Below, piece after piece: positions 1 to 52,737 of a stretch of DNA of 52,737 nt. Position 1 is the first letter of the stretch. Every line of letters starts with the position of its first letter. The notes beneath the pieces were generated by a model. That model was not told where the DNA came from. It ran no database searches and saw only the letters and a list, made by a program, of their open reading frames with translations. The translations under genes and the position numbers were made by a program. The stretch covers positions 1 through 52,737 of the forward strand of contig JADGQO010000199.1 of assembly GCA_017881725.1 (NCBI GenBank), read 5' to 3'. This stretch comes from Fibrobacteria bacterium. GTDB taxonomy: Bacteria; Fibrobacterota; Fibrobacteria; UBA11236.

Positions 1-261
1 CAGGTGTTTCCCCGGCGGATCTTGGCGGACGCCTATGCCGGGGTTTCCAAAAAAGGCTCGCCGGGGACGACGGGAAGCCGCGTCGCGGATCAGGCTAGCT
101 CCGCGCCTACCGACGAAGCCACGCTGGTCGAGGCTGCGGGATGCCGCGTGGTATGGGTAACCGGCGGGGAACGTAACCGCAAGGTGACGGGGGCCGAGGA
201 TTTGGCCTGGGCGGAATGGATGGCCGGGCGGCTGGCAGCCGGTGAGCTCAGGGACGAATAG
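1..261 (+). CDS. ispD: IspD, C-terminal part (gene runs in from the left edge)
   Basis: This is the last 86 codons of 2-C-methyl-D-erythritol 4-phosphate cytidylyltransferase, which makes CDP-ME in the MEP isoprenoid pathway. The frame is open from base 1 and begins QVF, the conserved stretch found two-thirds along IspD ('TPQVF'). It ends with RNRKVTGAEDLAWAEWM, which matches the family's usual 'NIKIT-PEDL-LAE' C-terminus. The segment between these is longer and more Gly/Ser/Thr-rich (residues about 15-38) than is usual, so a linker insertion is possible. It lies 57 bases upstream of ispF, the next but one pathway enzyme, in the common ispD-ispF order. The N-terminus and the nucleotide-binding motif are outside the window. 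Confidence 0.8.
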   Translation, partial: QVFPRRILADAYAGVSKKGSPGTTGSRVADQASSAPTDEATLVEAAGCRVVWVTGGERNRKVTGAEDLAWAEWMAGRLAAGELRDE

Positions 262-318
262 CGCGCTGGTGCGCGGAGAATATGCGCGCCGTTCGGCGGC
301 GAGGTAAGGACGGAACAC

Positions 319-801
319 ATGGTCAAGGTCGGCATCGGGCAAGACAGCCACCGCATTCAGGAACCTGCTGCGGGCAAAACTTTGGTATTGGGCGGGCTGG
401 CCTTGAAGGAAGACTACGCCTTGGAAGGCAACAGCGACTCGGACGTGGTTCTGCACGCGATCACCAACGCCATCTCCGGCATCACGGGCAAACCCGTGCT
501 GGGCCCCACGGCGGACAAGTTGTGCCGGGCGGGCCAAACGGATAGCGCGGCGTATTTGAAAGTCGCCATGGACGACCTGGCCTCCATCGGCTATCGGATA
601 GGTCACGTGTCGGTTACCTTGGAATGCAAACGACCCAAAATATTGCCCATCCTGCCGGCCATGGTCCAGCGGCTCAAAGAACTTTTGGGCGTGTCCGGCA
701 ATGACATCGGCATCACGGCGACCACGGGAGAGGGATTGACGGATTTCGGGAAAGGCTTGGGCATCCAGGCTTTCGCTTGCGTGACCGCCGCAAGGACATA
801 A
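319..801 (+). CDS. ispF: 2-C-methyl-D-erythritol 2,4-cyclodiphosphate synthase (divergent subfamily)
   Basis: IspF cyclises CDP-ME 2-phosphate to MEcPP in the cytoplasmic MEP pathway. The protein has 160 residues, the normal length. The metal-binding motif D-x-H is present at the N-terminus (GIGQDSHRI), as is the third ligand in SDSDVVLHA, and the C-terminal TTGEGLTDFGKGLGI corresponds to the family's 'TT.EKLGF.GRGEGI'. The usual 'H-S-D' active-site loop reads N-S-D, so the His equivalent to E. coli His34 is replaced by Asn. The middle (GKPVLGPTADKLCR) departs from the usual 'G..FPDTDP' segment. From memory, similar variants occur in Planctomycetes-like lineages. It follows ispD and is probably co-transcribed with it. 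Confidence 0.88.
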   Translation: MVKVGIGQDSHRIQEPAAGKTLVLGGLALKEDYALEGNSDSDVVLHAITNAISGITGKPVLGPTADKLCRAGQTDSAAYLKVAMDDLASIGYRIGHVSVTLECKRPKILPILPAMVQRLKELLGVSGNDIGITATTGEGLTDFGKGLGIQAFACVTAART

Positions 802-1004
802 GCGACGGCTGTCGCCGGGGGCTCCGTCTTTTCGCCGGATTTTTTTCGTGGACTTTCCGTCAACCGCTTTTCGGAACGGATTTCCCCTCAAAATCCGCCT
901 TCCCTCCGGTTCAATCGGGCTTGGAAAGATCCGACCAAAATTTTACCTCTTGGGCGCGCGTAGCCAATTGGAATGAATTTTTGTCCTAACCCGAGAGTCC
1001 AGCC

Positions 1005-4000
1005 ATGCCCAAACTTCAAAGCCGAGTACCCGTCCTTTCCAAGCCAATCCCGATTGTTTCCGCCCTTCTCGCCCTGGCGGCGGCCCTGCTCATCCAGAGC
1101 TGTCTGCTTTCCGGCACCTCGGGAAAAGATTCCCCACCCGAGTCCGGGAGCAACGGGTATTTCAAAATCACCGCGCCGACGGACGGCCAGCAAATCAGCA
1201 TGGATTCGACCTACACCATCCTATGGTCGCCCTCGGATTCGGTCGTCAACGATCCGGTGCGCATTGATTTGTATTCTGGGTCACAGTTCCTTGCAAATTT
1301 GGTCTATTCCGTCTCCAATTCCGGCCACTACTCCTGGATGCCTTCCTCCGCCATACCTTATTCGGCGTACAAATTGGGCGCGGGCATGGCCTTGCGCTTG
1401 AAAATGATGAGCGCGAAGGACACGACGAAATGGGACTTCGGCCCGGCCTTCTCCTTGACTTCCATCTATTCCGGGACCATTACCATCACGTCTCCGACGG
1501 CCCGTTCCGAAGCGATGTTGGATTCCACCTTCGCAATCCGCTGGACTTCCACCGGGAGTATCGGTACGTCCCTCGGCATCCAATTGCTCAAGGACACATC
1601 CCTCCTCGAAACCTTGCCGTCCGCGACCGCCGGTTCGGGTTATGCGCTCTGGGATCCCGTATACTCACCCAAGGGATCCGGCGATGATTACCATATCCGC
1701 GTTTACAGCCGCAACAATCCCGGAATTTCCGCCTTGAGTCCCGCCTTTTCCATCCGGTCCAGCTTTACGGGCGGATTCACCATCACCTATCCGGCCGCCG
1801 GGGATGTCATCGATTCCAAATCCGGGCAATATGCCAAGGTCAAATGGTCGGTCACGGGCAATCCGGGATCATCCGTTTCCCTTTCCGTCCTGCGCGATTC
1901 GGTTCTTGTGATGGCGTTGTCCAGCGCCACTACCTCCGCCGATTCGACCACCTGGTATCCGAATTCCTCGCTTTCCACTTCCTCCCATTACCGCATCAAA
2001 ATGGTCAGCGTTTCCGATCCCGGCATCGCGGCCTTATCCAAGGAATTCACCATCAAGGGCTCCGATCCCGATTCCTTCGAAGTGGACGACAGCATGCGGG
2101 TAGCCAAGGCCATTACCGCCGGCGCGCCACCCCAGCAGCGCACCCTGACCTACAATGACGTGGATTGGGCCAAGTTCTCCGCGAGCAAAGGGAAAAAATA
2201 TTTGGTGTCCGTGCGCATGGGAACCTCGTCTTCTTCCGCATCCGGTTCGCTCACCGCGTACATCATGGACAGCACTGGGCTCACGTCCCGGGCCTACCAA
2301 TCCGGAGCGAATGTCCAATTGATGGTCAGCGCGGCGTATACCGGCAATTATTTCGTGAAAGTGTCGAGCAGCGGAAGCTATGGCGCCTACACGCTTTCCT
2401 TGAGCGAGTACGATTCCACTGCCAGCCCCTACAATGTCCAGTTCACCGCGCCGGACGCGAAAACCACTTGGGCCGCCGGATCACTTTATACCATAGCCTA
2501 TGTTCCGGACTCGGTATTTTTCGGCGCCTATGTTTCCCTGGCCCTTTACAACGACTCCATCTTCGTCCAATCCATAGCGTCGGATCTTTCCAACTCGGGA
2601 CGATACTCCTGGACCATTCCCAGCGCGCTTTACACGGCGAGCAAATACCGCATCCGAATTTCCGACTACAATAATTCCTCCGTATATTCCTACAGCCCGA
2701 ATTTTACCATCAGCGGGATTTTGCCGGATACCTATGAGCCGGACAATACCAAATCCGACGCCAAGGTCCTGAGCGATGACGGCGTTCCCCAAAACCGGAA
2801 CGTGTCGTCCAGCGATCAGGATTGGATCCGCATCAATGCCGTGGCGGGGAAAAAATATCTGGCGATCATCGCTTCCTCCATTTACTTGCCGTCGGCGACC
2901 CTGCTGGATAGCTCGGGCTCGACGGCCATCTACCAATCCGGGTCCTCGGGCGCTTACACCTTTACGGCAAGTTATACCGGCCCGTATTACCTGAGAGTCT
3001 ATGGATCCTCCAGCACCTATGCCTATACGGCCACCTTGCTGTCCGGCGATGCGCTTGCCTCGGGGTTCCCGGTGAAATTCACCGCCCCGGATACCGCTAC
3101 GACATGGGCGGCAGGGTCGTCCTATACCGTGAATTGGAAACCCGATTCCTCCGTGTTTGGAACCTACGTTTCCCTAGTGCTGTATCTGGATTCCACCTAT
3201 ATCCAATCCTTGGTTTCCGACGTCAACAACAGCGGCACGTATCAAATCGCATTGCCCACGGGACTCTTAACCTCCAGCAATTACCGGATCCGGATCGCCA
3301 GCTACAACAGTTCGCAAATTTTCGGCTACAGCCGGAAATTCACCATCAGCGGTTTGACGCCCGATGCCTATGAACCCGACGATCGGCAGTCCTCGGCCAA
3401 GGATATACTCGTCACCGGGGTTCCGCAATCGCATACCATGACAACCAACGATTCGGATTGGGTCAAGTTCTCCGTCACGGAAGGGAAATCCTACCTGCTT
3501 TCCGTGAGCGGAAACGTTAGCGTGTACGCCTTTGTGCTGGACAGTCTGGGAACCCAGGTCATCTATAATTCCGGATCGAAATTTTCCTTGTCCTTCACGG
3601 CGTCGCGGACGGGCAAATATTATGCGCGCATCCAATACTACAGCGGGTACGGCGCATACACGGTTTCCGTGAATGAAGTGGATCCGGCCAAAGGCACGGC
3701 GCCGGCAAAATTCCTGTCGCCTAAGGATTCGACCACCTGGGCCTCCGGAAGCGCTTACACGGCGGCCTGGACTCCGGACTCCGCGGTTTACGGGAGCTAT
3801 GTTTACCTCAGCCTGTATCTGGACACGACTTTAATCCAATCGTTCAGTTCCTCGTACTCCAATAGCGGCACCGGCTCGATCAGCCTCCCGCTGGGCTTGG
3901 CCACTTCCAACCGTTACCATTTGCGCATGAGCAGCAGCAATTCCAGCGCCCTTTACGGCTATAGTCCGTATTTCACGATCGCCGGAGTCGCGCCGGATTC

Positions 4001-4643
4001 CCTGGAGCCCAATGACACGGCGGGCGCCGCCGCTAAGATCACGACCAATTCCGGCATGGTCAGGCTCAATCTCACCAACCACGATCGCGATTGGTTCAAG
4101 TTCACGGGCAAGGCGCAACAGCTTTATGTGATTCAGGCCGTTTCGAACAGCGCGCTCTCGACCACGCTGCGGCTCTATTCCGGCCTGGGCGGTTCCCTCC
4201 TGCAAACCAACTCGAAGACCAGCAGCCTGGACAGCGTGAATTCCATCACCTGGATTTGTCCCAGCGACGGCCAGTACTCGGTTTCCGTGGACCCATATTC
4301 GACGGGCTATTACGGAAACTATGGGTTTGAAATCAAGGAGGTCGATCCGGCCCAATACAAATTCGGAGTTACGGCGCCCGCCGCCGCTTCGGTGACGCAT
4401 TTGGGAATGCCGCTGGCCATCGTCTGGACCGATCCTTCCGCCTTGAAGGGGCAGGTGGATATTTTCCTTTATGATGCGAAGGGCGTTGTGCAAACCATTT
4501 CCGCCAATGCCACGAACACTGGCACTTACAGCTGGTCGGTGCCGACCACCTTACCTGCCGGAGATACCTACTACGTGAAAATCATCAGCCGGCTCAGCGC
4601 GAGCGTCAACGGGAACAGCGCCGTTTTTTCCCTCGCTCCCTGA
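1005..4643 (+). CDS. Large surface lipoprotein with alternating Kre9-like and PPC-like domains
   Basis: This is a 1212-residue exported protein. The N-terminus has a basic start, a hydrophobic stretch and a lipobox ending at Cys33 (LIQSC), so it should be lipidated. Three consecutive beta domains of about 95 residues (roughly 50-350) resemble the Kre9/KNH-type 'Ser-Thr-rich' domain: FxITxPxxG start, W-S/T-P middle, Y-R-I-R/K end. From about 352 on, PPC-type domains (start SFEVDDS / TYEPDN / AYEPDD, then DxDWxKF, ending Y-T-L/V) alternate with further Kre9-like domains, giving four of each type. There are no catalytic motifs, so a binding or adhesion role is inferred. It is rich in Ser and Thr. 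The stop codon lies inside the first unit of a 15-base tandem repeat. Confidence 0.75.
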   Translation: MPKLQSRVPVLSKPIPIVSALLALAAALLIQSCLLSGTSGKDSPPESGSNGYFKITAPTDGQQISMDSTYTILWSPSDSVVNDPVRIDLYSGSQFLANLVYSVSNSGHYSWMPSSAIPYSAYKLGAGMALRLKMMSAKDTTKWDFGPAFSLTSIYSGTITITSPTARSEAMLDSTFAIRWTSTGSIGTSLGIQLLKDTSLLETLPSATAGSGYALWDPVYSPKGSGDDYHIRVYSRNNPGISALSPAFSIRSSFTGGFTITYPAAGDVIDSKSGQYAKVKWSVTGNPGSSVSLSVLRDSVLVMALSSATTSADSTTWYPNSSLSTSSHYRIKMVSVSDPGIAALSKEFTIKGSDPDSFEVDDSMRVAKAITAGAPPQQRTLTYNDVDWAKFSASKGKKYLVSVRMGTSSSSASGSLTAYIMDSTGLTSRAYQSGANVQLMVSAAYTGNYFVKVSSSGSYGAYTLSLSEYDSTASPYNVQFTAPDAKTTWAAGSLYTIAYVPDSVFFGAYVSLALYNDSIFVQSIASDLSNSGRYSWTIPSALYTASKYRIRISDYNNSSVYSYSPNFTISGILPDTYEPDNTKSDAKVLSDDGVPQNRNVSSSDQDWIRINAVAGKKYLAIIASSIYLPSATLLDSSGSTAIYQSGSSGAYTFTASYTGPYYLRVYGSSSTYAYTATLLSGDALASGFPVKFTAPDTATTWAAGSSYTVNWKPDSSVFGTYVSLVLYLDSTYIQSLVSDVNNSGTYQIALPTGLLTSSNYRIRIASYNSSQIFGYSRKFTISGLTPDAYEPDDRQSSAKDILVTGVPQSHTMTTNDSDWVKFSVTEGKSYLLSVSGNVSVYAFVLDSLGTQVIYNSGSKFSLSFTASRTGKYYARIQYYSGYGAYTVSVNEVDPAKGTAPAKFLSPKDSTTWASGSAYTAAWTPDSAVYGSYVYLSLYLDTTLIQSFSSSYSNSGTGSISLPLGLATSNRYHLRMSSSNSSALYGYSPYFTIAGVAPDSLEPNDTAGAAAKITTNSGMVRLNLTNHDRDWFKFTGKAQQLYVIQAVSNSALSTTLRLYSGLGGSLLQTNSKTSSLDSVNSITWICPSDGQYSVSVDPYSTGYYGNYGFEIKEVDPAQYKFGVTAPAAASVTHLGMPLAIVWTDPSALKGQVDIFLYDAKGVVQTISANATNTGTYSWSVPTTLPAGDTYYVKIISRLSASVNGNSAVFSLAP

Positions 4644-4723
4644 GCGACCGCTCCCTGAGCGACCGCTCCCTGAGCGACCGCTCCCTGAGCGACCGCTCCC
4701 TGAGCGACCGCTCCCTGAGCGAC
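4634..4723. repeat. Six perfect tandem copies of a 15-base hairpin unit
   Basis: The unit CGCTCCCTGAGCGAC is repeated six times without a mismatch. Each unit contains the small inverted repeat GCTC-CCT-GAGC. The first copy supplies the TGA stop (4641-4643) of the lipoprotein gene. Because the unit is a multiple of three, TGA recurs in frame in every copy. The array sits between two converging genes, with the FHA gene ending at 4735 on the other strand, so a bidirectional termination or end-protection role is plausible but unproven. Confidence 0.95.
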
Positions 4724-4734
4724 CGCCCCGGACG

Positions 4735-5379
4735 CTAACCGCCGGGGAGTATAAATCGAAATTTGGCGCCGCCGGCTTCGATGATGTCGCCGTTCTTGAG
4801 TCGCGCGGAGTGCACTTCTTCGCCGTTCACCTTAAGCAGGGAAAACCGTTTCACCAGCAGGTTGATGACCCACACGGTCCCCTTGCGGTTGATGCTGGCG
4901 AAGCCCTTGCCCACCATCAGTCCGGGAATATGGACGTCGTCGCTGCTGCTGTTTCCGATCAAGGTCGTTTCCTTGACGATGGGTATGGCCTTTCCCGTTT
5001 CCAGGGATTCGATCATCGGTTCCATGCCGGGTTGCACGCCGAGCATCATCGCCGTGTCCGAACCCGACGCGGGTTTGGTCTTAGCGGGGTCTTCCAGATA
5101 TTCCAGCGCATGCTGGCCGATGGTGATGACGTCGTTGGGACGCAACAGGCATTTATGGACGCGCTTTTTGTTGACGTAAGTCCCGTTCAAGCTTTGCAGG
5201 TCTTCGAGGATGAAGATTTTTTCGTCCACGTCTCCGAGAATAAAGGCGTGATGGCGGGAGATTCCCAGGTTTTCGATGCAGATGGGGTGGGTCGGCAATC
5301 GCCCGATGGTATTGAAACCCGGCTGGAGAACGGTTTCCCCCAGGATTTGGTTTTGAAAGCGAATGACGATTTTTGCCAT
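4735..5379 (-). CDS. FHA-domain protein with a second FHA-like domain
   Basis: This 214-residue cytoplasmic protein starts with a clear forkhead-associated domain (about residues 22-90), with GR at the first loop, SRHH in the second and LNGTYVN in the third; these are the phosphothreonine-binding residues. A linker at about 95-115 leads to a second beta domain (about 120-212). That domain has a similar fold pattern (LIGNSSSDDVHIPG, SINRK, KVNGEEV, LKNGDIIEAGGAKFRF) but lacks the GR/SxxH/N set, so it is a degenerate FHA-like module. FHA proteins read out Ser/Thr kinase signalling. No kinase lies nearby. It faces the lipoprotein gene across the hairpin array and diverges from the membrane-HTH gene at 5559. 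Confidence 0.8.
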   Translation of the reverse strand: MAKIVIRFQNQILGETVLQPGFNTIGRLPTHPICIENLGISRHHAFILGDVDEKIFILEDLQSLNGTYVNKKRVHKCLLRPNDVITIGQHALEYLEDPAKTKPASGSDTAMMLGVQPGMEPMIESLETGKAIPIVKETTLIGNSSSDDVHIPGLMVGKGFASINRKGTVWVINLLVKRFSLLKVNGEEVHSARLKNGDIIEAGGAKFRFILPGG

Positions 5380-5558
5380 GATTCGTTTCGGAAAATAACC
5401 CCGGTCCCCGGTTTTGCCAACTTAAGGGTACCGCTAAAAATAACTTCCTGTCCCTCTCACTCGTCGATAGGGCGAAGAAAGGGCGAGCCGAGGGAATACG
5501 CCTGGAGACGGCCCTAGGTTTATTGTTAGAATTGTAGAAACTCCCAGTAAATGGAACG

Positions 5559-6710
5559 ATGAAACCTATTCAACCTGTGATTCTGGGCCTCTTCGGAGGG
5601 CTGGTCTTTTCCCTGGCCTTGCTGGCAGGCCTCTACTTTTCCCCGTTGCGGGAAACGCTCTACTTTTCGGTCGATCCGGAAATGGCGCAGGTCCGCGCGA
5701 AATTGTCCGGGTACCGGGAATGGATCAATCAAGCCGATCTCAGCTTGGCGGCGAAGGAAGATCAAAGTTCGGACTCCCTGCGCGCGGCGCAAACCGTGGC
5801 GTGGCGCGAGTATAAAAAATGGCGCACCTACCTGGGAGATCTGGCGCGGGCGCATGCCAAGCCCACGGCGGAAGGCATGTGGACGTGGACGTATTCCCTG
5901 CGTTACTGGGCCATGCCGGGCGTGGCCGTGATCGCGATATTGCCGGCCCTGATCATTGTCTGGCGCGGACGGAACCGATTTTCCACGGCCCGGAATCAAG
6001 GTCGGAAGGCCATGGCTTCCGCAGGCGGGCGGGTGGGCATTGCCGCTGCTGCGGGCGTGGAAGCCGGAGCCCGGCGCGGTGAGGCTCGGGCCCAGGCCTT
6101 GGCCAATTTCGAGGACGCGGTTAAAAAAGCGGCGAAACTCGCCGATCAGAATTCCGGAGGCGGCCGGCGATACGAATCTGCGGACGGTTCCAGCGGGAAC
6201 GAACCAGCCACGGAACCAATAGCCGTCGTGGACGGGGCCGTCAGAGACGGGGCCGATATTTTTGAACCGCCTACGGCGCTTATCCCGATTGACGCCTTTT
6301 CGGAAAACGCAGGCGCGACGGAACCGGAAGGTTCCGGGGCACCGCAAGCGCAGGAGGCGCACGTTCCCAATGCGCAAGGGCGGGAACCCGAAACCCGACC
6401 GCTTGAGGTGACGCGCGAAGGTGGGAATGAAACGTTGTTCATGCAGGACCTGCCCCCCTGGGGTGAAAACCGGTCACGGTCGGGAGACGGCAAATCACCT
6501 CCCTTGGCGATGGAAGATGAAGACGAATCGCAAGTTGAAACCCTGGGTGTAATGCCTCCGACTACCGAAGTGGAGAGGATTGAAAGACGCAAGGACGAAG
6601 TCTTGAAGCTGGCGCGTAAGGGCATGACGTCGTCGGAAATCTCCCGCCGCATGCGGATCAGCCAGGATCAAGTGGAGTTCATCATCCGGTTGCGCCGCGA
6701 AAAAGGCTGA
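5559..6710 (+). CDS. Membrane protein with a C-terminal helix-turn-helix
   Basis: This 383-residue protein has a transmembrane helix at about 7-28 and a second at about 118-140. A short charged extracytoplasmic segment lies between them, and a long, acidic, Pro/Gly/Ala-rich low-complexity cytoplasmic region follows (about 150-340). The last 40 residues (VLKLARKGMTSSEISRRMRISQDQVEFIIRLRREKG split as LARKGMTSSEISRRM and QVEFIIRLR) form a clean HTH. Small proteins with one or two membrane helices and this kind of C-terminal HTH sit in flagellar operons of many bacteria (DUF6115-like). The next gene is FliK-like, which supports that reading. Function is unknown. Confidence 0.6.
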   Translation: MKPIQPVILGLFGGLVFSLALLAGLYFSPLRETLYFSVDPEMAQVRAKLSGYREWINQADLSLAAKEDQSSDSLRAAQTVAWREYKKWRTYLGDLARAHAKPTAEGMWTWTYSLRYWAMPGVAVIAILPALIIVWRGRNRFSTARNQGRKAMASAGGRVGIAAAAGVEAGARRGEARAQALANFEDAVKKAAKLADQNSGGGRRYESADGSSGNEPATEPIAVVDGAVRDGADIFEPPTALIPIDAFSENAGATEPEGSGAPQAQEAHVPNAQGREPETRPLEVTREGGNETLFMQDLPPWGENRSRSGDGKSPPLAMEDEDESQVETLGVMPPTTEVERIERRKDEVLKLARKGMTSSEISRRMRISQDQVEFIIRLRREKG

Positions 6711-6804
6711 GCGCTTAGCCTTCAATCCCAAAATCCCCTAATAATGCGCCCGGTTTCATTGTGGATGCGTCTTTAGAAATTCAAGGTTTCGCTTTCAGGT
6801 GCCG

Positions 6805-6810
6805 TATAAT
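6805..6810 (+). promoter_or_regulatory. Candidate sigma-70 -10 box for the FliK-like gene
   Basis: A perfect TATAAT lies 26 bases before the ATG at 6837. No good -35 hexamer is found 16-18 bases upstream (TCAAGG is the nearest), so this would be a -10-driven or alternative promoter. The short leader contains a GGCC-N6-GGCC inverted repeat. Confidence 0.4.
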
Positions 6811-6836
6811 ACCATAGGCCCCAACAGGCCGTAATT

Positions 6837-9035
6837 ATGGCATCCTCCGACAAAAACTCCATCCAAAGGGTAAGCGGCTCCAGCGATAGGCCCGCCTCGC
6901 AGCCCAATGCGTTTACAGGCACGGTCACGGCCGTCAAGAACGTGGAGGGCAAGCAAACCCTCGACGTGCAGTATACGCAAGGACGCATCCGACTCCAGGC
7001 GGACGGGGATTTCCAATTAGGCGAAAAAATCCGCATGTTGTTTTCCGGAAACGGCAACGTGCAGGTGGAGCGCAATCAGTCGCATGACACTCCGGACCCG
7101 ACCGGAAGCGCTCCAGCCGGAAGTAATCAGTCCGGTAGTTATACCTTACCGCAAAATCTCGCATCCTTGCGCGACTTCGAGGAAGGCGTCGTGAAATGGA
7201 TGGCGGAAAAAGGCCTGGACGTAGGCGCAGGTGGAGCGGATGCCACAGGAGCGGGCGGCGCTCCGGGAGCCGGCGGTTCCGCGGCGCAGAAAGCTGGAGC
7301 GGGCGCGGGCGGGCCACCTCTGGCGCAATTGACGCTACCACAATTATTGGTGCAAGTGATGAGCCAAGCGGGCGGTGAGGAATTCCTCTCCCAAGCGGCG
7401 CAGGGCCTGGACCGCAATCTGCTCGGCGAATTGATGGATGCATTGGATAAGACATCCGGAGATCCTTCCGTCAAGGCGGCCTTACAGGATCTACTCAAGG
7501 CCGCTGCGAATTCCGGAAGCTCCGGAATTTCCGGCGGCCCGGCAGCCGACGCGGGTCCGAAAAACCTGGACGGGCGCTGGTCGGCGGAAGCCGGGTCCGG
7601 CGCTTCCCCCTGGTTCGGGCGCATTCTGGAAAAAGATTCCGCGGACGCTTATCTCTCGCCCATGAACCGGCTGCAATTCGGCGCGGCGAAGTCTCCCTCC
7701 CCGGCGGATCCCATGTACCGGTACCTGCTCGATGTCGGCGATGGCCGCACCATGGACGCTTATTCCACCTCTTCCCGTCAGCCCGGGGAGTTCGCCGGCT
7801 TTCAACTGGAAAAACACGGCGATCGCATGCAAGCCAATTTTTCCGATGCCGCCGCATCCCTGCCGGCCCAACTGCGGGGAATCTTCAACGCGTCCGGAGC
7901 GGACATGCGCCAAGCCCTAAGCCTGTCCGCCCACTATCTCGCGGAGTTCCAGGGAGAGTCGTATTTCCCGAAATTGGTGCAGGATTTCGCCGACGTATTG
8001 GCCCAAAGCGGCCGCCTGGGTAACCCAAATGTTACGTCGGCGGCGGGAAAATCCGGTACGCTCGCGAATGCCGCGGAACTGGCGTCCACCCAAGGTCCGG
8101 CCGCGACAGCCAACTCCGCCGGTACTGCAGCGTCCGCCGAGACGGCGGGGTCCGCCGCGATGGGGCAAACGCGGCCCTCAGGCGCGGCTACGGGCGCGGG
8201 GCTTCCAGATCAAAAGGAACTCGACGGATTGCTCAAATTATTCGTCGCCTTCCCGCGCGACGCACGGCAACCGGAAAAACAGGCGCGCGCCTGGGTCGAC
8301 GCCGCGCGCAATCCCCAGGCCATGTTGGACCTGCTGAAGAACCTTCGTCCCGAAAAGGATGGTACGCTGCTGCGCGCGGGCACGCCGCTGCGCGTGGCCG
8401 ACGCCGCAACTTTGGCCGCACCCAACGGAGAATCGATCGGCGGAGGCGCGGATGCCCTGGCAAGTCTGTTAAAAAAAATACTGCCGACATCGTTCCAATC
8501 CAATGACCTCCTGAACCTGGTCGACAATGCCAAAGCGCTCTTGAGCGCCGCAGCCAAGGACGCCGATCCCGCCAAGTTCCTATTGCAAAGCCTCGCCACG
8601 GCCTTGCCCAAGGAAGATATTCCCCCGGGCCAACCGTCGCAATTCTACTACTACCAAGGCCAGGAATGGCGCGGCCTCCAAGTAACGTGGGAAAAAGGCG
8701 GCGGTGAAAACGGACGCGGAAAAAACGGACCCAAGGCTCCCTTGCAAGTGCGCGTGGAAACCCAGGCCAAGCACATGGGCCAAGTGAAAGTCGGTTTCAG
8801 TTGGGAGCCCACCGGCAAGGGCGCTAAACTCGATTTCAAAAATCAATTCCACAACGTCCGCGAGTTGTTATCGCAAAGCCTCCCGGAGCTGGAAAAAAGT
8901 TTGTCCCACATGGATTTTCGCGTCGCCTCCTGGACCTACGAAACACTCCCCGACGACGTTCCCGCCCACCCGGTGCCGGGCTGGACGCGTCCCACCGCGC
9001 TCTCCGACGGATCAAATCTCGATCTTTTCGGCTGA
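6837..9035 (+). CDS. FliK-like (flagellar hook-length control type) protein
   Basis: This is a 732-residue protein. The N-terminal 85 residues form a small beta-rich region (FTGTVTAVKNVEGKQTLDVQYTQG). A long Ala/Gly/Ser-rich middle follows. The C-terminal 130 residues have the pattern of the Flg_hook domain of FliK: strand LQVRVETQAKHMGQVKVGFSW, then KLDFKNQFHNVRELLSQSLPELEKSLSHMDF, then a final strand. FliK measures hook or needle length by being exported through the flagellar type III system. No other flagellar gene occurs in this window, apart from the preceding membrane-HTH gene that resembles a flagellar-operon member. It could also be a repurposed FliK-domain protein. A near-perfect GGTAAC-N6-GTTACG site lies in the linker-coding region at 8019-8036. 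Confidence 0.6.
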   Translation: MASSDKNSIQRVSGSSDRPASQPNAFTGTVTAVKNVEGKQTLDVQYTQGRIRLQADGDFQLGEKIRMLFSGNGNVQVERNQSHDTPDPTGSAPAGSNQSGSYTLPQNLASLRDFEEGVVKWMAEKGLDVGAGGADATGAGGAPGAGGSAAQKAGAGAGGPPLAQLTLPQLLVQVMSQAGGEEFLSQAAQGLDRNLLGELMDALDKTSGDPSVKAALQDLLKAAANSGSSGISGGPAADAGPKNLDGRWSAEAGSGASPWFGRILEKDSADAYLSPMNRLQFGAAKSPSPADPMYRYLLDVGDGRTMDAYSTSSRQPGEFAGFQLEKHGDRMQANFSDAAASLPAQLRGIFNASGADMRQALSLSAHYLAEFQGESYFPKLVQDFADVLAQSGRLGNPNVTSAAGKSGTLANAAELASTQGPAATANSAGTAASAETAGSAAMGQTRPSGAATGAGLPDQKELDGLLKLFVAFPRDARQPEKQARAWVDAARNPQAMLDLLKNLRPEKDGTLLRAGTPLRVADAATLAAPNGESIGGGADALASLLKKILPTSFQSNDLLNLVDNAKALLSAAAKDADPAKFLLQSLATALPKEDIPPGQPSQFYYYQGQEWRGLQVTWEKGGGENGRGKNGPKAPLQVRVETQAKHMGQVKVGFSWEPTGKGAKLDFKNQFHNVRELLSQSLPELEKSLSHMDFRVASWTYETLPDDVPAHPVPGWTRPTALSDGSNLDLFG
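8019..8036. repeat. GGTAAC-N6-GTTACC-type palindrome (11 of 12 match)
   Basis: The half-sites GGTAAC and GTTACG are separated by exactly six bases, inside the low-complexity part of the FliK-like gene. This is one of about a dozen such sites in the window; see findings. Confidence 0.5.
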
Positions 9036-9260
9036 GTCGTGATCCCCTATACAAAGCGCAATGGATTTTCATGATGCGCGGATCGACGCGGGCCCTGTGG
9101 TCGCGGTAGTCGTCCCTGTGCTATCAGTTTCGGTTGGGCCGACGTGACGACAACAGGTTGATTCGCCGTCCTTCAGGCTGGAACTAGTTGGGCAACATGT
9201 TGGCTTTTGAATGTTTCCTCCCCACTTTGAGTGGGTAATGGCCAAACGGATTTATTTTTC

Positions 9261-9416
9261 ATGGGCATGGAACCTAAACAACTTTTCGGCATGGCATTGG
9301 GCCTCTCTGAACCCTGGTATATAGAATCCCTGGCCTTTTCCCAGGAACAAAAGCGCCTGGATATTCACATCGATTTTCGCCGTGGCGCCACCTTTCCTCT
9401 GGCCGGGCACGAGTGA
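9261..9416 (+). pseudogene. ISL3-family transposase, N-terminal remnant
   Basis: About 50 codons read MEPKQLFGMALGL, then PWYIESLAFS, then KRLDIHIDFRRGATFP. This is the typical first 45 residues of ISL3-family transposases, just before the zinc-binding Cys cluster. The frame then ends at a stop and no downstream transposase sequence follows, so only the 5' end remains. The bases before it (9036-9260) contain no gene that I can support. It marks the left edge of the accessory island. Confidence 0.7.
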
Positions 9417-9437
9417 ACCGTCTCATTTCCCCTGACT

Positions 9438-9599
9438 CATACCGCGCTCATTGCCACGAATCGGCCCGTGGAAGACTGGGGGAAAATCCTGGGCGACACG
9501 GCGGCCACTTCCGCCATCTTGGATCGCTTCCTCGACAGGGTCCTCGTCCTGCCCTTCAAAGGAAAAAGCTACCGCCTCAACCGGCCCAAGTGTGCTATA
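9438..9599 (+). pseudogene. IS21-type IstB helper ATPase, C-terminal remnant
   Basis: The frame encodes TALIATNRPVEDWGKILGD, then TSAILDRFLDRV, then GKSYRLNRPK. This is the conserved C-terminal third of IstB, the AAA+ helper of IS21 transposition (sensor region 'TSN.P...W...FGD', 'AILDRLLHH', 'GESYRL'). There is no start, Walker A or Walker B in this piece. The remaining middle of an IstB gene is found at 15744-15902 on the other strand, ending where this piece begins. Confidence 0.75.
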
Positions 9600-9615
9600 T
9601 TGCATTACACTCGGG

Positions 9616-9662
9616 TGGCCTATTTTGAAGTGCCCACACTTGGTCTATTTCAAACTGCCCAC
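9616..9662. mobile_element. IS21-type end: two direct 22-base repeats
   Basis: Two 22-base copies at 9616-9637 and 9641-9662 match at 18 positions (TGGCCTATTTTGAAG... and TGGTCTATTTCAAAC..., both ending TGCCCAC). IS21 elements carry several such direct repeats at their ends as transposase binding sites, just after istB. The location directly after the istB tail supports this being the right end of the element. Confidence 0.6.
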
Positions 9663-9727
9663 CGACACCGCACTCTGAGGCGATGGACGTTTTGTTTCCC
9701 GCCTGCGTTGGCGTGGTTAGGTGGATC

Positions 9728-10462
9728 ATGAAATCGAAATCCAAGACGAAACGCGGGCAGAACAAACGGGCCAATTCCGCCCGCGAGGCCACTCCTGCCT
9801 CATCGGTGAAGCTTTCGTTCCCCGTCATCGCCATGGCGACTTCAGTCGGCGGTTTGAAGGCTTTGTCCGTCATTCTAGCGGGCTTGCCGGCGGATTTTCC
9901 GGCCGCCATCGCCATCGTGATGCACCTTTCACCCGACCATAAAAGTATTCTGGCCGAGCTTCTAAACAGCCGCACTCAACTGGTGGTCAAGCAAGCTCAT
10001 TCGGGTGACATTCTTTGCCCTTCGAGCGTTTTCGTCGCTCCGCCCAACCATCACCTCTCTGTCGCCAAAGGCGGACGCCTCAAACTTTCATCTTCCGGAG
10101 CCGAAAAGGTTCATTTTGCCCGTCCATCTGCCGAGCCGCTCTTTGCCTCGGTGGCTGCTGTTTATAAAAGGGACGCTATTGCCGTGGTCCTCACGGGAGG
10201 AGACGGTGACGGCTCATTCGGAGTCCAAATCATTAAGGACAAGGGCGGCAAAGTCATCGCTCAAGACCGGCCCACGTCGGAAAATTTCAGTATGCCGGAA
10301 ACTTCGATCCAGACCGGCGATGTTGATTTCATCCTGCCCTTGGACAAGATCGCTTCCAAGTTGAAGGAGCTGGTTGGTGACGGTAAAAGGCAAGAAGACA
10401 GCCAGGCCAGCCCTGAAACGCTTTCACTTCGCCCTGTCTATCCAGAACCAAAAGTGTCATGA
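9728..10462 (+). CDS. Stand-alone CheB-type methylesterase domain protein
   Basis: This 244-residue protein consists of a basic N-terminal tail and one CheB catalytic domain. The Ser-His-Asp triad is visible: Ser39 in ATSVGGL, His66 in VMHLSP and Asp161 in LTGGDGDGSFG. No receiver domain precedes it, unlike classical CheB. CheB removes methyl groups from chemoreceptor glutamates, but no receptor is encoded here. The ATG at 9728 is preferred over one at 9683 because AGGTGG lies about four bases upstream. It is followed after 21 bases by a CheB-CheR fusion; the two probably form an operon with the histidine kinase. Confidence 0.82.
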   Translation: MKSKSKTKRGQNKRANSAREATPASSVKLSFPVIAMATSVGGLKALSVILAGLPADFPAAIAIVMHLSPDHKSILAELLNSRTQLVVKQAHSGDILCPSSVFVAPPNHHLSVAKGGRLKLSSSGAEKVHFARPSAEPLFASVAAVYKRDAIAVVLTGGDGDGSFGVQIIKDKGGKVIAQDRPTSENFSMPETSIQTGDVDFILPLDKIASKLKELVGDGKRQEDSQASPETLSLRPVYPEPKVS

Positions 10463-10483
10463 TTAAGCGCAGGAAATAAGCAC

Positions 10484-13159
10484 ATGAAAAAGAAAATTTC
10501 GCCTGCCCGCCGACGGAAAAAACCCACCACAGTTGATCGCCTGGAAACCGTCGCCGCGCCCGCGAGTGTTTCGTTCCCGATTGTCGGCATCGGAGCCTCC
10601 GCAGGAGGACTCGAAGCCTTGGAACAATTTCTGGGGAGCGTGCCGAACGGCAGCGGCATGGCATTTGTCATCATTCAGCACCTGGACCCGACGCACAAAG
10701 GAATCATGCCCGAGTTGCTGCAACGCACCACCGACATGCGCGTTATCCAGGTCAAGGACGGCACCACGGTGCGGCCAGACTGCGTCTATGTGATTCCGCC
10801 GAACAAGGACATGTCCATCTTACACGGGGTGCTGCATTTACTCAAACCGATGGCGGTGCGCGGGCTGCGCCTGCCCATTGATTTTTTCCTCCGCTCCCTG
10901 GCGCAGGACCAGCGGGACCGCAGCATCGGCGTGATTCTCTCCGGCATGGGCTCCGACGGCACGCTCGGGCTGCGGGCCATCAAGGAAAAGGCGGGGCTGG
11001 TGCTGGTGCAAGAACCGACTACGGCCAAATTCGACTCCATGCCGCACAGCGCGATTGACGCCGGGCTGGCGGACATCGTGGCTCCGGCGGCGCAACTGTC
11101 GAGGAAAATCCTCACCTACCTGCATCGCGCCCCGCTCATCCAGCGGACGAAAATGACGTTGGAAGAAAAGAGTCTGAGCACGCTGGGAAAAGTGATCATT
11201 TTGCTGCGAAACCATTCCGGGAACGACTTCTCCTTCTACAAACGGAGCACTCTTTATCGCCGGATCGAGCGCCGCATGGGCATCCACCAGATCAGCAAAA
11301 TGCCGGTCTATGTTCGCTACTTGCAGGAGAACTCGCAGGAACTGGATTTACTCTTCAAGGAATTGCTGATCGGAGTGACGAACTTTTTCCGCGACCCCGC
11401 GGCCTGGGGACACTTGTGCAAGCACGCCCTTCCCGCGCTGTTCGCGAGCCGTTCGCCCGGTCAGGCGCTGCGCGCGTGGGTGCCCGGCTGCTCTACCGGC
11501 GAAGAAGCCTATTCCTTGGCCATCGTGCTCAAAGAGGCGGCCGAGGCACTCAAGCCTCGAAGAAAAATTACGATTCAAATCTTCGCTACCGACCTGGATC
11601 GGGACGCCATTGACAAGGCCCGCTCGGGCGTCTTTCCGGCCAATATCGCCGCTGACCTGTCGGAAGCACGGCTTAAGCGATTCTTTACCAAGGAAGGTCA
11701 CGGCTACCGGGTGCGCAAAGAGATTCGCGAAATGGTCATTTTTGCGCCGCAGAATCTCATTATGGACCCTCCCTTTACCAAGCTCGACATCCTGAGCTGC
11801 CGCAACCTGCTGATTTATCTTACCTCAGAAGTGCAGAAAAAACTGATCCCGCTGTTTCACTACAGTCTTACTCCCGGTGGCATTTTATTTCAAGGCAGCG
11901 CGGAGACGGTGGGCGATTTTACCGATCTTTTTGCACCGTTGGGAGGCGCGTCGCGAATCTATCGGAGGAAAGAATCCATCCTGCGGTCGGAGCCGGCGGC
12001 TTTTCCCTCGTCCTTTACCGCCGGGCCACCGATCAGTTTCGAAGCGGGTCCGTCCGCCAAACCGCCGGCCAGTCTTCAATCTTTGGCGCAGGAGCTGATT
12101 GCGCAGGATTACGCTCCTTCGGCCGTGCTTGTCAATGACAAGGGCGATCTGCTCTACATCAGCGGACGGACGGGCAAATACCTGGAACCCGCCGCCGGCA
12201 AGGCCAATCTGAACCTTTTTGCCATGGCCCGCGAGGGTCTGCGCTACGAACTGTCGGATGGTTTCCAGAAAGCGCTCCGGAAAAAAGAACGCGTGGTGCT
12301 GCACGCAGTCGAGATCGGGACGAACGGTGGCACGCAGTGCGTGGATGTGAGTATTCAGCAACTCGAGAAACCCGGGCCGCTGCAAGGGTTGGTGATGATT
12401 GTTTTCACCGAAGTGCCCGCGCCGCTGACCGCTCCGAGGGCGAGGCGGTCGTCCGGGCCGGTCGCCCGCAGTCCTCGGGTCGCCGAGCTGGAACAAGAAA
12501 TATTGCAAGTCAAAGGCGAGGCGCGGGCCACTCATGAAGAGATGCAAACTTCGCAGGAGGAATTCCGGTCCGCCAACGAGGAACTGCAATCCACCAACGA
12601 AGAATTGCAATCCACCAACGAGGAACTCACGACTTCGAAAGAGGAGATGCAATCCTTGAACGAGGAACTCCAAACGGTGAACACCGAGTTGCAGATCAAG
12701 GTGGACGAGCTTTCGCAGGCCAGCAACGACATGAAAAACCTGCTCGACAGTACGGATATTGCGACCCTGTTTCTGGACAAGCAGCTTAAAGTGCGGCGGT
12801 TCACCCCTCAGACTGCAAATATCATTAAGCTCATCCCTGGCGATGCGGGGCGACCCTTCACCGACCTCGCCTCTAATCTGCGCTATCCGGAACTCACCGA
12901 AGATGCACGGGCCGTCCTGCGCAAACTGGTTCCCGTGGAAAAACCGATTGCCGCGCTCGATGGCCGCTGGTTCACCGTGCGCATCATGCCCTACCGCACG
13001 CTGGACGACCGGATTGACGGCGTAGTGATTACGTTCTCGAACATCAGCGTGTCCAAAACGTTGGAAACGAAGTTGCGGGAACAGCAATCCGTTTTGGAAA
13101 AGAAAAACACGGAATTAACCGGGAAGTTGGTGGGTCGAAAACGCGGTAGGACGCCGTGA
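10484..13159 (+). CDS. CheB-CheR-coiled coil-PAS fusion protein
   Basis: This 891-residue multidomain protein begins with a CheB methylesterase domain (about 30-215; Ser39 in GASAGGLEAL, His66 in QHLDPTHKG, Asp158 in SGMGSDGT). A CheR methyltransferase domain follows (about 225-490), with TNFFRDP, the SAM-binding WVPGCSTGEEAYSLA and SCRNLLIYL. A long coiled coil follows (about 665-760) with repeated N-E-E-L-Q-S-T, then a PAS domain (about 755-865) and a short tail helix. Such fusions are common in environmental bacteria as signalling proteins outside classical chemotaxis. The stop overlaps the GTG start of the histidine kinase by 4 bases (GTGA), so translation is coupled. Confidence 0.9.
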   Translation: MKKKISPARRRKKPTTVDRLETVAAPASVSFPIVGIGASAGGLEALEQFLGSVPNGSGMAFVIIQHLDPTHKGIMPELLQRTTDMRVIQVKDGTTVRPDCVYVIPPNKDMSILHGVLHLLKPMAVRGLRLPIDFFLRSLAQDQRDRSIGVILSGMGSDGTLGLRAIKEKAGLVLVQEPTTAKFDSMPHSAIDAGLADIVAPAAQLSRKILTYLHRAPLIQRTKMTLEEKSLSTLGKVIILLRNHSGNDFSFYKRSTLYRRIERRMGIHQISKMPVYVRYLQENSQELDLLFKELLIGVTNFFRDPAAWGHLCKHALPALFASRSPGQALRAWVPGCSTGEEAYSLAIVLKEAAEALKPRRKITIQIFATDLDRDAIDKARSGVFPANIAADLSEARLKRFFTKEGHGYRVRKEIREMVIFAPQNLIMDPPFTKLDILSCRNLLIYLTSEVQKKLIPLFHYSLTPGGILFQGSAETVGDFTDLFAPLGGASRIYRRKESILRSEPAAFPSSFTAGPPISFEAGPSAKPPASLQSLAQELIAQDYAPSAVLVNDKGDLLYISGRTGKYLEPAAGKANLNLFAMAREGLRYELSDGFQKALRKKERVVLHAVEIGTNGGTQCVDVSIQQLEKPGPLQGLVMIVFTEVPAPLTAPRARRSSGPVARSPRVAELEQEILQVKGEARATHEEMQTSQEEFRSANEELQSTNEELQSTNEELTTSKEEMQSLNEELQTVNTELQIKVDELSQASNDMKNLLDSTDIATLFLDKQLKVRRFTPQTANIIKLIPGDAGRPFTDLASNLRYPELTEDARAVLRKLVPVEKPIAALDGRWFTVRIMPYRTLDDRIDGVVITFSNISVSKTLETKLREQQSVLEKKNTELTGKLVGRKRGRTP

Positions 13160-15276
13160 GCCGCGCGAGATTGCGCGCATTTACCATGAAACGAAGGCCA
13201 AACATCAGGATCGCGGTTCCCGCACTGCACCAACGCGCCGAGGACCGGTTGCGCACGCAGCGGAACGGCCAGCTAAGCGGGCACGGAGATCCGAGATCCG
13301 CCGGTGACACCCAGCGGCTGCTCCACGAATTGCAGGTTCACCAGGTGGAACTGGAGATCCAAAACGAGGAACTTCGGAAAGCCCGAGACGAAATGGAGGC
13401 GGGTCAGGAAAAATACAGTGACCTCTACGAATTTGCCCCCGTCGGCTATTTCACCCTCACCGTCGAAGGCACCATCCATCAGGTCAATCTCACCGGGGCC
13501 AGTCTGGTCGGGATCGAACGCGCCCGGTTGGTGGGTCGGACCTTCGGCTCGTTGCTTTCTGCGGAGCTTCGTCCCGTTTTCAATTCCTTCCTCGAACAGG
13601 TCTTTGCGGGCCAGGCCAAACAAGAAAGAGATTTTGATTTTTTGCGATCGGGCAAATCGCCCCGGATCGTGAACCTCAAAGCTCAACGCTCGGCCAGCGG
13701 GAAGGACTGTCGTGTCGTGATGGTGGACATCACCGAGCAGACTCAGGCCGAAGCGGCCACCGCGAAATTGGCGGCGATCGTGAAAACTTCGAATGACGCC
13801 ATTATCAGCATAGACCTAAACGGCATCGTCACCAGTTGGAATGCCGGCGCGGAAAAGATTTTTGGATATTCCGCGAGCGAGATGGTGGGGCGCCCCATTA
13901 CGCGACTTATTCCTACCGACCGGCTGCGCGAGGAAGTGCAAATCATGCGCCGGTTGAGGAACGGAGAAGACATCGATCATTTTGAGACCTTGCGTGTGGC
14001 CAAAGATGGACGGCTGCTGGAAATGTCCATCACGGTTTCGCCCATCAGGTATGCCTCCGGAAAGATCGTCGGAGCTTCGAAAGTCGCCCGCGATATCACG
14101 GACCGCAAACGAGCCGAAGAGGCGTTACGTGAAAGTGAGGAGCGGCTACGGTTGTCCCAGGACGTGGCCCACGTTGGCACGTTCGATTGGGACCTTACCA
14201 CTGGCATCAATATCTGGACACCCAGACTGGAGGCGTTGTATGGACTGCCGCCTGGCGGATTCCCGATAACCCAGCCGGCGTGGGAGAAGTTGGTGCATTC
14301 GGACGACCGTGCCGCAGCGGTGGCCTTGGTGAACCAAACCTTGCGCTCGGGCAAGACCGTGGAGGGCGAGTGGCGGGTCATCTGGCCAGACGGCAGCATC
14401 CACTGGATAGCGGGCCGCTTTCGGGCGTTCAAGGACAAGTTCGGCAAGCCCATCCGGCTGACTGGTGTAAACATTGACATCACCGAACGCAAGACGATGG
14501 AGATAACGCAACGTCGCGCCTTCGTGCTCGCCGCCTCGAACAAGATGCTGCAAAAGGAAATTGTCCGGCGGCAAGTCGTGGAGAAACTCCTCAAACAAAG
14601 CGAGCAACGATTACGGCAATTGTCCCAAAATATTCTGCTCGTGCAGGAAGGGGAACGAAAGCGCATCAGCCGCGATCTGCATGATACGGTCATGCAAACT
14701 TTGGTGGGCATTGGTATCCATCTGGCGTCGTTGACTTCGAAGTCGTCGGACAATCCCATGAGCCTCCGCCGGAAAATTGCGAAGACGCAATTGCTCGTGG
14801 AAAAATCACTGGTCATAGTGCACCGGTTCGCCGAGGAACTGCGTCCGTCGGTTTTGGATGATTTGGGGCTGATTTCAGCACTCCACACCTTTATGAAGGA
14901 TTTCATAAAGCGGACGGGCGTGCGGGCGAGTTTGACCGCCTACAAGGCAGTGAACCAACTGCCCATCAGCCAAAGCACCGTCCTCTATCGCGTCGCTCTG
15001 GAAGCCCTCAATAACGTGGCCGTCCACGCGCAGGCCACCGCGGTGAAAGTTGAAATTCAAAAACTGCCGGACTGGATTTGCTTGACGATAACCGACGACG
15101 GCAAATCCTTTGACCCGAAGCGCGTCTTGAATGCCAAAACGAGAGGCCGTCTCGGACTGCTCGGTATGAGAGAACGATTGGAAATGGTCGGCGGTCGTTT
15201 CGAGATTTTATCCGCAAATGGCAAAGGCACTACCGTCATTGCCCGGATTCCGTTCGGCAAAGCGCGGAGAGGCTAA
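13156..15276 (+). CDS. Multi-PAS histidine kinase of the NarL-partner (HisKA_3) type
   Basis: This 706-residue soluble kinase has no transmembrane segment. An N-terminal coiled coil (LLHELQVHQVELEIQNEELR, about 52-72) leads to three PAS domains at about 85-200, 205-320 (ISIDLNGIVTSWNAGAEKIFGY) and 330-455 (PAS_3 type). A dimerisation helix with the phospho-acceptor His follows (ERKRISRDLHDTVMQTL, near 510), then a short HATPase domain with N-box NNVAVHA and the C-terminal GRLGLLGMRERLEMVGG. This architecture normally pairs with a LuxR/NarL-type response regulator. The one immediately downstream (15477) is damaged. The GTG start overlaps the previous gene by 4 bases. Confidence 0.88.
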   Translation: MSRARLRAFTMKRRPNIRIAVPALHQRAEDRLRTQRNGQLSGHGDPRSAGDTQRLLHELQVHQVELEIQNEELRKARDEMEAGQEKYSDLYEFAPVGYFTLTVEGTIHQVNLTGASLVGIERARLVGRTFGSLLSAELRPVFNSFLEQVFAGQAKQERDFDFLRSGKSPRIVNLKAQRSASGKDCRVVMVDITEQTQAEAATAKLAAIVKTSNDAIISIDLNGIVTSWNAGAEKIFGYSASEMVGRPITRLIPTDRLREEVQIMRRLRNGEDIDHFETLRVAKDGRLLEMSITVSPIRYASGKIVGASKVARDITDRKRAEEALRESEERLRLSQDVAHVGTFDWDLTTGINIWTPRLEALYGLPPGGFPITQPAWEKLVHSDDRAAAVALVNQTLRSGKTVEGEWRVIWPDGSIHWIAGRFRAFKDKFGKPIRLTGVNIDITERKTMEITQRRAFVLAASNKMLQKEIVRRQVVEKLLKQSEQRLRQLSQNILLVQEGERKRISRDLHDTVMQTLVGIGIHLASLTSKSSDNPMSLRRKIAKTQLLVEKSLVIVHRFAEELRPSVLDDLGLISALHTFMKDFIKRTGVRASLTAYKAVNQLPISQSTVLYRVALEALNNVAVHAQATAVKVEIQKLPDWICLTITDDGKSFDPKRVLNAKTRGRLGLLGMRERLEMVGGRFEILSANGKGTTVIARIPFGKARRG

Positions 15277-15433
15277 AAGCGGTCGTCGAAACCAGGCTCT
15301 GAGTTATTTTGCGATTAGTCAATGTTCTGCTCAAGGAGGACAGCGGGATTGCTACTTGGCATTGTCCGGGTGCTATCCGGTAGCAGAATATGGGGGGGGC
15401 TCACCTGATAGACAGCGTGAGGCACCGGACATT

Positions 15434-15447
15434 ATTATCGCGATAAT
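15434..15447. promoter_or_regulatory. Perfect 14-base palindrome before the response-regulator remnant
   Basis: ATTATCGCGATAAT is a perfect palindrome in an AT-rich stretch 29 bases before the ATG at 15477. It could be an operator or part of a promoter. There is no independent support. Confidence 0.35.
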
Positions 15448-15476
15448 TAAATAATAATTTTGTGCGTAACATATCC

Positions 15477-15722
15477 ATGAAACGAATCACCGTCCTACTG
15501 GCGGACGATAACAAGGTCGTGCGCAAAGAATTTGGAAAGATTTTGGAACTCGAAGACGATCTGGAAGTAATCGGCGAAGCGAAAAACGGCCATGAGGCGG
15601 TCGCCATGGCAAAAAAATCCGTCCCCACCACCAAGGTGCTCATGCTTTCGGCGCACAGTGATGAGGCGACGGGGTTTGGATTGGCTTCGGCCGGAGCCTT
15701 ACGCAGCCGCTGCCGCTTCTGA
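15477..15722 (+). pseudogene. Broken response regulator (receiver domain)
   Basis: The N-terminus is a normal receiver start (MKRITVLLADDNKVVRKEF, then DDLEVIGEAKNGHEAVAMA). The acidic pair is present, but the text jumps from KKSVP straight to TTKVLMLSAHSDEA. The missing 25 or so residues would contain the phospho-acceptor Asp (xxxMDIxMP) and the start of helix 3. After SDEA (about 15665) similarity ends and the frame runs into unrelated sequence next to the istB remnant, with a stop at 15722. The rest of the receiver and the expected LuxR-type output domain are absent. It is the natural partner of the kinase upstream, so the pathway probably cannot signal through it. Confidence 0.75.
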
Positions 15723-15743
15723 CTTTGACTCAACCGGAAGCTT

Positions 15744-15902
15744 TCCCCGTTCATAGCGTTGGCTGAAGATCTCGAAAAGCAGTTCAGCCCCGGTCTTGGA
15801 CAGGGGCACGAACCCCAGCTCATCAATGACGAGCAGCTTGTAGGTGGCAAGTTGCTTCTGGAAGCGCAAGAGTCGTTTTTTATCGCGAGCCTCCATCAGT
15901 TC
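15744..15902 (-). pseudogene. IS21-type IstB helper ATPase, middle remnant
   Basis: Read on the minus strand, the frame encodes ELMEARDKKRLLRFQKQL, the Walker B stretch LLVIDELGFVPL, then AELLFEIFSQRYERG. This is the centre of IstB. The Walker A end is missing to the right, and the sequence leaves the family after ERG (it continues KLPVES and stops in an alanine run). The family continues there with a segment like the one found at 9438-9599 on the plus strand. Confidence 0.75.
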
Positions 15903-16054
15903 CTCCGGCGACATTCGAATTATTTTGTGGAGTAGGCTTGCTTTGCCTGGCCCATATCGCAATTGGAGTCGGTATGGCAATACGCGCTTCTATAAATTGG
16001 CAGCGATGAATATTTAGGTTTTTCGTCTCAATCAGGTTAAGTGGTAGGTCCTCA

Positions 16055-16711
16055 ATGTCCCAAGCGAAAAAACTTAACGAATTAGGCTCCAAATATCGAG
16101 GCGAAGGGCAGGATGAAAAAGCTCGGAAGGCTTGGAAATCATGCGGTATTTCCATGGAAGAATCGGACGAGGAATATAGGGCCTCATACGGAACTGTTCC
16201 TGTGCGTCTGAATCCGGAAAGTGACGGCGAAGTGGTTTGGGGCCAGAGAATCGATCCGGCCAGGGTGATAATTGAAAACATACCCTATCCACAAACATCG
16301 TTTGGTTGGAAAGATATTGTTCTTCATGATGGCGCACCAGTAGGTCATCGAATTTTAAATGGCCAGGAAGTACCTGTTTTCAATTCTCTTGGTTTGTACC
16401 AGAAATCAGAAATGAAAACATTTACTTGGAATCCGAAAGACGAATCTCTTGTTAAGCAGGTTGAAGATAGGCTCCAAGGACAGGGTGGTTACCTGGAAGT
16501 ATGGTCTAAAAATGTCAGAATACTCTGCAAAAAATGCAGTGAGGGTGTTGTCCATGCCAAGCATGATGAAAAAGGATTGAGCGATACCGAAATTAGAATA
16601 GGCGTGGCTTCCGCTTCCGATAAAATCATTGAGTCGATCAACGATTCCATTTTGAAAAACACGAAAGAAAAAATTCAATTCTGGAATCCGAAGGCCTTTT
16701 CCAACCCCTGA
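16055..16711 (+). CDS. Hypothetical protein, AT-richer than neighbours
   Basis: This 218-residue soluble protein has no signal peptide or membrane segment, and I do not recognise it. The N-terminal 35 residues (KKLNELGSKYRGEGQDEKARKAWKSCG) look like a short TPR-style helix pair. The middle contains DPARVIIENIPYPQTSFGWKDIVLHDG and a CKKC pair (ILCKKC) that could bind metal but is not repeated. Codon use is more AT-rich than in the flanking genes (many AAA, GAA, ATT codons). It lies at the right edge of the IS-marked island, so horizontal acquisition is likely. The start is the ATG after AGGT at about 16045. Confidence 0.6.
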   Translation: MSQAKKLNELGSKYRGEGQDEKARKAWKSCGISMEESDEEYRASYGTVPVRLNPESDGEVVWGQRIDPARVIIENIPYPQTSFGWKDIVLHDGAPVGHRILNGQEVPVFNSLGLYQKSEMKTFTWNPKDESLVKQVEDRLQGQGGYLEVWSKNVRILCKKCSEGVVHAKHDEKGLSDTEIRIGVASASDKIIESINDSILKNTKEKIQFWNPKAFSNP

Positions 16712-16923
16712 TCGGCAGAGTGAATCGCATCCATGCGCGCCTCGCCCACCCATGCCCGCCTCCAAATTCGCGGTTTCCGCCGCATCCCCGCAAACCACAC
16801 CGAAAATCCAAAAAAAGCGGGGCAGCGATTTTCAGAATCGGCAGTATATTCCCAAAAACGGAAACCGCGTCCCGCAAGGGCCGCTTCCAATCATCCGAAT
16901 TCATAATGGGCAAAGGGGATATC

Positions 16924-17985
16924 ATGAATCGAGCATTCATTTTTAGGGCCGCCTGCGTAGGGCTTCTTACGACTTCAGGTTTCGCTCAGACCATCAAGAC
17001 CACGCTCAGCCTTCAGGTCGGTGGAAAGCAGAGAAGTTGCGCCATTTACGTGCCCACCGGAATCAGCAAGCCGGCGGTGGTATTTTTCATCCACGGCGCC
17101 AATGGGAGCGGCGGGAATTTCGAGAACGATACCAAAGGCGACGTGACGGCGGATAAGAATAAATTCATCGCCCTCTACCCCAGCGCCGACGCCAAGGGCG
17201 GGACCGGGACCTGGGACGATATGACCGGCACCGGGAACTTCCCTTTCTTCCAGGCGCTGCTGGACACCATGGACGCGCGGTATAAAATCGACCGCACGCG
17301 GATTTACATGACGGGGTTTTCCCAAGGCGGCTTCATCAGTTTCGCGGCCGCTTGTTTTTACTCGGATATTTTCGCGGCAGTCGCTCCCGTTTCCGGTCAC
17401 CTCATTGCCACTTGCACAATTAAACGCCCCGTCCCCATGTTCATGACCTTCGGCGCACAAGAAGTCGCAGCCTCGTTCCTGCAGGACAGGGACGTTTGGT
17501 TGAAGTTGAACAAATGCCCGGCCACCGAAACCCTCACCAAGCCCTATCCCGCCTCCAGCGCCAATTCCAAGGCGGTGCGCGCGGCTTATGGACCTTGCGA
17601 CCAGAATTCTTCGGTGCTGGTGGATTCCATCATCGGACAGGGCCATCAATGGCCCGATCCCACCAACCTAGTTCAGGCCGACGAAGTGTGGAGTTTTTTC
17701 AAGCAATACTCGCTGGGTTCCGCTACCGGGGTATCGCCCACGGGGCCCAGGCAGGACGCTCCCTTCCACGCCAAGATTTCGGTCGCCTACACCGCCGGTC
17801 GGGTCCGTTTACAGGGCGTCGACGAGGGCGTGCGCGTCCGGGTAACGGACACCCAGGGCAAGCTCGTGGCGGATGCGACCGTATCGCACGGCGCGATTTC
17901 CTTCCGCGACCAGCCGCGCGGCGTGTACATCCTCTCGACCGGCGAAAGCCGAAACTCTGTGGACCAAAAATTCCTCGTGCCTTGA
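16924..17985 (+). CDS. Exported PHB-depolymerase / feruloyl-esterase-like alpha/beta hydrolase with C-terminal sorting-type domain
   Basis: This 353-residue protein has a signal peptide (cleavage near SGFAQ). The hydrolase domain shows the oxyanion stretch VVFFIHGANGSGGNF, the nucleophile elbow MTGFSQGGF, the segment FAAVAPVSGH and the late His in GQGHQWPDP. These match the LpqC / poly(3-hydroxybutyrate) depolymerase-like esterases, which include feruloyl and acetylxylan esterases. The last 75 residues (RVRLQGVDEGVRVRV, DTQGKLV, RGVYILS) form a small beta domain like the type IX secretion C-terminal domains. The ATG at 16924 was chosen because AAAGGGGA lies just upstream and a signal peptide follows. 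It suggests a role in degrading plant polymer esters outside the cell. Confidence 0.78.
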   Translation: MNRAFIFRAACVGLLTTSGFAQTIKTTLSLQVGGKQRSCAIYVPTGISKPAVVFFIHGANGSGGNFENDTKGDVTADKNKFIALYPSADAKGGTGTWDDMTGTGNFPFFQALLDTMDARYKIDRTRIYMTGFSQGGFISFAAACFYSDIFAAVAPVSGHLIATCTIKRPVPMFMTFGAQEVAASFLQDRDVWLKLNKCPATETLTKPYPASSANSKAVRAAYGPCDQNSSVLVDSIIGQGHQWPDPTNLVQADEVWSFFKQYSLGSATGVSPTGPRQDAPFHAKISVAYTAGRVRLQGVDEGVRVRVTDTQGKLVADATVSHGAISFRDQPRGVYILSTGESRNSVDQKFLVP

Positions 17986-18111
17986 TCCAGGAACTTTGAT
18001 CCTGGTACTTGGCCGCCCTGCGCTTGGTCATCCTGCGCATCGCCGCCCTGCGCTTCGCAGTCCGGCCTTTGCTCCTTCTCGTCCGACTCGAATACTTCTA
18101 AATTGCCCGGC

Positions 18112-18918
18112 ATGGGGCGTTACCGTTTTTTGGTCGAGTATCGCGGCGAGGCTTTCTCCGGTTGGCAGGAACAGCCGGGCCAGGCCACGGTCCAGTCTAC
18201 CTTGGAAGACGCCTTGCGCATTTGCCTGCGCCGGGAAACCCGGGTGGTGGGGGCGGGCCGCACCGACTCCGGCGTCCATGCTTCCGGACAGGTGGTCCAT
18301 TTCGACGCCGAGGATGGTTTGGACGCCCGGCGCGTCGAACACTCCCTCAATGCCTTGACGCCCGAAACCGTCTGCGTGAGAAAGTTGCAGGCCTGCCCCG
18401 ACGACTTTCATGCTCGCTTCGCGGCCTTGTCCCGGCTCTATCGCTACCGCATCGCATTGCGTCCCACCGCGCTTCATGCCCACCTCAGTTGGCATCCTGG
18501 TTTTCCTTTGTCCGTCGCGCGCCTGGCGGATGAATTGCGGAGCGTGGTCGGCCGGCATGATTTTGTAAATTTTTGCGTGCCCCGTGAGGACGGGAAAAGC
18601 ACCGACTGCCATTTGCTTCGCGCCGATGCCGCGATTGTGCCGATGGCCGGTGGGACTCCCGCCGCCGGGCGTTCCGGCGCTGGGTCGCCCGGCGTAGAAG
18701 ACGGCGACGGCTTCCTGGTCATCACGGTCGAGGGCGATCGGTTCCTGCATAAAATGGTTCGATCCATAGTGGGTGCCGCATTCGACGTGGCGCGCGGGGC
18801 GCATGCGCCGGGATTGTCAGCGGCGATACTGGCGGGGACATTTAAAGGAGAGCGGACTTGGGCCCCGGCCAAGGGGCTGTGTTTGGAACAGGTGAAATAT
18901 GCAGACGGATATGGGTAA
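18112..18918 (+). CDS. truA: tRNA pseudouridine(38-40) synthase
   Basis: TruA isomerises uridines 38-40 in the anticodon arm of tRNA. The protein has 268 residues. The N-terminal RYRFLVEYRGEAFSGWQ and the catalytic-Asp motif GAGRTDSGVHA (Asp near 50) are intact, as are SRLYRYRI, HDFVNFC and the C-terminal FLHKMVRSIVGAA. An insertion of about 20 Gly/Ala/Pro-rich residues (GGTPAAGRSGAG) sits in the second half, a position where most TruA proteins have a short loop. The ATG at 18112 is preferred to a TTG nine bases earlier. The 3' end overlaps the next start by 20 bases. Confidence 0.9.
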   Translation: MGRYRFLVEYRGEAFSGWQEQPGQATVQSTLEDALRICLRRETRVVGAGRTDSGVHASGQVVHFDAEDGLDARRVEHSLNALTPETVCVRKLQACPDDFHARFAALSRLYRYRIALRPTALHAHLSWHPGFPLSVARLADELRSVVGRHDFVNFCVPREDGKSTDCHLLRADAAIVPMAGGTPAAGRSGAGSPGVEDGDGFLVITVEGDRFLHKMVRSIVGAAFDVARGAHAPGLSAAILAGTFKGERTWAPAKGLCLEQVKYADGYG

Positions 18919-20191
18919 GTACAATCTTCAAAGCAATCAGAAAAAAATTTCTCCGGTGACGACCGTAACTACGGGCACAATTACGGCCGCGACGGCGACG
19001 TCAACGGAGTCTGCTCTGCGGATCGGCCGAACTGCGGGCGCGCGGGGCCTGCGCATAGGCATGGCATTGGGGCTGGCGGGCTTAACAGCGATCCTGAATG
19101 TGTCCTTGGCGGCCGCGCCGGTTCCCCAAGGTAACACCACGGTTACCCAAGGTTCGAATCCCTCCAACCCATCGGACATGCGGCGCACGGCCATCGTCGT
19201 GGCCACGGAGAAGGCCGCCCCTTCCGTGGTAAGCATCACGGTGCATCATTCGGCGGTGGTGGCCTATGGCAACCCGTTTTTCCAGGATCCGTTCTTCGAT
19301 TTTTTCGGCCCCCAGTACCGCAAAAAGGAAATGAGCAGCCTGGGATCGGGCGTGATCGTCGCGAAGGACGGTTTTATCCTGACCAACGCCCATGTGGTGG
19401 GATCGGGCGAGAGCGGGGAACTGGAAGGCATCACGGTGACGCTTTCGGACGGGCGGCAATTCGCCGCCAAGCTGGTGGGCGTGGAATATGCCAATGACCT
19501 GGCGGTCCTCAAAATCAAGGCCGATACCCTGCCTGTCGCGCAAATGCAGGAGCGGCCGGACAACATGATCGGCGAGTGGGTCGTGGCCATCGGCAACCCT
19601 TATGGCTATCTCATCAGCGATACCAAACCGACCGTTACGGTCGGCGTCATCAGCGCCGTGAACCGATCCTTCAGCAGCAACAGCGGCATCCATTACCACA
19701 ACATGATCCAGACCGACGCGTCCATCAATCCGGGCAACAGCGGCGGCGCGTTGGTAAACGTGGATGGCAAGGTCATCGGCATCAACACCTTCATCTTCAC
19801 GGGCGGCGGCCAATCGCAGGGCAGCATCGGACTGGGCTTCGCGATCCCCATTCAGAAGGCCAAGTCCGTCATGGACGAATTGATCCGATTCGGGTATATT
19901 CGGGAATTCACCACCGGCATTTACACCGATCCGAATGGCGAGGATGGCCGACCCGGCGTGACCATCGTGGGCCTGGACCGCGCCTCTCCGGGCGAAAAAG
20001 CCGGGCTCAAGGTGGGCGACGTGATTTACGAAGTGGCGGGAAAACGCATCGACTCCTTTCAGGACATCCAGGACATCTTCAAGTTGCTCCAGGTGGGCGA
20101 GTCGGTGGACATCCTATACTTGCGGGGCAACGCGAAGTTGCGGACGCAAATGGTGCTGGAAGAGAAAAACAAAAAGCACCGGATCTATTAA
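18899..20191 (+). CDS. HtrA/DegP-type serine protease with one PDZ domain
   Basis: This is an envelope quality-control protease. Of its 430 residues, the first 54 are a Thr-rich cytoplasmic extension and 55-73 are hydrophobic (MALGLAGLTAILNVSLAAA), serving as a signal or anchor. The protease domain carries the triad His165 (TNAHVV), Asp200 (YANDLAVLK) and Ser281 (NPGNSGGAL). A single PDZ domain spans about 325-420 (DRASPGEKAGLKVGDVI). One PDZ makes it DegS-like in layout. The start may be as late as 19061, which would remove the odd N-terminal extension. The gene overlaps truA by 20 bases. A perfect GGTAAC-N6-GTTACC palindrome lies in the linker at 19130-19147. Confidence 0.87.
   Translation: MQTDMGKYNLQSNQKKISPVTTVTTGTITAATATSTESALRIGRTAGARGLRIGMALGLAGLTAILNVSLAAAPVPQGNTTVTQGSNPSNPSDMRRTAIVVATEKAAPSVVSITVHHSAVVAYGNPFFQDPFFDFFGPQYRKKEMSSLGSGVIVAKDGFILTNAHVVGSGESGELEGITVTLSDGRQFAAKLVGVEYANDLAVLKIKADTLPVAQMQERPDNMIGEWVVAIGNPYGYLISDTKPTVTVGVISAVNRSFSSNSGIHYHNMIQTDASINPGNSGGALVNVDGKVIGINTFIFTGGGQSQGSIGLGFAIPIQKAKSVMDELIRFGYIREFTTGIYTDPNGEDGRPGVTIVGLDRASPGEKAGLKVGDVIYEVAGKRIDSFQDIQDIFKLLQVGESVDILYLRGNAKLRTQMVLEEKNKKHRIY
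19130..19147. repeat. Perfect GGTAAC-N6-GTTACC palindrome inside the HtrA linker
   Basis: Both half-sites are exact and the spacer is six bases. It encodes QGNTTVTQ between the membrane segment and the protease domain, a part of the protein with little sequence constraint. Confidence 0.6.
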
Positions 20192-20225
20192 GCCGGTGCC
20201 GGCAGCCGAGGCGGAAAATTTTGAA

Positions 20226-20249
20226 CGGCCTTCGGGGCCGAATTTTTTT
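20226..20249 (+). terminator. Rho-independent terminator after the HtrA gene
   Basis: A CGGCC / GGCCG stem with a five-base loop is followed two bases later by seven Ts. It lies 35 bases past the stop at 20191. Confidence 0.8.
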
Positions 20250-20331
20250 GATGGCGGAGAATCTTTATTGGTTTTGTCCGTCACGATTGAAGGATAATTG
20301 GAGCGCGGGAACGCGGTTAGGGGTAGGCAAA

Positions 20332-20640
20332 ATGGGAAAGAGTCATAGCTTGGGTCGCCTGGTCATCTTCATCTTCTTGGGATTGATCCTGGGCGGAATA
20401 CTGGGCGAGGTACTGGGCTTGGTGTTGGGGCAAATCGGCGTGCTCTCCGGCGGCGATTTGAACAATCCGATCCGCAATTTTTTCGTGGCTTCCTTCGAGC
20501 CCAGTCTGGGCATCAAGGACAACGGCATTTTGTTGGACTTGTACATGATCAAAATCCGCATGGGCCTGGGTTTCAAGTTCAACGTGTGCAGCGGCCTGGG
20601 CATGGGGATTTCGCTGTACATCATGAAGTGGTCGAAGTAA
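20332..20640 (+). CDS. DUF4321-like small membrane protein
   Basis: This 102-residue protein has an N-terminal hydrophobic helix rich in Gly (LVIFIFLGLILGGILGEVLG). A polar loop (NNPIRNFFVASFEPSLGI) and a second amphipathic or hydrophobic part (GLGFKFNVCSGLGMGISLYI) follow. The Gly-x3-Gly-E-x-Leu-Gly helix and the overall size match the DUF4321 family, whose function is unknown. GGGGTAGG upstream supplies a ribosome site for the ATG at 20332. The gene stands alone after the HtrA terminator. Confidence 0.65.
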   Translation: MGKSHSLGRLVIFIFLGLILGGILGEVLGLVLGQIGVLSGGDLNNPIRNFFVASFEPSLGIKDNGILLDLYMIKIRMGLGFKFNVCSGLGMGISLYIMKWSK

Positions 20641-20971
20641 GAGTCTGCTACGAGTCGGCGTTCTGGAAGGGGTTCGCTGGTTCCGCGATGTGTTGAGGGG
20701 TTAGGAATTAGGGGTTAGGAATACGGGTGTTTGCTCGCATTTTTCTTTTTGTGATTTCGGCGTAGCGGCAGGCGACCGGCCCCGCGAAGGCCAGCGCCGC
20801 CCATCTTCTAATTCAACCGTAAACGCAATCCGGCCTTTTCTTTAACTTTGCCCTTTGACGTTTCCCCTCTGGCTTTTGAATTTCCATTCCCTCTCCGCCC
20901 CTCCCTGTCCTCCCGCCCCCGATTTGGCTATATTCTGCGCCTTCCACAGCTTAACAAGGCCTTAAAATCGC
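20641..20971. other. 331-base intergenic region with a short direct repeat
   Basis: I see no gene here. Two adjacent copies of GGGGTTAGGAAT(TA) lie at 20697-20722, followed by pyrimidine-rich sequence up to gatA. The transcription start for gatA must lie here, but I could not pick a convincing promoter. Confidence 0.5.
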
Positions 20972-22450
20972 ATGCCGACAATCGCCGATACCGCTCGCAA
21001 AGTCCAGTCCGGGGAAATCACGTCCGAGTCCTTGGTGCAAGCCTCCCTGGGCCGCATCGAAGCGACCAAAGGATTGAACGCGTACATCAGCGTGTTGGCC
21101 GAGTCCGCGTTGGAGCAGGCGCGCGCGACGGATAAGCGCGTGGCGGCGGGCGAAAAGTTGGGGCCGTTGGCCGGAATTCCCGTGGCCGTGAAGGACAACA
21201 TCGTGTACTCCAAGGGGCGGACGACTTGCGGTTCGCGCATTCTGGAAAAATTCGAGTCGCCGTATGACGCCACCGCCTTGGCGCGGTTGGTGGCTGCGGG
21301 CGCGATTCCCGTGGGCAAAACCAATATGGACGAGTTCGCCATGGGCGCGACATCCGAGACCTCCGCTTTTGGCGCGCCGAAAAATCCTTTGGACCCAGGC
21401 GTGATCGCCGGCGGCAGCTCGGGTGGATCGGCCGTGGCCGTGGCGTCCGGAACCGTGCGCGTGTCCTTGGGTTCGGATACGGGCGGATCGATTCGCCAGC
21501 CAGCCGCATGCTGCGGCATCGTGGGCGTGAAGCCGACTTATGGGCGAGTGTCGCGCTACGGCTTGGTGGCGTATGCGTCGTCGTTGGATCAAATCGGAGC
21601 CTTTTCGGAAAACGTGGCGGACTCGGCGCTGCTGCTCAATGCCATCAGCGGCTGGGACGCGCAGGACAGCACCTCGTCGCAGGCGGTGGTGCCAGATTTC
21701 ACCGCGTCGTTGAACAAAGGCGTGCAGGGCAAAGTGATTGGGATGCCGAAGGAATGCTTCGGCGCGGGCTTGCAGCCGGAAGTGCGCGCACATGTGTTGG
21801 CGGCCTTGGATAAGCTGGAGAAAGCCGGAGCGGTGATTCGCGAGGTCTCGCTGCCGAGTTTCGAATTCGCCGTGCCGGCTTATTATGTCATCGCCACCGC
21901 CGAGGCTTCCGCGAATCTCTCGCGCTACGACGGCGTCCGCTATACGACGCGCGCGCAAGACGTGACGGATTTGTTCAGCTTGTATGCGAAGACGCGTTCG
22001 CAGGGATTCGGCTGGGAAGTGAAGAAACGCATTTTGCTGGGAACCTATGTGTTGAGCTCGGGATTTTACGATGCGTATTATTTACAGGCCCAAAAAGTAC
22101 GCCGCTTGCTGACGGACGATTTCAATCAGGCCTTCACAGGTTGCGACGTGGTGGTGACGCCGACCATGCCGACCTTGCCGCCGAAAGTGGGCGAAGTGTT
22201 CACCGATCCGATGGCCATGTATCTGGGCGACATTTACACCGTGGCGCTGAACCTGGCCGGTCTGCCGGGAATTTCCCAGCCGGTGGGCCAAGTGGGCAAA
22301 TTGTCCGTGGGTCTGCAATTCATCGGTAAGGCCTTCGCGGAAGAGGAACTGTTTCAGGTGGCTGCGGCGTTGGAGCACTCCTTGAACCCCTCAGACGCAT
22401 CCGGGGTTAGGCCCCAGTCCAGAAGAATCGGCGACGAAAAAGCGCCATAG
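20972..22450 (+). CDS. gatA: Asp-tRNA(Asn)/Glu-tRNA(Gln) amidotransferase subunit A
   Basis: GatA is the glutaminase/amidase subunit that supplies ammonia to convert misacylated Glu-tRNA(Gln) or Asp-tRNA(Asn). The protein has 492 residues, the family length. The amidase-signature triad is complete: Lys in PVAVKDNI, the cis-Ser and nucleophile Ser in GGSSGGSAVAVASG and GSDTGGSIRQPA. TYGRVSRYGLVAYASSLDQIG and YYLQAQKVRRL are also typical. gatB and gatC are not adjacent in the window. No close ribosome site is obvious, but the start gives the normal N-terminus. Confidence 0.93.
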   Translation: MPTIADTARKVQSGEITSESLVQASLGRIEATKGLNAYISVLAESALEQARATDKRVAAGEKLGPLAGIPVAVKDNIVYSKGRTTCGSRILEKFESPYDATALARLVAAGAIPVGKTNMDEFAMGATSETSAFGAPKNPLDPGVIAGGSSGGSAVAVASGTVRVSLGSDTGGSIRQPAACCGIVGVKPTYGRVSRYGLVAYASSLDQIGAFSENVADSALLLNAISGWDAQDSTSSQAVVPDFTASLNKGVQGKVIGMPKECFGAGLQPEVRAHVLAALDKLEKAGAVIREVSLPSFEFAVPAYYVIATAEASANLSRYDGVRYTTRAQDVTDLFSLYAKTRSQGFGWEVKKRILLGTYVLSSGFYDAYYLQAQKVRRLLTDDFNQAFTGCDVVVTPTMPTLPPKVGEVFTDPMAMYLGDIYTVALNLAGLPGISQPVGQVGKLSVGLQFIGKAFAEEELFQVAAALEHSLNPSDASGVRPQSRRIGDEKAP

Positions 22451-22523
22451 CTCTCCGGCATTGGGGGGGGATTTAGGCAATGAAAAATGCCACGTCCCTC
22501 CGGCGTTGCGCGTGGCGCCGCCT

Positions 22524-22623
22524 GAGGTAACGCAGAGGTTACCCTGGGTGCCGCACGAGGTAACGCAGAAGCTACCCTGGGTGCGAAGTCCCGGGTGCGT
22601 TGCCGGATAACGTTGGGGTTACC
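22524..22623. repeat. Cluster of three GGTAAC-N6-GTTACC palindromes
   Basis: Two 28-base direct repeats (22524-22551 and 22557-22584, 26 of 28 identical) each hold the palindrome: perfect at 22526-22543, one mismatch at 22559-22576. A third copy at 22606-22623 (GATAAC-N6-GTTACC) follows. They can form hairpins and lie between gatA and the minus-strand HTH gene, that is, at the 3' end of both. Confidence 0.85.
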
Positions 22624-22705
22624 CTAATTCCCTTGTCAATCCCGCATTTCCAATTCATACCCTTTTTGAATGGTGTTATGGTGAATTGTGTTATGAAATC
22701 CGCGA

Positions 22706-23065
22706 TCAGAGAAAATGTTCGGCGGAGAGATGAAACAAACCGGAAAACTTTTTGGCGGCCGACTTGCTGATGGGTCGTTGGTTGTTCTCCCAATCGGAGA
22801 TCCGGGAGGCCTTCACGCCGCCTAGCTTTTCGCCAAGCAAGGCTTGAGACCAGCCGTGCGCTTCACGCGAGTGCTTGAGCCAAAGACCCGGCGTCATGGT
22901 GGCGGCAATCTTCTTGGCCAAATCAGTCTGGAAATAGTCCACGGTTCCGGTGTCCTCCTCCAAGAGGTAGCGGGAATACCGGCGGCGGACATCCGTGAGA
23001 ACGCGGCTGGGCGTTCCCGGGCGGAAGGTCAGCTTAATAGGGCGCGTCTTTGTGGCTACCGACAT
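22706..23065 (-). CDS. XRE-type HTH protein, probable antitoxin / autorepressor
   Basis: This 119-residue protein has an N-terminal 50-residue region of unknown fold (FRPGTPSRVLTDVRRRYSRYLLEE). A standard XRE helix-turn-helix follows: LWLKHSREAHGWSQALLGEKL, then ASRISDWENNQRPISKSAAKKF. HTH proteins of this size and layout are often the DNA-binding antitoxin of type II toxin-antitoxin pairs. A 44-codon ORF lies just upstream on the same strand and overlaps its start by 32 bases. A palindromic operator precedes that ORF. Autorepression is inferred from this layout. Confidence 0.7.
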   Translation of the reverse strand: MSVATKTRPIKLTFRPGTPSRVLTDVRRRYSRYLLEEDTGTVDYFQTDLAKKIAATMTPGLWLKHSREAHGWSQALLGEKLGGVKASRISDWENNQRPISKSAAKKFSGLFHLSAEHFL

Positions 23066-23168
23066 AGTATACCTCCATCGTGATCGTTTTCTTCTGATTC
23101 TCCCAACAGGCGACGTAGCCGTGATTGTGGGACAAATGACAGTGATAGGTGTTGGTCTGGTATCCCAT
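23034..23168 (-). CDS. 44-residue small protein upstream of and overlapping the XRE gene
   Basis: The frame encodes a His/Tyr-rich start (YQTNTYHCHLSHNH), then YVACWENQKKTITM and ends EVYYVGSHKDAPY. The pattern 'HCHLxxxxVACW ... VEVYYVGSxxxAPY' is one I associate, without certainty, with very small proteins encoded next to XRE antitoxins. The ORF overlaps the XRE start and is first in the transcript, as toxins often are in higBA-type operons. The ATG at 23168 lies seven bases after a -10 box, so its mRNA would be leaderless. An ATG at 23180 falls within the -10 box itself. The frame is open further upstream, but that part looks non-coding. Confidence 0.5.
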   Translation of the reverse strand: MGYQTNTYHCHLSHNHGYVACWENQKKTITMEVYYVGSHKDAPY

Positions 23169-23175
23169 CAGTGGT

Positions 23176-23204
23176 AGCATACCCCGAAACGGGGTATGCG
23201 TCAA
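23176..23204 (-). promoter_or_regulatory. Promoter with overlapping palindromic operator for the small ORF-XRE pair
   Basis: On the minus strand, TTGACG (23204-23199) and TATGCT (23181-23176) are separated by exactly 17 bases. A perfect inverted repeat with 10-base arms and a three-base centre (23177-23199, GCATACCCCG / CGGGGTATGC) fills the spacer and covers most of the -10. A repressor bound there would block RNA polymerase; the HTH protein is the obvious candidate. Confidence 0.75.
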
Positions 23205-23363
23205 GTGAATATCTCCGTCTAAAAAGGGTGGCGGCGGGTGCTTTTGATGACGTGGTTCTGAAGGAAGATGATTCCTGAGGTGGACCGTTTACACCGAACT
23301 TTTTAAACCATCGAGAAGCCTTGCACAACGGATACGCGCCAATTGTTTATTATTTAGTCACCG

Positions 23364-23942
23364 ATGCTGAAAGCCAAAAAACGACTCCGGCATACTTCCT
23401 GGCTTCGAGGGTTGGTCCGATGCCTTTGGGTTGGTTCCGCAATCATGGCCCTCTCCGCCTGCGGTCCGCTGGTCCGGCCTTATTACAATCGCGATGTCGG
23501 CGGTTGGGTGATGCCCAATTCCTCCCTGACCCCCACGGCCATTGCTCCGAAGCTCGGTCCACTAAGCGGAGACGCCGAGCGGCTGCGCAAGGTGGTGGAG
23601 TCATACTTGGGCGTGCCTTACGATTTCGGTGGGCAGAGTAAGTCCGGCATGGACTGTTCCGGATTCATCCGTCAGGTATTTTCGGAGGTGTACGGAATCC
23701 GGTTGCCGCATAGTTCTGCAGCCATTTACGATCGGGGACAATTCGTTTCCCGCGCGGAGTTGCGTCCGGGTGATTTGGTGTTCTTCAAGAATTTCGGATT
23801 CATCGATCATGGCGGGATTTATATGGGGAAGAATTACTTCATCCATTCGGCGACGAGCGTGGGGGTTTCGTACTCGACTTTGGACGCGCCGTACTTTGGC
23901 GATCATTATGCCGGGGCCAGGCGGTTGACGGGAGGGGAATGA
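23364..23942 (+). CDS. NlpC/P60 peptidase lipoprotein
   Basis: This 192-residue envelope hydrolase probably cleaves peptidoglycan stem peptides. A basic start and hydrophobic segment lead to the lipobox ALSAC (Cys33), so it should be lipid-anchored. The NlpC/P60 domain (about 70-190) carries Cys in MDCSGFIRQVF, His in DHGGIYMG and the final polar His in YFIHSAT. PGDLVFF is also typical. It is a short Spr/NlpC-like enzyme with no extra SH3 domains. It stands alone. Confidence 0.88.
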   Translation: MLKAKKRLRHTSWLRGLVRCLWVGSAIMALSACGPLVRPYYNRDVGGWVMPNSSLTPTAIAPKLGPLSGDAERLRKVVESYLGVPYDFGGQSKSGMDCSGFIRQVFSEVYGIRLPHSSAAIYDRGQFVSRAELRPGDLVFFKNFGFIDHGGIYMGKNYFIHSATSVGVSYSTLDAPYFGDHYAGARRLTGGE

Positions 23943-24063
23943 GTGACCGATTTTACAAATCTTTCTAATTAATTCTTTGCTTTTTGATTTTCGGATTTTT
24001 TCGCGACGCCCATTTCAGCTCACCACTTCGTTTCCATCCCCAACAGGATAGATCGGAATTGTC

Positions 24064-24846
24064 ATGCGTAGATTTCACGTATCCCGTCTTTTCGCCATCG
24101 CCGCAGGCGCGACGCTTTTCATGGCTTGCGCCGGCCCGCGTAAATACCTGGCCGTTGAGGGAAAAGGCAAAATCGCCTTGGCCACCTTTTATTTGAACAA
24201 ATCCATCATGGAAACGGGAGCGGAAAAAGATACCGGACCCGGGCTGTTTCAAAAAAAGGAAACCTACTACCAACACCATCAAGAAGCCGTTGACGCCATG
24301 TGGGCGCAGTTGACCGATAGTCTCGGAGCGGCTTTCGGCAGCGCGGAATTTTTACCCTTCGGAGAGGTTTTCGCCAACAAAGGCTATAACGATTTGACGA
24401 CCTACGCCCCCATCAAAATGTTCGGCCTGCAAATGACTCCGGGCGCGGACAATGTTTATCCAAAAGGGTGCAAGTATGTTTCCCCTAACGACAAGAAGGT
24501 TTTGGCAGCCTTATTCGATTCCCTAAAGGTCGATTACCTGTTGATTTTTGATAATGACGCGCATGCTCGATTTTCCGGTACGGATGGAAAAATTGTCGAT
24601 GTGGGTCTGCGGAATGGCCGCATCGTGTTAACGACCAATCTTTTGCTTTATCACAAAACCAATGGGTTGATTTGGTCGCAGCGTCGGGATTTGGAATCGA
24701 ACACGGAAGGTCGTCTTGTCGACCATGAGCTGGACCCGGAGCTATTACCAAAAATGCTGGTCGAGGCCCAGGCTAAGCTTTGGAAAGAGGTCCGCGAGGA
24801 AGTGGAGCTTGGCCGAAAAAATAATGCTGCAAGCACCAAGCAATAA
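24064..24846 (+). CDS. Lipoprotein of unknown function
   Basis: This 260-residue protein has a signal peptide and a lipobox (LFMACA, Cys near 22). The mature part alternates helices and strands (VDYLLIFDND, RIVLTTNLLLYHKTNGLIWSQRRDLES), which recalls the small periplasmic TolB-N/CsgG-like fold used by lipoproteins that report a variable of the cell. That is only a fold impression. It ends in a charged helix. The next gene is a second lipoprotein 70 bases on, and the two may form an operon. Confidence 0.6.
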   Translation: MRRFHVSRLFAIAAGATLFMACAGPRKYLAVEGKGKIALATFYLNKSIMETGAEKDTGPGLFQKKETYYQHHQEAVDAMWAQLTDSLGAAFGSAEFLPFGEVFANKGYNDLTTYAPIKMFGLQMTPGADNVYPKGCKYVSPNDKKVLAALFDSLKVDYLLIFDNDAHARFSGTDGKIVDVGLRNGRIVLTTNLLLYHKTNGLIWSQRRDLESNTEGRLVDHELDPELLPKMLVEAQAKLWKEVREEVELGRKNNAASTKQ

Positions 24847-24916
24847 GGGATTCAAACCAATGTTTAGTTCGGAAAAAAATCCAGACTTCAATCCAATAAT
24901 TCGTAAAGGAATCGCA

Positions 24917-25591
24917 GTGAAACATCTTTTTCTCATCTCAGCTTTTCTCTCCCTGATGGGTTGCGCTTCTTTGAGCTCATACCAGGAAGCCAAGGTTGTA
25001 CCGGTCGGCGAGGGCAAGGCCTTCTTGGGAGTGACCGGTTACCAAGATGATTTGCGGCGGGATTTCGACGCGGATACGACAAAGGGCCAAGAGTTCAATT
25101 TGATCGAATTGGGTGCTCGATTCGGCGTGTACAAAAACCTGGACATTGGGTTGAAATACACCTTGATTGGCGCTGTAAATGTCGATGCCAAATACCAAAT
25201 CCTGGGTTGCGATTCGGGTTCTCAATTTCAATTGAGTTCCGGTCTCAAGGGAGGCTATGCGAGCTTGGAGGGCAAGGTCAATGGAGGAAATGTCGACATC
25301 CCCGTGACGGATTTGATTTTACCGGTTTACGCAACCTTCGCGCCGTTCTCCTGGTTCGGCGTGACAGCGGCGCCTGAGTTCTGTTACCGTATCAGCGACA
25401 ACAAGTTGGAATATCCCAGCGGACCGATAGTCGGGAGCAATTTCGATGTTCATGTCGGCAGGAAATATGGCGTCATTGGCGAATTCGGTTATCATCGGCA
25501 TTTAACCAGCAGTTATGGCCTGATGAACTACGGCGTGATGATATTCGCGCCCATCGAATTTTCCGGTCTGTTGGGCGGACTCCATTTGTAG
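24917..25591 (+). CDS. Outer-membrane-type lipoprotein of unknown function
   Basis: This 224-residue protein has a signal peptide and lipobox (LSLMGCAS, Cys near 16). The mature part is beta-rich with alternating patterns (ARFGVYKNLDIGLKYTL, FQLSSGLKGGYASLEGKV, KYGVIGEFGYHRHL), suggesting a small beta-barrel or barrel-like protein. The GTG at 24917 is chosen because AAAGGA precedes it by six bases and a compact signal peptide follows. An in-frame ATG at 24860 would add 19 polar residues. It follows the lipoprotein at 24064. Its stop codon lies in a possible RNA stem (25590-25662). Confidence 0.55.
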   Translation: MKHLFLISAFLSLMGCASLSSYQEAKVVPVGEGKAFLGVTGYQDDLRRDFDADTTKGQEFNLIELGARFGVYKNLDIGLKYTLIGAVNVDAKYQILGCDSGSQFQLSSGLKGGYASLEGKVNGGNVDIPVTDLILPVYATFAPFSWFGVTAAPEFCYRISDNKLEYPSGPIVGSNFDVHVGRKYGVIGEFGYHRHLTSSYGLMNYGVMIFAPIEFSGLLGGLHL

Positions 25592-25662
25592 GTCACAGGC
25601 TACACTGGAAACGGGCAGTCCCAAAGCCGGGAGGTATTGTGTCGGTTACCGGGCCTTGACCT
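25590..25662 (+). ncRNA. Possible structured RNA leader before pheA (class unknown)
   Basis: AGGTCA at 25590-25595 pairs perfectly with TGACCT at 25657-25662. The enclosed 61 bases hold a second stem ACTG-N8-CAGT and conserved-looking unpaired stretches (CCCAAAGCC, GGTTACCG). A few words recall the c-di-GMP-I riboswitch, but the order of elements does not match it, nor any other class I know well. It lies about 85 bases before pheA and downstream of an unrelated lipoprotein gene. Confidence 0.25.
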
Positions 25663-25747
25663 CCGACAGCAGGTGCATTTTGGGGAAATTGTAAGCGTAA
25701 GTTGATCGGCATCGTGCGATTCGAAGGATTGCTAATATTCCTTCACT

Positions 25748-26809
25748 ATGAAAGTGGCATTCCAGGGCGTGCACGGCGCCTACAGCGAGTTGGCCAGCAA
25801 GCAATTGTTCGGACCGCGCTGCCAGACCGTGCCTTGCGAGACTTTCGAGGACGTATTCACCGCCGTGGAGAAGGGCCATGCCGATCGAGGCATGATTCCC
25901 ATCGAAAATTCCCTGGCCGGAAGCATCCATCAGAACTACGACTTATTGCTGACGCGGAACGCGCATATCGTCGGCGAAGCGCATTTGAAGGTTGAGCATG
26001 TCTTGATGTGCCATCCTTCCGCGGCCTGGAAAGATTTGACCCAAGTCCGTTCGCATCCGCAAGCCCTGGCCCAGTGCAGCGGATTTTTCGCCAAGGAGCG
26101 CCAGGTCAAGCCCGTGGTTTATTTCGACACCGCCGGAGCCGCCAAATCCCTGGTGTCGGAGGCTCCCGCCGATATCGGCGCCATCGCCAGCGAATACGCC
26201 GCCGAACTTTACGGCCTGAAAATCCTGCGCCGCAATTTGCAGAACCAGCCCAACAATTTCACGCGCTTCCTGGCTATCGCCACGGGCTCGGCTTCCGCAT
26301 CCGCCGACTCGGCTTCCGCTGCCGTCGGAGCCGCCGCCGGAAAGACCAAAAAAACTTCCAGTAACCGCAACGCTACCCCGGGCGCATCGGCCCAGGGAAT
26401 CGGATCGGCGGCCCAGGGCATCAGATCAGTAACCCGTGGAAACGGCCCAGCGACACAGAGCATCAGTCTAGCGACCCAGCGCACCGGCCGCGCGACTCAG
26501 GGCAAAGGTCCATCGACCCGGAGCAACAACGACGGCATCGGTCCCAATGGTGGCAAAACCAGCATCGCCTTCATGCCCGCGAAAAACCAGGTGGGTATTC
26601 TGTTCCGCATCCTCGGCGTATTCGCCTTACGGGACATCGATTTACTGAAGATCGAATCTCGGCCCAATCCCAGGTCGCCGTTCGAATATTGGTTCTATGC
26701 GGATTTGGACGGCGTGCAAGGCCAGCCCCAAGTGGATAAAGCGCTCGATCATCTCCGTGAGATGACGGCGGAAGTGAAGATACTCGGAAGTTACCCCCGG
26801 GCGGATTAA
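25748..26809 (+). CDS. pheA: Prephenate dehydratase with ACT domain and a repeat-built linker
   Basis: The enzyme converts prephenate to phenylpyruvate for phenylalanine synthesis. Of its 353 residues, 1-180 are the PDT domain: FQGVHGAYSELA, IPIENSLAGSIHQNYDLL, and the catalytic TRF in NNFTRFLAI near 172. A C-terminal ACT domain (about 275-345) has GILFRILGVF and ESRP, the phenylalanine-binding set. No chorismate mutase domain is present. Between them lies an unusual linker of about 90 residues: Ala/Ser-rich, then seven heptapeptide repeats (26381-26527). Ordinary bacterial PDT proteins have almost no linker here. rph follows 30 bases downstream. Confidence 0.92.
   Translation: MKVAFQGVHGAYSELASKQLFGPRCQTVPCETFEDVFTAVEKGHADRGMIPIENSLAGSIHQNYDLLLTRNAHIVGEAHLKVEHVLMCHPSAAWKDLTQVRSHPQALAQCSGFFAKERQVKPVVYFDTAGAAKSLVSEAPADIGAIASEYAAELYGLKILRRNLQNQPNNFTRFLAIATGSASASADSASAAVGAAAGKTKKTSSNRNATPGASAQGIGSAAQGIRSVTRGNGPATQSISLATQRTGRATQGKGPSTRSNNDGIGPNGGKTSIAFMPAKNQVGILFRILGVFALRDIDLLKIESRPNPRSPFEYWFYADLDGVQGQPQVDKALDHLREMTAEVKILGSYPRAD
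26381..26527 (+). repeat. Seven 21-base (7-residue) degenerate repeats in pheA
   Basis: In frame, the units read GASAQGI, GSAAQGI, RSVTRGN, GPATQSI, SLATQRT, GRATQGK and GPSTRSN. The conserved core is (A/S)-T/A-Q/R. They fill the linker between the catalytic and regulatory domains. Confidence 0.8.
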
Positions 26810-26839
26810 CCGCGCCCGGTCAAAAGGAAAGGCGGAAGC

Positions 26840-27565
26840 ATGTCCCGAACGGACGGCAGAAAACTCGATCAATTACGACCCATCAAGATCACGGAGGATT
26901 TCGTCTCCAGCGCGGAGGCGTCCTACCTCATCGAAGTGGGCCGCACGCGCATCCTCTGTTGCGCCACCTTGGAAGAGGAAATCCCCCGCTGGCTCAAAGG
27001 CAAGGGCAAAGGCTGGGTCACGGCGGAATATAATTTGCTCCCGCGCAGCACGTCCCAGCGCGTCAAGCGCGAGCGGGCCGGCGCTTCCGGACGCACGCAG
27101 GAAATCCAACGTTTGATCGGGCGCGCTTTGCGCGGCGTTTGCGATTTGTCCGCCCTGGGCGAGCGCAACTATATCATCGACTGCGACGTCATTGAGGCCG
27201 ACGGCGGCACGCGCACGGCGTCCATCGTGGGCGGGTTCATGGCTTTGGCCCGCGCGTTGCAAAAATTGAAGGTCGCGCAGCCGACCATGACCAAACCCGT
27301 CCTCAAACACTTCGTATCGGCCGTCAGCGTAGGCATCGTGGACGGTGTCCCCATGCTGGACTTGTGCTATACTGAGGATTCGGAGGCCGAGGTGGATATG
27401 AACGTGGTGCGCACCGATTCGGGGCATTTCGTGGAGATCCAGGGCACGGGCGAAGAGTCCGTTTACTCCCGCGTCCAGTTGAACCAAATGCTGGACTTGG
27501 CCGAAAAGGGCTGCGGGGAATTGTTGCAATTGCAAAAGCAATACCTGGGGACGGCGCTACCTTAG
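26840..27565 (+). CDS. rph: Ribonuclease PH
   Basis: RNase PH trims tRNA 3' ends by phosphorolysis. The protein has 241 residues, the family length. Motifs include the N-terminal RTDGRKLDQLRPI, the phosphate-binding NLLPRSTSQRVKRE, the hexamer-forming TQEIQRLIGRALR, DCDVIEADGGTRTASIVG and VDMNVVRTDSGHFVEIQGTGEE. AAAGGAAAGG lies just before the ATG. It is probably in an operon with pheA (30-base gap). Confidence 0.95.
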   Translation: MSRTDGRKLDQLRPIKITEDFVSSAEASYLIEVGRTRILCCATLEEEIPRWLKGKGKGWVTAEYNLLPRSTSQRVKRERAGASGRTQEIQRLIGRALRGVCDLSALGERNYIIDCDVIEADGGTRTASIVGGFMALARALQKLKVAQPTMTKPVLKHFVSAVSVGIVDGVPMLDLCYTEDSEAEVDMNVVRTDSGHFVEIQGTGEESVYSRVQLNQMLDLAEKGCGELLQLQKQYLGTALP

Positions 27566-27650
27566 GCTGAGGAATGCCGGTGACGGATACCGGCTGCCTG
27601 AGCCCGATTCCGAACCCGATCTCGAGCGGAAAGTCGTTGCTGGAAAGCGA

Positions 27651-29291
27651 GTGAAAATGTCGGCAATCGGCGTCAGCGGGTGGTTCTTGATCGCGCTTCT
27701 CGGCGGGGCGCTCGGGCGTGCCAACGCCATGCCTCCCGTACTGCCGGTCATTCCTCCACGTAACTTTGACGTTACCGTATATGGCGCCGTGGCCGATGGC
27801 GTCACCGACAATGCGGTCTCGATCCAGACCGCTATCAAAGCTGCCGTCGATGCCGGAGGCGGAACGGTTCGGCTTCCCGCGGCTTCCAAATCCTATCTAT
27901 GTGGCCCCATCACCCTATCCAGTTTCATTCGCCTACAAGTGGATCAAGGCGCCACCTTGGCCATTCTCGGCTATGCTCAATATCCCCTGGTCGGAACGGG
28001 ATATGCGACCTGGCTTACCAGCAAAGGGGCCACGAACCTTGAGATTTCCGGGCGCGGAACTATCGATGGCCAGGGGCAAGCGTGGTGGGACGCCTTTAAC
28101 GCCGATAATAACATGCCGCATCGCCCTTATATGATCAATCTGCAAGACGGACAGCGCGTCCGGGTTCATCAGATCACTTTGAAAAACTCGCCCAGCTTTC
28201 ATCTGGCCCTGACCAACGACAATGACGTGATGATCGACAGCATCACCATCTTGGCCCCCGGAAATTCTCCCAACACCGACGGCATGGATCCTTCCGGCCA
28301 GAATTACTTGATCCGCGACGACAGTGTATCGGTCGGTGATGATAACATCGCCATCAAACCCGGGGCGGCCTATTGCAAGAATTTTTTCATTTCCAATTGC
28401 CGCTTCGGGACAGGCCACGGGGTTTCCGTGGGTGGACAGAGCCGCGACGGACTCGACAGTTTGTCCGTAACCGATTGCCGGTTCACGGGCGGGGATAACG
28501 GCATTCGCCTCAAGGCCAACCGCACCAACGGCGGCGCTTGCCGTCACATGCAGTTCACGAACTTAACCATGAACAACGTACGCTATCCGATTTACTTCAC
28601 CAGTTATTACGGCAACTCCAGCCCCGATATCGCCGATCCCGACTCCGTCATCACGCCGCTGACGCCGATCTGGAGGGACGTGGTGGTCGCCAATGTGGTT
28701 TCCAAGTCGACCGCGAGCAATGCCACAGCGGGGTTTTTCTGGGGTTTGCCGGAAATGCCGTTGGACTCCATCACCCTGGCGAACGTCGACATCACGGCTC
28801 CCAAACCGATGGTCGTTAATCACGCCGCGCATTTCCGAATCTTGAATTCGAGCCTGTCCCCGACGTCCATTTCCGCAAGCGATGCGACGCCGCAAGTGAG
28901 TTCTCCGGCTTTCGAAATCATCGCCGCCCCCTGGCCGGTAGTCGATTCCACCGGTCACGATGCCCGGTTCGAAGTCGTCGCCACGGGAACTTCCACGATC
29001 GGCTATCAGTGGTATGCCGATAGTAAAGCGCTTAACGATGGCGGGAATGTTTCCGGTGCCAAGTCGTCGGTTCTCGTCCTGAAAAATTTGACGCGGGGCG
29101 ATGCCGGAGCCTATACCGTAAAAATGAGCAACACCTCCGGGTCCGCAACGGCCGGGCCTGCAAGCCTTACGGTTTTGGAACCATCAACGACCTTAGTCGG
29201 TTCTTTACGGAAGATCAGAAAATCTCCTTCAGCCCGGAGTACCAATTTATTGGGCCGTCGAACTCACCGCCACCTCAAAATCCCCCAATAA
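27651..29291 (+). CDS. Exported GH28 polygalacturonase-like enzyme with an Ig-like domain
   Basis: This 546-residue protein has a signal peptide (cleavage near GRANA). The right-handed beta-helix domain starts FDVTVYGAVADGVTDNAVSIQTAI and carries the GH28 catalytic residues: NTDGMD, GDDNIAIK, GHGVSVGGQ and the substrate-binding IRLKANR. A C-terminal Ig-like domain (GYQWYADSKAL, DAGAYTVKMSN) follows. After it, the last 40 residues (GSLRKIRKSP, RRTHRHLKIPQ) are basic and unlike a sorting domain; a frameshift that removed the original end is possible. It should cleave pectic or related polysaccharides outside the cell. The start is GTG 27651 or ATG 27657. Confidence 0.85.
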   Translation: MKMSAIGVSGWFLIALLGGALGRANAMPPVLPVIPPRNFDVTVYGAVADGVTDNAVSIQTAIKAAVDAGGGTVRLPAASKSYLCGPITLSSFIRLQVDQGATLAILGYAQYPLVGTGYATWLTSKGATNLEISGRGTIDGQGQAWWDAFNADNNMPHRPYMINLQDGQRVRVHQITLKNSPSFHLALTNDNDVMIDSITILAPGNSPNTDGMDPSGQNYLIRDDSVSVGDDNIAIKPGAAYCKNFFISNCRFGTGHGVSVGGQSRDGLDSLSVTDCRFTGGDNGIRLKANRTNGGACRHMQFTNLTMNNVRYPIYFTSYYGNSSPDIADPDSVITPLTPIWRDVVVANVVSKSTASNATAGFFWGLPEMPLDSITLANVDITAPKPMVVNHAAHFRILNSSLSPTSISASDATPQVSSPAFEIIAAPWPVVDSTGHDARFEVVATGTSTIGYQWYADSKALNDGGNVSGAKSSVLVLKNLTRGDAGAYTVKMSNTSGSATAGPASLTVLEPSTTLVGSLRKIRKSPSARSTNLLGRRTHRHLKIPQ

Positions 29292-29373
29292 ACTCGCGAG
29301 ATTTCCGAAAGCGAGCTGTCCGTCGCTCGCTGCAATTTGTCACTTTTCCACAGCCGACCCTTATAATATTCCC

Positions 29374-29937
29374 ATGGCCGAAAAATCGCACGCGCGCTTC
29401 AAACGACGCCCGATCCGCAACTTCATCATCATGCCGGAAGTCCAATGGCCGTATATCATCCGCCTGTTGGCGATAGTGAACCTGGCCGGTGTGCTCATGG
29501 CCACGACCATTTGCGCCGTCTTTTATTTTCGATACAATTCCGGAGCCTTGACGGCGGGCGCGGGCAGCGGCGACATGGTGAACCAGAGCCTCATGGGCGT
29601 GTTGGTCGAGGAAAACCTGCTGGACGTGATCATCCCGGCCTTCATCATCGCCGATATCGTCTCCCTGGCCATTGGCCTTTGGCTCAGCCTGTATTTTTCG
29701 CGCAAGATATCCGTTCCCATCTATCGGGTCAGCAAATGGGCCGAAGTGATTAATCGTGGAGACCTGACTTTTAGATTGAAATTCCGACCCGGGGACGATT
29801 TGCAAAGCCTGGAGGAGGCCTGCAACCTGGTCAGCGACACTTACAGCAAAATCATCGACGATTTGCGCCGGCAAATCACGGAATCCAATCTCTCATTGCC
29901 CAAATCCTCGGAATCGGTGCGTACGAAACCCCGCTAA
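29374..29937 (+). CDS. Two-helix membrane protein with a HAMP domain and no output domain
   Basis: This 187-residue protein has transmembrane helices at about 26-50 and 88-110, with a short periplasmic loop between them. A HAMP domain follows (SRKISVPIYRVSKWAEVINRGDLTFRLKFRPGDDLQSLEEACN) and a C-terminal helix of about 40 residues. HAMP domains normally pass a signal to a kinase, cyclase or methyl-accepting domain, none of which is present. The family of short HAMP proteins is common, and their partner is usually encoded elsewhere. It is followed by a weak AAACC/GGTTT hairpin and a T run near 29955-29973. Confidence 0.75.
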   Translation: MAEKSHARFKRRPIRNFIIMPEVQWPYIIRLLAIVNLAGVLMATTICAVFYFRYNSGALTAGAGSGDMVNQSLMGVLVEENLLDVIIPAFIIADIVSLAIGLWLSLYFSRKISVPIYRVSKWAEVINRGDLTFRLKFRPGDDLQSLEEACNLVSDTYSKIIDDLRRQITESNLSLPKSSESVRTKPR

Positions 29938-30052
29938 AGCGGCACCTGAACCAAACCTCCAGGCCGGTTTTTTCCACTAAGGTCGCGCGGGAACCGCTTC
30001 GCCCTGAAGCGGAATTTTGCGCAGTGGAATCAAACGGAACCAAGGAATTTTC

Positions 30053-32542
30053 ATGCGTTGTGGGTACTTCGACGACGAGCGCCGGGAATATGTCATCACC
30101 ACCCCCAAAACCCCAGTCAAATGGATCAACTATTTGGGAACTCTCCAGTTCGGAGGATTCGTCGACCACACCGGCGGCCTGCTCCTGTGCAAGGGCGACC
30201 CCGCCCTGAACCGCATTACCAAATACCTGCCGCAATCCCCCGCCAGCCATTTCAAGGGCCAGACGCTTTATCTCCGTTGGCTCGACGCCGACGGCGCAGA
30301 GCGTTATCATGTGTTCTCGCCGTTCTTCACGCCTACGCTTAAAGCCTTGGAAAGTTTCGAATGCCGTGTGGGCATGGGCTATACGCGCATCGTGTCGCGA
30401 TATCGGGGATTAAAAGTCGAAGCCGTGATGTTCGTGCCTCAGGACGATCCTGTGTATTTGATGGACGTGACCGTCACCTGCGAAAAGGGCGCGCGCAAGG
30501 GCCTGTCCGCCGTTCCCGTCATCGAGTACACGCATTTCGACGCGCTCAAGCAATTCACCAACGCCGACTGGGTGCCGCAAACCATGCAAAGCCGCATCCG
30601 CACTTCACCGAACGGGCTGAAAGCTTTGACCCAGTACGCCTTCATGCACCGCGAAACGCGCGTGAACTTCATGACCGCCAGCGCGCCCATCACGAGCTTC
30701 GAAAGCGATCGCAAAAACTTCCTGGGCGACAATGAATACGGGGATTTCTCCGCGCCGCTGTCCTTGCAAAAAGACGAGCTGTCCGATTACGAAGCCCATC
30801 GCGGCGACAATATCGGGGCCTTGATGTTGAAGCTGGGGGATTTGGCGGAAGGCCAAAGCGTGCGCTTCACGGTTTTCATCGGGCAGGAAAAGGACGACGC
30901 GGCGGCATTCGCGCGCGTGAAGCCGTATTTCCAAAGCGGTGCCGTCGATAAGAAGCTCGCGGACATGGCGGCTTACTGGGCCGACTACCTGGCGCAATTG
31001 CAGGTGAAGACGCCCGACGCCTCTTTCAACAGCATGGTCAACATCCATAACCCCCGCCAATGCTTCATGACCAAGAACTGGTCGCGCGATTTGTCGCTGT
31101 ACCAATTGGGTTTCGGCGGACGCGGCATGGGTTTCCGCGACAGCTCGCAGGATACCATGGCCGTCATGGGCCATATGCCCGAGGGCGCCAAAGACCTGCT
31201 ATGCAAATTGCTTTCGGTGCAATTGCCCGACGGCAAGGCCATGCACCAATTCTATGCCTCCACCATGGAAGCGAGCATGGGCGACGCGCGCGAAAGTGCC
31301 GAACGGCCCCAGTATTACGGCGACGATCATCTGTGGATCGTGTTGGCCGTGTCCGCCTATGTCAAGGAAACGGGCGACTACGCCTTCCTGGACGAAGTGA
31401 TTCCTTTTTATGACGCAGTGAAATCGCATGGCCATGCGGCCCAAGGGGCCGGGGCTCCGGCGACGACCGGGGTCTTGGCGGATCAGGCGAAGCCGGCTTC
31501 GGTGTTGGAGCATTTGCGGAGGTCGGTGGCCTTCACGCGCGCGGACGTCGGCGCGCATGGGTTGCCGCATCTGGGATTCGCCGATTGGAACGACACGGTC
31601 AACCTGCCCACCGGGGCGGAATCGCTTTTCAACGCCAACCTGTATGGCAAAGGGTTGTTGGAATTGATCGAAATCCTGGAGCTCAAGGGCGACCGTAACG
31701 CAGGGGATACGTATCGCCAATGGTACTCCGAAATGGCCAAGAAGGTCAACGAGCATGCCTGGGACGGCGCTTGGTGGGTGCGTTGGTTCGACGCGCAAGG
31801 CGCGCCCATGGGGTCGGAGAAGAATCCCAAAGGAAAGATTTGGACCAACGGGCAGAGCTGGCCGGTGATTTCCGGTTTCGCCCCGGCCGACCGGGCCAAA
31901 CAGGCCTTGGACAGCGTGTACCGCCTGTTGAACACGGCGCATGGCATCAAACTCAGCGCCCCGGGTTATGACGGCTTCGATCCCATGAAGGGCGGCGTGA
32001 CCACCTATCCGCCAGGAGCCAAGGAGAACGGCGGCATTTTCCTGCATGCCAATCCCTGGGTCATCATCGCGGAGTGCATGCTGGGCAACGGCGAACGCGC
32101 CTGGCAGTATTACAACCAGATCAACCCCGCGGCCCGCAACGAGGAAATCGAAACCTTCGAATGCGAACCGTATGTGTATCCGCAGAACATCCTCGGGGAC
32201 GAACACCCCCAATTCGGCTTGGCGCGCAACAGCTGGCTGTCCGGCACCGCGTCCTGGAGCTACCAGGCGGCGACGCAATATATCCTGGGCATCCGGCCCG
32301 GGCATCAGGGCCTGATTGTGGATCCCTGCATTCCCAAGGCGTGGAGCGGCTTCACGGCCACGCGGCGTTGGCGCGGCGACACTTACGCGATCACGGTGAA
32401 GAATCCCGCGGGCGTGAACAAGGGCGTGAAATCCACCTCGTTGGATGGAAAGACCTTGGATGGAAAGACCCTGGCTTCCGGCGCGGCGATTCCTTTCTGC
32501 GGCGACGGCAAGGTTCATGCGGTCGAGATCGTGCTCGGATGA
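30053..32542 (+). CDS. GH94 cellobiose-phosphorylase-like enzyme
   Basis: This 829-residue cytoplasmic enzyme has no signal peptide. The N-terminus CGYFDDERREYVITTPKTP and PVKWINYLG match cellobiose phosphorylases. The family signature FGGRGMGFRDSSQD, the YYGDDHLWIVLAVSAYVKETGDY stretch and the catalytic-region motif FADWNDTVNLPTG (Asp511 and Asp514) are present. GH94 enzymes split cellobiose or related disaccharides with phosphate to give a sugar-1-phosphate. The exact substrate cannot be read from the sequence. The ATG at 30053 gives the family's N-terminus. The stop overlaps the GH116 start (ATGA), so the two are translationally coupled. Confidence 0.88.
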   Translation: MRCGYFDDERREYVITTPKTPVKWINYLGTLQFGGFVDHTGGLLLCKGDPALNRITKYLPQSPASHFKGQTLYLRWLDADGAERYHVFSPFFTPTLKALESFECRVGMGYTRIVSRYRGLKVEAVMFVPQDDPVYLMDVTVTCEKGARKGLSAVPVIEYTHFDALKQFTNADWVPQTMQSRIRTSPNGLKALTQYAFMHRETRVNFMTASAPITSFESDRKNFLGDNEYGDFSAPLSLQKDELSDYEAHRGDNIGALMLKLGDLAEGQSVRFTVFIGQEKDDAAAFARVKPYFQSGAVDKKLADMAAYWADYLAQLQVKTPDASFNSMVNIHNPRQCFMTKNWSRDLSLYQLGFGGRGMGFRDSSQDTMAVMGHMPEGAKDLLCKLLSVQLPDGKAMHQFYASTMEASMGDARESAERPQYYGDDHLWIVLAVSAYVKETGDYAFLDEVIPFYDAVKSHGHAAQGAGAPATTGVLADQAKPASVLEHLRRSVAFTRADVGAHGLPHLGFADWNDTVNLPTGAESLFNANLYGKGLLELIEILELKGDRNAGDTYRQWYSEMAKKVNEHAWDGAWWVRWFDAQGAPMGSEKNPKGKIWTNGQSWPVISGFAPADRAKQALDSVYRLLNTAHGIKLSAPGYDGFDPMKGGVTTYPPGAKENGGIFLHANPWVIIAECMLGNGERAWQYYNQINPAARNEEIETFECEPYVYPQNILGDEHPQFGLARNSWLSGTASWSYQAATQYILGIRPGHQGLIVDPCIPKAWSGFTATRRWRGDTYAITVKNPAGVNKGVKSTSLDGKTLDGKTLASGAAIPFCGDGKVHAVEIVLG

Positions 32543-35247
32543 GTTTTTCCCTCCGTCGGTCCAGCTATCGAGGTTCGGTTTCGGATATCATGCGTCCGGG
32601 AGCGGCCCAGCCCTTTCTGCAGCCGTGGTACGTTCCTATCTCCTGTAACGCGCGGGATACGGGCATGCCCATGGGCGGCATCGGGAACGCATTTACCCTG
32701 ACGCCGGCGGGAACCACGCCGGTGCTCTCCTGGTTGGACGGCATCCATGTGACGGGTCCGGTCGACGCGCCTATTCGATTGCAGAATATTTTCTTCGCCG
32801 AGCGCCGGGTGGATGCGCCCCTCGAAGTGATCGATGCGGGAGCCATTCTGCGTTTCAACGATTACCAGCCCCTCTTGCGTCAGGATGGACGCCGTTGGCT
32901 GTCGGGAAGGGAAATGCCCGCAGAGGTAAAAAGCACCGTTACGCAGATGGCGGCGGAGCCCGGATTGTACCGCGATAACTCGGCGGCCCTGCGACGCTGG
33001 CAAGTTACCCTGTCGCCGCGCACCTTGGCACTGTCGAAAAAGAGACACACGGCGGAGCTTTCCCGCGCGTTGTTGCTGGATATTTTCGGCGGATCATTGT
33101 CCTTGCAAGCCAAGTTTTCCGGCGCCTTGACCGGTGATGTCGAGGAACAGAAAATCGACGGCCAAAAGGCCTACTCCGCGGATTCGATGGCGTATGTGGG
33201 CTTATACCCGTTGGCGGAAACCGTTTATCGGAATCCGGGGCACGATCTGATTCTCACCCGGAGGAATTTCTCGCCGGTGATTTGCGGCGATGAACGCGCT
33301 TGTTCCCTTCCTGTGTCGATTACGGAGATCGAATTCGAAAATCCCACGGCGCAACCGCTCGAAGCCACGGTCGTATGGACCTTGGAAAATCTGTGCGGCG
33401 ATCTTGTGGTGAAGGAAAGGCCCGGCGTCCAGGACGCTTGGTTCCGCGTGGTGCGCACGGCGCGTTACCAGATCGGGGAGGCTATCCACGATCGCCTACC
33501 GCAGGACGGGCGGACGATTTTAGGCTTCGCGCATACTTTGGAAAATCCCGATGTGGACTCCGATTTTTCCGGCGGCATGGCCTTGGCGATGGAATGCGAA
33601 AGCCCCGACAGCGATTTCTATGCTACGGCGCATCCGACTTTTTACGTCGCTGATGCGGAACGGATTACGCGGGAGGCCTTGGACACGGGCCGCATCGCGC
33701 CTCCGCCGGCGGAGATGCTCGCGACGGGGCGTGAGCGCCGCATGGGAGCGTTATGCGCCACGGTGGTCGTGCCTGCGGGCGGCCGCCGGAAGGTGCGCTT
33801 CGCCTTGGCATTGGATTTCCCGAACATCAAGATGCGGGGCTTCTCGTCCCGGAAGAAATACACGGAATTTTTCCCTCAGGACCCGGGCCGCGCGGCTTTG
33901 TTGGCGCTGGAAACCCTGCGCCGAGGCGATGATTACCTAGCGCGGATTCTCAAGGACCATGCGGGTATGGACGAAACGGGTCCCCTGGCCGATTTCCTGA
34001 AAACTGCACCGTCCGCCGAAGCCGCAAATCGGTTCCAGACCCTGCTGGCCAACTCCCTGGGCTTCTTGGCCGACGCCACGGTGTGGGATAATCAGGAACA
34101 TTTCTGGGTGCGCGAGTGCGCCGATTATCCCTTCTTCAATTCGCTCGACGTCTATTTCTACGGCTCTTTTTCCGTGCTGCGCCTTCTGCCCCGCATGGAC
34201 GGCAGCGTGCTTAGGGAATTCGCCCGGGCCGTGCTGCAAGAAGATCCTACCGTCCGCCGCCATTGGATATACTCCCATCAACCCTTCGCGGACTTGCCCG
34301 ATCCCCGGCATCAAGGCCCGCGCGGGGTAACCGGTGCGGTACCCCATGACATGGGCAGTCCTTTCGATCCCAAGCCGGACGCTTACATATGGCACAATGT
34401 GAAGCATTGGAAGGATTTGGCGCCGAAGTTCTTATTGCTGGTATGGCGTCATTACAAGTTGACGGGCGACAAGGCTTTCCTTTCCGATTGCCGGGAAGCG
34501 GCTTTCGCGGCCTTAAAATACCTATCCGATATGCGCGAGCCGGGGGAGACCATCCCGCTGACGCACGGCACGGATGACACATTCGACAACTTGGCCTCGC
34601 ACGGCATCTCCATCTATTGCGGATCGCTGTGGGTCGCGGCTTTGTCGGCCGGGGCCGCCATCGCCGAAGCGCTGGGTGAAAAGGATAAAGCCGAGGACTG
34701 GCAAGCCCTGGGCGCATTGGCTCAGCGCGATCTGACCCAAACCTTGTGGGACGAAAAAACCGGCGGTTACCTGTTCTATAAGATTCCCGGTTCCGGCGCG
34801 GTCAGCGACGACGTGTTCGCGGATCAATTGCTATCGGACCTGTGGCTGGAGCTGCTTGGTCTGCCGGAGATCACTCCCAAGAATAAAAGGCTCCGTGTCG
34901 CGCGCCGCATCTTGGATAACAATTTCCACATCAACAGTCCCGGCGTGGGTGCGGCGAACCTATGCGCTGCGGATGGTAAAGCGCTGGACTCGTTCCAGGC
35001 CCAGGACGTTTGGGTCGGCGTGCAATTCAGCCTCGCGGCTGCAGCCGCGCGCGCAGGCGAAATCGCAGGCGCATGGGAACTCATCGAAGCCCAATACGAA
35101 AACCTATACAACCAAGCCAAGATTCCCTTCGGTGCTCCGGAGGGCTTCAATGCCAGCGTGCCCGGCAGCGAAGTCTTGCAGTACACTGCGGGGCGTTATT
35201 TGCGTCCCGGCATGGCCTGGGTGTTCGCGTGGGGAGTATCCGCTTAA
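32539..35247 (+). CDS. GH116-family glycosidase (beta-glucosidase / glucosylceramidase-like)
   Basis: This 902-residue protein has no signal peptide. The N-terminal half is a beta domain starting PMGGIGNAFTLTPAG, typical of GH116 ('GGIG.G...R...G'). The C-terminal (alpha/alpha)6 barrel holds the likely nucleophile in WVRECADYPFFNSLDVYFYGSF, aligned with 'LEG.EY...NTYDVHFY', and the acid/base region in THGTDDTFDN followed by YCGSLWVAAL. Known GH116 members cleave beta-glucosides, beta-xylosides or glucosylceramide. Coupling to a GH94 phosphorylase suggests both act on intracellular beta-glucan fragments. The ATG at 32539 overlaps the previous stop by 4 bases. Confidence 0.82.
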   Translation: MSFSLRRSSYRGSVSDIMRPGAAQPFLQPWYVPISCNARDTGMPMGGIGNAFTLTPAGTTPVLSWLDGIHVTGPVDAPIRLQNIFFAERRVDAPLEVIDAGAILRFNDYQPLLRQDGRRWLSGREMPAEVKSTVTQMAAEPGLYRDNSAALRRWQVTLSPRTLALSKKRHTAELSRALLLDIFGGSLSLQAKFSGALTGDVEEQKIDGQKAYSADSMAYVGLYPLAETVYRNPGHDLILTRRNFSPVICGDERACSLPVSITEIEFENPTAQPLEATVVWTLENLCGDLVVKERPGVQDAWFRVVRTARYQIGEAIHDRLPQDGRTILGFAHTLENPDVDSDFSGGMALAMECESPDSDFYATAHPTFYVADAERITREALDTGRIAPPPAEMLATGRERRMGALCATVVVPAGGRRKVRFALALDFPNIKMRGFSSRKKYTEFFPQDPGRAALLALETLRRGDDYLARILKDHAGMDETGPLADFLKTAPSAEAANRFQTLLANSLGFLADATVWDNQEHFWVRECADYPFFNSLDVYFYGSFSVLRLLPRMDGSVLREFARAVLQEDPTVRRHWIYSHQPFADLPDPRHQGPRGVTGAVPHDMGSPFDPKPDAYIWHNVKHWKDLAPKFLLLVWRHYKLTGDKAFLSDCREAAFAALKYLSDMREPGETIPLTHGTDDTFDNLASHGISIYCGSLWVAALSAGAAIAEALGEKDKAEDWQALGALAQRDLTQTLWDEKTGGYLFYKIPGSGAVSDDVFADQLLSDLWLELLGLPEITPKNKRLRVARRILDNNFHINSPGVGAANLCAADGKALDSFQAQDVWVGVQFSLAAAAARAGEIAGAWELIEAQYENLYNQAKIPFGAPEGFNASVPGSEVLQYTAGRYLRPGMAWVFAWGVSA

Positions 35248-35456
35248 ATAAACCCATTTGAAATTCGTACAATCATCCTATACTTTATCGGCCGGGTGCG
35301 TTTTCCAATCGTCGGATCCCAACCCCTATTCCGGCTTATCCTGCGCTGACAAGATTTCCAAAATGGGGAACGAGTTGGTTGCCTTTGAAGCCTCCAAACC
35401 CTCCAAACCCAAAACGTTGTCGAAGGCTTCCGCTGCGGATTCGACCCCATCGGTGA

Positions 35457-35837
35457 TCGGTACCCCTGCGGACAGTTCGCGGAGCGTGGATAGTCGATTC
35501 AACCAAGCCCGTGATTCTTCCGACAACCCTAACCGCCATCCAAATCGTGACTTCATTGGCATTTGTCACCCATATCGGAATTTTCGATTATCGCAACTGG
35601 TTGATCCGGGAAATGGATCAGGATTTCGGATATCACGGTGAGTTGACCAACGCTTCCCGCGTGGTTTCCGGCGGGAAGGCGGCTTATTTGTATTGGGACA
35701 ATCATGATGCCAAAGGGAATCAGGCGGAAGACGGAATTTACGTTTGGAAAATCCATATTGTCCTGGCATCGAACAAGGTCGTCGACCTCACCCAGAAGAC
35801 GGGATTGCTTGGGCCTGCCTGCACGGCCGCACCGTAG
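35457..35837 (+). pseudogene. C-terminal remnant of an exported protein (FlgD/sorting-type Ig domain)
   Basis: The open frame encodes a beta domain: THIGIFDYRNWLIREMDQDF, then GGKAAYLYWDNHDAKGNQ, then DGIYVWKIHIVLASNK. This is the 'YD..GN.V...W.G.D..G...  .GVY.WK' pattern of FlgD-type Ig domains at the ends of secreted proteins in the FCB group. It has no start or signal peptide, and the frame is closed by a stop at 35454. The preceding 200 bases (about 35260-35450) look coding in another frame, with a Pro/Ser/Lys-rich stretch, so a frameshift separates them. I read this as the decayed end of a larger surface protein. Confidence 0.5.
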
Positions 35838-36065
35838 AGGAATGGTTTACGTTCAAATACGATAGTTACGCTCTTTCCTTCGAAGGTTCCAAAGTGGACC
35901 GGAAAGATTACACCTTCGACCTCCTTTTGGGATATGACGTGAACAAGATTAATCCCGCTCAGGCGCTGGGATGCTTATACCGCCTTTATATCTATGCCCA
36001 CGGGGGCGGCGAGCGAGGGTTATTTAAGATTGGATTTTTCCGTAGCCTACGGCCGGTGAAAGGCT
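35838..36065 (+). other. Weakly coding stretch between the remnant and recD2
   Basis: One plus-strand frame stays open to 36082 (EEWFTFKYDSYALSFEGSKV, DYTFDLLLGYDVNK, LYRLYIYAHGG). It has no start of its own and overlaps the end of recD2. I do not recognise it. It may be a further scrap of the decayed gene to the left. Confidence 0.25.
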
Positions 36066-36069
36066 TAAG

Positions 36070-38304
36070 TCAAAACGCGTAACCGCCGATTTCTTCCCGC
36101 AGGGCCTCGGCCAAAAGGGTATTGCGCGCCACGGCGGGATTGTTCTCCACGGCTTTTTGGATCGCGTCGGGTTGACCGGCCAGGAAAAGGCGTTCGCGCG
36201 CGCGCGTGATGCCCGTGTAAAGCAGGTTTCGCTGCAACATCACCCAATGGGCCCGTCCCATAATCATCACCACGGCTTTGAACTCGCTGCCTTGGCTTTT
36301 GTGGATGGTCACGGCGTAGGCCAAGGATAACTGTTCGAGATCCTCGTATGCGTAGGTCACCACTTCGCCGTCGAAGTCCACCGTCAGGCTGCGCGCGGTT
36401 TTGGAGACGGAGGAGACGAATCCGATGTCGCCATTGAAAACATTCTTGTCGTAATTGTTGCGGAGTTGCATGACCTTGTCCCTAGTCCGGATGACTCTTT
36501 CGCGGACGTCAAGGCCTTCGGAATTCGGATTGAGCTTGGCCTGCAAGGCGGCGTTCAAGGCCAAGGTGCCGAGCGGTCCCTGGTTCATGGGGGTCAGCAC
36601 CTGGATGTCCAGGAGCGGGCTGTAGCCGAAGCGCGCGGGCAAGGTTTCCGCCACCAAGGTCGCGATGCGCGCGGGAGCGTCAAGGCCGTCGCCGAGGTTC
36701 AGGAAATGGAAGTTGCCGTTGCTGTTTTCCCGCGCATCGACTTCACTGTGACCCGGGGATTCGCCATCCGCCCTGGGTCGCACGGCCGGTACCGTAACCG
36801 GGGCGATACCCTGGTGGATGCGATGGGCATTGGCCACGATCAGGGATTCCTCCGCCTGGCGGAAGATGCGATCCAGATGGAGATGCGGGATGGCGCCGGA
36901 GCGGATGAATTCGGCCAGCACCTTGCCCGGCCCCACGGAAGGCAATTGATCCGGGTCGCCGATGAGGATCAGCCGCGTGCCGGGCTTCACGCCTTTCAAC
37001 AGCGAGTACATCAACACGGTGTCGATCATGGACAATTCATCCACCACCAGCACGTCCGTCGGAAGGGGAGCCAAATCGTCATAGGTGAACTTATGCTGCA
37101 CGGCGTCGAATTTCAAAAGCCGATGGATGGTGGCGGCTCCGTGGCCGGTGACTTCCGACAAGCGCTTCGCGGCCCGACCGGTGGGCGCGGCCAACTTCAC
37201 CTTCAGTCCCGCGCGCTTGAAAACCTCCAGAATCCCCAGCACCGTGGTGGTCTTGCCCGTGCCCGGACCGCCCGTCAAAAGGAAAATACCTCGGCCCACG
37301 GCGTCGCGAATGCCGGCTTTCTGCTGATCGCTGTAGGTAAAGGCGCGGCCGTCCTTGCCTTTTCCGAAAGCCGCTTCCGCCGCCTGGATGGATTCGTTGA
37401 CCAAGCCCTTGGGAATGGCCTTGGGCGAGAAACACAATTGCGCCGCCCGCCGCGCGATGCCGCGCTCGCTGTGGAACAGGTAGGGCGGAAAATATCGGCC
37501 TTGCCCGTCATGGCGAACCTGATCCGTCACGGCAAGCCCGTCCAAGGTGAACACGATTTTTTCCGGCGCGCATTGCAACAAGGCCAGCGCTTTTTCGAGC
37601 AGGTCTTCACGGGGAAGAAAGACATGCCCCGCTTCTGTTGCCTTGGTTAATGCATGCGCCAGGCCCGCCTTGATGCGTTCGTAGGAGTCGTCGCCGAAGC
37701 CCAGCTTGCGCGCTATCGCGTCGGCCCGGAGGAAACCGATGCCCCAGATATCCTCGGCCAGTTGGTATGGATTGGCTTTTAATACGTTCGCTGCGTCCGC
37801 GCCGTAATGCTTGGAAATCCGGGCGCTCAGTCCGGCGCTCAGATTATGCGCCTGCAGGAAATAAAGGATTTCGCGCGTGCTCTGGTTGTCGTGCCAGGCC
37901 AACATCAACTTCGCGCGGGCCTTACCCGTCAGTCGCGGAATTTCCGAAAGTCTTTCCGGATGCTTGTCCAGGACTTCGAAGGTTTCCAATCCGAAGTGCT
38001 TGACCAGCTTGGACGCCATCGCCGGCCCGACGCCTTTCAAGGTGCCGCCGCCCAGGTACCGCTCCATGGCCTCGAGGTTGTCAGGGGCTAAAAGCTTGTA
38101 GCCTTTAGCTTTGAATTGTTCGCCGAAGGTTTCGTGCTTCGTCCATTCACCCTCGACCTCCAACATTTCCCCGGGGCTGAGTTTGGGGAAAACGCCGATG
38201 GCTGTGAAGGCGCGATCGGTTAAGGCCTCGGTCAATTTGAGGACCGAATATCCGTTGTCCGGATTGTGGAAGGTGATGGTTTTGACGATGGCTTTATGAA
38301 TCAT
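36070..38304 (-). CDS. recD2: RecD2-type ATP-dependent 5'-3' DNA helicase
   Basis: This 744-residue helicase acts in DNA repair outside the RecBCD complex. The N-terminal region has an OB-like part and tandem helix-hairpin-helix motifs (LKGVGPAMASKLVKHFG and DIWGIGFLRADAIARKLG), which distinguish RecD2 from RecD. The motor carries Walker A GGPGTGKTT, APTGRAAKRL, Walker B VVDELSMID, GDPDQLPSVGPG and the C-terminal VTIHKSQGSEF. A charged insert of about 30 residues (RPRADGESPG, DARENSNGN) sits between motifs III and IV. The ATG at 38304 is preferred: the 17 residues before it would be encoded within a terminator hairpin. Confidence 0.92.
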   Translation of the reverse strand: MIHKAIVKTITFHNPDNGYSVLKLTEALTDRAFTAIGVFPKLSPGEMLEVEGEWTKHETFGEQFKAKGYKLLAPDNLEAMERYLGGGTLKGVGPAMASKLVKHFGLETFEVLDKHPERLSEIPRLTGKARAKLMLAWHDNQSTREILYFLQAHNLSAGLSARISKHYGADAANVLKANPYQLAEDIWGIGFLRADAIARKLGFGDDSYERIKAGLAHALTKATEAGHVFLPREDLLEKALALLQCAPEKIVFTLDGLAVTDQVRHDGQGRYFPPYLFHSERGIARRAAQLCFSPKAIPKGLVNESIQAAEAAFGKGKDGRAFTYSDQQKAGIRDAVGRGIFLLTGGPGTGKTTTVLGILEVFKRAGLKVKLAAPTGRAAKRLSEVTGHGAATIHRLLKFDAVQHKFTYDDLAPLPTDVLVVDELSMIDTVLMYSLLKGVKPGTRLILIGDPDQLPSVGPGKVLAEFIRSGAIPHLHLDRIFRQAEESLIVANAHRIHQGIAPVTVPAVRPRADGESPGHSEVDARENSNGNFHFLNLGDGLDAPARIATLVAETLPARFGYSPLLDIQVLTPMNQGPLGTLALNAALQAKLNPNSEGLDVRERVIRTRDKVMQLRNNYDKNVFNGDIGFVSSVSKTARSLTVDFDGEVVTYAYEDLEQLSLAYAVTIHKSQGSEFKAVVMIMGRAHWVMLQRNLLYTGITRARERLFLAGQPDAIQKAVENNPAVARNTLLAEALREEIGGYAF

Positions 38305-38311
38305 AAACGAG

Positions 38312-38333
38312 AAAAGGGCTTGGGAGCCCTTTT
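38312..38333 (-). terminator. Hairpin between the 31-residue gene and recD2
   Basis: A perfect nine-base stem (AAAAGGGCT / AGCCCTTTT) with a four-base loop is followed on the minus strand by TTTTCTCGTTT. It lies about 95 bases past the small gene's stop and just before the recD2 start, so it should separate the two transcripts or attenuate read-through. Confidence 0.7.
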
Positions 38334-38427
38334 CCTTCCATCCGAAAAATAACAACCGAGGAAGCTAAATCCGTTACGGGCGTCACACCCGATAGCTTAG
38401 GCGCGTGGATGCTCCTAAGCCCTGGAA

Positions 38428-38523
38428 TTACGCCAGCTTCTTCTTGTGGCGGTTCAGACGACGGCGCTTCTTCCGCTTGTGGGTCGCCATCTTCTTCCGC
38501 TTACGCTTTTTACCGCAAGGCAT
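38428..38523 (-). CDS. 31-residue Lys/Arg-rich protein (AURKAIP1/COX24-like ribosomal protein)
   Basis: The product starts MPCGKKRKRKKMATHKRKKR and ends NRHKKKLA; 18 of its 31 residues are Lys or Arg. The pattern 'MPCGKKRKRHK.ATHKRKKR...NRHKKK' is that of the short AURKAIP1/COX24-domain proteins seen in Bacteroidetes-type genomes, thought to be small ribosomal-subunit proteins. AAAAGGAAG precedes the ATG by about four bases. A terminator follows and a candidate promoter precedes it, so it is probably monocistronic. It is easily missed because of its length. Confidence 0.8.
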   Translation of the reverse strand: MPCGKKRKRKKMATHKRKKRRRLNRHKKKLA

Positions 38524-38614
38524 TTGCTTCCTTTTCTCCAGGCTTTGGGTCGGACCGCAATGGAAGGATTTCCAATGATTTAGCCCATGCCGGGTGCTCT
38601 AAAACAGGGCCTAC

Positions 38615-38643
38615 AATTTTGTAAAAATACCGGGGTTTGTCAA
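38615..38643 (-). promoter_or_regulatory. Candidate promoter for the 31-residue basic protein
   Basis: On the minus strand a perfect -35 TTGACA (38643-38638) is followed after 16-17 bases by a weak AT-rich -10 (CAAAAT or AAAATT). The transcript would start about 100 bases before the ATG at 38523. Confidence 0.4.
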
Positions 38644-38721
38644 TCCAGGAGGACCGTCCAGGGGCGAAATCATTTCATGATAAATTGTCGATCGGCCGAA
38701 TCCGGGCGAAATTAATGGGGC

Positions 38722-40284
38722 TTATTCGAAACGTTGCAGCAAGGCCTGGAAAAGCCCCTGCGCAAAATCCCCCAGCCCCGGGTCGCGCGCCCCCATGGTA
38801 ACGACCCAATCGCCCGGCTTGGCTATTCGCGAAATGGCTTCAATCACGGCGTCCTTGGTGGGGAAAAAGTGTCCCTGCGGCCCGCCCAACGCATTCAGAT
38901 CATCGATCAAATCCGCCGAGGAAATCGATTTATCCGCCGTGCCTCCCGCATAATAAATCTCGGGCATGAAAAGATGATCTTCCGGACCCAGGGCGGCGGC
39001 GATGGCGGCCGTTAGTTCACGGCGCATCAGTTTCATGGGCGCGAATCCATGGGGATGGAAAACCGCCAACACGCGCCGGGGTTTCCCGTCGGAGGCGTGT
39101 TTAACCGTTTCCAGGCAGGCTTGGACCTTGGCGGGATTATGCGCAAAATCATCCACGACGGTGACGCCCACCGTATCTTGTAGGTTACCCTGCGCGTCGG
39201 CAACGTTAGCAAGTCCCTGGCCGTCCGCAGCGCCCGTCCGGGTCGACACGGAACCGCCCGCGACGCCGACGAGAACATGCCGCCGCTCGACGCCGCGATA
39301 GGCAGCGATGCCCTCGGCGCAACGCTCCAGGGGGATTTCCAGGGCCCGACCCACGGCGATGGCGGCTATGGCATTGGCCAAATTGTGCCGGCCGGGAACG
39401 GGAACGCAAAAAGCCACGCCCGCGAGGACGAAGTTTGTTTCCCAATCGCCCAGGCGGATGTTTTCGGCCCGGACTTCGGCGACGGCCCTGGCGCCGGACT
39501 TGGACCCTCCCTCGGCGCCACCCTTGGAGATTCCATCGGGCCTTAACCCGACCTCGTCGGGCTTGAACCCGATTCCATCGGGCCAGAACCAGGAATCCTG
39601 GTCACGATGCAATTCCCGGCAATGGGAATCGGCGTGGTTCAGGATGACGCTGCCTTGGGTTTGATCGCGGAACTGCCGGAACAGAGGAATCAACTCAGCG
39701 ATTTCCTTATGATCTTTTTCGATGTTCAGGATCAAGGCGATTTGCGGGGCGTACTTGATTAGGCTGCCGTCGCTTTCATCCGCCTCGATGGCGAGCCACT
39801 CCCCGGTACCGCCTACGGCATTGCCCAACAGGCCTTGGGACTGCAAGGAGTTTAGGTTTGCGCCGGTGATGAGGGACGGTTGCAAGCCTCCGGCGGCCAG
39901 GACATGATAAATCATGCCCGTCACCGTGGATTTTCCTGAGGTGCCCGAAACGGCGATGGTCCGCTTGCGCCGAGCCAGCTCAGCCAACACGTCGGAGCGG
40001 TGCAGGATGGGAAGTCCCAGTCTCCGCGCGGTCTGGATTTCCGGGTTTTGGGCTTCGATGGCCGTGGAGACGACCAGGCAAGAGCATCCCTCCGGTCCCG
40101 TGCCGTCCTGGGGTTTCAGCGCCACGCCAATGCTTTGGAAATATTCGCGCTTTTTAGCTTCCGCGCCGCGGTCGAGGCTACGGTCGGATCCGGAAACGGG
40201 AATGCCTTGGAAAGCCAGGTATTGGGCCAGGGCGCTCATGCCCGTGCCTGCGATGCCGGAGAAGAAAGGCCGGGTAAGGTCCAT
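38722..40284 (-). CDS. MurC/Mpl-type Mur ligase
   Basis: This 520-residue ATP-dependent ligase belongs to the UDP-N-acetylmuramate family. The N-terminal nucleotide-binding part starts FFSGIAGTGMSALAQYLA and includes SGSDRSLDRG. The ATP loop is SGTSGKSTVTGMI, and IEADESDGS, LNIEKDHKE and VVDDFAHNPAKVQACL follow. These fit MurC (adds L-Ala) or Mpl (recycles the tripeptide). It stands outside any division-cell-wall cluster, which favours Mpl or a paralogue, but I cannot decide. Two low-complexity inserts are present: a 7-residue repeat (PDGIGFK, PDEVGLR, PDGISKG) and a Gly/Asp/Ala stretch (ADGQGLANVADAQGN). The ATG at 40284 gives the family's usual N-terminus. Confidence 0.82.
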   Translation of the reverse strand: MDLTRPFFSGIAGTGMSALAQYLAFQGIPVSGSDRSLDRGAEAKKREYFQSIGVALKPQDGTGPEGCSCLVVSTAIEAQNPEIQTARRLGLPILHRSDVLAELARRKRTIAVSGTSGKSTVTGMIYHVLAAGGLQPSLITGANLNSLQSQGLLGNAVGGTGEWLAIEADESDGSLIKYAPQIALILNIEKDHKEIAELIPLFRQFRDQTQGSVILNHADSHCRELHRDQDSWFWPDGIGFKPDEVGLRPDGISKGGAEGGSKSGARAVAEVRAENIRLGDWETNFVLAGVAFCVPVPGRHNLANAIAAIAVGRALEIPLERCAEGIAAYRGVERRHVLVGVAGGSVSTRTGAADGQGLANVADAQGNLQDTVGVTVVDDFAHNPAKVQACLETVKHASDGKPRRVLAVFHPHGFAPMKLMRRELTAAIAAALGPEDHLFMPEIYYAGGTADKSISSADLIDDLNALGGPQGHFFPTKDAVIEAISRIAKPGDWVVTMGARDPGLGDFAQGLFQALLQRFE

Positions 40285-40290
40285 TCCTGG

Positions 40291-40308
40291 GGTAACGCTC
40301 AGGTTACT
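40291..40308. repeat. GGTAAC-N6-GTTACC-type palindrome between two genes (11 of 12)
   Basis: GGTAAC and GTTACT are separated by six bases. The site lies immediately before the Mur ligase start and overlaps the last bases of the HEAT-repeat gene. Confidence 0.6.
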
Positions 40309-41260
40309 CCGCGCTGTTTTCGTCGGAAGAGGAGCCGCCTTCCGATCCAGAGTTGTCGAGGATATCCTCGATTTCACTCAGGATCAGGCCGTCGTCCCAG
40401 ATGTTTTCGCCTTTATTCAACATGAGTCGCTGCTTGAGGCAGCTCTTCGCGACCACGATGGCCTCGCGGACTTCCTCGCTGGGCTCGTCCTTCTCCAGGA
40501 TGCGGATGATTTCCGGTAGTTTGGCCAACGGCGCGATGCCGCCTAGGGCGACGATGCATTCGTAGCGCACGTCCTGGCTCGTGGACTTGGCCAATTGCAA
40601 CAGGCGTTCCACGGATTCATGCAGTTCCAGGCTGGCGGCCGAATGGATGGCTTCCAGCAGAACCGGCTCACTGACGGAGTAGAGTTCTTCGAGAATGAGG
40701 CGTTCGAATACGGCGTCCTTGATGAGGCCCATGGCGTACAGGGCGCTGACCTTGACGTAGGGATTGGGCGCTTGATGGTAGAAGCGCATGACGATTTGCC
40801 GTATCGAAGGCAGGAACCCCAAATATCCCAGGCCCTCCAGGGCGCGGCGGCGGACTTCCATGCTTTCCATGGGAGCGTCGACTTTGGCCAAGAGGTACTC
40901 GCGGACATTTTGATAGAATTCACGTGAGACTTGCGCGCAACCGCCTTTGAATCCCGGCGGCAACTCCTCTTCGAATTCCAGCCCGTCCTGGATAACGGCT
41001 CCCAGGCAGCTATTCGCCATGGCGCGGATTTCCTCTTCCGGGTAATCATGCGCCATTTTAAGGATTTCTTGGAAAAGGCTTTCATCGGAGACATAATTGC
41101 TCGCGGCCTGCATGGCGGAAAGAATAATCTCCTGATCCTCCGACAATAAATAGCCCTTCAACAATTTCGTGACGTCCACGCCGTCGAAATCGCGATTCCC
41201 GATATCTTCGATGCGCTTCAGAATCTGGAGCTTCTCGTCCAAAGGGGATGCATTTTCCAT
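40304..41260 (-). CDS. HEAT-repeat protein
   Basis: This 318-residue, acidic, all-helical protein lacks a signal peptide. Repeating helix pairs of about 30-38 residues show HEAT/PBS-type pattern: RRRALEGLGYLGFLPSIRQIV, KVSALYAMGLIKDAVFERL, LLEAIHSAASLELHESVERLL and RYECIVALGGIAPLAKLPEII. Such scaffolds bind proteins, and the role here is unknown. The C-terminus is an acidic Ser/Glu tail. It is upstream of the Mur ligase on the same strand with a 19-base gap, so co-transcription is likely. Confidence 0.8.
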   Translation of the reverse strand: MENASPLDEKLQILKRIEDIGNRDFDGVDVTKLLKGYLLSEDQEIILSAMQAASNYVSDESLFQEILKMAHDYPEEEIRAMANSCLGAVIQDGLEFEEELPPGFKGGCAQVSREFYQNVREYLLAKVDAPMESMEVRRRALEGLGYLGFLPSIRQIVMRFYHQAPNPYVKVSALYAMGLIKDAVFERLILEELYSVSEPVLLEAIHSAASLELHESVERLLQLAKSTSQDVRYECIVALGGIAPLAKLPEIIRILEKDEPSEEVREAIVVAKSCLKQRLMLNKGENIWDDGLILSEIEDILDNSGSEGGSSSDENSAE

Positions 41261-41393
41261 GTCTAAAAATTAGGAAATTATTCCCTGGGCCGTTGCATGC
41301 GCCGATTCATGAATAGTTTTCAACATCTCAATTCGAGGCATACTTTGGAAATTTTACCCAATTTTGTTTATTAATCCGCGAATGATAAAATTA

Positions 41394-42191
41394 ATGAAGG
41401 ATAAAAAAGTTGCTTTCCGTACCAGTATGCCCTTCCCGAAAAGGCTGCTGCGCTTGCTGGCGGCGGTGGCGTTGGGCTCGCCGTTGCTGGTGATGGGAAA
41501 CCCGCCCGCAGCCGGAAATCCCACCGTAGTCGGAAATCCGGCCCGAGTCGAACACGCGGCGGCGTCGCCGCTTACGGTGAAGCAGGCGGTGCCTAAGGAA
41601 CGTTCTTCCGTAGTGAGTGAAGAGGCGCGCGCGGCCTTGCGCAAAGCCATAGCGTATCATCGTCAAGCCCAGGATCTTTCGCTTAGGTTCAAAGCGAAGG
41701 TGTATAATTCGGCGTTGGATAAAAATGATGAGTACCAGGGAAAACTTCTTCTGAAGGACTCGCTCAAGTTCCGGCTGGAAATTCCCGGCGGCGTTTACGT
41801 CTCCGACGGCGTGACCTATTGGGAATACCATCAACAAAACCACCAAGTGTTGATCCGCAAGGCCAAGGACTTGGAGGATAAGCCGTTACCTGGCGAAGTC
41901 TTGTTGCGCTTCCTCGACTCCGATCCACTCGCGTTGACCCACGCCCGCATGGATGGAAAGGAGTACCTCGACTTGCGCCTGGATCCGTCCCGCGCCATGA
42001 AAAATCTCGACAGCCTGGCAGTGCTCCTCGACAAAGGGGATTTTTCCCTTCACCGCATTTCCAGCCGCGATGTCTCCGGCAATGAGACGCAATATACGGT
42101 TTCGTCCATCAAGCGCAATGGCGGATTGAAAGACGGGGAGTTTTCCTTTACCGCGCCCAAGGGCTCCGATGTCGTGGACATGCGGGAATAA
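41394..42191 (+). CDS. LolA-like outer-membrane lipoprotein carrier
   Basis: This 265-residue periplasmic protein has a basic start, a hydrophobic signal (LLRLLAAVALGSPLLVMG) and a short linker of three GNP-type repeats (GNPPAA, GNPTVV, GNPARV). A LolA-type domain follows from about 70: LSLRFKAKVYNSALDKNDEYQGKLLLK, FRLEIPGGVYVSDGVTYWEYH and a closing strand GEFSFTAPKGSDVVDM. LolA ferries lipoproteins to the outer membrane, consistent with the many lipoproteins in this window. The start is uncertain: ATGs at 41382, 41394 and 41427 are in frame and none has a clear ribosome site. Confidence 0.72.
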   Translation: MKDKKVAFRTSMPFPKRLLRLLAAVALGSPLLVMGNPPAAGNPTVVGNPARVEHAAASPLTVKQAVPKERSSVVSEEARAALRKAIAYHRQAQDLSLRFKAKVYNSALDKNDEYQGKLLLKDSLKFRLEIPGGVYVSDGVTYWEYHQQNHQVLIRKAKDLEDKPLPGEVLLRFLDSDPLALTHARMDGKEYLDLRLDPSRAMKNLDSLAVLLDKGDFSLHRISSRDVSGNETQYTVSSIKRNGGLKDGEFSFTAPKGSDVVDMRE

Positions 42192-42204
42192 GGACAGGAA
42201 ATTC

Positions 42205-42316
42205 AAATTGAAAAATGCAAATTGAAAACTGCCCTACCTCAAGTTCGCGTCGACAAGTTGCCAGATGGGCAATGATTGGCCCGGGTTTTCTCCAAAAATT
42301 TTGCATTTTTCAATTT
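42205..42316. repeat. AT-rich inverted repeat with 17-base arms
   Basis: Arms at 42205-42221 (AAATTGAAAAATGCAAA) and 42300-42316 are perfect reverse complements, separated by 78 bases. Further partial copies of the same TTGAAAA/TTTTCAA words flank each arm. It lies between lolA and yajQ. It could fold into a long-range hairpin or be a dispersed intergenic repeat. Confidence 0.8.
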
Positions 42317-42352
42317 TCAATTTGCACTTTTCAATCTCTTCTTTGAGGTCCT

Positions 42353-42850
42353 ATGCCGTCCGACAACTCCTTCGACATCGTTTGTAAAACTGATCCGGAA
42401 GAACTCCGCAACGCCGTGCAACATACCCAAAAGGAATTGGGAATACGGTTCGATTTCAAGGGAAGCAAAGCGTCCATCTCGCTGGAAAGCAAAGGCACGG
42501 ACGTGACTTTGGTGGCGGATGACGAATTCAAGTTGGGACAATTACGTGAGATGTTCGAAGGCAAGCTGATTAAGCGCGGTCTATCGCCTAAGACAGTAAA
42601 ATATTCCGAACCCCAACCCGGCTCGAAAATGACCGTGAGCCAAACGGCGAAATTCCAAGCCGGTATCGCGCAGGAAGACGCCAAAAAAATCGTCAAGCTG
42701 ATCAAGGATCAAAAACTCAAGGTGCAGGTCAGCATTCAAGGCGAGCAGTTGCGCGTATCGGGGAAAAGCAAGGATGACTTGCAAACCGCCATGGCCGCGG
42801 TGCGCGGAGCCGACCTGGACTTCGACTGCCAATTCGTGAATTTCAGGTAA
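42353..42850 (+). CDS. yajQ: YajQ-family nucleotide-binding protein
   Basis: This 165-residue protein starts SDNSFDIVCKTDPEELRNAVQ and has RFDFKGSKASI, ERGL-like KLIKRGLSPKTVKY, and the C-terminal IKDQKLKVQVSIQGEQLRVSGKSKDDLQ. All are typical of YajQ (UPF0234). Xanthomonas members bind c-di-GMP and modulate transcription; in other species the role is unclear. No partner regulator is adjacent. The ATG at 42353 follows TTTGAGGT. Confidence 0.92.
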   Translation: MPSDNSFDIVCKTDPEELRNAVQHTQKELGIRFDFKGSKASISLESKGTDVTLVADDEFKLGQLREMFEGKLIKRGLSPKTVKYSEPQPGSKMTVSQTAKFQAGIAQEDAKKIVKLIKDQKLKVQVSIQGEQLRVSGKSKDDLQTAMAAVRGADLDFDCQFVNFR

Positions 42851-42855
42851 CGGAC

Positions 42856-44454
42856 TTGCGCGTGGAATCTTCCTCCCCTCTCATCCGTTTAGGTGTATGC
42901 CTCGCCGTCGGCATGTCCATGGCGTTGGGCCAAAGCGACCCCTTAGCCTCAAAATCCATCGGGTTGATGTTCGCGGACGCGGATCATTTTTGGGCCGTCG
43001 CCGCCGATGGCGCCCACTATAGCCGCATCGATCCGTTCCCGGATCCCGCCGATATCCGCAACGGCAGCTTGCCCTTCAGAGGTGTCGTGCGCGGAGGCTC
43101 TAGCCGATCCTCCTCTTTGGTTTTGTTCTTTAACTATGCGGTTTCGGATAGCGTGACGGTGGCGGGTCTGGCCGCAGTGGGCGGCGACAACAAATCACCC
43201 ATGGACTCCTTGGTTTTCGTGCGGAGCAAGGCCCACAATAACTCCAACACCCTGGGCATCGAATTTTCGGCTCTGCAATTGCGCAAAGATTCCGTGCTGT
43301 TGGGCGCCGGCCGCGCCGGATTGGGGTGGGCCAAATTAAGGCCTGAAAACGGAGGTGTTTTCGCGCAAGACTCCATCGCCTTCTCGGCCTTAATTACCGG
43401 AGTGGATACCTTGGTCCCGGCCTTGCGTTGCGCCGTGGACGCTAACTGTCCCGTAGACGGTTTGGACGCGGCGGCGAAACTCGGCGCGCCGGATTCCGTT
43501 TCGGCCTTGGCCATCGACTCTTCGGCAGCGGACAGCATTTGGATCCTGGTTGGGACGCAAACGGGATTGCGGCGGGGCCTGTGGGGCGGGAAAGCCTTCC
43601 CCAAGGTTGCGCTGCCTGCGGATAAACCAGACGCGCCCATCCGCATCGAATCCATTCACGCGGACGCGTCACATAGAGTTCTTTGGGTGTTCTCCGGGTC
43701 GGAATATTTTTTCAGCGACGATCACGGTAAATCCTTCCATAAGCCTCCAGTCGTCGCTGCGCTCGCCACCAAGCCCACGGCCTTGTCCGGGTTCCTAGCC
43801 CCTCCAGAGGTGGCCGTCATCGGGGACACATCCTTTCTGAATTTCAATCTGGATCGTCCGGGGCTCGTGGCGTTCAATCGGGACACCATGACCGCGAATT
43901 CTGGCACGGGCGATTTCGGAGACGTGGTTCTGGATCATGAAAACGGATTGGACATTGCCCGCGGCGAAGGCCGGCTGACGACCCTGGCGGTGCTCAGCAA
44001 GGGTAGTGTCACGGCTTTGGCGGCCGGTTCCTTGGGAAAAGGAATGTTCCTGCGCAAGACGGGCACGGGCGAAACGGGGGGCTGGAAAAACATCAACAGC
44101 CTGAAAGCCTTGCAGGGCGGGCTTTCGGAGGTGATCACCTTTCCGACTTTGTTCACGGGCATCAACTCTTCGGGACCGACGCAATACACCAATATCGGCT
44201 ACCGCTTGAAACGGGACGGAAAAATCACCATCACGGTTTACAACTACGGAATGGAAAAAGTCCGCACCTTGGTCAAAGACGCACCGCGCAAGGGCGGCGG
44301 CAGCCGGAGCGAAAACCCCAGCGAGGATCGATGGGACGGGACGGATACGGGTGGCAGGCCCGTATCGTTCGGAACGTATTATATCCTGGTGCAATCGGAC
44401 CAGGGTGAAAAAGGCTGGGGCAAGGCGATCGCCGTGCATGGGAGGAATCCATGA
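42856..44454 (+). CDS. Exported protein with beta-propeller-like body and FlgD-type C-terminal domain
   Basis: This protein of about 532 residues has a signal peptide (GVCLAVGMSMALGQS). The body repeats strands in a propeller-like manner (LMFADADHFWAVAADG, SIWILVGTQTGLRRGLWGG, VLWVFSGSEYFFSDDHGKSF), as in sialidase/BNR-type repeats. The last 90 residues are a FlgD-type Ig domain: ITITVYNYGMEKVRTLV, then RWDGTDTGGRPVSFGTYYILVQS. It has no catalytic signature. The start is TTG 42856 or GTG 42862, six to twelve bases after the yajQ stop. It overlaps the next gene by 4 bases and forms a three-gene operon of envelope proteins with it. Confidence 0.65.
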   Translation: MRVESSSPLIRLGVCLAVGMSMALGQSDPLASKSIGLMFADADHFWAVAADGAHYSRIDPFPDPADIRNGSLPFRGVVRGGSSRSSSLVLFFNYAVSDSVTVAGLAAVGGDNKSPMDSLVFVRSKAHNNSNTLGIEFSALQLRKDSVLLGAGRAGLGWAKLRPENGGVFAQDSIAFSALITGVDTLVPALRCAVDANCPVDGLDAAAKLGAPDSVSALAIDSSAADSIWILVGTQTGLRRGLWGGKAFPKVALPADKPDAPIRIESIHADASHRVLWVFSGSEYFFSDDHGKSFHKPPVVAALATKPTALSGFLAPPEVAVIGDTSFLNFNLDRPGLVAFNRDTMTANSGTGDFGDVVLDHENGLDIARGEGRLTTLAVLSKGSVTALAAGSLGKGMFLRKTGTGETGGWKNINSLKALQGGLSEVITFPTLFTGINSSGPTQYTNIGYRLKRDGKITITVYNYGMEKVRTLVKDAPRKGGGSRSENPSEDRWDGTDTGGRPVSFGTYYILVQSDQGEKGWGKAIAVHGRNP

Positions 44455-45509
44455 CACGGATGACGTTCCGCCAACGGACGGCACGGAGTTTTCAAGGTCT
44501 TTCGATTCTAGTGTCGATGTCCATCATTATGAACCTGGTTGCCTCGCCCGCGCGGGCGACTGCCCCGGAAGTTTTGGGCGGCCACGAAGGCTGGCTCGAT
44601 CGCATGGGCGGCGGCATCCGTGAGCTGGCTATGGGCAATACGGGCACGGCGAATGAGGAAGCCAACCCGGCGGCCTACTGGAATCCGGCTTTGCTGCCCT
44701 TCAACCGGGAAACGGCCGTGGGCGTAGGTGCCGATATGCGCAGCCTGGATCGGAACGGCGGCTTCGCGGGCATCCAGGGGCGCGTGGCGGCCAATCTGGG
44801 CGCGGGTCTGGCGCTTTTGAATCGCGGCGACTACAATGTGAAGGCCTACGACGAGGACGAGAAGCCCATCGGCACGGCGCGGCCCCAGGCGCTGGGAACC
44901 TACTTGGGCTTGGGGTTGAAAACCTCGCGCAGCAACAGTTTCGGCGCGGCGGTGCAATGGTATTCCGCCAATATGGATTTGGGCGGCGGCACCGGGGACA
45001 TCAACGTCATCGGCATTTTCACACTGGGATGGTACAAGCGTTGGACGCCGGATTTGAAAACGGCGCTGGTCATCCGCAATCTCGGCATCGGGCCGGACCT
45101 CAACGCATCGTTCGATCAAACCACCTTGACCGGCCAGGACGCGTTGGGCTTCGATCACACCGCCACGGATTTCTTTCCGAAAACCTTGGTGGCGGCGGTG
45201 TTTTACAGCCATATGCTTTGGACCCGCAATTTTGATTTGGCCGGCGAGTTGATGGATTTCCAATTGAAGCCCGACTTATATTCCCTGGACGCGAATTTCC
45301 ACGAGCAGGATTTTCGCCTGGGGGTTGATTGCCATTATACCGAGGCCCTGAGTTTACGAGCGGGTTATGATCGCGGCAATTTGTCCGCCGGATTGGGCTA
45401 TACCTTGCCCTGGGGCAAACGCCGCATCCAATTCGACTATGCCGTGCTGATCGAAAAAGGCTGGCTGACCGTGAATCCCCTGGCCGTAGGTCTGCGGTTC
45501 ACGCTGTGA
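44451..45509 (+). CDS. PorV/UPF0164-like outer-membrane beta-barrel protein
   Basis: This 352-residue protein has a signal peptide (ending near SPARAT). The first mature stretch GIRELAMGNTGTANEEANPAAYWNPA is the typical start of PorV-like barrels ('R...MG.AGTA...D..A.YWNPA'). Alternating beta strands follow up to the terminal aromatic/Leu end (GLRFTL). PorV is the outer-membrane shuttle of the type IX secretion system, but the larger family (UPF0164) includes proteins of unknown role. It overlaps the genes on both sides by four bases (ATGA and GTGA), so all three are translationally coupled. Confidence 0.7.
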   Translation: MTRMTFRQRTARSFQGLSILVSMSIIMNLVASPARATAPEVLGGHEGWLDRMGGGIRELAMGNTGTANEEANPAAYWNPALLPFNRETAVGVGADMRSLDRNGGFAGIQGRVAANLGAGLALLNRGDYNVKAYDEDEKPIGTARPQALGTYLGLGLKTSRSNSFGAAVQWYSANMDLGGGTGDINVIGIFTLGWYKRWTPDLKTALVIRNLGIGPDLNASFDQTTLTGQDALGFDHTATDFFPKTLVAAVFYSHMLWTRNFDLAGELMDFQLKPDLYSLDANFHEQDFRLGVDCHYTEALSLRAGYDRGNLSAGLGYTLPWGKRRIQFDYAVLIEKGWLTVNPLAVGLRFTL

Positions 45510-46555
45510 AGCGCGCCGGGAGGCGAAACCTGGGCCTGATCTTTATAGTTTATCCCTGCATGTTTCTTCGCCGATTATCCATATTCCGCTTTTCCAGCGC
45601 GCTCGGATCCTCACGGTCATCGATGGGTGCGTCGGCGGTTAAATGCTGCTTGGCGGCCGTTTGCGTATTATCCCTGGCTCGAAATTCCGCCCATGCTTTG
45701 GAAGTCAACCGACAGTACGGCGAGGCAAGTTTTCAATATTTGAAGTTGCCGCTTTCTCCGCGCATCGTCGGATTGGCCGGAGCCGGCGCCGCTTTGGCCG
45801 ACGCCGCCGGCGATATGGAATTGAATCCCGCCGCTCCAGCTGCGGATTCGGGGCATCTCGTGGTAGGACGCGGATACCCATTCTCGGAATTCCAAAGCAA
45901 CAGCAGCCACATCGCCTGGTCAATCCCGGCCCAAGGATATCGCGTGGTTTTGAACGCTCGCTATCTGGGCTTCGACAACATTCCCGGGTATGACGGCTTG
46001 GGAAATTCGACCACCGCATACAGTGCGCATACCTTGAAGGCGGAAGCGGGCCTCGCCGGAAATTACGCCGGATTCGGTTGGGGCGCGACGCTCAATTTTG
46101 CCGGCAACAGCATCGCCAACGCCAATTACGCCACCGCCATGATTAATGCCGGTCTCCGATACCAATTGTTTACAGGATTATACGCGGGCCTCAGCGTCGT
46201 CAATGCGGATTTCTGGGATTCACAGGCTCAGGATCCGAACAATGCCAATCCTTTCCCGCCCACGTCTTTGCAGGCCGGTCTGTCGTATGCGCATGCGTTG
46301 GGCGCGGACTTCACGGGCGCGGTGGCCGTGGATGCGCGCACGCGCAATGACGAACGGATGGTGTTTCCGGCAGGATTGGAGTTGAGTTGGAAAAAAGCCG
46401 TGTTTGCGCGAGTGGGTTTTCCTTTCGGCGAGCAGGAGCCGGGCTTGGCGGCCGGTTTGGGACTACGCTGGTCCCGGTTCGAATTCCAGTATGCCTACCA
46501 GATGCACGCCACATTGAGCCCCGGGCACTTCTGGTCATTGGACATCGCCTATTAA
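45506..46555 (+). CDS. PorQ/PorV-like outer-membrane beta-barrel protein
   Basis: This 349-residue protein has a long N-terminus and a signal (CLAAVCVLSLARNSAHA). The mature start EASFQYLKLPLSPRIVGLAGAGAALADAAGDMELNPAA resembles PorQ-type proteins ('YNFL.LP.SAR...LGG..V...D....NP'). Barrel strands run to the terminal SLDIAY. PorQ-like proteins accompany type IX secretion components. The GTG at 45506 overlaps the previous stop (GTGA); an ATG at 45560 would give a shorter signal region. It is the last gene of the three-gene operon. Confidence 0.68.
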   Translation: MKRAGRRNLGLIFIVYPCMFLRRLSIFRFSSALGSSRSSMGASAVKCCLAAVCVLSLARNSAHALEVNRQYGEASFQYLKLPLSPRIVGLAGAGAALADAAGDMELNPAAPAADSGHLVVGRGYPFSEFQSNSSHIAWSIPAQGYRVVLNARYLGFDNIPGYDGLGNSTTAYSAHTLKAEAGLAGNYAGFGWGATLNFAGNSIANANYATAMINAGLRYQLFTGLYAGLSVVNADFWDSQAQDPNNANPFPPTSLQAGLSYAHALGADFTGAVAVDARTRNDERMVFPAGLELSWKKAVFARVGFPFGEQEPGLAAGLGLRWSRFEFQYAYQMHATLSPGHFWSLDIAY

Positions 46556-46585
46556 TTTTTCGCGCTGCCGTCGATGTAAATCCAT

Positions 46586-46634
46586 GGTAACCTAGCTGTA
46601 ACCTTGGTTTCGCCTAGGTAACCTATATGTTACC
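46586..46634. repeat. Two GGTAAC-N6-GTTACC palindromes in tandem
   Basis: The first (46586-46603, GGTAAC-N6-GTAACC) has one mismatch and the second (46617-46634) is perfect with one extra paired base on each side. They lie between two converging genes and can form hairpins. Confidence 0.8.
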
Positions 46635-47553
46635 TCACTCCCACCGTCACCCCGACGAAAATCGCCGCCATCCCCGAAACCATCACCCATTTCAATCGCC
46701 TTTGGACGCGCCCCCAATCCGTGGCCGGAGGGGTCAGCCCACGCAGCACGGCGATCAAGGCCGGCAAAGGTCCGAGCAAGATGAGCAGGAAGTATCCGGG
46801 ATGATAATCGAGTAGCAAATAGGGTAGCGGCAACAATACCAGCACGCAGGCCGAGAGAATCCCCACTGCGGCTTTGGCGGCGCGGTCTCCGAAACGGATC
46901 GGAAATGTGCTCCAGCCGACAGCCCGGTCTCCCGGCACATCCTCGGCATCCTTGGAAACCTCGCGCGCGGCCGTAGTCAGGAAGGCGAACAAGGCTGGCA
47001 AGCCCGTATGCAGTGGCGCATGGGGGAACTCCGGAAAATAGACGGCCAAGGCGCAGAGCAGGGCAACGGCCAGGTTACCCCAGAGCGGGAGCGCTTTGAG
47101 TTTGAGATTGTACAGTACCAGTAACAATGCCATACCGGCCGTCAAGGCCATGGGGGCGAAGTCGCCGGTAGTTAATCGTGGACCAGTCAACTCTCCGGTG
47201 GCCGACAAGGCTGGATGCAGGCCGGGGAAGGCACCGCCCGCCAGCGAAATGCCGAGCCAACCCGACAATAGAATCGAAACAACATACAGGAACGCCGACA
47301 TCCTCAGGGCTTGGCCCCGCGTGATCCGTCCAGCGGGAATCGGGCGAGCGGGCTGATTGATGCGATCGGCTTCCGCGTCCAAGGCGTCGTTTTGCATGTT
47401 GCCGGCCGAAGCCAAAAGACCCAAAGCCAATGCGCCCAGGGCCGCGGCCCCGTAGTCCATGGGCCCGGGCAAGCAGGCATGGCCCAAAATGACTCCCACG
47501 CCGGCCACGGCCGAGTTGGAAAACCGGGCCAGTTTCAACCAATCGCGCAGCAT
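46630..47553 (-). CDS. UbiA-family prenyltransferase
   Basis: This 307-residue integral membrane enzyme has about nine hydrophobic helices. The first Asp-rich motif reads NMQNDALDAEADRINQPARPIP and the second REVSKDAEDVPGDRAVG; both bind the Mg-diphosphate of the prenyl donor. The short RINQPARPIPAGRI stretch recalls the geranylgeranylglycerol-phosphate transferase / chlorophyll-synthase-like branch more than MenA or UbiA proper. The acceptor is unknown. The gene stands alone. A GGCAAC-N6-GTTACC site lies inside the gene at 47062-47079. Confidence 0.82.
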   Translation of the reverse strand: MLRDWLKLARFSNSAVAGVGVILGHACLPGPMDYGAAALGALALGLLASAGNMQNDALDAEADRINQPARPIPAGRITRGQALRMSAFLYVVSILLSGWLGISLAGGAFPGLHPALSATGELTGPRLTTGDFAPMALTAGMALLLVLYNLKLKALPLWGNLAVALLCALAVYFPEFPHAPLHTGLPALFAFLTTAAREVSKDAEDVPGDRAVGWSTFPIRFGDRAAKAAVGILSACVLVLLPLPYLLLDYHPGYFLLILLGPLPALIAVLRGLTPPATDWGRVQRRLKWVMVSGMAAIFVGVTVGVR

Positions 47554-47636
47554 GGCCTAATGTTAGCTAATCGACAAATGCTCTCCCACCACGCGACCCG
47601 CGGCGGTTTTAATTAACTTGGAACTCCAATTCAATT

Positions 47637-49805
47637 ATGATAGACGTACGCAACCTCGTTCTCAGCTTCGGCGACCGTTACCTTTTCAACGACTTGTCCT
47701 TCCAATTGGGGGATAAGGATAAAATTTGCCTGGCCGGACCCAACGGTTCCGGTAAGACCACCTTGCTCCGCCTTTTGTGCGGGGAAATGCAAGCCGACGG
47801 CGGCGCCATCATCCGGTCCAACTCCGTGTCCATCGGATACCTCCGCCAGCATCTGGGCGAGGATCATGGGGCCACGGTGTACGAAGCCGCGCACCAGGCT
47901 TTCAGCGACGCGTTGGAAAAGTCCAAGGAATTGGACGCCTTGCATATCATGCTGGGCGTACGGGAGGCGACCGAAGCGGAATTGAACCGCATGGACTTCC
48001 TGCAGGACGAATTGATCCGCAGCGATTTTTACAGCGCGGAAAGCAAGACGCGCACGGTTTTAGCCGGCTTGGGCTTCAGCCCCGAGGAGCAGGACAAACC
48101 TCTGGGCGCCATGTCCGGCGGCTGGCGCATGCGCGTGGCCCTGGCCCGCGTGCTGTTGGCGAATCCCACCTGTCTGTTCCTGGACGAACCCACCAACCAT
48201 CTCGATCTGGAATCGATTGTGTGGCTGGAAAGTTATATCCGCGAATATTCGGGCAGCCTGGTCCTCATCTCGCATGATCGCGCCTTTGTTGATCGCACTT
48301 GCGATCGTATTCTGGAAATCACCGGCGGTATCCTGGCCTATTATCCGGTCCCGTATGAAAAGTACGAGGAGGAAAAGGCCATGCGCATGGACCAGCTCCT
48401 CCGCGCGCATAAAAAACAACAGGACGAAATCGCCGGTCTGGAACGTTTCGTGGAACGCTTCAAGGCCAAGGCCAGTAAGGCCACCCAGGCGCAAAGCAAG
48501 CAAAAGCAGTTGGACAAAATCGAACGCATCGAAATTCCCTCGGGCGCCCAGACTATCCGCCTGAAATTCCCCGAAGCCCCGCCTTCCGGCCAATGGGTAT
48601 TCGAAGCGGAGGATCTCGGCAAGAGTTACGGTGATCACGAAATATTCCGGGACGGCAAGTTCGGCATCCAACGCGCGGACCATGCCGTTTTGGTAGGCCC
48701 CAACGGCGCGGGCAAGACCACCTTGCTCAAGCTCCTGCAGGGCATCGAAAAGCCCACCGCAGGCAAGGTGACCCTCGGCGCCAACGTCCAGGTCGGTTAC
48801 TTCGCCCAGTACGAGGAGCCCACGCCGGAAGAGGCCACCATGGATTTGCTGGCCTACTTGTCCGCATCCCTGCCGCGCATCCCGACCCAGCAATTGCGCA
48901 GCGTGCTCGGCGCCATGCTCTTCTCCGACGACGACGCCTTCAAGAAATTCGGCGTCCTTTCCGGCGGCGAACGCGCGCGCGTGCGCCTGTGCCGGCTGCT
49001 GCTCCAGAATTGCAACGTCATCATCCTGGACGAGCCCACCAACCATTTGGACATGGACTCGAAACAATTGCTGATGCGGGCACTCAACGAATTCACGGGC
49101 ACGGTGCTGTTCGTTTCGCATGATCGCTATTTCGTGGAACATATCGCCTCGCGTGTCATCCTGGTAAAGAACGGCAAGGTGACGGATTATCCCGGCGATT
49201 ACCATTATTATCTCGACAAGTTGAAGAGCGACAACCGTTACGCCGCTGCCGACGCTGCGGCGAACAAAGCCCAAGGCAACAAATCCTCGGGTAAACCAGC
49301 CCTTTCCAAATCACCGGTATCGAAGCCGACAGAGAAGCCGGTGGCGAAACCGGAATCCGCGAAGTCCGTCGCAGCGAACCCCGTCGCGACCGCATCGGCA
49401 GCGAAATCCACGGTTGATCCCGCCAAGCCCTCCATGCCCGTAACGCCGGTCCGGCCGGACACGGGCGCTTCCGGTTCCTCAGCCTCAGCGTCCACGGAAA
49501 CTCCTGCGGTCAAGGGTAATGGCAATGTGCCTCCAGGCGGCGAACCGCCCTTGGACTACGAAGCCAAGAAGGAAGTCGAACGCCGCAAACGTAAAGCCGA
49601 AAAGCGCTGGGCGGAAATCGAAATCCTCATCATGGATTTGGATTTGAAAATCGCCGACATCGATCAGGCTTTGTGCAAGCCGGAAATCTATGCGGACTCC
49701 GAACAGGCCGCGCGCCTGGCCCGGGACAAAGCGCAGGCGCAATTCGAGCTGGAAGCCCTCTACGAGGAATTGGAAGAATTGGAATCCCAAGGGTATGGCA
49801 AATAA
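47637..49805 (+). CDS. ABC-F family ATPase (Uup/EttA type) with a long linker
   Basis: This 722-residue soluble protein has two ABC cassettes and no membrane part. The first has GPNGSGKTTLLRLL, MSGGWRMRVALARVLL and FLDEPTNHLD; the second has GPNGAGKTTLLKLL, LSGGERARVRLCRLLL and ILDEPTNHLD. Between them is the usual charged coiled linker (HKKQQDEIAGLERFVERF). After the second cassette come about 90 residues of Lys/Pro/Ala/Ser low-complexity sequence (KPTEKPVAKPESAKS) and then the Uup-type C-terminal coiled coil (EVERRKRKAEKRWAEIEILI). ABC-F proteins act on the ribosome. The end overlaps rsgA by 11 bases. Confidence 0.9.
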   Translation: MIDVRNLVLSFGDRYLFNDLSFQLGDKDKICLAGPNGSGKTTLLRLLCGEMQADGGAIIRSNSVSIGYLRQHLGEDHGATVYEAAHQAFSDALEKSKELDALHIMLGVREATEAELNRMDFLQDELIRSDFYSAESKTRTVLAGLGFSPEEQDKPLGAMSGGWRMRVALARVLLANPTCLFLDEPTNHLDLESIVWLESYIREYSGSLVLISHDRAFVDRTCDRILEITGGILAYYPVPYEKYEEEKAMRMDQLLRAHKKQQDEIAGLERFVERFKAKASKATQAQSKQKQLDKIERIEIPSGAQTIRLKFPEAPPSGQWVFEAEDLGKSYGDHEIFRDGKFGIQRADHAVLVGPNGAGKTTLLKLLQGIEKPTAGKVTLGANVQVGYFAQYEEPTPEEATMDLLAYLSASLPRIPTQQLRSVLGAMLFSDDDAFKKFGVLSGGERARVRLCRLLLQNCNVIILDEPTNHLDMDSKQLLMRALNEFTGTVLFVSHDRYFVEHIASRVILVKNGKVTDYPGDYHYYLDKLKSDNRYAAADAAANKAQGNKSSGKPALSKSPVSKPTEKPVAKPESAKSVAANPVATASAAKSTVDPAKPSMPVTPVRPDTGASGSSASASTETPAVKGNGNVPPGGEPPLDYEAKKEVERRKRKAEKRWAEIEILIMDLDLKIADIDQALCKPEIYADSEQAARLARDKAQAQFELEALYEELEELESQGYGK

Positions 49806-50709
49806 CGCCCTGATTGGAACCCTGGTGGAAGTCCAGCGCCGCACGGCGTTGGTGTCCGGGGATGACGGCGCGGAATATCATTGCCAGTACAGCCCGACCA
49901 TCGACCTGAAATCCTTTTCCAATTTCGCCGTGGGCGACCGCGTGGAATTCATCTCCGCCGGCTCGCAACAAGAGGCGATGATCACGGCCATCCAACCGCG
50001 CACCAGCCAAATCTCGCGCCCCGGTCCCAAGGATCGCCTCGCCTCCGAACTCATACTGGCGGCCAACGTCGATGCCCTCCTGGTCGTCACGGCCGTGAGC
50101 AGGCCGGAGTTCAACCCGCGCCTGGTCGATCGCTATTTGGCGCTGGCGGAAATCTTTTCCATCAAAGCCTTGATCTGCTTGAATAAAATCGATCTCGATT
50201 CGTCTATACCCAAGGAGCTGGATTATCTGATGGGCCTGGGATATCCCGTGGTGCGCGTTTCGGCCAAGGCCGGCTTGGGCATGGATGATTTCATGCAGGC
50301 GCTGGCGGGCATGTCCGTGGTTTTGAGCGGTCCGTCCGGGGTGGGGAAGTCCTCCTTGATCCGTTCCTTGGTGCCTGGAGCGTTACCGCGCGTGAACGAC
50401 GTGCGCAAGGGCGACGGCAAAGGCCGGCATACGACCACGTCCTCGCATTTGTACCGCATCGGATCGGGCATTTCCATCATCGATACGCCGGGCATCCGAG
50501 AGCTGGGTATCCGCGGTGTTACCCGGGGTGGCCTAGCCGAATTATGGCGGGATTTCCGGCCCTATCTGAACTCGTGCCGTTTTCGCGATTGCAGCCATAC
50601 GGGCGAGCCGGGCTGCGCCATTCAACAGGCCGTCGCGGACGGGAAAATTCCGGATTTCCGTTACCAGAGTTTCCTGCGCATCCAGGATGATTTGGAAGAA
50701 GCAGGTTAG
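49795..50709 (+). CDS. rsgA: Ribosome small-subunit GTPase RsgA
   Basis: RsgA is a late 30S maturation factor. Of its 304 residues, the N-terminus is an OB domain (GTLVEVQRRTALVSG, VGDRVEFI). The GTPase is circularly permuted: the G4 motif CLNKIDLD comes before G1 GPSGVGKSSLI and G3 DTPGIRELG. The C-terminal zinc site is CRFRDCSHTGEPGC. The switch region GDGKGRHTTTSS is also typical. The ATG at 49795 lies within the last codons of the ABC-F gene, so two ribosome-linked proteins are translationally coupled. Confidence 0.93.
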   Translation: MANNALIGTLVEVQRRTALVSGDDGAEYHCQYSPTIDLKSFSNFAVGDRVEFISAGSQQEAMITAIQPRTSQISRPGPKDRLASELILAANVDALLVVTAVSRPEFNPRLVDRYLALAEIFSIKALICLNKIDLDSSIPKELDYLMGLGYPVVRVSAKAGLGMDDFMQALAGMSVVLSGPSGVGKSSLIRSLVPGALPRVNDVRKGDGKGRHTTTSSHLYRIGSGISIIDTPGIRELGIRGVTRGGLAELWRDFRPYLNSCRFRDCSHTGEPGCAIQQAVADGKIPDFRYQSFLRIQDDLEEAG

Positions 50710-50734
50710 CCGGGCGCGTCCTCCAAGCCCAAGG

Positions 50735-51379
50735 CTAGGTTACGAATTCATCCGAGAAGGTCGGCGAGGATCCCATGTCGGCCCCGCGCGTGCGATAACT
50801 GCGCGCGCTTTCCATGAACTTGCGCGCGAATTGGAAACGGTCGTATTTGGCCAGCATGGTCATGCCCACATCGAAGATGCGTTCGAAGTAACGGTTGCCC
50901 AATTTCAATTCCCGCAGCGAAGTCATGACGATGTCCATGGCATCGGCGGCGGCCACGATTTGGCCTTCCTTGCCTTCTTTCGCTCCGATGGCGGCTTTCA
51001 CGTATTGATGCTTGAGCCGGTCCGGCAATTCCTTGAAGATTTCATTTTCGATCAACTCCGGGACGATTTCCTCCAGCAACTTACCCAGCTTGCCGCCTTT
51101 GAAACGATGCTTGATGGGATGGGGAATATCGGATAGGATGGTCTCTTCGAAGTCGTGGAACAGGGCTTTGCGCAGCAAGGTCTCGCGATTGATGTCCAGG
51201 CCGTCCTCGTAATCCGCGATCATCAGGGACATGATGGCGACATTGTAAGAATGGGACGCGACGCTCTCGGTTTCGATCATGGGCAAGGTGCCGAAACGCT
51301 TGATCGAACTCATGGTCTTGAGCCGTTCGAAAAACGCGAAGAGGCGATCGTTGTCGGAAGGTTTATCCCGCGAATCCAT
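50735..51379 (-). CDS. YfbR-like HD-domain phosphohydrolase (5'-deoxynucleotidase type)
   Basis: This 214-residue protein has the YfbR order of motifs: RFGTLPMIETESVASHSYNVA (first metal His), LFHDFEETILSDIPHPIK (HD pair) and AADAMDIVMTSLRELKLGN (distal Asp). YfbR hydrolyses deoxynucleoside 5'-monophosphates. The ATG at 51379 is used because AGGAG lies six bases upstream; an in-frame ATG at 51400 would add seven residues. It converges with rsgA, 25 bases apart. Confidence 0.85.
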   Translation of the reverse strand: MDSRDKPSDNDRLFAFFERLKTMSSIKRFGTLPMIETESVASHSYNVAIMSLMIADYEDGLDINRETLLRKALFHDFEETILSDIPHPIKHRFKGGKLGKLLEEIVPELIENEIFKELPDRLKHQYVKAAIGAKEGKEGQIVAAADAMDIVMTSLRELKLGNRYFERIFDVGMTMLAKYDRFQFARKFMESARSYRTRGADMGSSPTFSDEFVT

Positions 51380-51494
51380 GGGGGCTCCTGGGGGAATCAT
51401 GGCACGAAGATAGCAACTAACCGGGTAAGGCTTGATTGAGCCGGGCGCATGGGACCGGCTTAGTGACGGACCGCACGAAGGCCCGCGTAGCTAG

Positions 51495-51890
51495 CTAGGG
51501 CGCTTCAAGGATGGATTGGAGGTCCGGAGCCTTTTGGCCTACCACGTAGAGGATTTCCCGGATGCGAAAATTGCGCCACATGGAGGCGTATTTCATGGCC
51601 CATTCTTCCTGGATCTTGGCGCGGTCGTAGTCGCCGTGTTCGCCGCGGTACCAGATTTCGTTGTTGATTTCCTTGATCTGATCGGCCATCTCGGAAGGCA
51701 GATGGATGGAACCGCGATGTTGGATCAACTGACAAGTGGCTTCGACGTAGGCATGCTTCGAGCGGTCGCGCCCCGTCATGGCAAGAATTTCCTTGCGATG
51801 ACGTGAGACGAATTCGAGCAAGTGGGCGCAGATGTTGTTCAACTGGCCGGACTGGTAAAGGTCCGCGATAATTTTCTCTTGGGCTTCCAT
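51495..51890 (-). CDS. Hypothetical protein (helical, 131 residues)
   Basis: I do not recognise this protein. It is mostly helical and without a signal peptide: KIIADLYQSGQLNNICAHLLEF, SRHRKEILAMTGRDRSKHAYVEATCQLI, MADQIKEINNEIWYRGEHG. The segment EIWYRGEHGDYDRAKIQEEWA is well ordered and would be the best probe for relatives. The ATG at 51890 follows AGAGGT and is preferred over one at 51911. It lies between the HD hydrolase and the GmhB-like gene on the same strand, possibly in one transcription unit. Confidence 0.65.
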   Translation of the reverse strand: MEAQEKIIADLYQSGQLNNICAHLLEFVSRHRKEILAMTGRDRSKHAYVEATCQLIQHRGSIHLPSEMADQIKEINNEIWYRGEHGDYDRAKIQEEWAMKYASMWRNFRIREILYVVGQKAPDLQSILEAP

Positions 51891-51941
51891 ACCTCTATCC
51901 AACATTCGCATAGGGCGGATACATCTCCTGGGCCGAGGACA

Positions 51942-52544
51942 TTACCGGATCTTTCCATCTACCGGATGGGTAATTCCCATTGCGTCCCGTAGACTTTCCG
52001 CGAAATCAAGTAGCGAAACAAACTCCTTTATATTTTCCGCCTTGTCAAGCAAAGCGTTGGGCCGTTGGACGCCCGTCGGGCGGATCCAAACTCCCCTGCA
52101 ACCGGCATTGATTCCAGTCTGCGCATCGTGCTCCATATCGCCCACCATAAGGGATTCCGACAGATCGATACCGTGCTTACCTACAAGATAACGCAGCATG
52201 CCGGGTTTGGGTTTACGACATTCACAAACTTGGGTGAACTCGGGAACTTTTCCTTGCGGATGATGCGGGCAGAAGGCAAACTCCTCGAAATGAATTCCTA
52301 AGGCGTCCATGTGGGCGGCGATCTTTAGGTGGAGACGTTCGACGTCGGCATAAGTAAACAACCCGCGCGCCACGCCGCTCTGATTGCTGACGATGAAAAA
52401 CTTGAACCCCAGATTTTTCAGAATATGCAGAGCCGGAACCACGCCCGCGATAAGCTCAAACTGCTCAAAATCGATGAGATATTGGGTATTGCGATTCAGG
52501 GTTCCATCGCGGTCCAGGAAAATGGCTTTTACCGACGGTTCCAT
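51942..52544 (-). CDS. gmhB: GmhB-type D,D-heptose 1,7-bisphosphate 7-phosphatase (HAD family)
   Basis: This 200-residue HAD phosphatase has the nucleophile motif FLDRDGTLN, the second motif SNQSGVARG, the Lys region CRKPKPGML and the late Asp pair VGDMEHDAQTG. The zinc loop CPHHPQG...CECRKPKPGM is specific for the GmhB / histidinol-phosphatase branch. GmhB acts in ADP-heptose synthesis for lipopolysaccharide core, in keeping with a didermic cell; the histidinol-phosphate activity is the alternative. The ATG at 52544 gives the usual short N-terminus. Confidence 0.85.
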   Translation of the reverse strand: MEPSVKAIFLDRDGTLNRNTQYLIDFEQFELIAGVVPALHILKNLGFKFFIVSNQSGVARGLFTYADVERLHLKIAAHMDALGIHFEEFAFCPHHPQGKVPEFTQVCECRKPKPGMLRYLVGKHGIDLSESLMVGDMEHDAQTGINAGCRGVWIRPTGVQRPNALLDKAENIKEFVSLLDFAESLRDAMGITHPVDGKIR

Positions 52545-52613
52545 GGGATAACGATACTTACTGCCCGGCGATGTGGGCAACGGATCTTTCGGCCCGTTTT
52601 ATTCGCCGGCCCC

Positions 52614-52697
52614 TGCCCAAGACGAGACTTGAACTCGTACGGCCTTACGACCAAAGGATTTTAAGTCCTCAGCGTCTACCAGTTTCGCCACTCGGGC
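52614..52697 (-). tRNA. tRNA-Leu, anticodon UAA
   Basis: The acceptor stem GCCCGAG pairs with CUUGGGC. The D arm contains UGGUAGACGC, the anticodon stem GAGGA/UCCUU encloses the loop CUUAAAA (anticodon UAA), a long variable arm is present as expected for leucine, and the T arm has GUUCAAGUC. The discriminator base is A. CCA is not encoded. Confidence 0.95.
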
Positions 52698-52737
52698 TAG
52701 GGTACCGGCGGAAAAGGTAAATTAATCAGGTGAATCG

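What the first reader, a model, noticed from the sequence alone, without database searches (positions are those of the whole stretch)
601..47079. A bipartite palindrome GGTAAC-N6-GTTACC recurs with fixed spacing throughout the window
Reading by eye I find the 12 defined bases with exactly six bases between the half-sites at: 601-618 (GGTCAC left half), 8019-8036, 19130-19147 (perfect), 22526-22543 (perfect), 22559-22576, 22606-22623, 27759-27776 (CGTAAC left half), 34326-34343 (GGTACC right half), 40291-40308, 46586-46603, 46617-46634 (perfect) and 47062-47079 (GGCAAC left half). The rest have one mismatch. For equal base frequencies a 53-kb sequence should hold about 0.003 perfect sites and about 0.12 with at most one mismatch. 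Sites lie in intergenic gaps and also inside genes, often in linker-coding parts. This could be a binding site for a nucleoid, segregation or global regulatory protein (as matS or cyanobacterial HIP1 are for other systems), or a tiny mobile hairpin. The spacer sequence is not conserved, which favours a bound dimer over an RNA hairpin.
Basis: partly seen in the sequence, partly recalled or inferred. Interest (0 to 1): 0.82.

Follow-up and report, generated by a model that had tools for sequence, protein, structure and literature searches.

The report
Genome-wide palindromic protein-binding site, lineage-specific
One small lineage of uncultured Fibrobacterota-like bacteria carries hundreds of copies of a split palindrome (GGTAAC, six free bases, GTTACC), scattered even inside genes and favoured strongly enough to alter protein sequences, most likely as the landing site of a still unknown paired DNA-binding protein.

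Summary
The genome has 131 perfect sites (reversed-motif control 2) and 677 with up to 1 mismatch (control 15). Only the 6-base spacer is enriched. Of 167 genomes placed in the phylum, clear enrichment is confined to the window's genus (6 of 6) and one of four sister-genus genomes. Half-sites vary independently, which fits a two-fold symmetric protein and not a hairpin. About 83% of sampled sites lie in genes, with no clear chromosomal domain and turnover between species. They reshape proteins: GNxxVT peptides are five-fold commoner at exactly that gap. Lone half-sites are not enriched.

Best reading: dispersed sites of an unidentified, lineage-specific dimeric chromosomal protein acting through site density. 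Main rival: a self-DNA signal spread by molecular drive, as uptake sequences are. The protein was not found: there is one ParB_N protein per genome, ComEC is present everywhere tested, and partial searches of HTH_8, HTH_50 and tyrosine recombinases gave no fitting candidate.

The parts
601..618 (.). site, 1 mismatch, in the YgbB-family gene 319-801
8019..8036 (.). site, 1 mismatch, in ORF 6837-9035 (GNPNVT)
19130..19147 (.). perfect site, in the trypsin/PDZ protease gene 18899-20191 (GNTTVT)
22526..22543 (.). perfect site, convergent gap behind gatA; first of a three-site cluster
22559..22576 (.). site, 1 mismatch; second of the cluster, local near-duplicate of the first with its flanks
22606..22623 (.). 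site, 1 mismatch; third of the cluster
25633..25650 (.). weak site, 2 mismatches
26360..26377 (.). weak site, 2 mismatches
27759..27776 (.). site, 1 mismatch, in ORF 27657-29291
34326..34343 (.). site, 1 mismatch, in ORF 32665-35247
35366..35383 (.). weak site, 2 mismatches
36793..36810 (.). weak site, 2 mismatches
39172..39189 (.). weak site, 2 mismatches
40291..40308 (.). site, 1 mismatch, at a gene junction; its half-site supplies the TAA stop of the minus-strand ORF 40304-41260
46586..46603 (.). site, 1 mismatch, convergent gap
46617..46634 (.). perfect site, convergent gap; its half-site supplies the TAA stop of the UbiA-like gene 46630-47553
47062..47079 (.). site, 1 mismatch, in the UbiA-like gene
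50370..50387 (.). weak site, 2 mismatches

Best explanation
Shown: GGTAAC-N6-GTTACC (extended: cc.r GGTAAC n B nn V n GTTACC y.gg) is a dispersed, clade-specific signal with rigid spacing and two equivalent halves that vary independently, favoured strongly enough to create amino-acid motifs and to use stop codons. Inferred: it is the binding site of a lineage-specific, sequence-specific dimeric chromosomal protein that works through the number and spread of its sites along the chromosome (nucleoid anchoring, bridging or marking), not through any one promoter. The genome has 677 sites with at most 1 mismatch in 5.2 Mb, perhaps 1,300-1,600 with weaker ones (my extrapolation from the sample). Neighbouring dimers may sit side by side at 17 bp. 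The protein itself is not identified. The probability that this is a protein-dimer site of whatever role is about 0.85; the confidence given is for the chromosomal-architecture role.
For: Spacer exclusivity. Whole-genome excess 677 against 15 and 131 against 2. In the G000 sample 137 of 268 GGTAAC hexamers lie in sites with up to 2 mismatches, and outside them GGTAAC is at 0.54 of a Markov expectation that the sites themselves inflate, so only the paired unit is favoured. Half-sites vary independently. 17-bp-offset neighbours: 5 seen, about 0.12 expected. GNxxVT peptides: 41 at gap 2, mean 8.1 at the other eight gaps, with the exact codons on both sides in 21 against 0.18 expected; VTxxLP 21 against 11.75, exact codons 13 against 0.07. 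Sites lie in genes, use the gene's own TAA stop in 9 cases (447 of 1,450 called genes end in TAA), and are not enriched upstream of genes (0.106 per kb, coding 0.107, within 60 nt behind stops 0.614). Density is compatible with evenness across contigs (chi-square p 0.52, 0.62, 0.34) and the gap CV is 1.007. Genus 6 of 6, sister genus 1 of 4.
Against: No binding protein was found. Selection on each of many equivalent structural sites strong enough to change amino acids is hard to picture; molecular drive explains that more easily. Known site-specific chromosome proteins have far fewer and domain-biased sites (matS 23, Noc about 70, SlmA 24-52; PMC3116907 and PMC4726725, passages), and no clear bias is seen here. 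Counts differ three-fold within the genus (225 to 677), and in the G004 sample the motif does not stand out in an unbiased scan. The 17-bp offset was noticed before it was tested.
Confidence: 0.45

Rival explanations
1. A self-DNA signal that spreads by molecular drive: a competence receptor or recombination factor prefers DNA carrying the motif, so copies accumulate by biased uptake and recombination, as for uptake sequences of Pasteurellaceae and Neisseriaceae.
For: Similar hallmarks: in-place substitution and turnover, proteome reshaping, random-like spread, enrichment behind genes, clade dependence with slightly different flank preferences in G000 and G003. ComEC is present in 12 of 12 genomes tested. 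Literature: USS arise by point mutation and drive alone can suffice (PMC7811141, section 8); DUS lie in genes and often behind them as inverted pairs (PMC3630211, passages).
Against: The uptake sequence printed in the passages I saw (DUS GCCGTCTGAA) is not a palindrome, and I know of no symmetric bipartite one (recalled). ComEC does not separate enriched from non-enriched genomes. Genes of atypical composition are not clearly poorer in sites (0.092 per kb in the lowest quintile, 0.083 in the highest, 0.099-0.127 between).
Confidence: 0.28
2. A HIP1-like motif created or kept by a DNA methyltransferase and linked repair.
For: Dispersed, palindromic, lineage-specific; HIP motifs track methyltransferases (PMC4390886, abstract and section 17).
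Against: Twelve defined bases plus weak flanks, split by N6, are longer than the methyltransferase targets named in the parts of that paper I saw (GATC, CGATCG, GGCGCC, GCsGC, rCCGGy). Methyltransferases were not searched for and no methylation data are available.
Confidence: 0.1
3. Operators of a conventional global transcription factor.
For: The symmetric motif has the size of an ordinary operator.
Against: 163 of 197 sampled sites lie in coding DNA and upstream regions are not enriched; sites are mostly not conserved in position between orthologs (9 of 36 comparisons keep up to 2 mismatches).
Confidence: 0.06
4. A mobile hairpin, terminator or other RNA/ssDNA structure.
For: The arms could form a 6-bp stem; sites are enriched within 150 nt behind genes.
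Against: No excess of compensatory changes (6 of 138 against 18.1 expected) and no extra pairing in spacer or flanks; counterparts in orthologs differ by substitutions (where comparisons with gaps inside the site were left out); only weak conservation beyond the arms.
Confidence: 0.02

Closest known systems
matS/MatP, Noc binding sites, SlmA binding sites
   Same: Palindromic sites of a sequence-specific protein spread over the chromosome; SlmA sites lie mainly in coding regions (PMC3116907, passages).
   Different: 23, about 70 and 24-52 sites with strong ori/ter bias; here 677 with up to 1 mismatch and no clear bias. One ParB_N protein per genome; MatP and TetR (SlmA) families were not searched.
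HIP1 and alternate HIPs of cyanobacteria
   Same: Palindromic, highly iterated, lineage-specific gain and loss (PMC4390886, abstract, passages, section 17).
   Different: HIPs named there are short contiguous palindromes tied to methyltransferases; here two 6-base halves are split by a free N6.
Uptake sequences (USS, DUS)
   Same: Point-mutation origin, abundance, presence in genes and behind genes, dialects (PMC7811141 section 8 and passages, PMC3630211 passages).
   Different: DUS as printed there is not a palindrome (USS recalled likewise); this motif is two-fold symmetric and bipartite.
TyrR box TGTAAA-N6-TTTACA (recalled; a search for that string with TyrR found no paper)
   Same: Shares the core GTAA-N8-TTAC with identical spacing.
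   Different: HTH_50 hits are below cut-off in the genus (6 of 6 genomes) and absent from enriched G009; HTH_8 gave no matching ortholog group in the partial comparison made.

Membership tests
matS/Noc/SlmA-type chromosome marker | symmetric site of a dimeric protein | tested here: inconclusive
   the site is symmetric with rigid N6 spacing and independent half-sites; the dimer is inferred, not shown
matS/Noc/SlmA-type chromosome marker | distribution biased between origin and terminus | tested here: inconclusive
   compatible with evenness across 14, 6 and 5 sampled contigs; dnaA/parB contigs 34 sites against 43.3 expected; no complete chromosome
matS/Noc/SlmA-type chromosome marker | cognate MatP, Noc or SlmA protein | tested here: inconclusive
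   one ParB_N hit per genome in 11 genomes, so no Noc-like paralog by that profile; MatP and TetR families not searched
HIP | short contiguous palindrome | tested here: not met
   bipartite with a free N6
HIP | cognate DNA methyltransferase | not tested
   no methyltransferase search and no modification data
uptake sequence (USS/DUS) | over-represented motif arising by substitution with turnover | tested here: met
uptake sequence (USS/DUS) | asymmetric motif read by a pilin-type receptor | tested here: not met
   the motif is symmetric; a receptor was not sought
uptake sequence (USS/DUS) | preferential uptake of motif-bearing DNA | not testable with these tools
   needs a transformation assay
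TyrR/HTH_8 operator | cognate HTH_8 or HTH_50 protein in enriched genomes only | tested here: inconclusive
   HTH_50 below cut-off in the genus and absent from G009; of 5 G009 HTH_8 proteins, compared with 25 of the 64 other matches, four have relatives in G006-G008 and one (L292) was read in a doubtful frame
Xer/tyrosine recombinase core site (11-6-11) | extra recombinase in enriched genomes only | tested here: inconclusive
   a third ortholog group in G000, G002, G003 but not seen in enriched G009; some frames were picked wrongly; 17-bp packing argues against 28-bp sites

The most novel reading that the evidence does not exclude
A previously undescribed kind of genome-wide self-DNA signal: a two-fold symmetric bipartite motif read by a dimeric protein, spread by molecular drive through a whole lineage so strongly that it writes its own peptide motifs (GNxxVT, VTxxLP) into the proteome.
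Probability: 0.25. Interest if true: 0.85.

Novelty: new variant of a known kind. Interest (0 to 1): 0.72.

Why it matters
To my knowledge few dispersed chromosome-wide DNA signals are known outside a handful of well-studied lineages (recalled). This one has a sharp clade boundary, with its gain or loss falling inside one family (present in one sister-genus species, absent from three), clean controls and a measurable effect on proteins. That makes the open question of whether such motifs spread by function (chromosome organisation) or by drive (uptake, recombination, repair) directly testable by comparing close relatives with and without it.

Tried and rejected
Rejected: RNA or DNA hairpin; mobile element; other spacers; a GGTGT-N6-ACACC dialect in G006, suggestive but not spacer-specific; Noc-like ParB_N paralog. 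Led nowhere: HTH_50 and HTH_8 proteins, tyrosine recombinases (my ORF picker chose wrong or truncated frames for some loci, e.g. a 90-aa frame for L248), ComEC presence (12 of 12), gene typicality, genes behind upstream sites as a clue to autoregulation. One search is an earlier, smaller version and is superseded.

Literature: searches of a 5.39-million-paper library for GGTAAC with palindrome and nucleoid (0 papers), GGTAAC with GTTACC and motif (450 papers, 15 listed; two of these concern bacterial regulator boxes, CepR and DtxR, and were not opened; none is on this motif by title), over-represented palindromic motifs with nucleoid terms (236 papers, 12 listed, none on such a motif by title) and Fibrobacterota with palindromic (5 papers, none on it by title) showed no report of this motif; that is not proof of absence. 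Convergent-gap enrichment (0.85 per kb against 0.10 coding) rests mostly on G000, 10 of 14 sites in a few gaps, and is not leaned on.

Limits: gene calls come from my own simple hexamer caller; stretches from G000 were first chosen on contigs holding perfect sites, so the sample density (15.5 per 100 kb) exceeds the genome's 13.0; the genome is a draft in 235 contigs. Motif frequencies come from sites preselected at up to 1 mismatch. Rows dropped: ortholog comparisons with gaps inside the 18 bases (not in the 36; the 36 also count one site against several genomes) and sites too near stretch ends for flank windows.
Full report
What was checked. The twelve reported sites exist as described, and a thirteenth (50506-50523) was missed. 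The window holds 3 perfect sites and 13 with up to 1 mismatch; uniform expectation is 0.003 and 0.116. With up to 2 mismatches there are 19, against 0.85 on average and never more than 3 in 100 dinucleotide shuffles. The window is contig C121 of a 5.22-Mb draft genome in 235 contigs.

Genome-wide. The genome has 131 perfect sites against 2 for the reversed motif, and 677 against 15 with up to 1 mismatch. In 445 kb of it the N6 spacer gives 23 perfect and 69 with up to 1 mismatch; spacers 0-5 and 7-24 give 0-1 and 0-3. In 400 kb of relative G003 the numbers are 6 and 46 against 0-1 and 0-3. A scan of every 5-base half-site with spacers 0-16 puts GTAAC-N6-GTTAC first in G000, G003, G002 and G005; in the 134-kb sample of G004, a low-density genome, it is not among the 12 best. 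In the G000 sample 137 of 268 GGTAAC hexamers lie inside sites with up to 2 mismatches, and lone ones are not enriched.

Clade. Across 167 genomes placed in the window's phylum, clear enrichment is seen only in the window's genus (6 of 6; 225-677 sites with up to 1 mismatch, controls 8-18) and in G009 of the sister genus (42 against 1). The other three of that genus have 3-5 against 6-25, and the remaining 157 have 0-32 with controls of 0-65; the strongest of these are mild (G103 32 against 10, G070 19 against 8, G093 11 against 2).

Anatomy. From 208 sites with up to 1 mismatch in seven genomes the motif is cc.r GGTAAC n B nn V n GTTACC y.gg. Within this preselected set the innermost C/G of the arms is nearly invariant (0.99), the fifth (0.83) and first (0.88) positions vary most, and A is rare at the second spacer position (0.06). 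Among 138 double-mismatch sites with one change per arm, 6 are symmetric against 18.1 expected from independence, and Watson-Crick pairing in spacer and flanks equals shuffled values. This argues against a selected hairpin and fits a protein with two equivalent halves. Sites offset by exactly 17 bp occur 5 times where about 0.12 are expected, which suggests that two dimers can sit side by side; the offset was noticed before it was tested.

Placement. In four genomes (G000, G002, G003, G005) 163 of 197 sampled sites lie in coding DNA (0.107 per kb). Within 60 nt behind a stop the density is 0.614 per kb, at 60-150 nt 0.366, upstream within 150 nt 0.106, in noncoding DNA far from genes 0.021. 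Nine sites use the gene's own TAA stop; 447 of 1,450 called genes end in TAA, so part of the 3' excess is mutational accessibility. Density per contig is compatible with evenness in three genomes. Contigs with dnaA or parB are not empty, though together they hold 34 sites where the whole-genome means give 43.3, and two contigs are rich (the window, 13 against 6.8; G003 C22, 29 against 17.8). Gaps between sites with up to 2 mismatches have a coefficient of variation of 1.007 (317 gaps), as for random placement. This argues against a conventional regulator and shows no clear macrodomain, but no complete chromosome was at hand.

Evolution. Pieces of the syntenic region in five genus members align mostly at 67-85% nucleotide identity. 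In 36 ungapped ortholog comparisons, which are not all independent, sites are replaced by substitutions: 27 counterparts have 3 or more mismatches, 9 have up to 2. In some the spacer is identical while the arms differ; in one pair the arms are identical while the spacer differs at 4 of 6 positions. Overall, where the counterpart is not a site, arms differ at 0.34 of positions, spacer 0.24, flanks 0.29, which is not a strong contrast. The DNA site shapes proteins: GN-xx-VT occurs 41 times in 510,501 residues of four genus members while the eight other gaps average 8.1, with the exact codons GGT AAC ... GTT ACC in 21 against 0.18 expected. VT-xx-LP occurs 21 times against 11.75, with the exact codons 13 times against 0.07. 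The small sister-genus control (72,671 residues) shows 1 and 3 occurrences and no exact codons.

Mechanism. The steps shown are the symmetric rigid unit, independent halves, clade restriction, lack of position dependence in the sample and pressure on proteins. I commit to a chromosomal protein acting through dispersed sites (0.45), with a self-DNA signal spread by drive as the strongest rival (0.28). The pressure on amino acids favours drive; the two-fold symmetry and side-by-side pairs favour an intracellular protein. There is one ParB_N protein in each of 11 genomes. HTH_50 hits are below cut-off in the six genus members and absent from G009. HTH_8 proteins gave no group fitting presence in G000, G003 and G009 with absence from G006-G008, but only 30 of 69 matches were compared and one frame was doubtful. 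A third tyrosine recombinase group exists in G000, G002 and G003 but was not seen in G009, which is 87% complete. ComEC is in 12 of 12 genomes.

Comparison with the known. matS (23 sites), Noc (about 70) and SlmA (24-52) sites are fewer and biased along the chromosome (PMC3116907 and PMC4726725, passages). HIP1 is a short contiguous palindrome tied to methyltransferases (PMC4390886, abstract, passages and section 17). Uptake sequences share the evolutionary hallmarks (PMC7811141 section 8 and passages, PMC3630211 passages), but DUS as printed there is not a palindrome. The TyrR box TGTAAA-N6-TTTACA (recalled) shares the core GTAA-N8-TTAC. So it works like a dispersed chromosome signal, and is not shown to be a member of any named family.

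A phage with the same arms. A viral-collection scan with the extended motif found two contigs of one phage holding 9 and 11 sites with up to 2 mismatches in 10.5 and 11.6 kb, 14 in a 20.9-kb stretch at N6 (other spacers 0-3), and a symmetric spacer of its own, yTyrrr. It carries a GroEL-like gene and a porphyrin-biosynthesis-type (CobS-like) ATPase. Its host is unknown: composition is closest, among the few genomes compared, to G011 and not to the window's genus, and no protein matched the sampled genomes at E 1e-4. It is not used as evidence for the mechanism.

Noticed in passing
L564, L565, L329, L330, L513 (IMG/VR contigs 3300031963_000285 and 3300032116_001637): A phage with about one GGTAAC-yTyrrr-GTTACC site per 1.5 kb in and between genes; host unknown; carries GroEL-like and CobS-like genes and a 156-aa protein weakly matching a phage transcription-regulator family. 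L497, from another contig, has similar spacers.
   Followed up: partly
G000:C215 and C183; also G001-G004 and G009: Each of these six genomes has two DnaA-like proteins over the TIGR00362 cut-off; G005 has only partial matches.
   Followed up: no
window 22526-23180: The densest site cluster lies just behind a gene for a 119-aa HTH_3 protein (22706-23065, minus strand), whose region matches G002 at 85% outside the syntenic contig; a mobile toxin-antitoxin-like module is a guess.
   Followed up: partly
G000:C114, G002:C53, G003:C82: A third XerC/XerD-like recombinase group in the genus, besides the two found in each of G006-G008.
   Followed up: partly
whole genomes G166, G114, G008 and genus g11: The reversed control (CCATTG-N6-CAATGG) is itself commoner than the motif in some relatives: 62 against 11, 65 against 23, 25 against 4, and 3-26 against 0-8 across g11.
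   Followed up: no
window 10484-13159 and 44451-46555: A protein with CheB-, CheR- and kinase-like parts, and two PorV/PorQ-like outer-membrane genes of the type IX secretion kind; scores are below the curated cut-offs.
   Followed up: no
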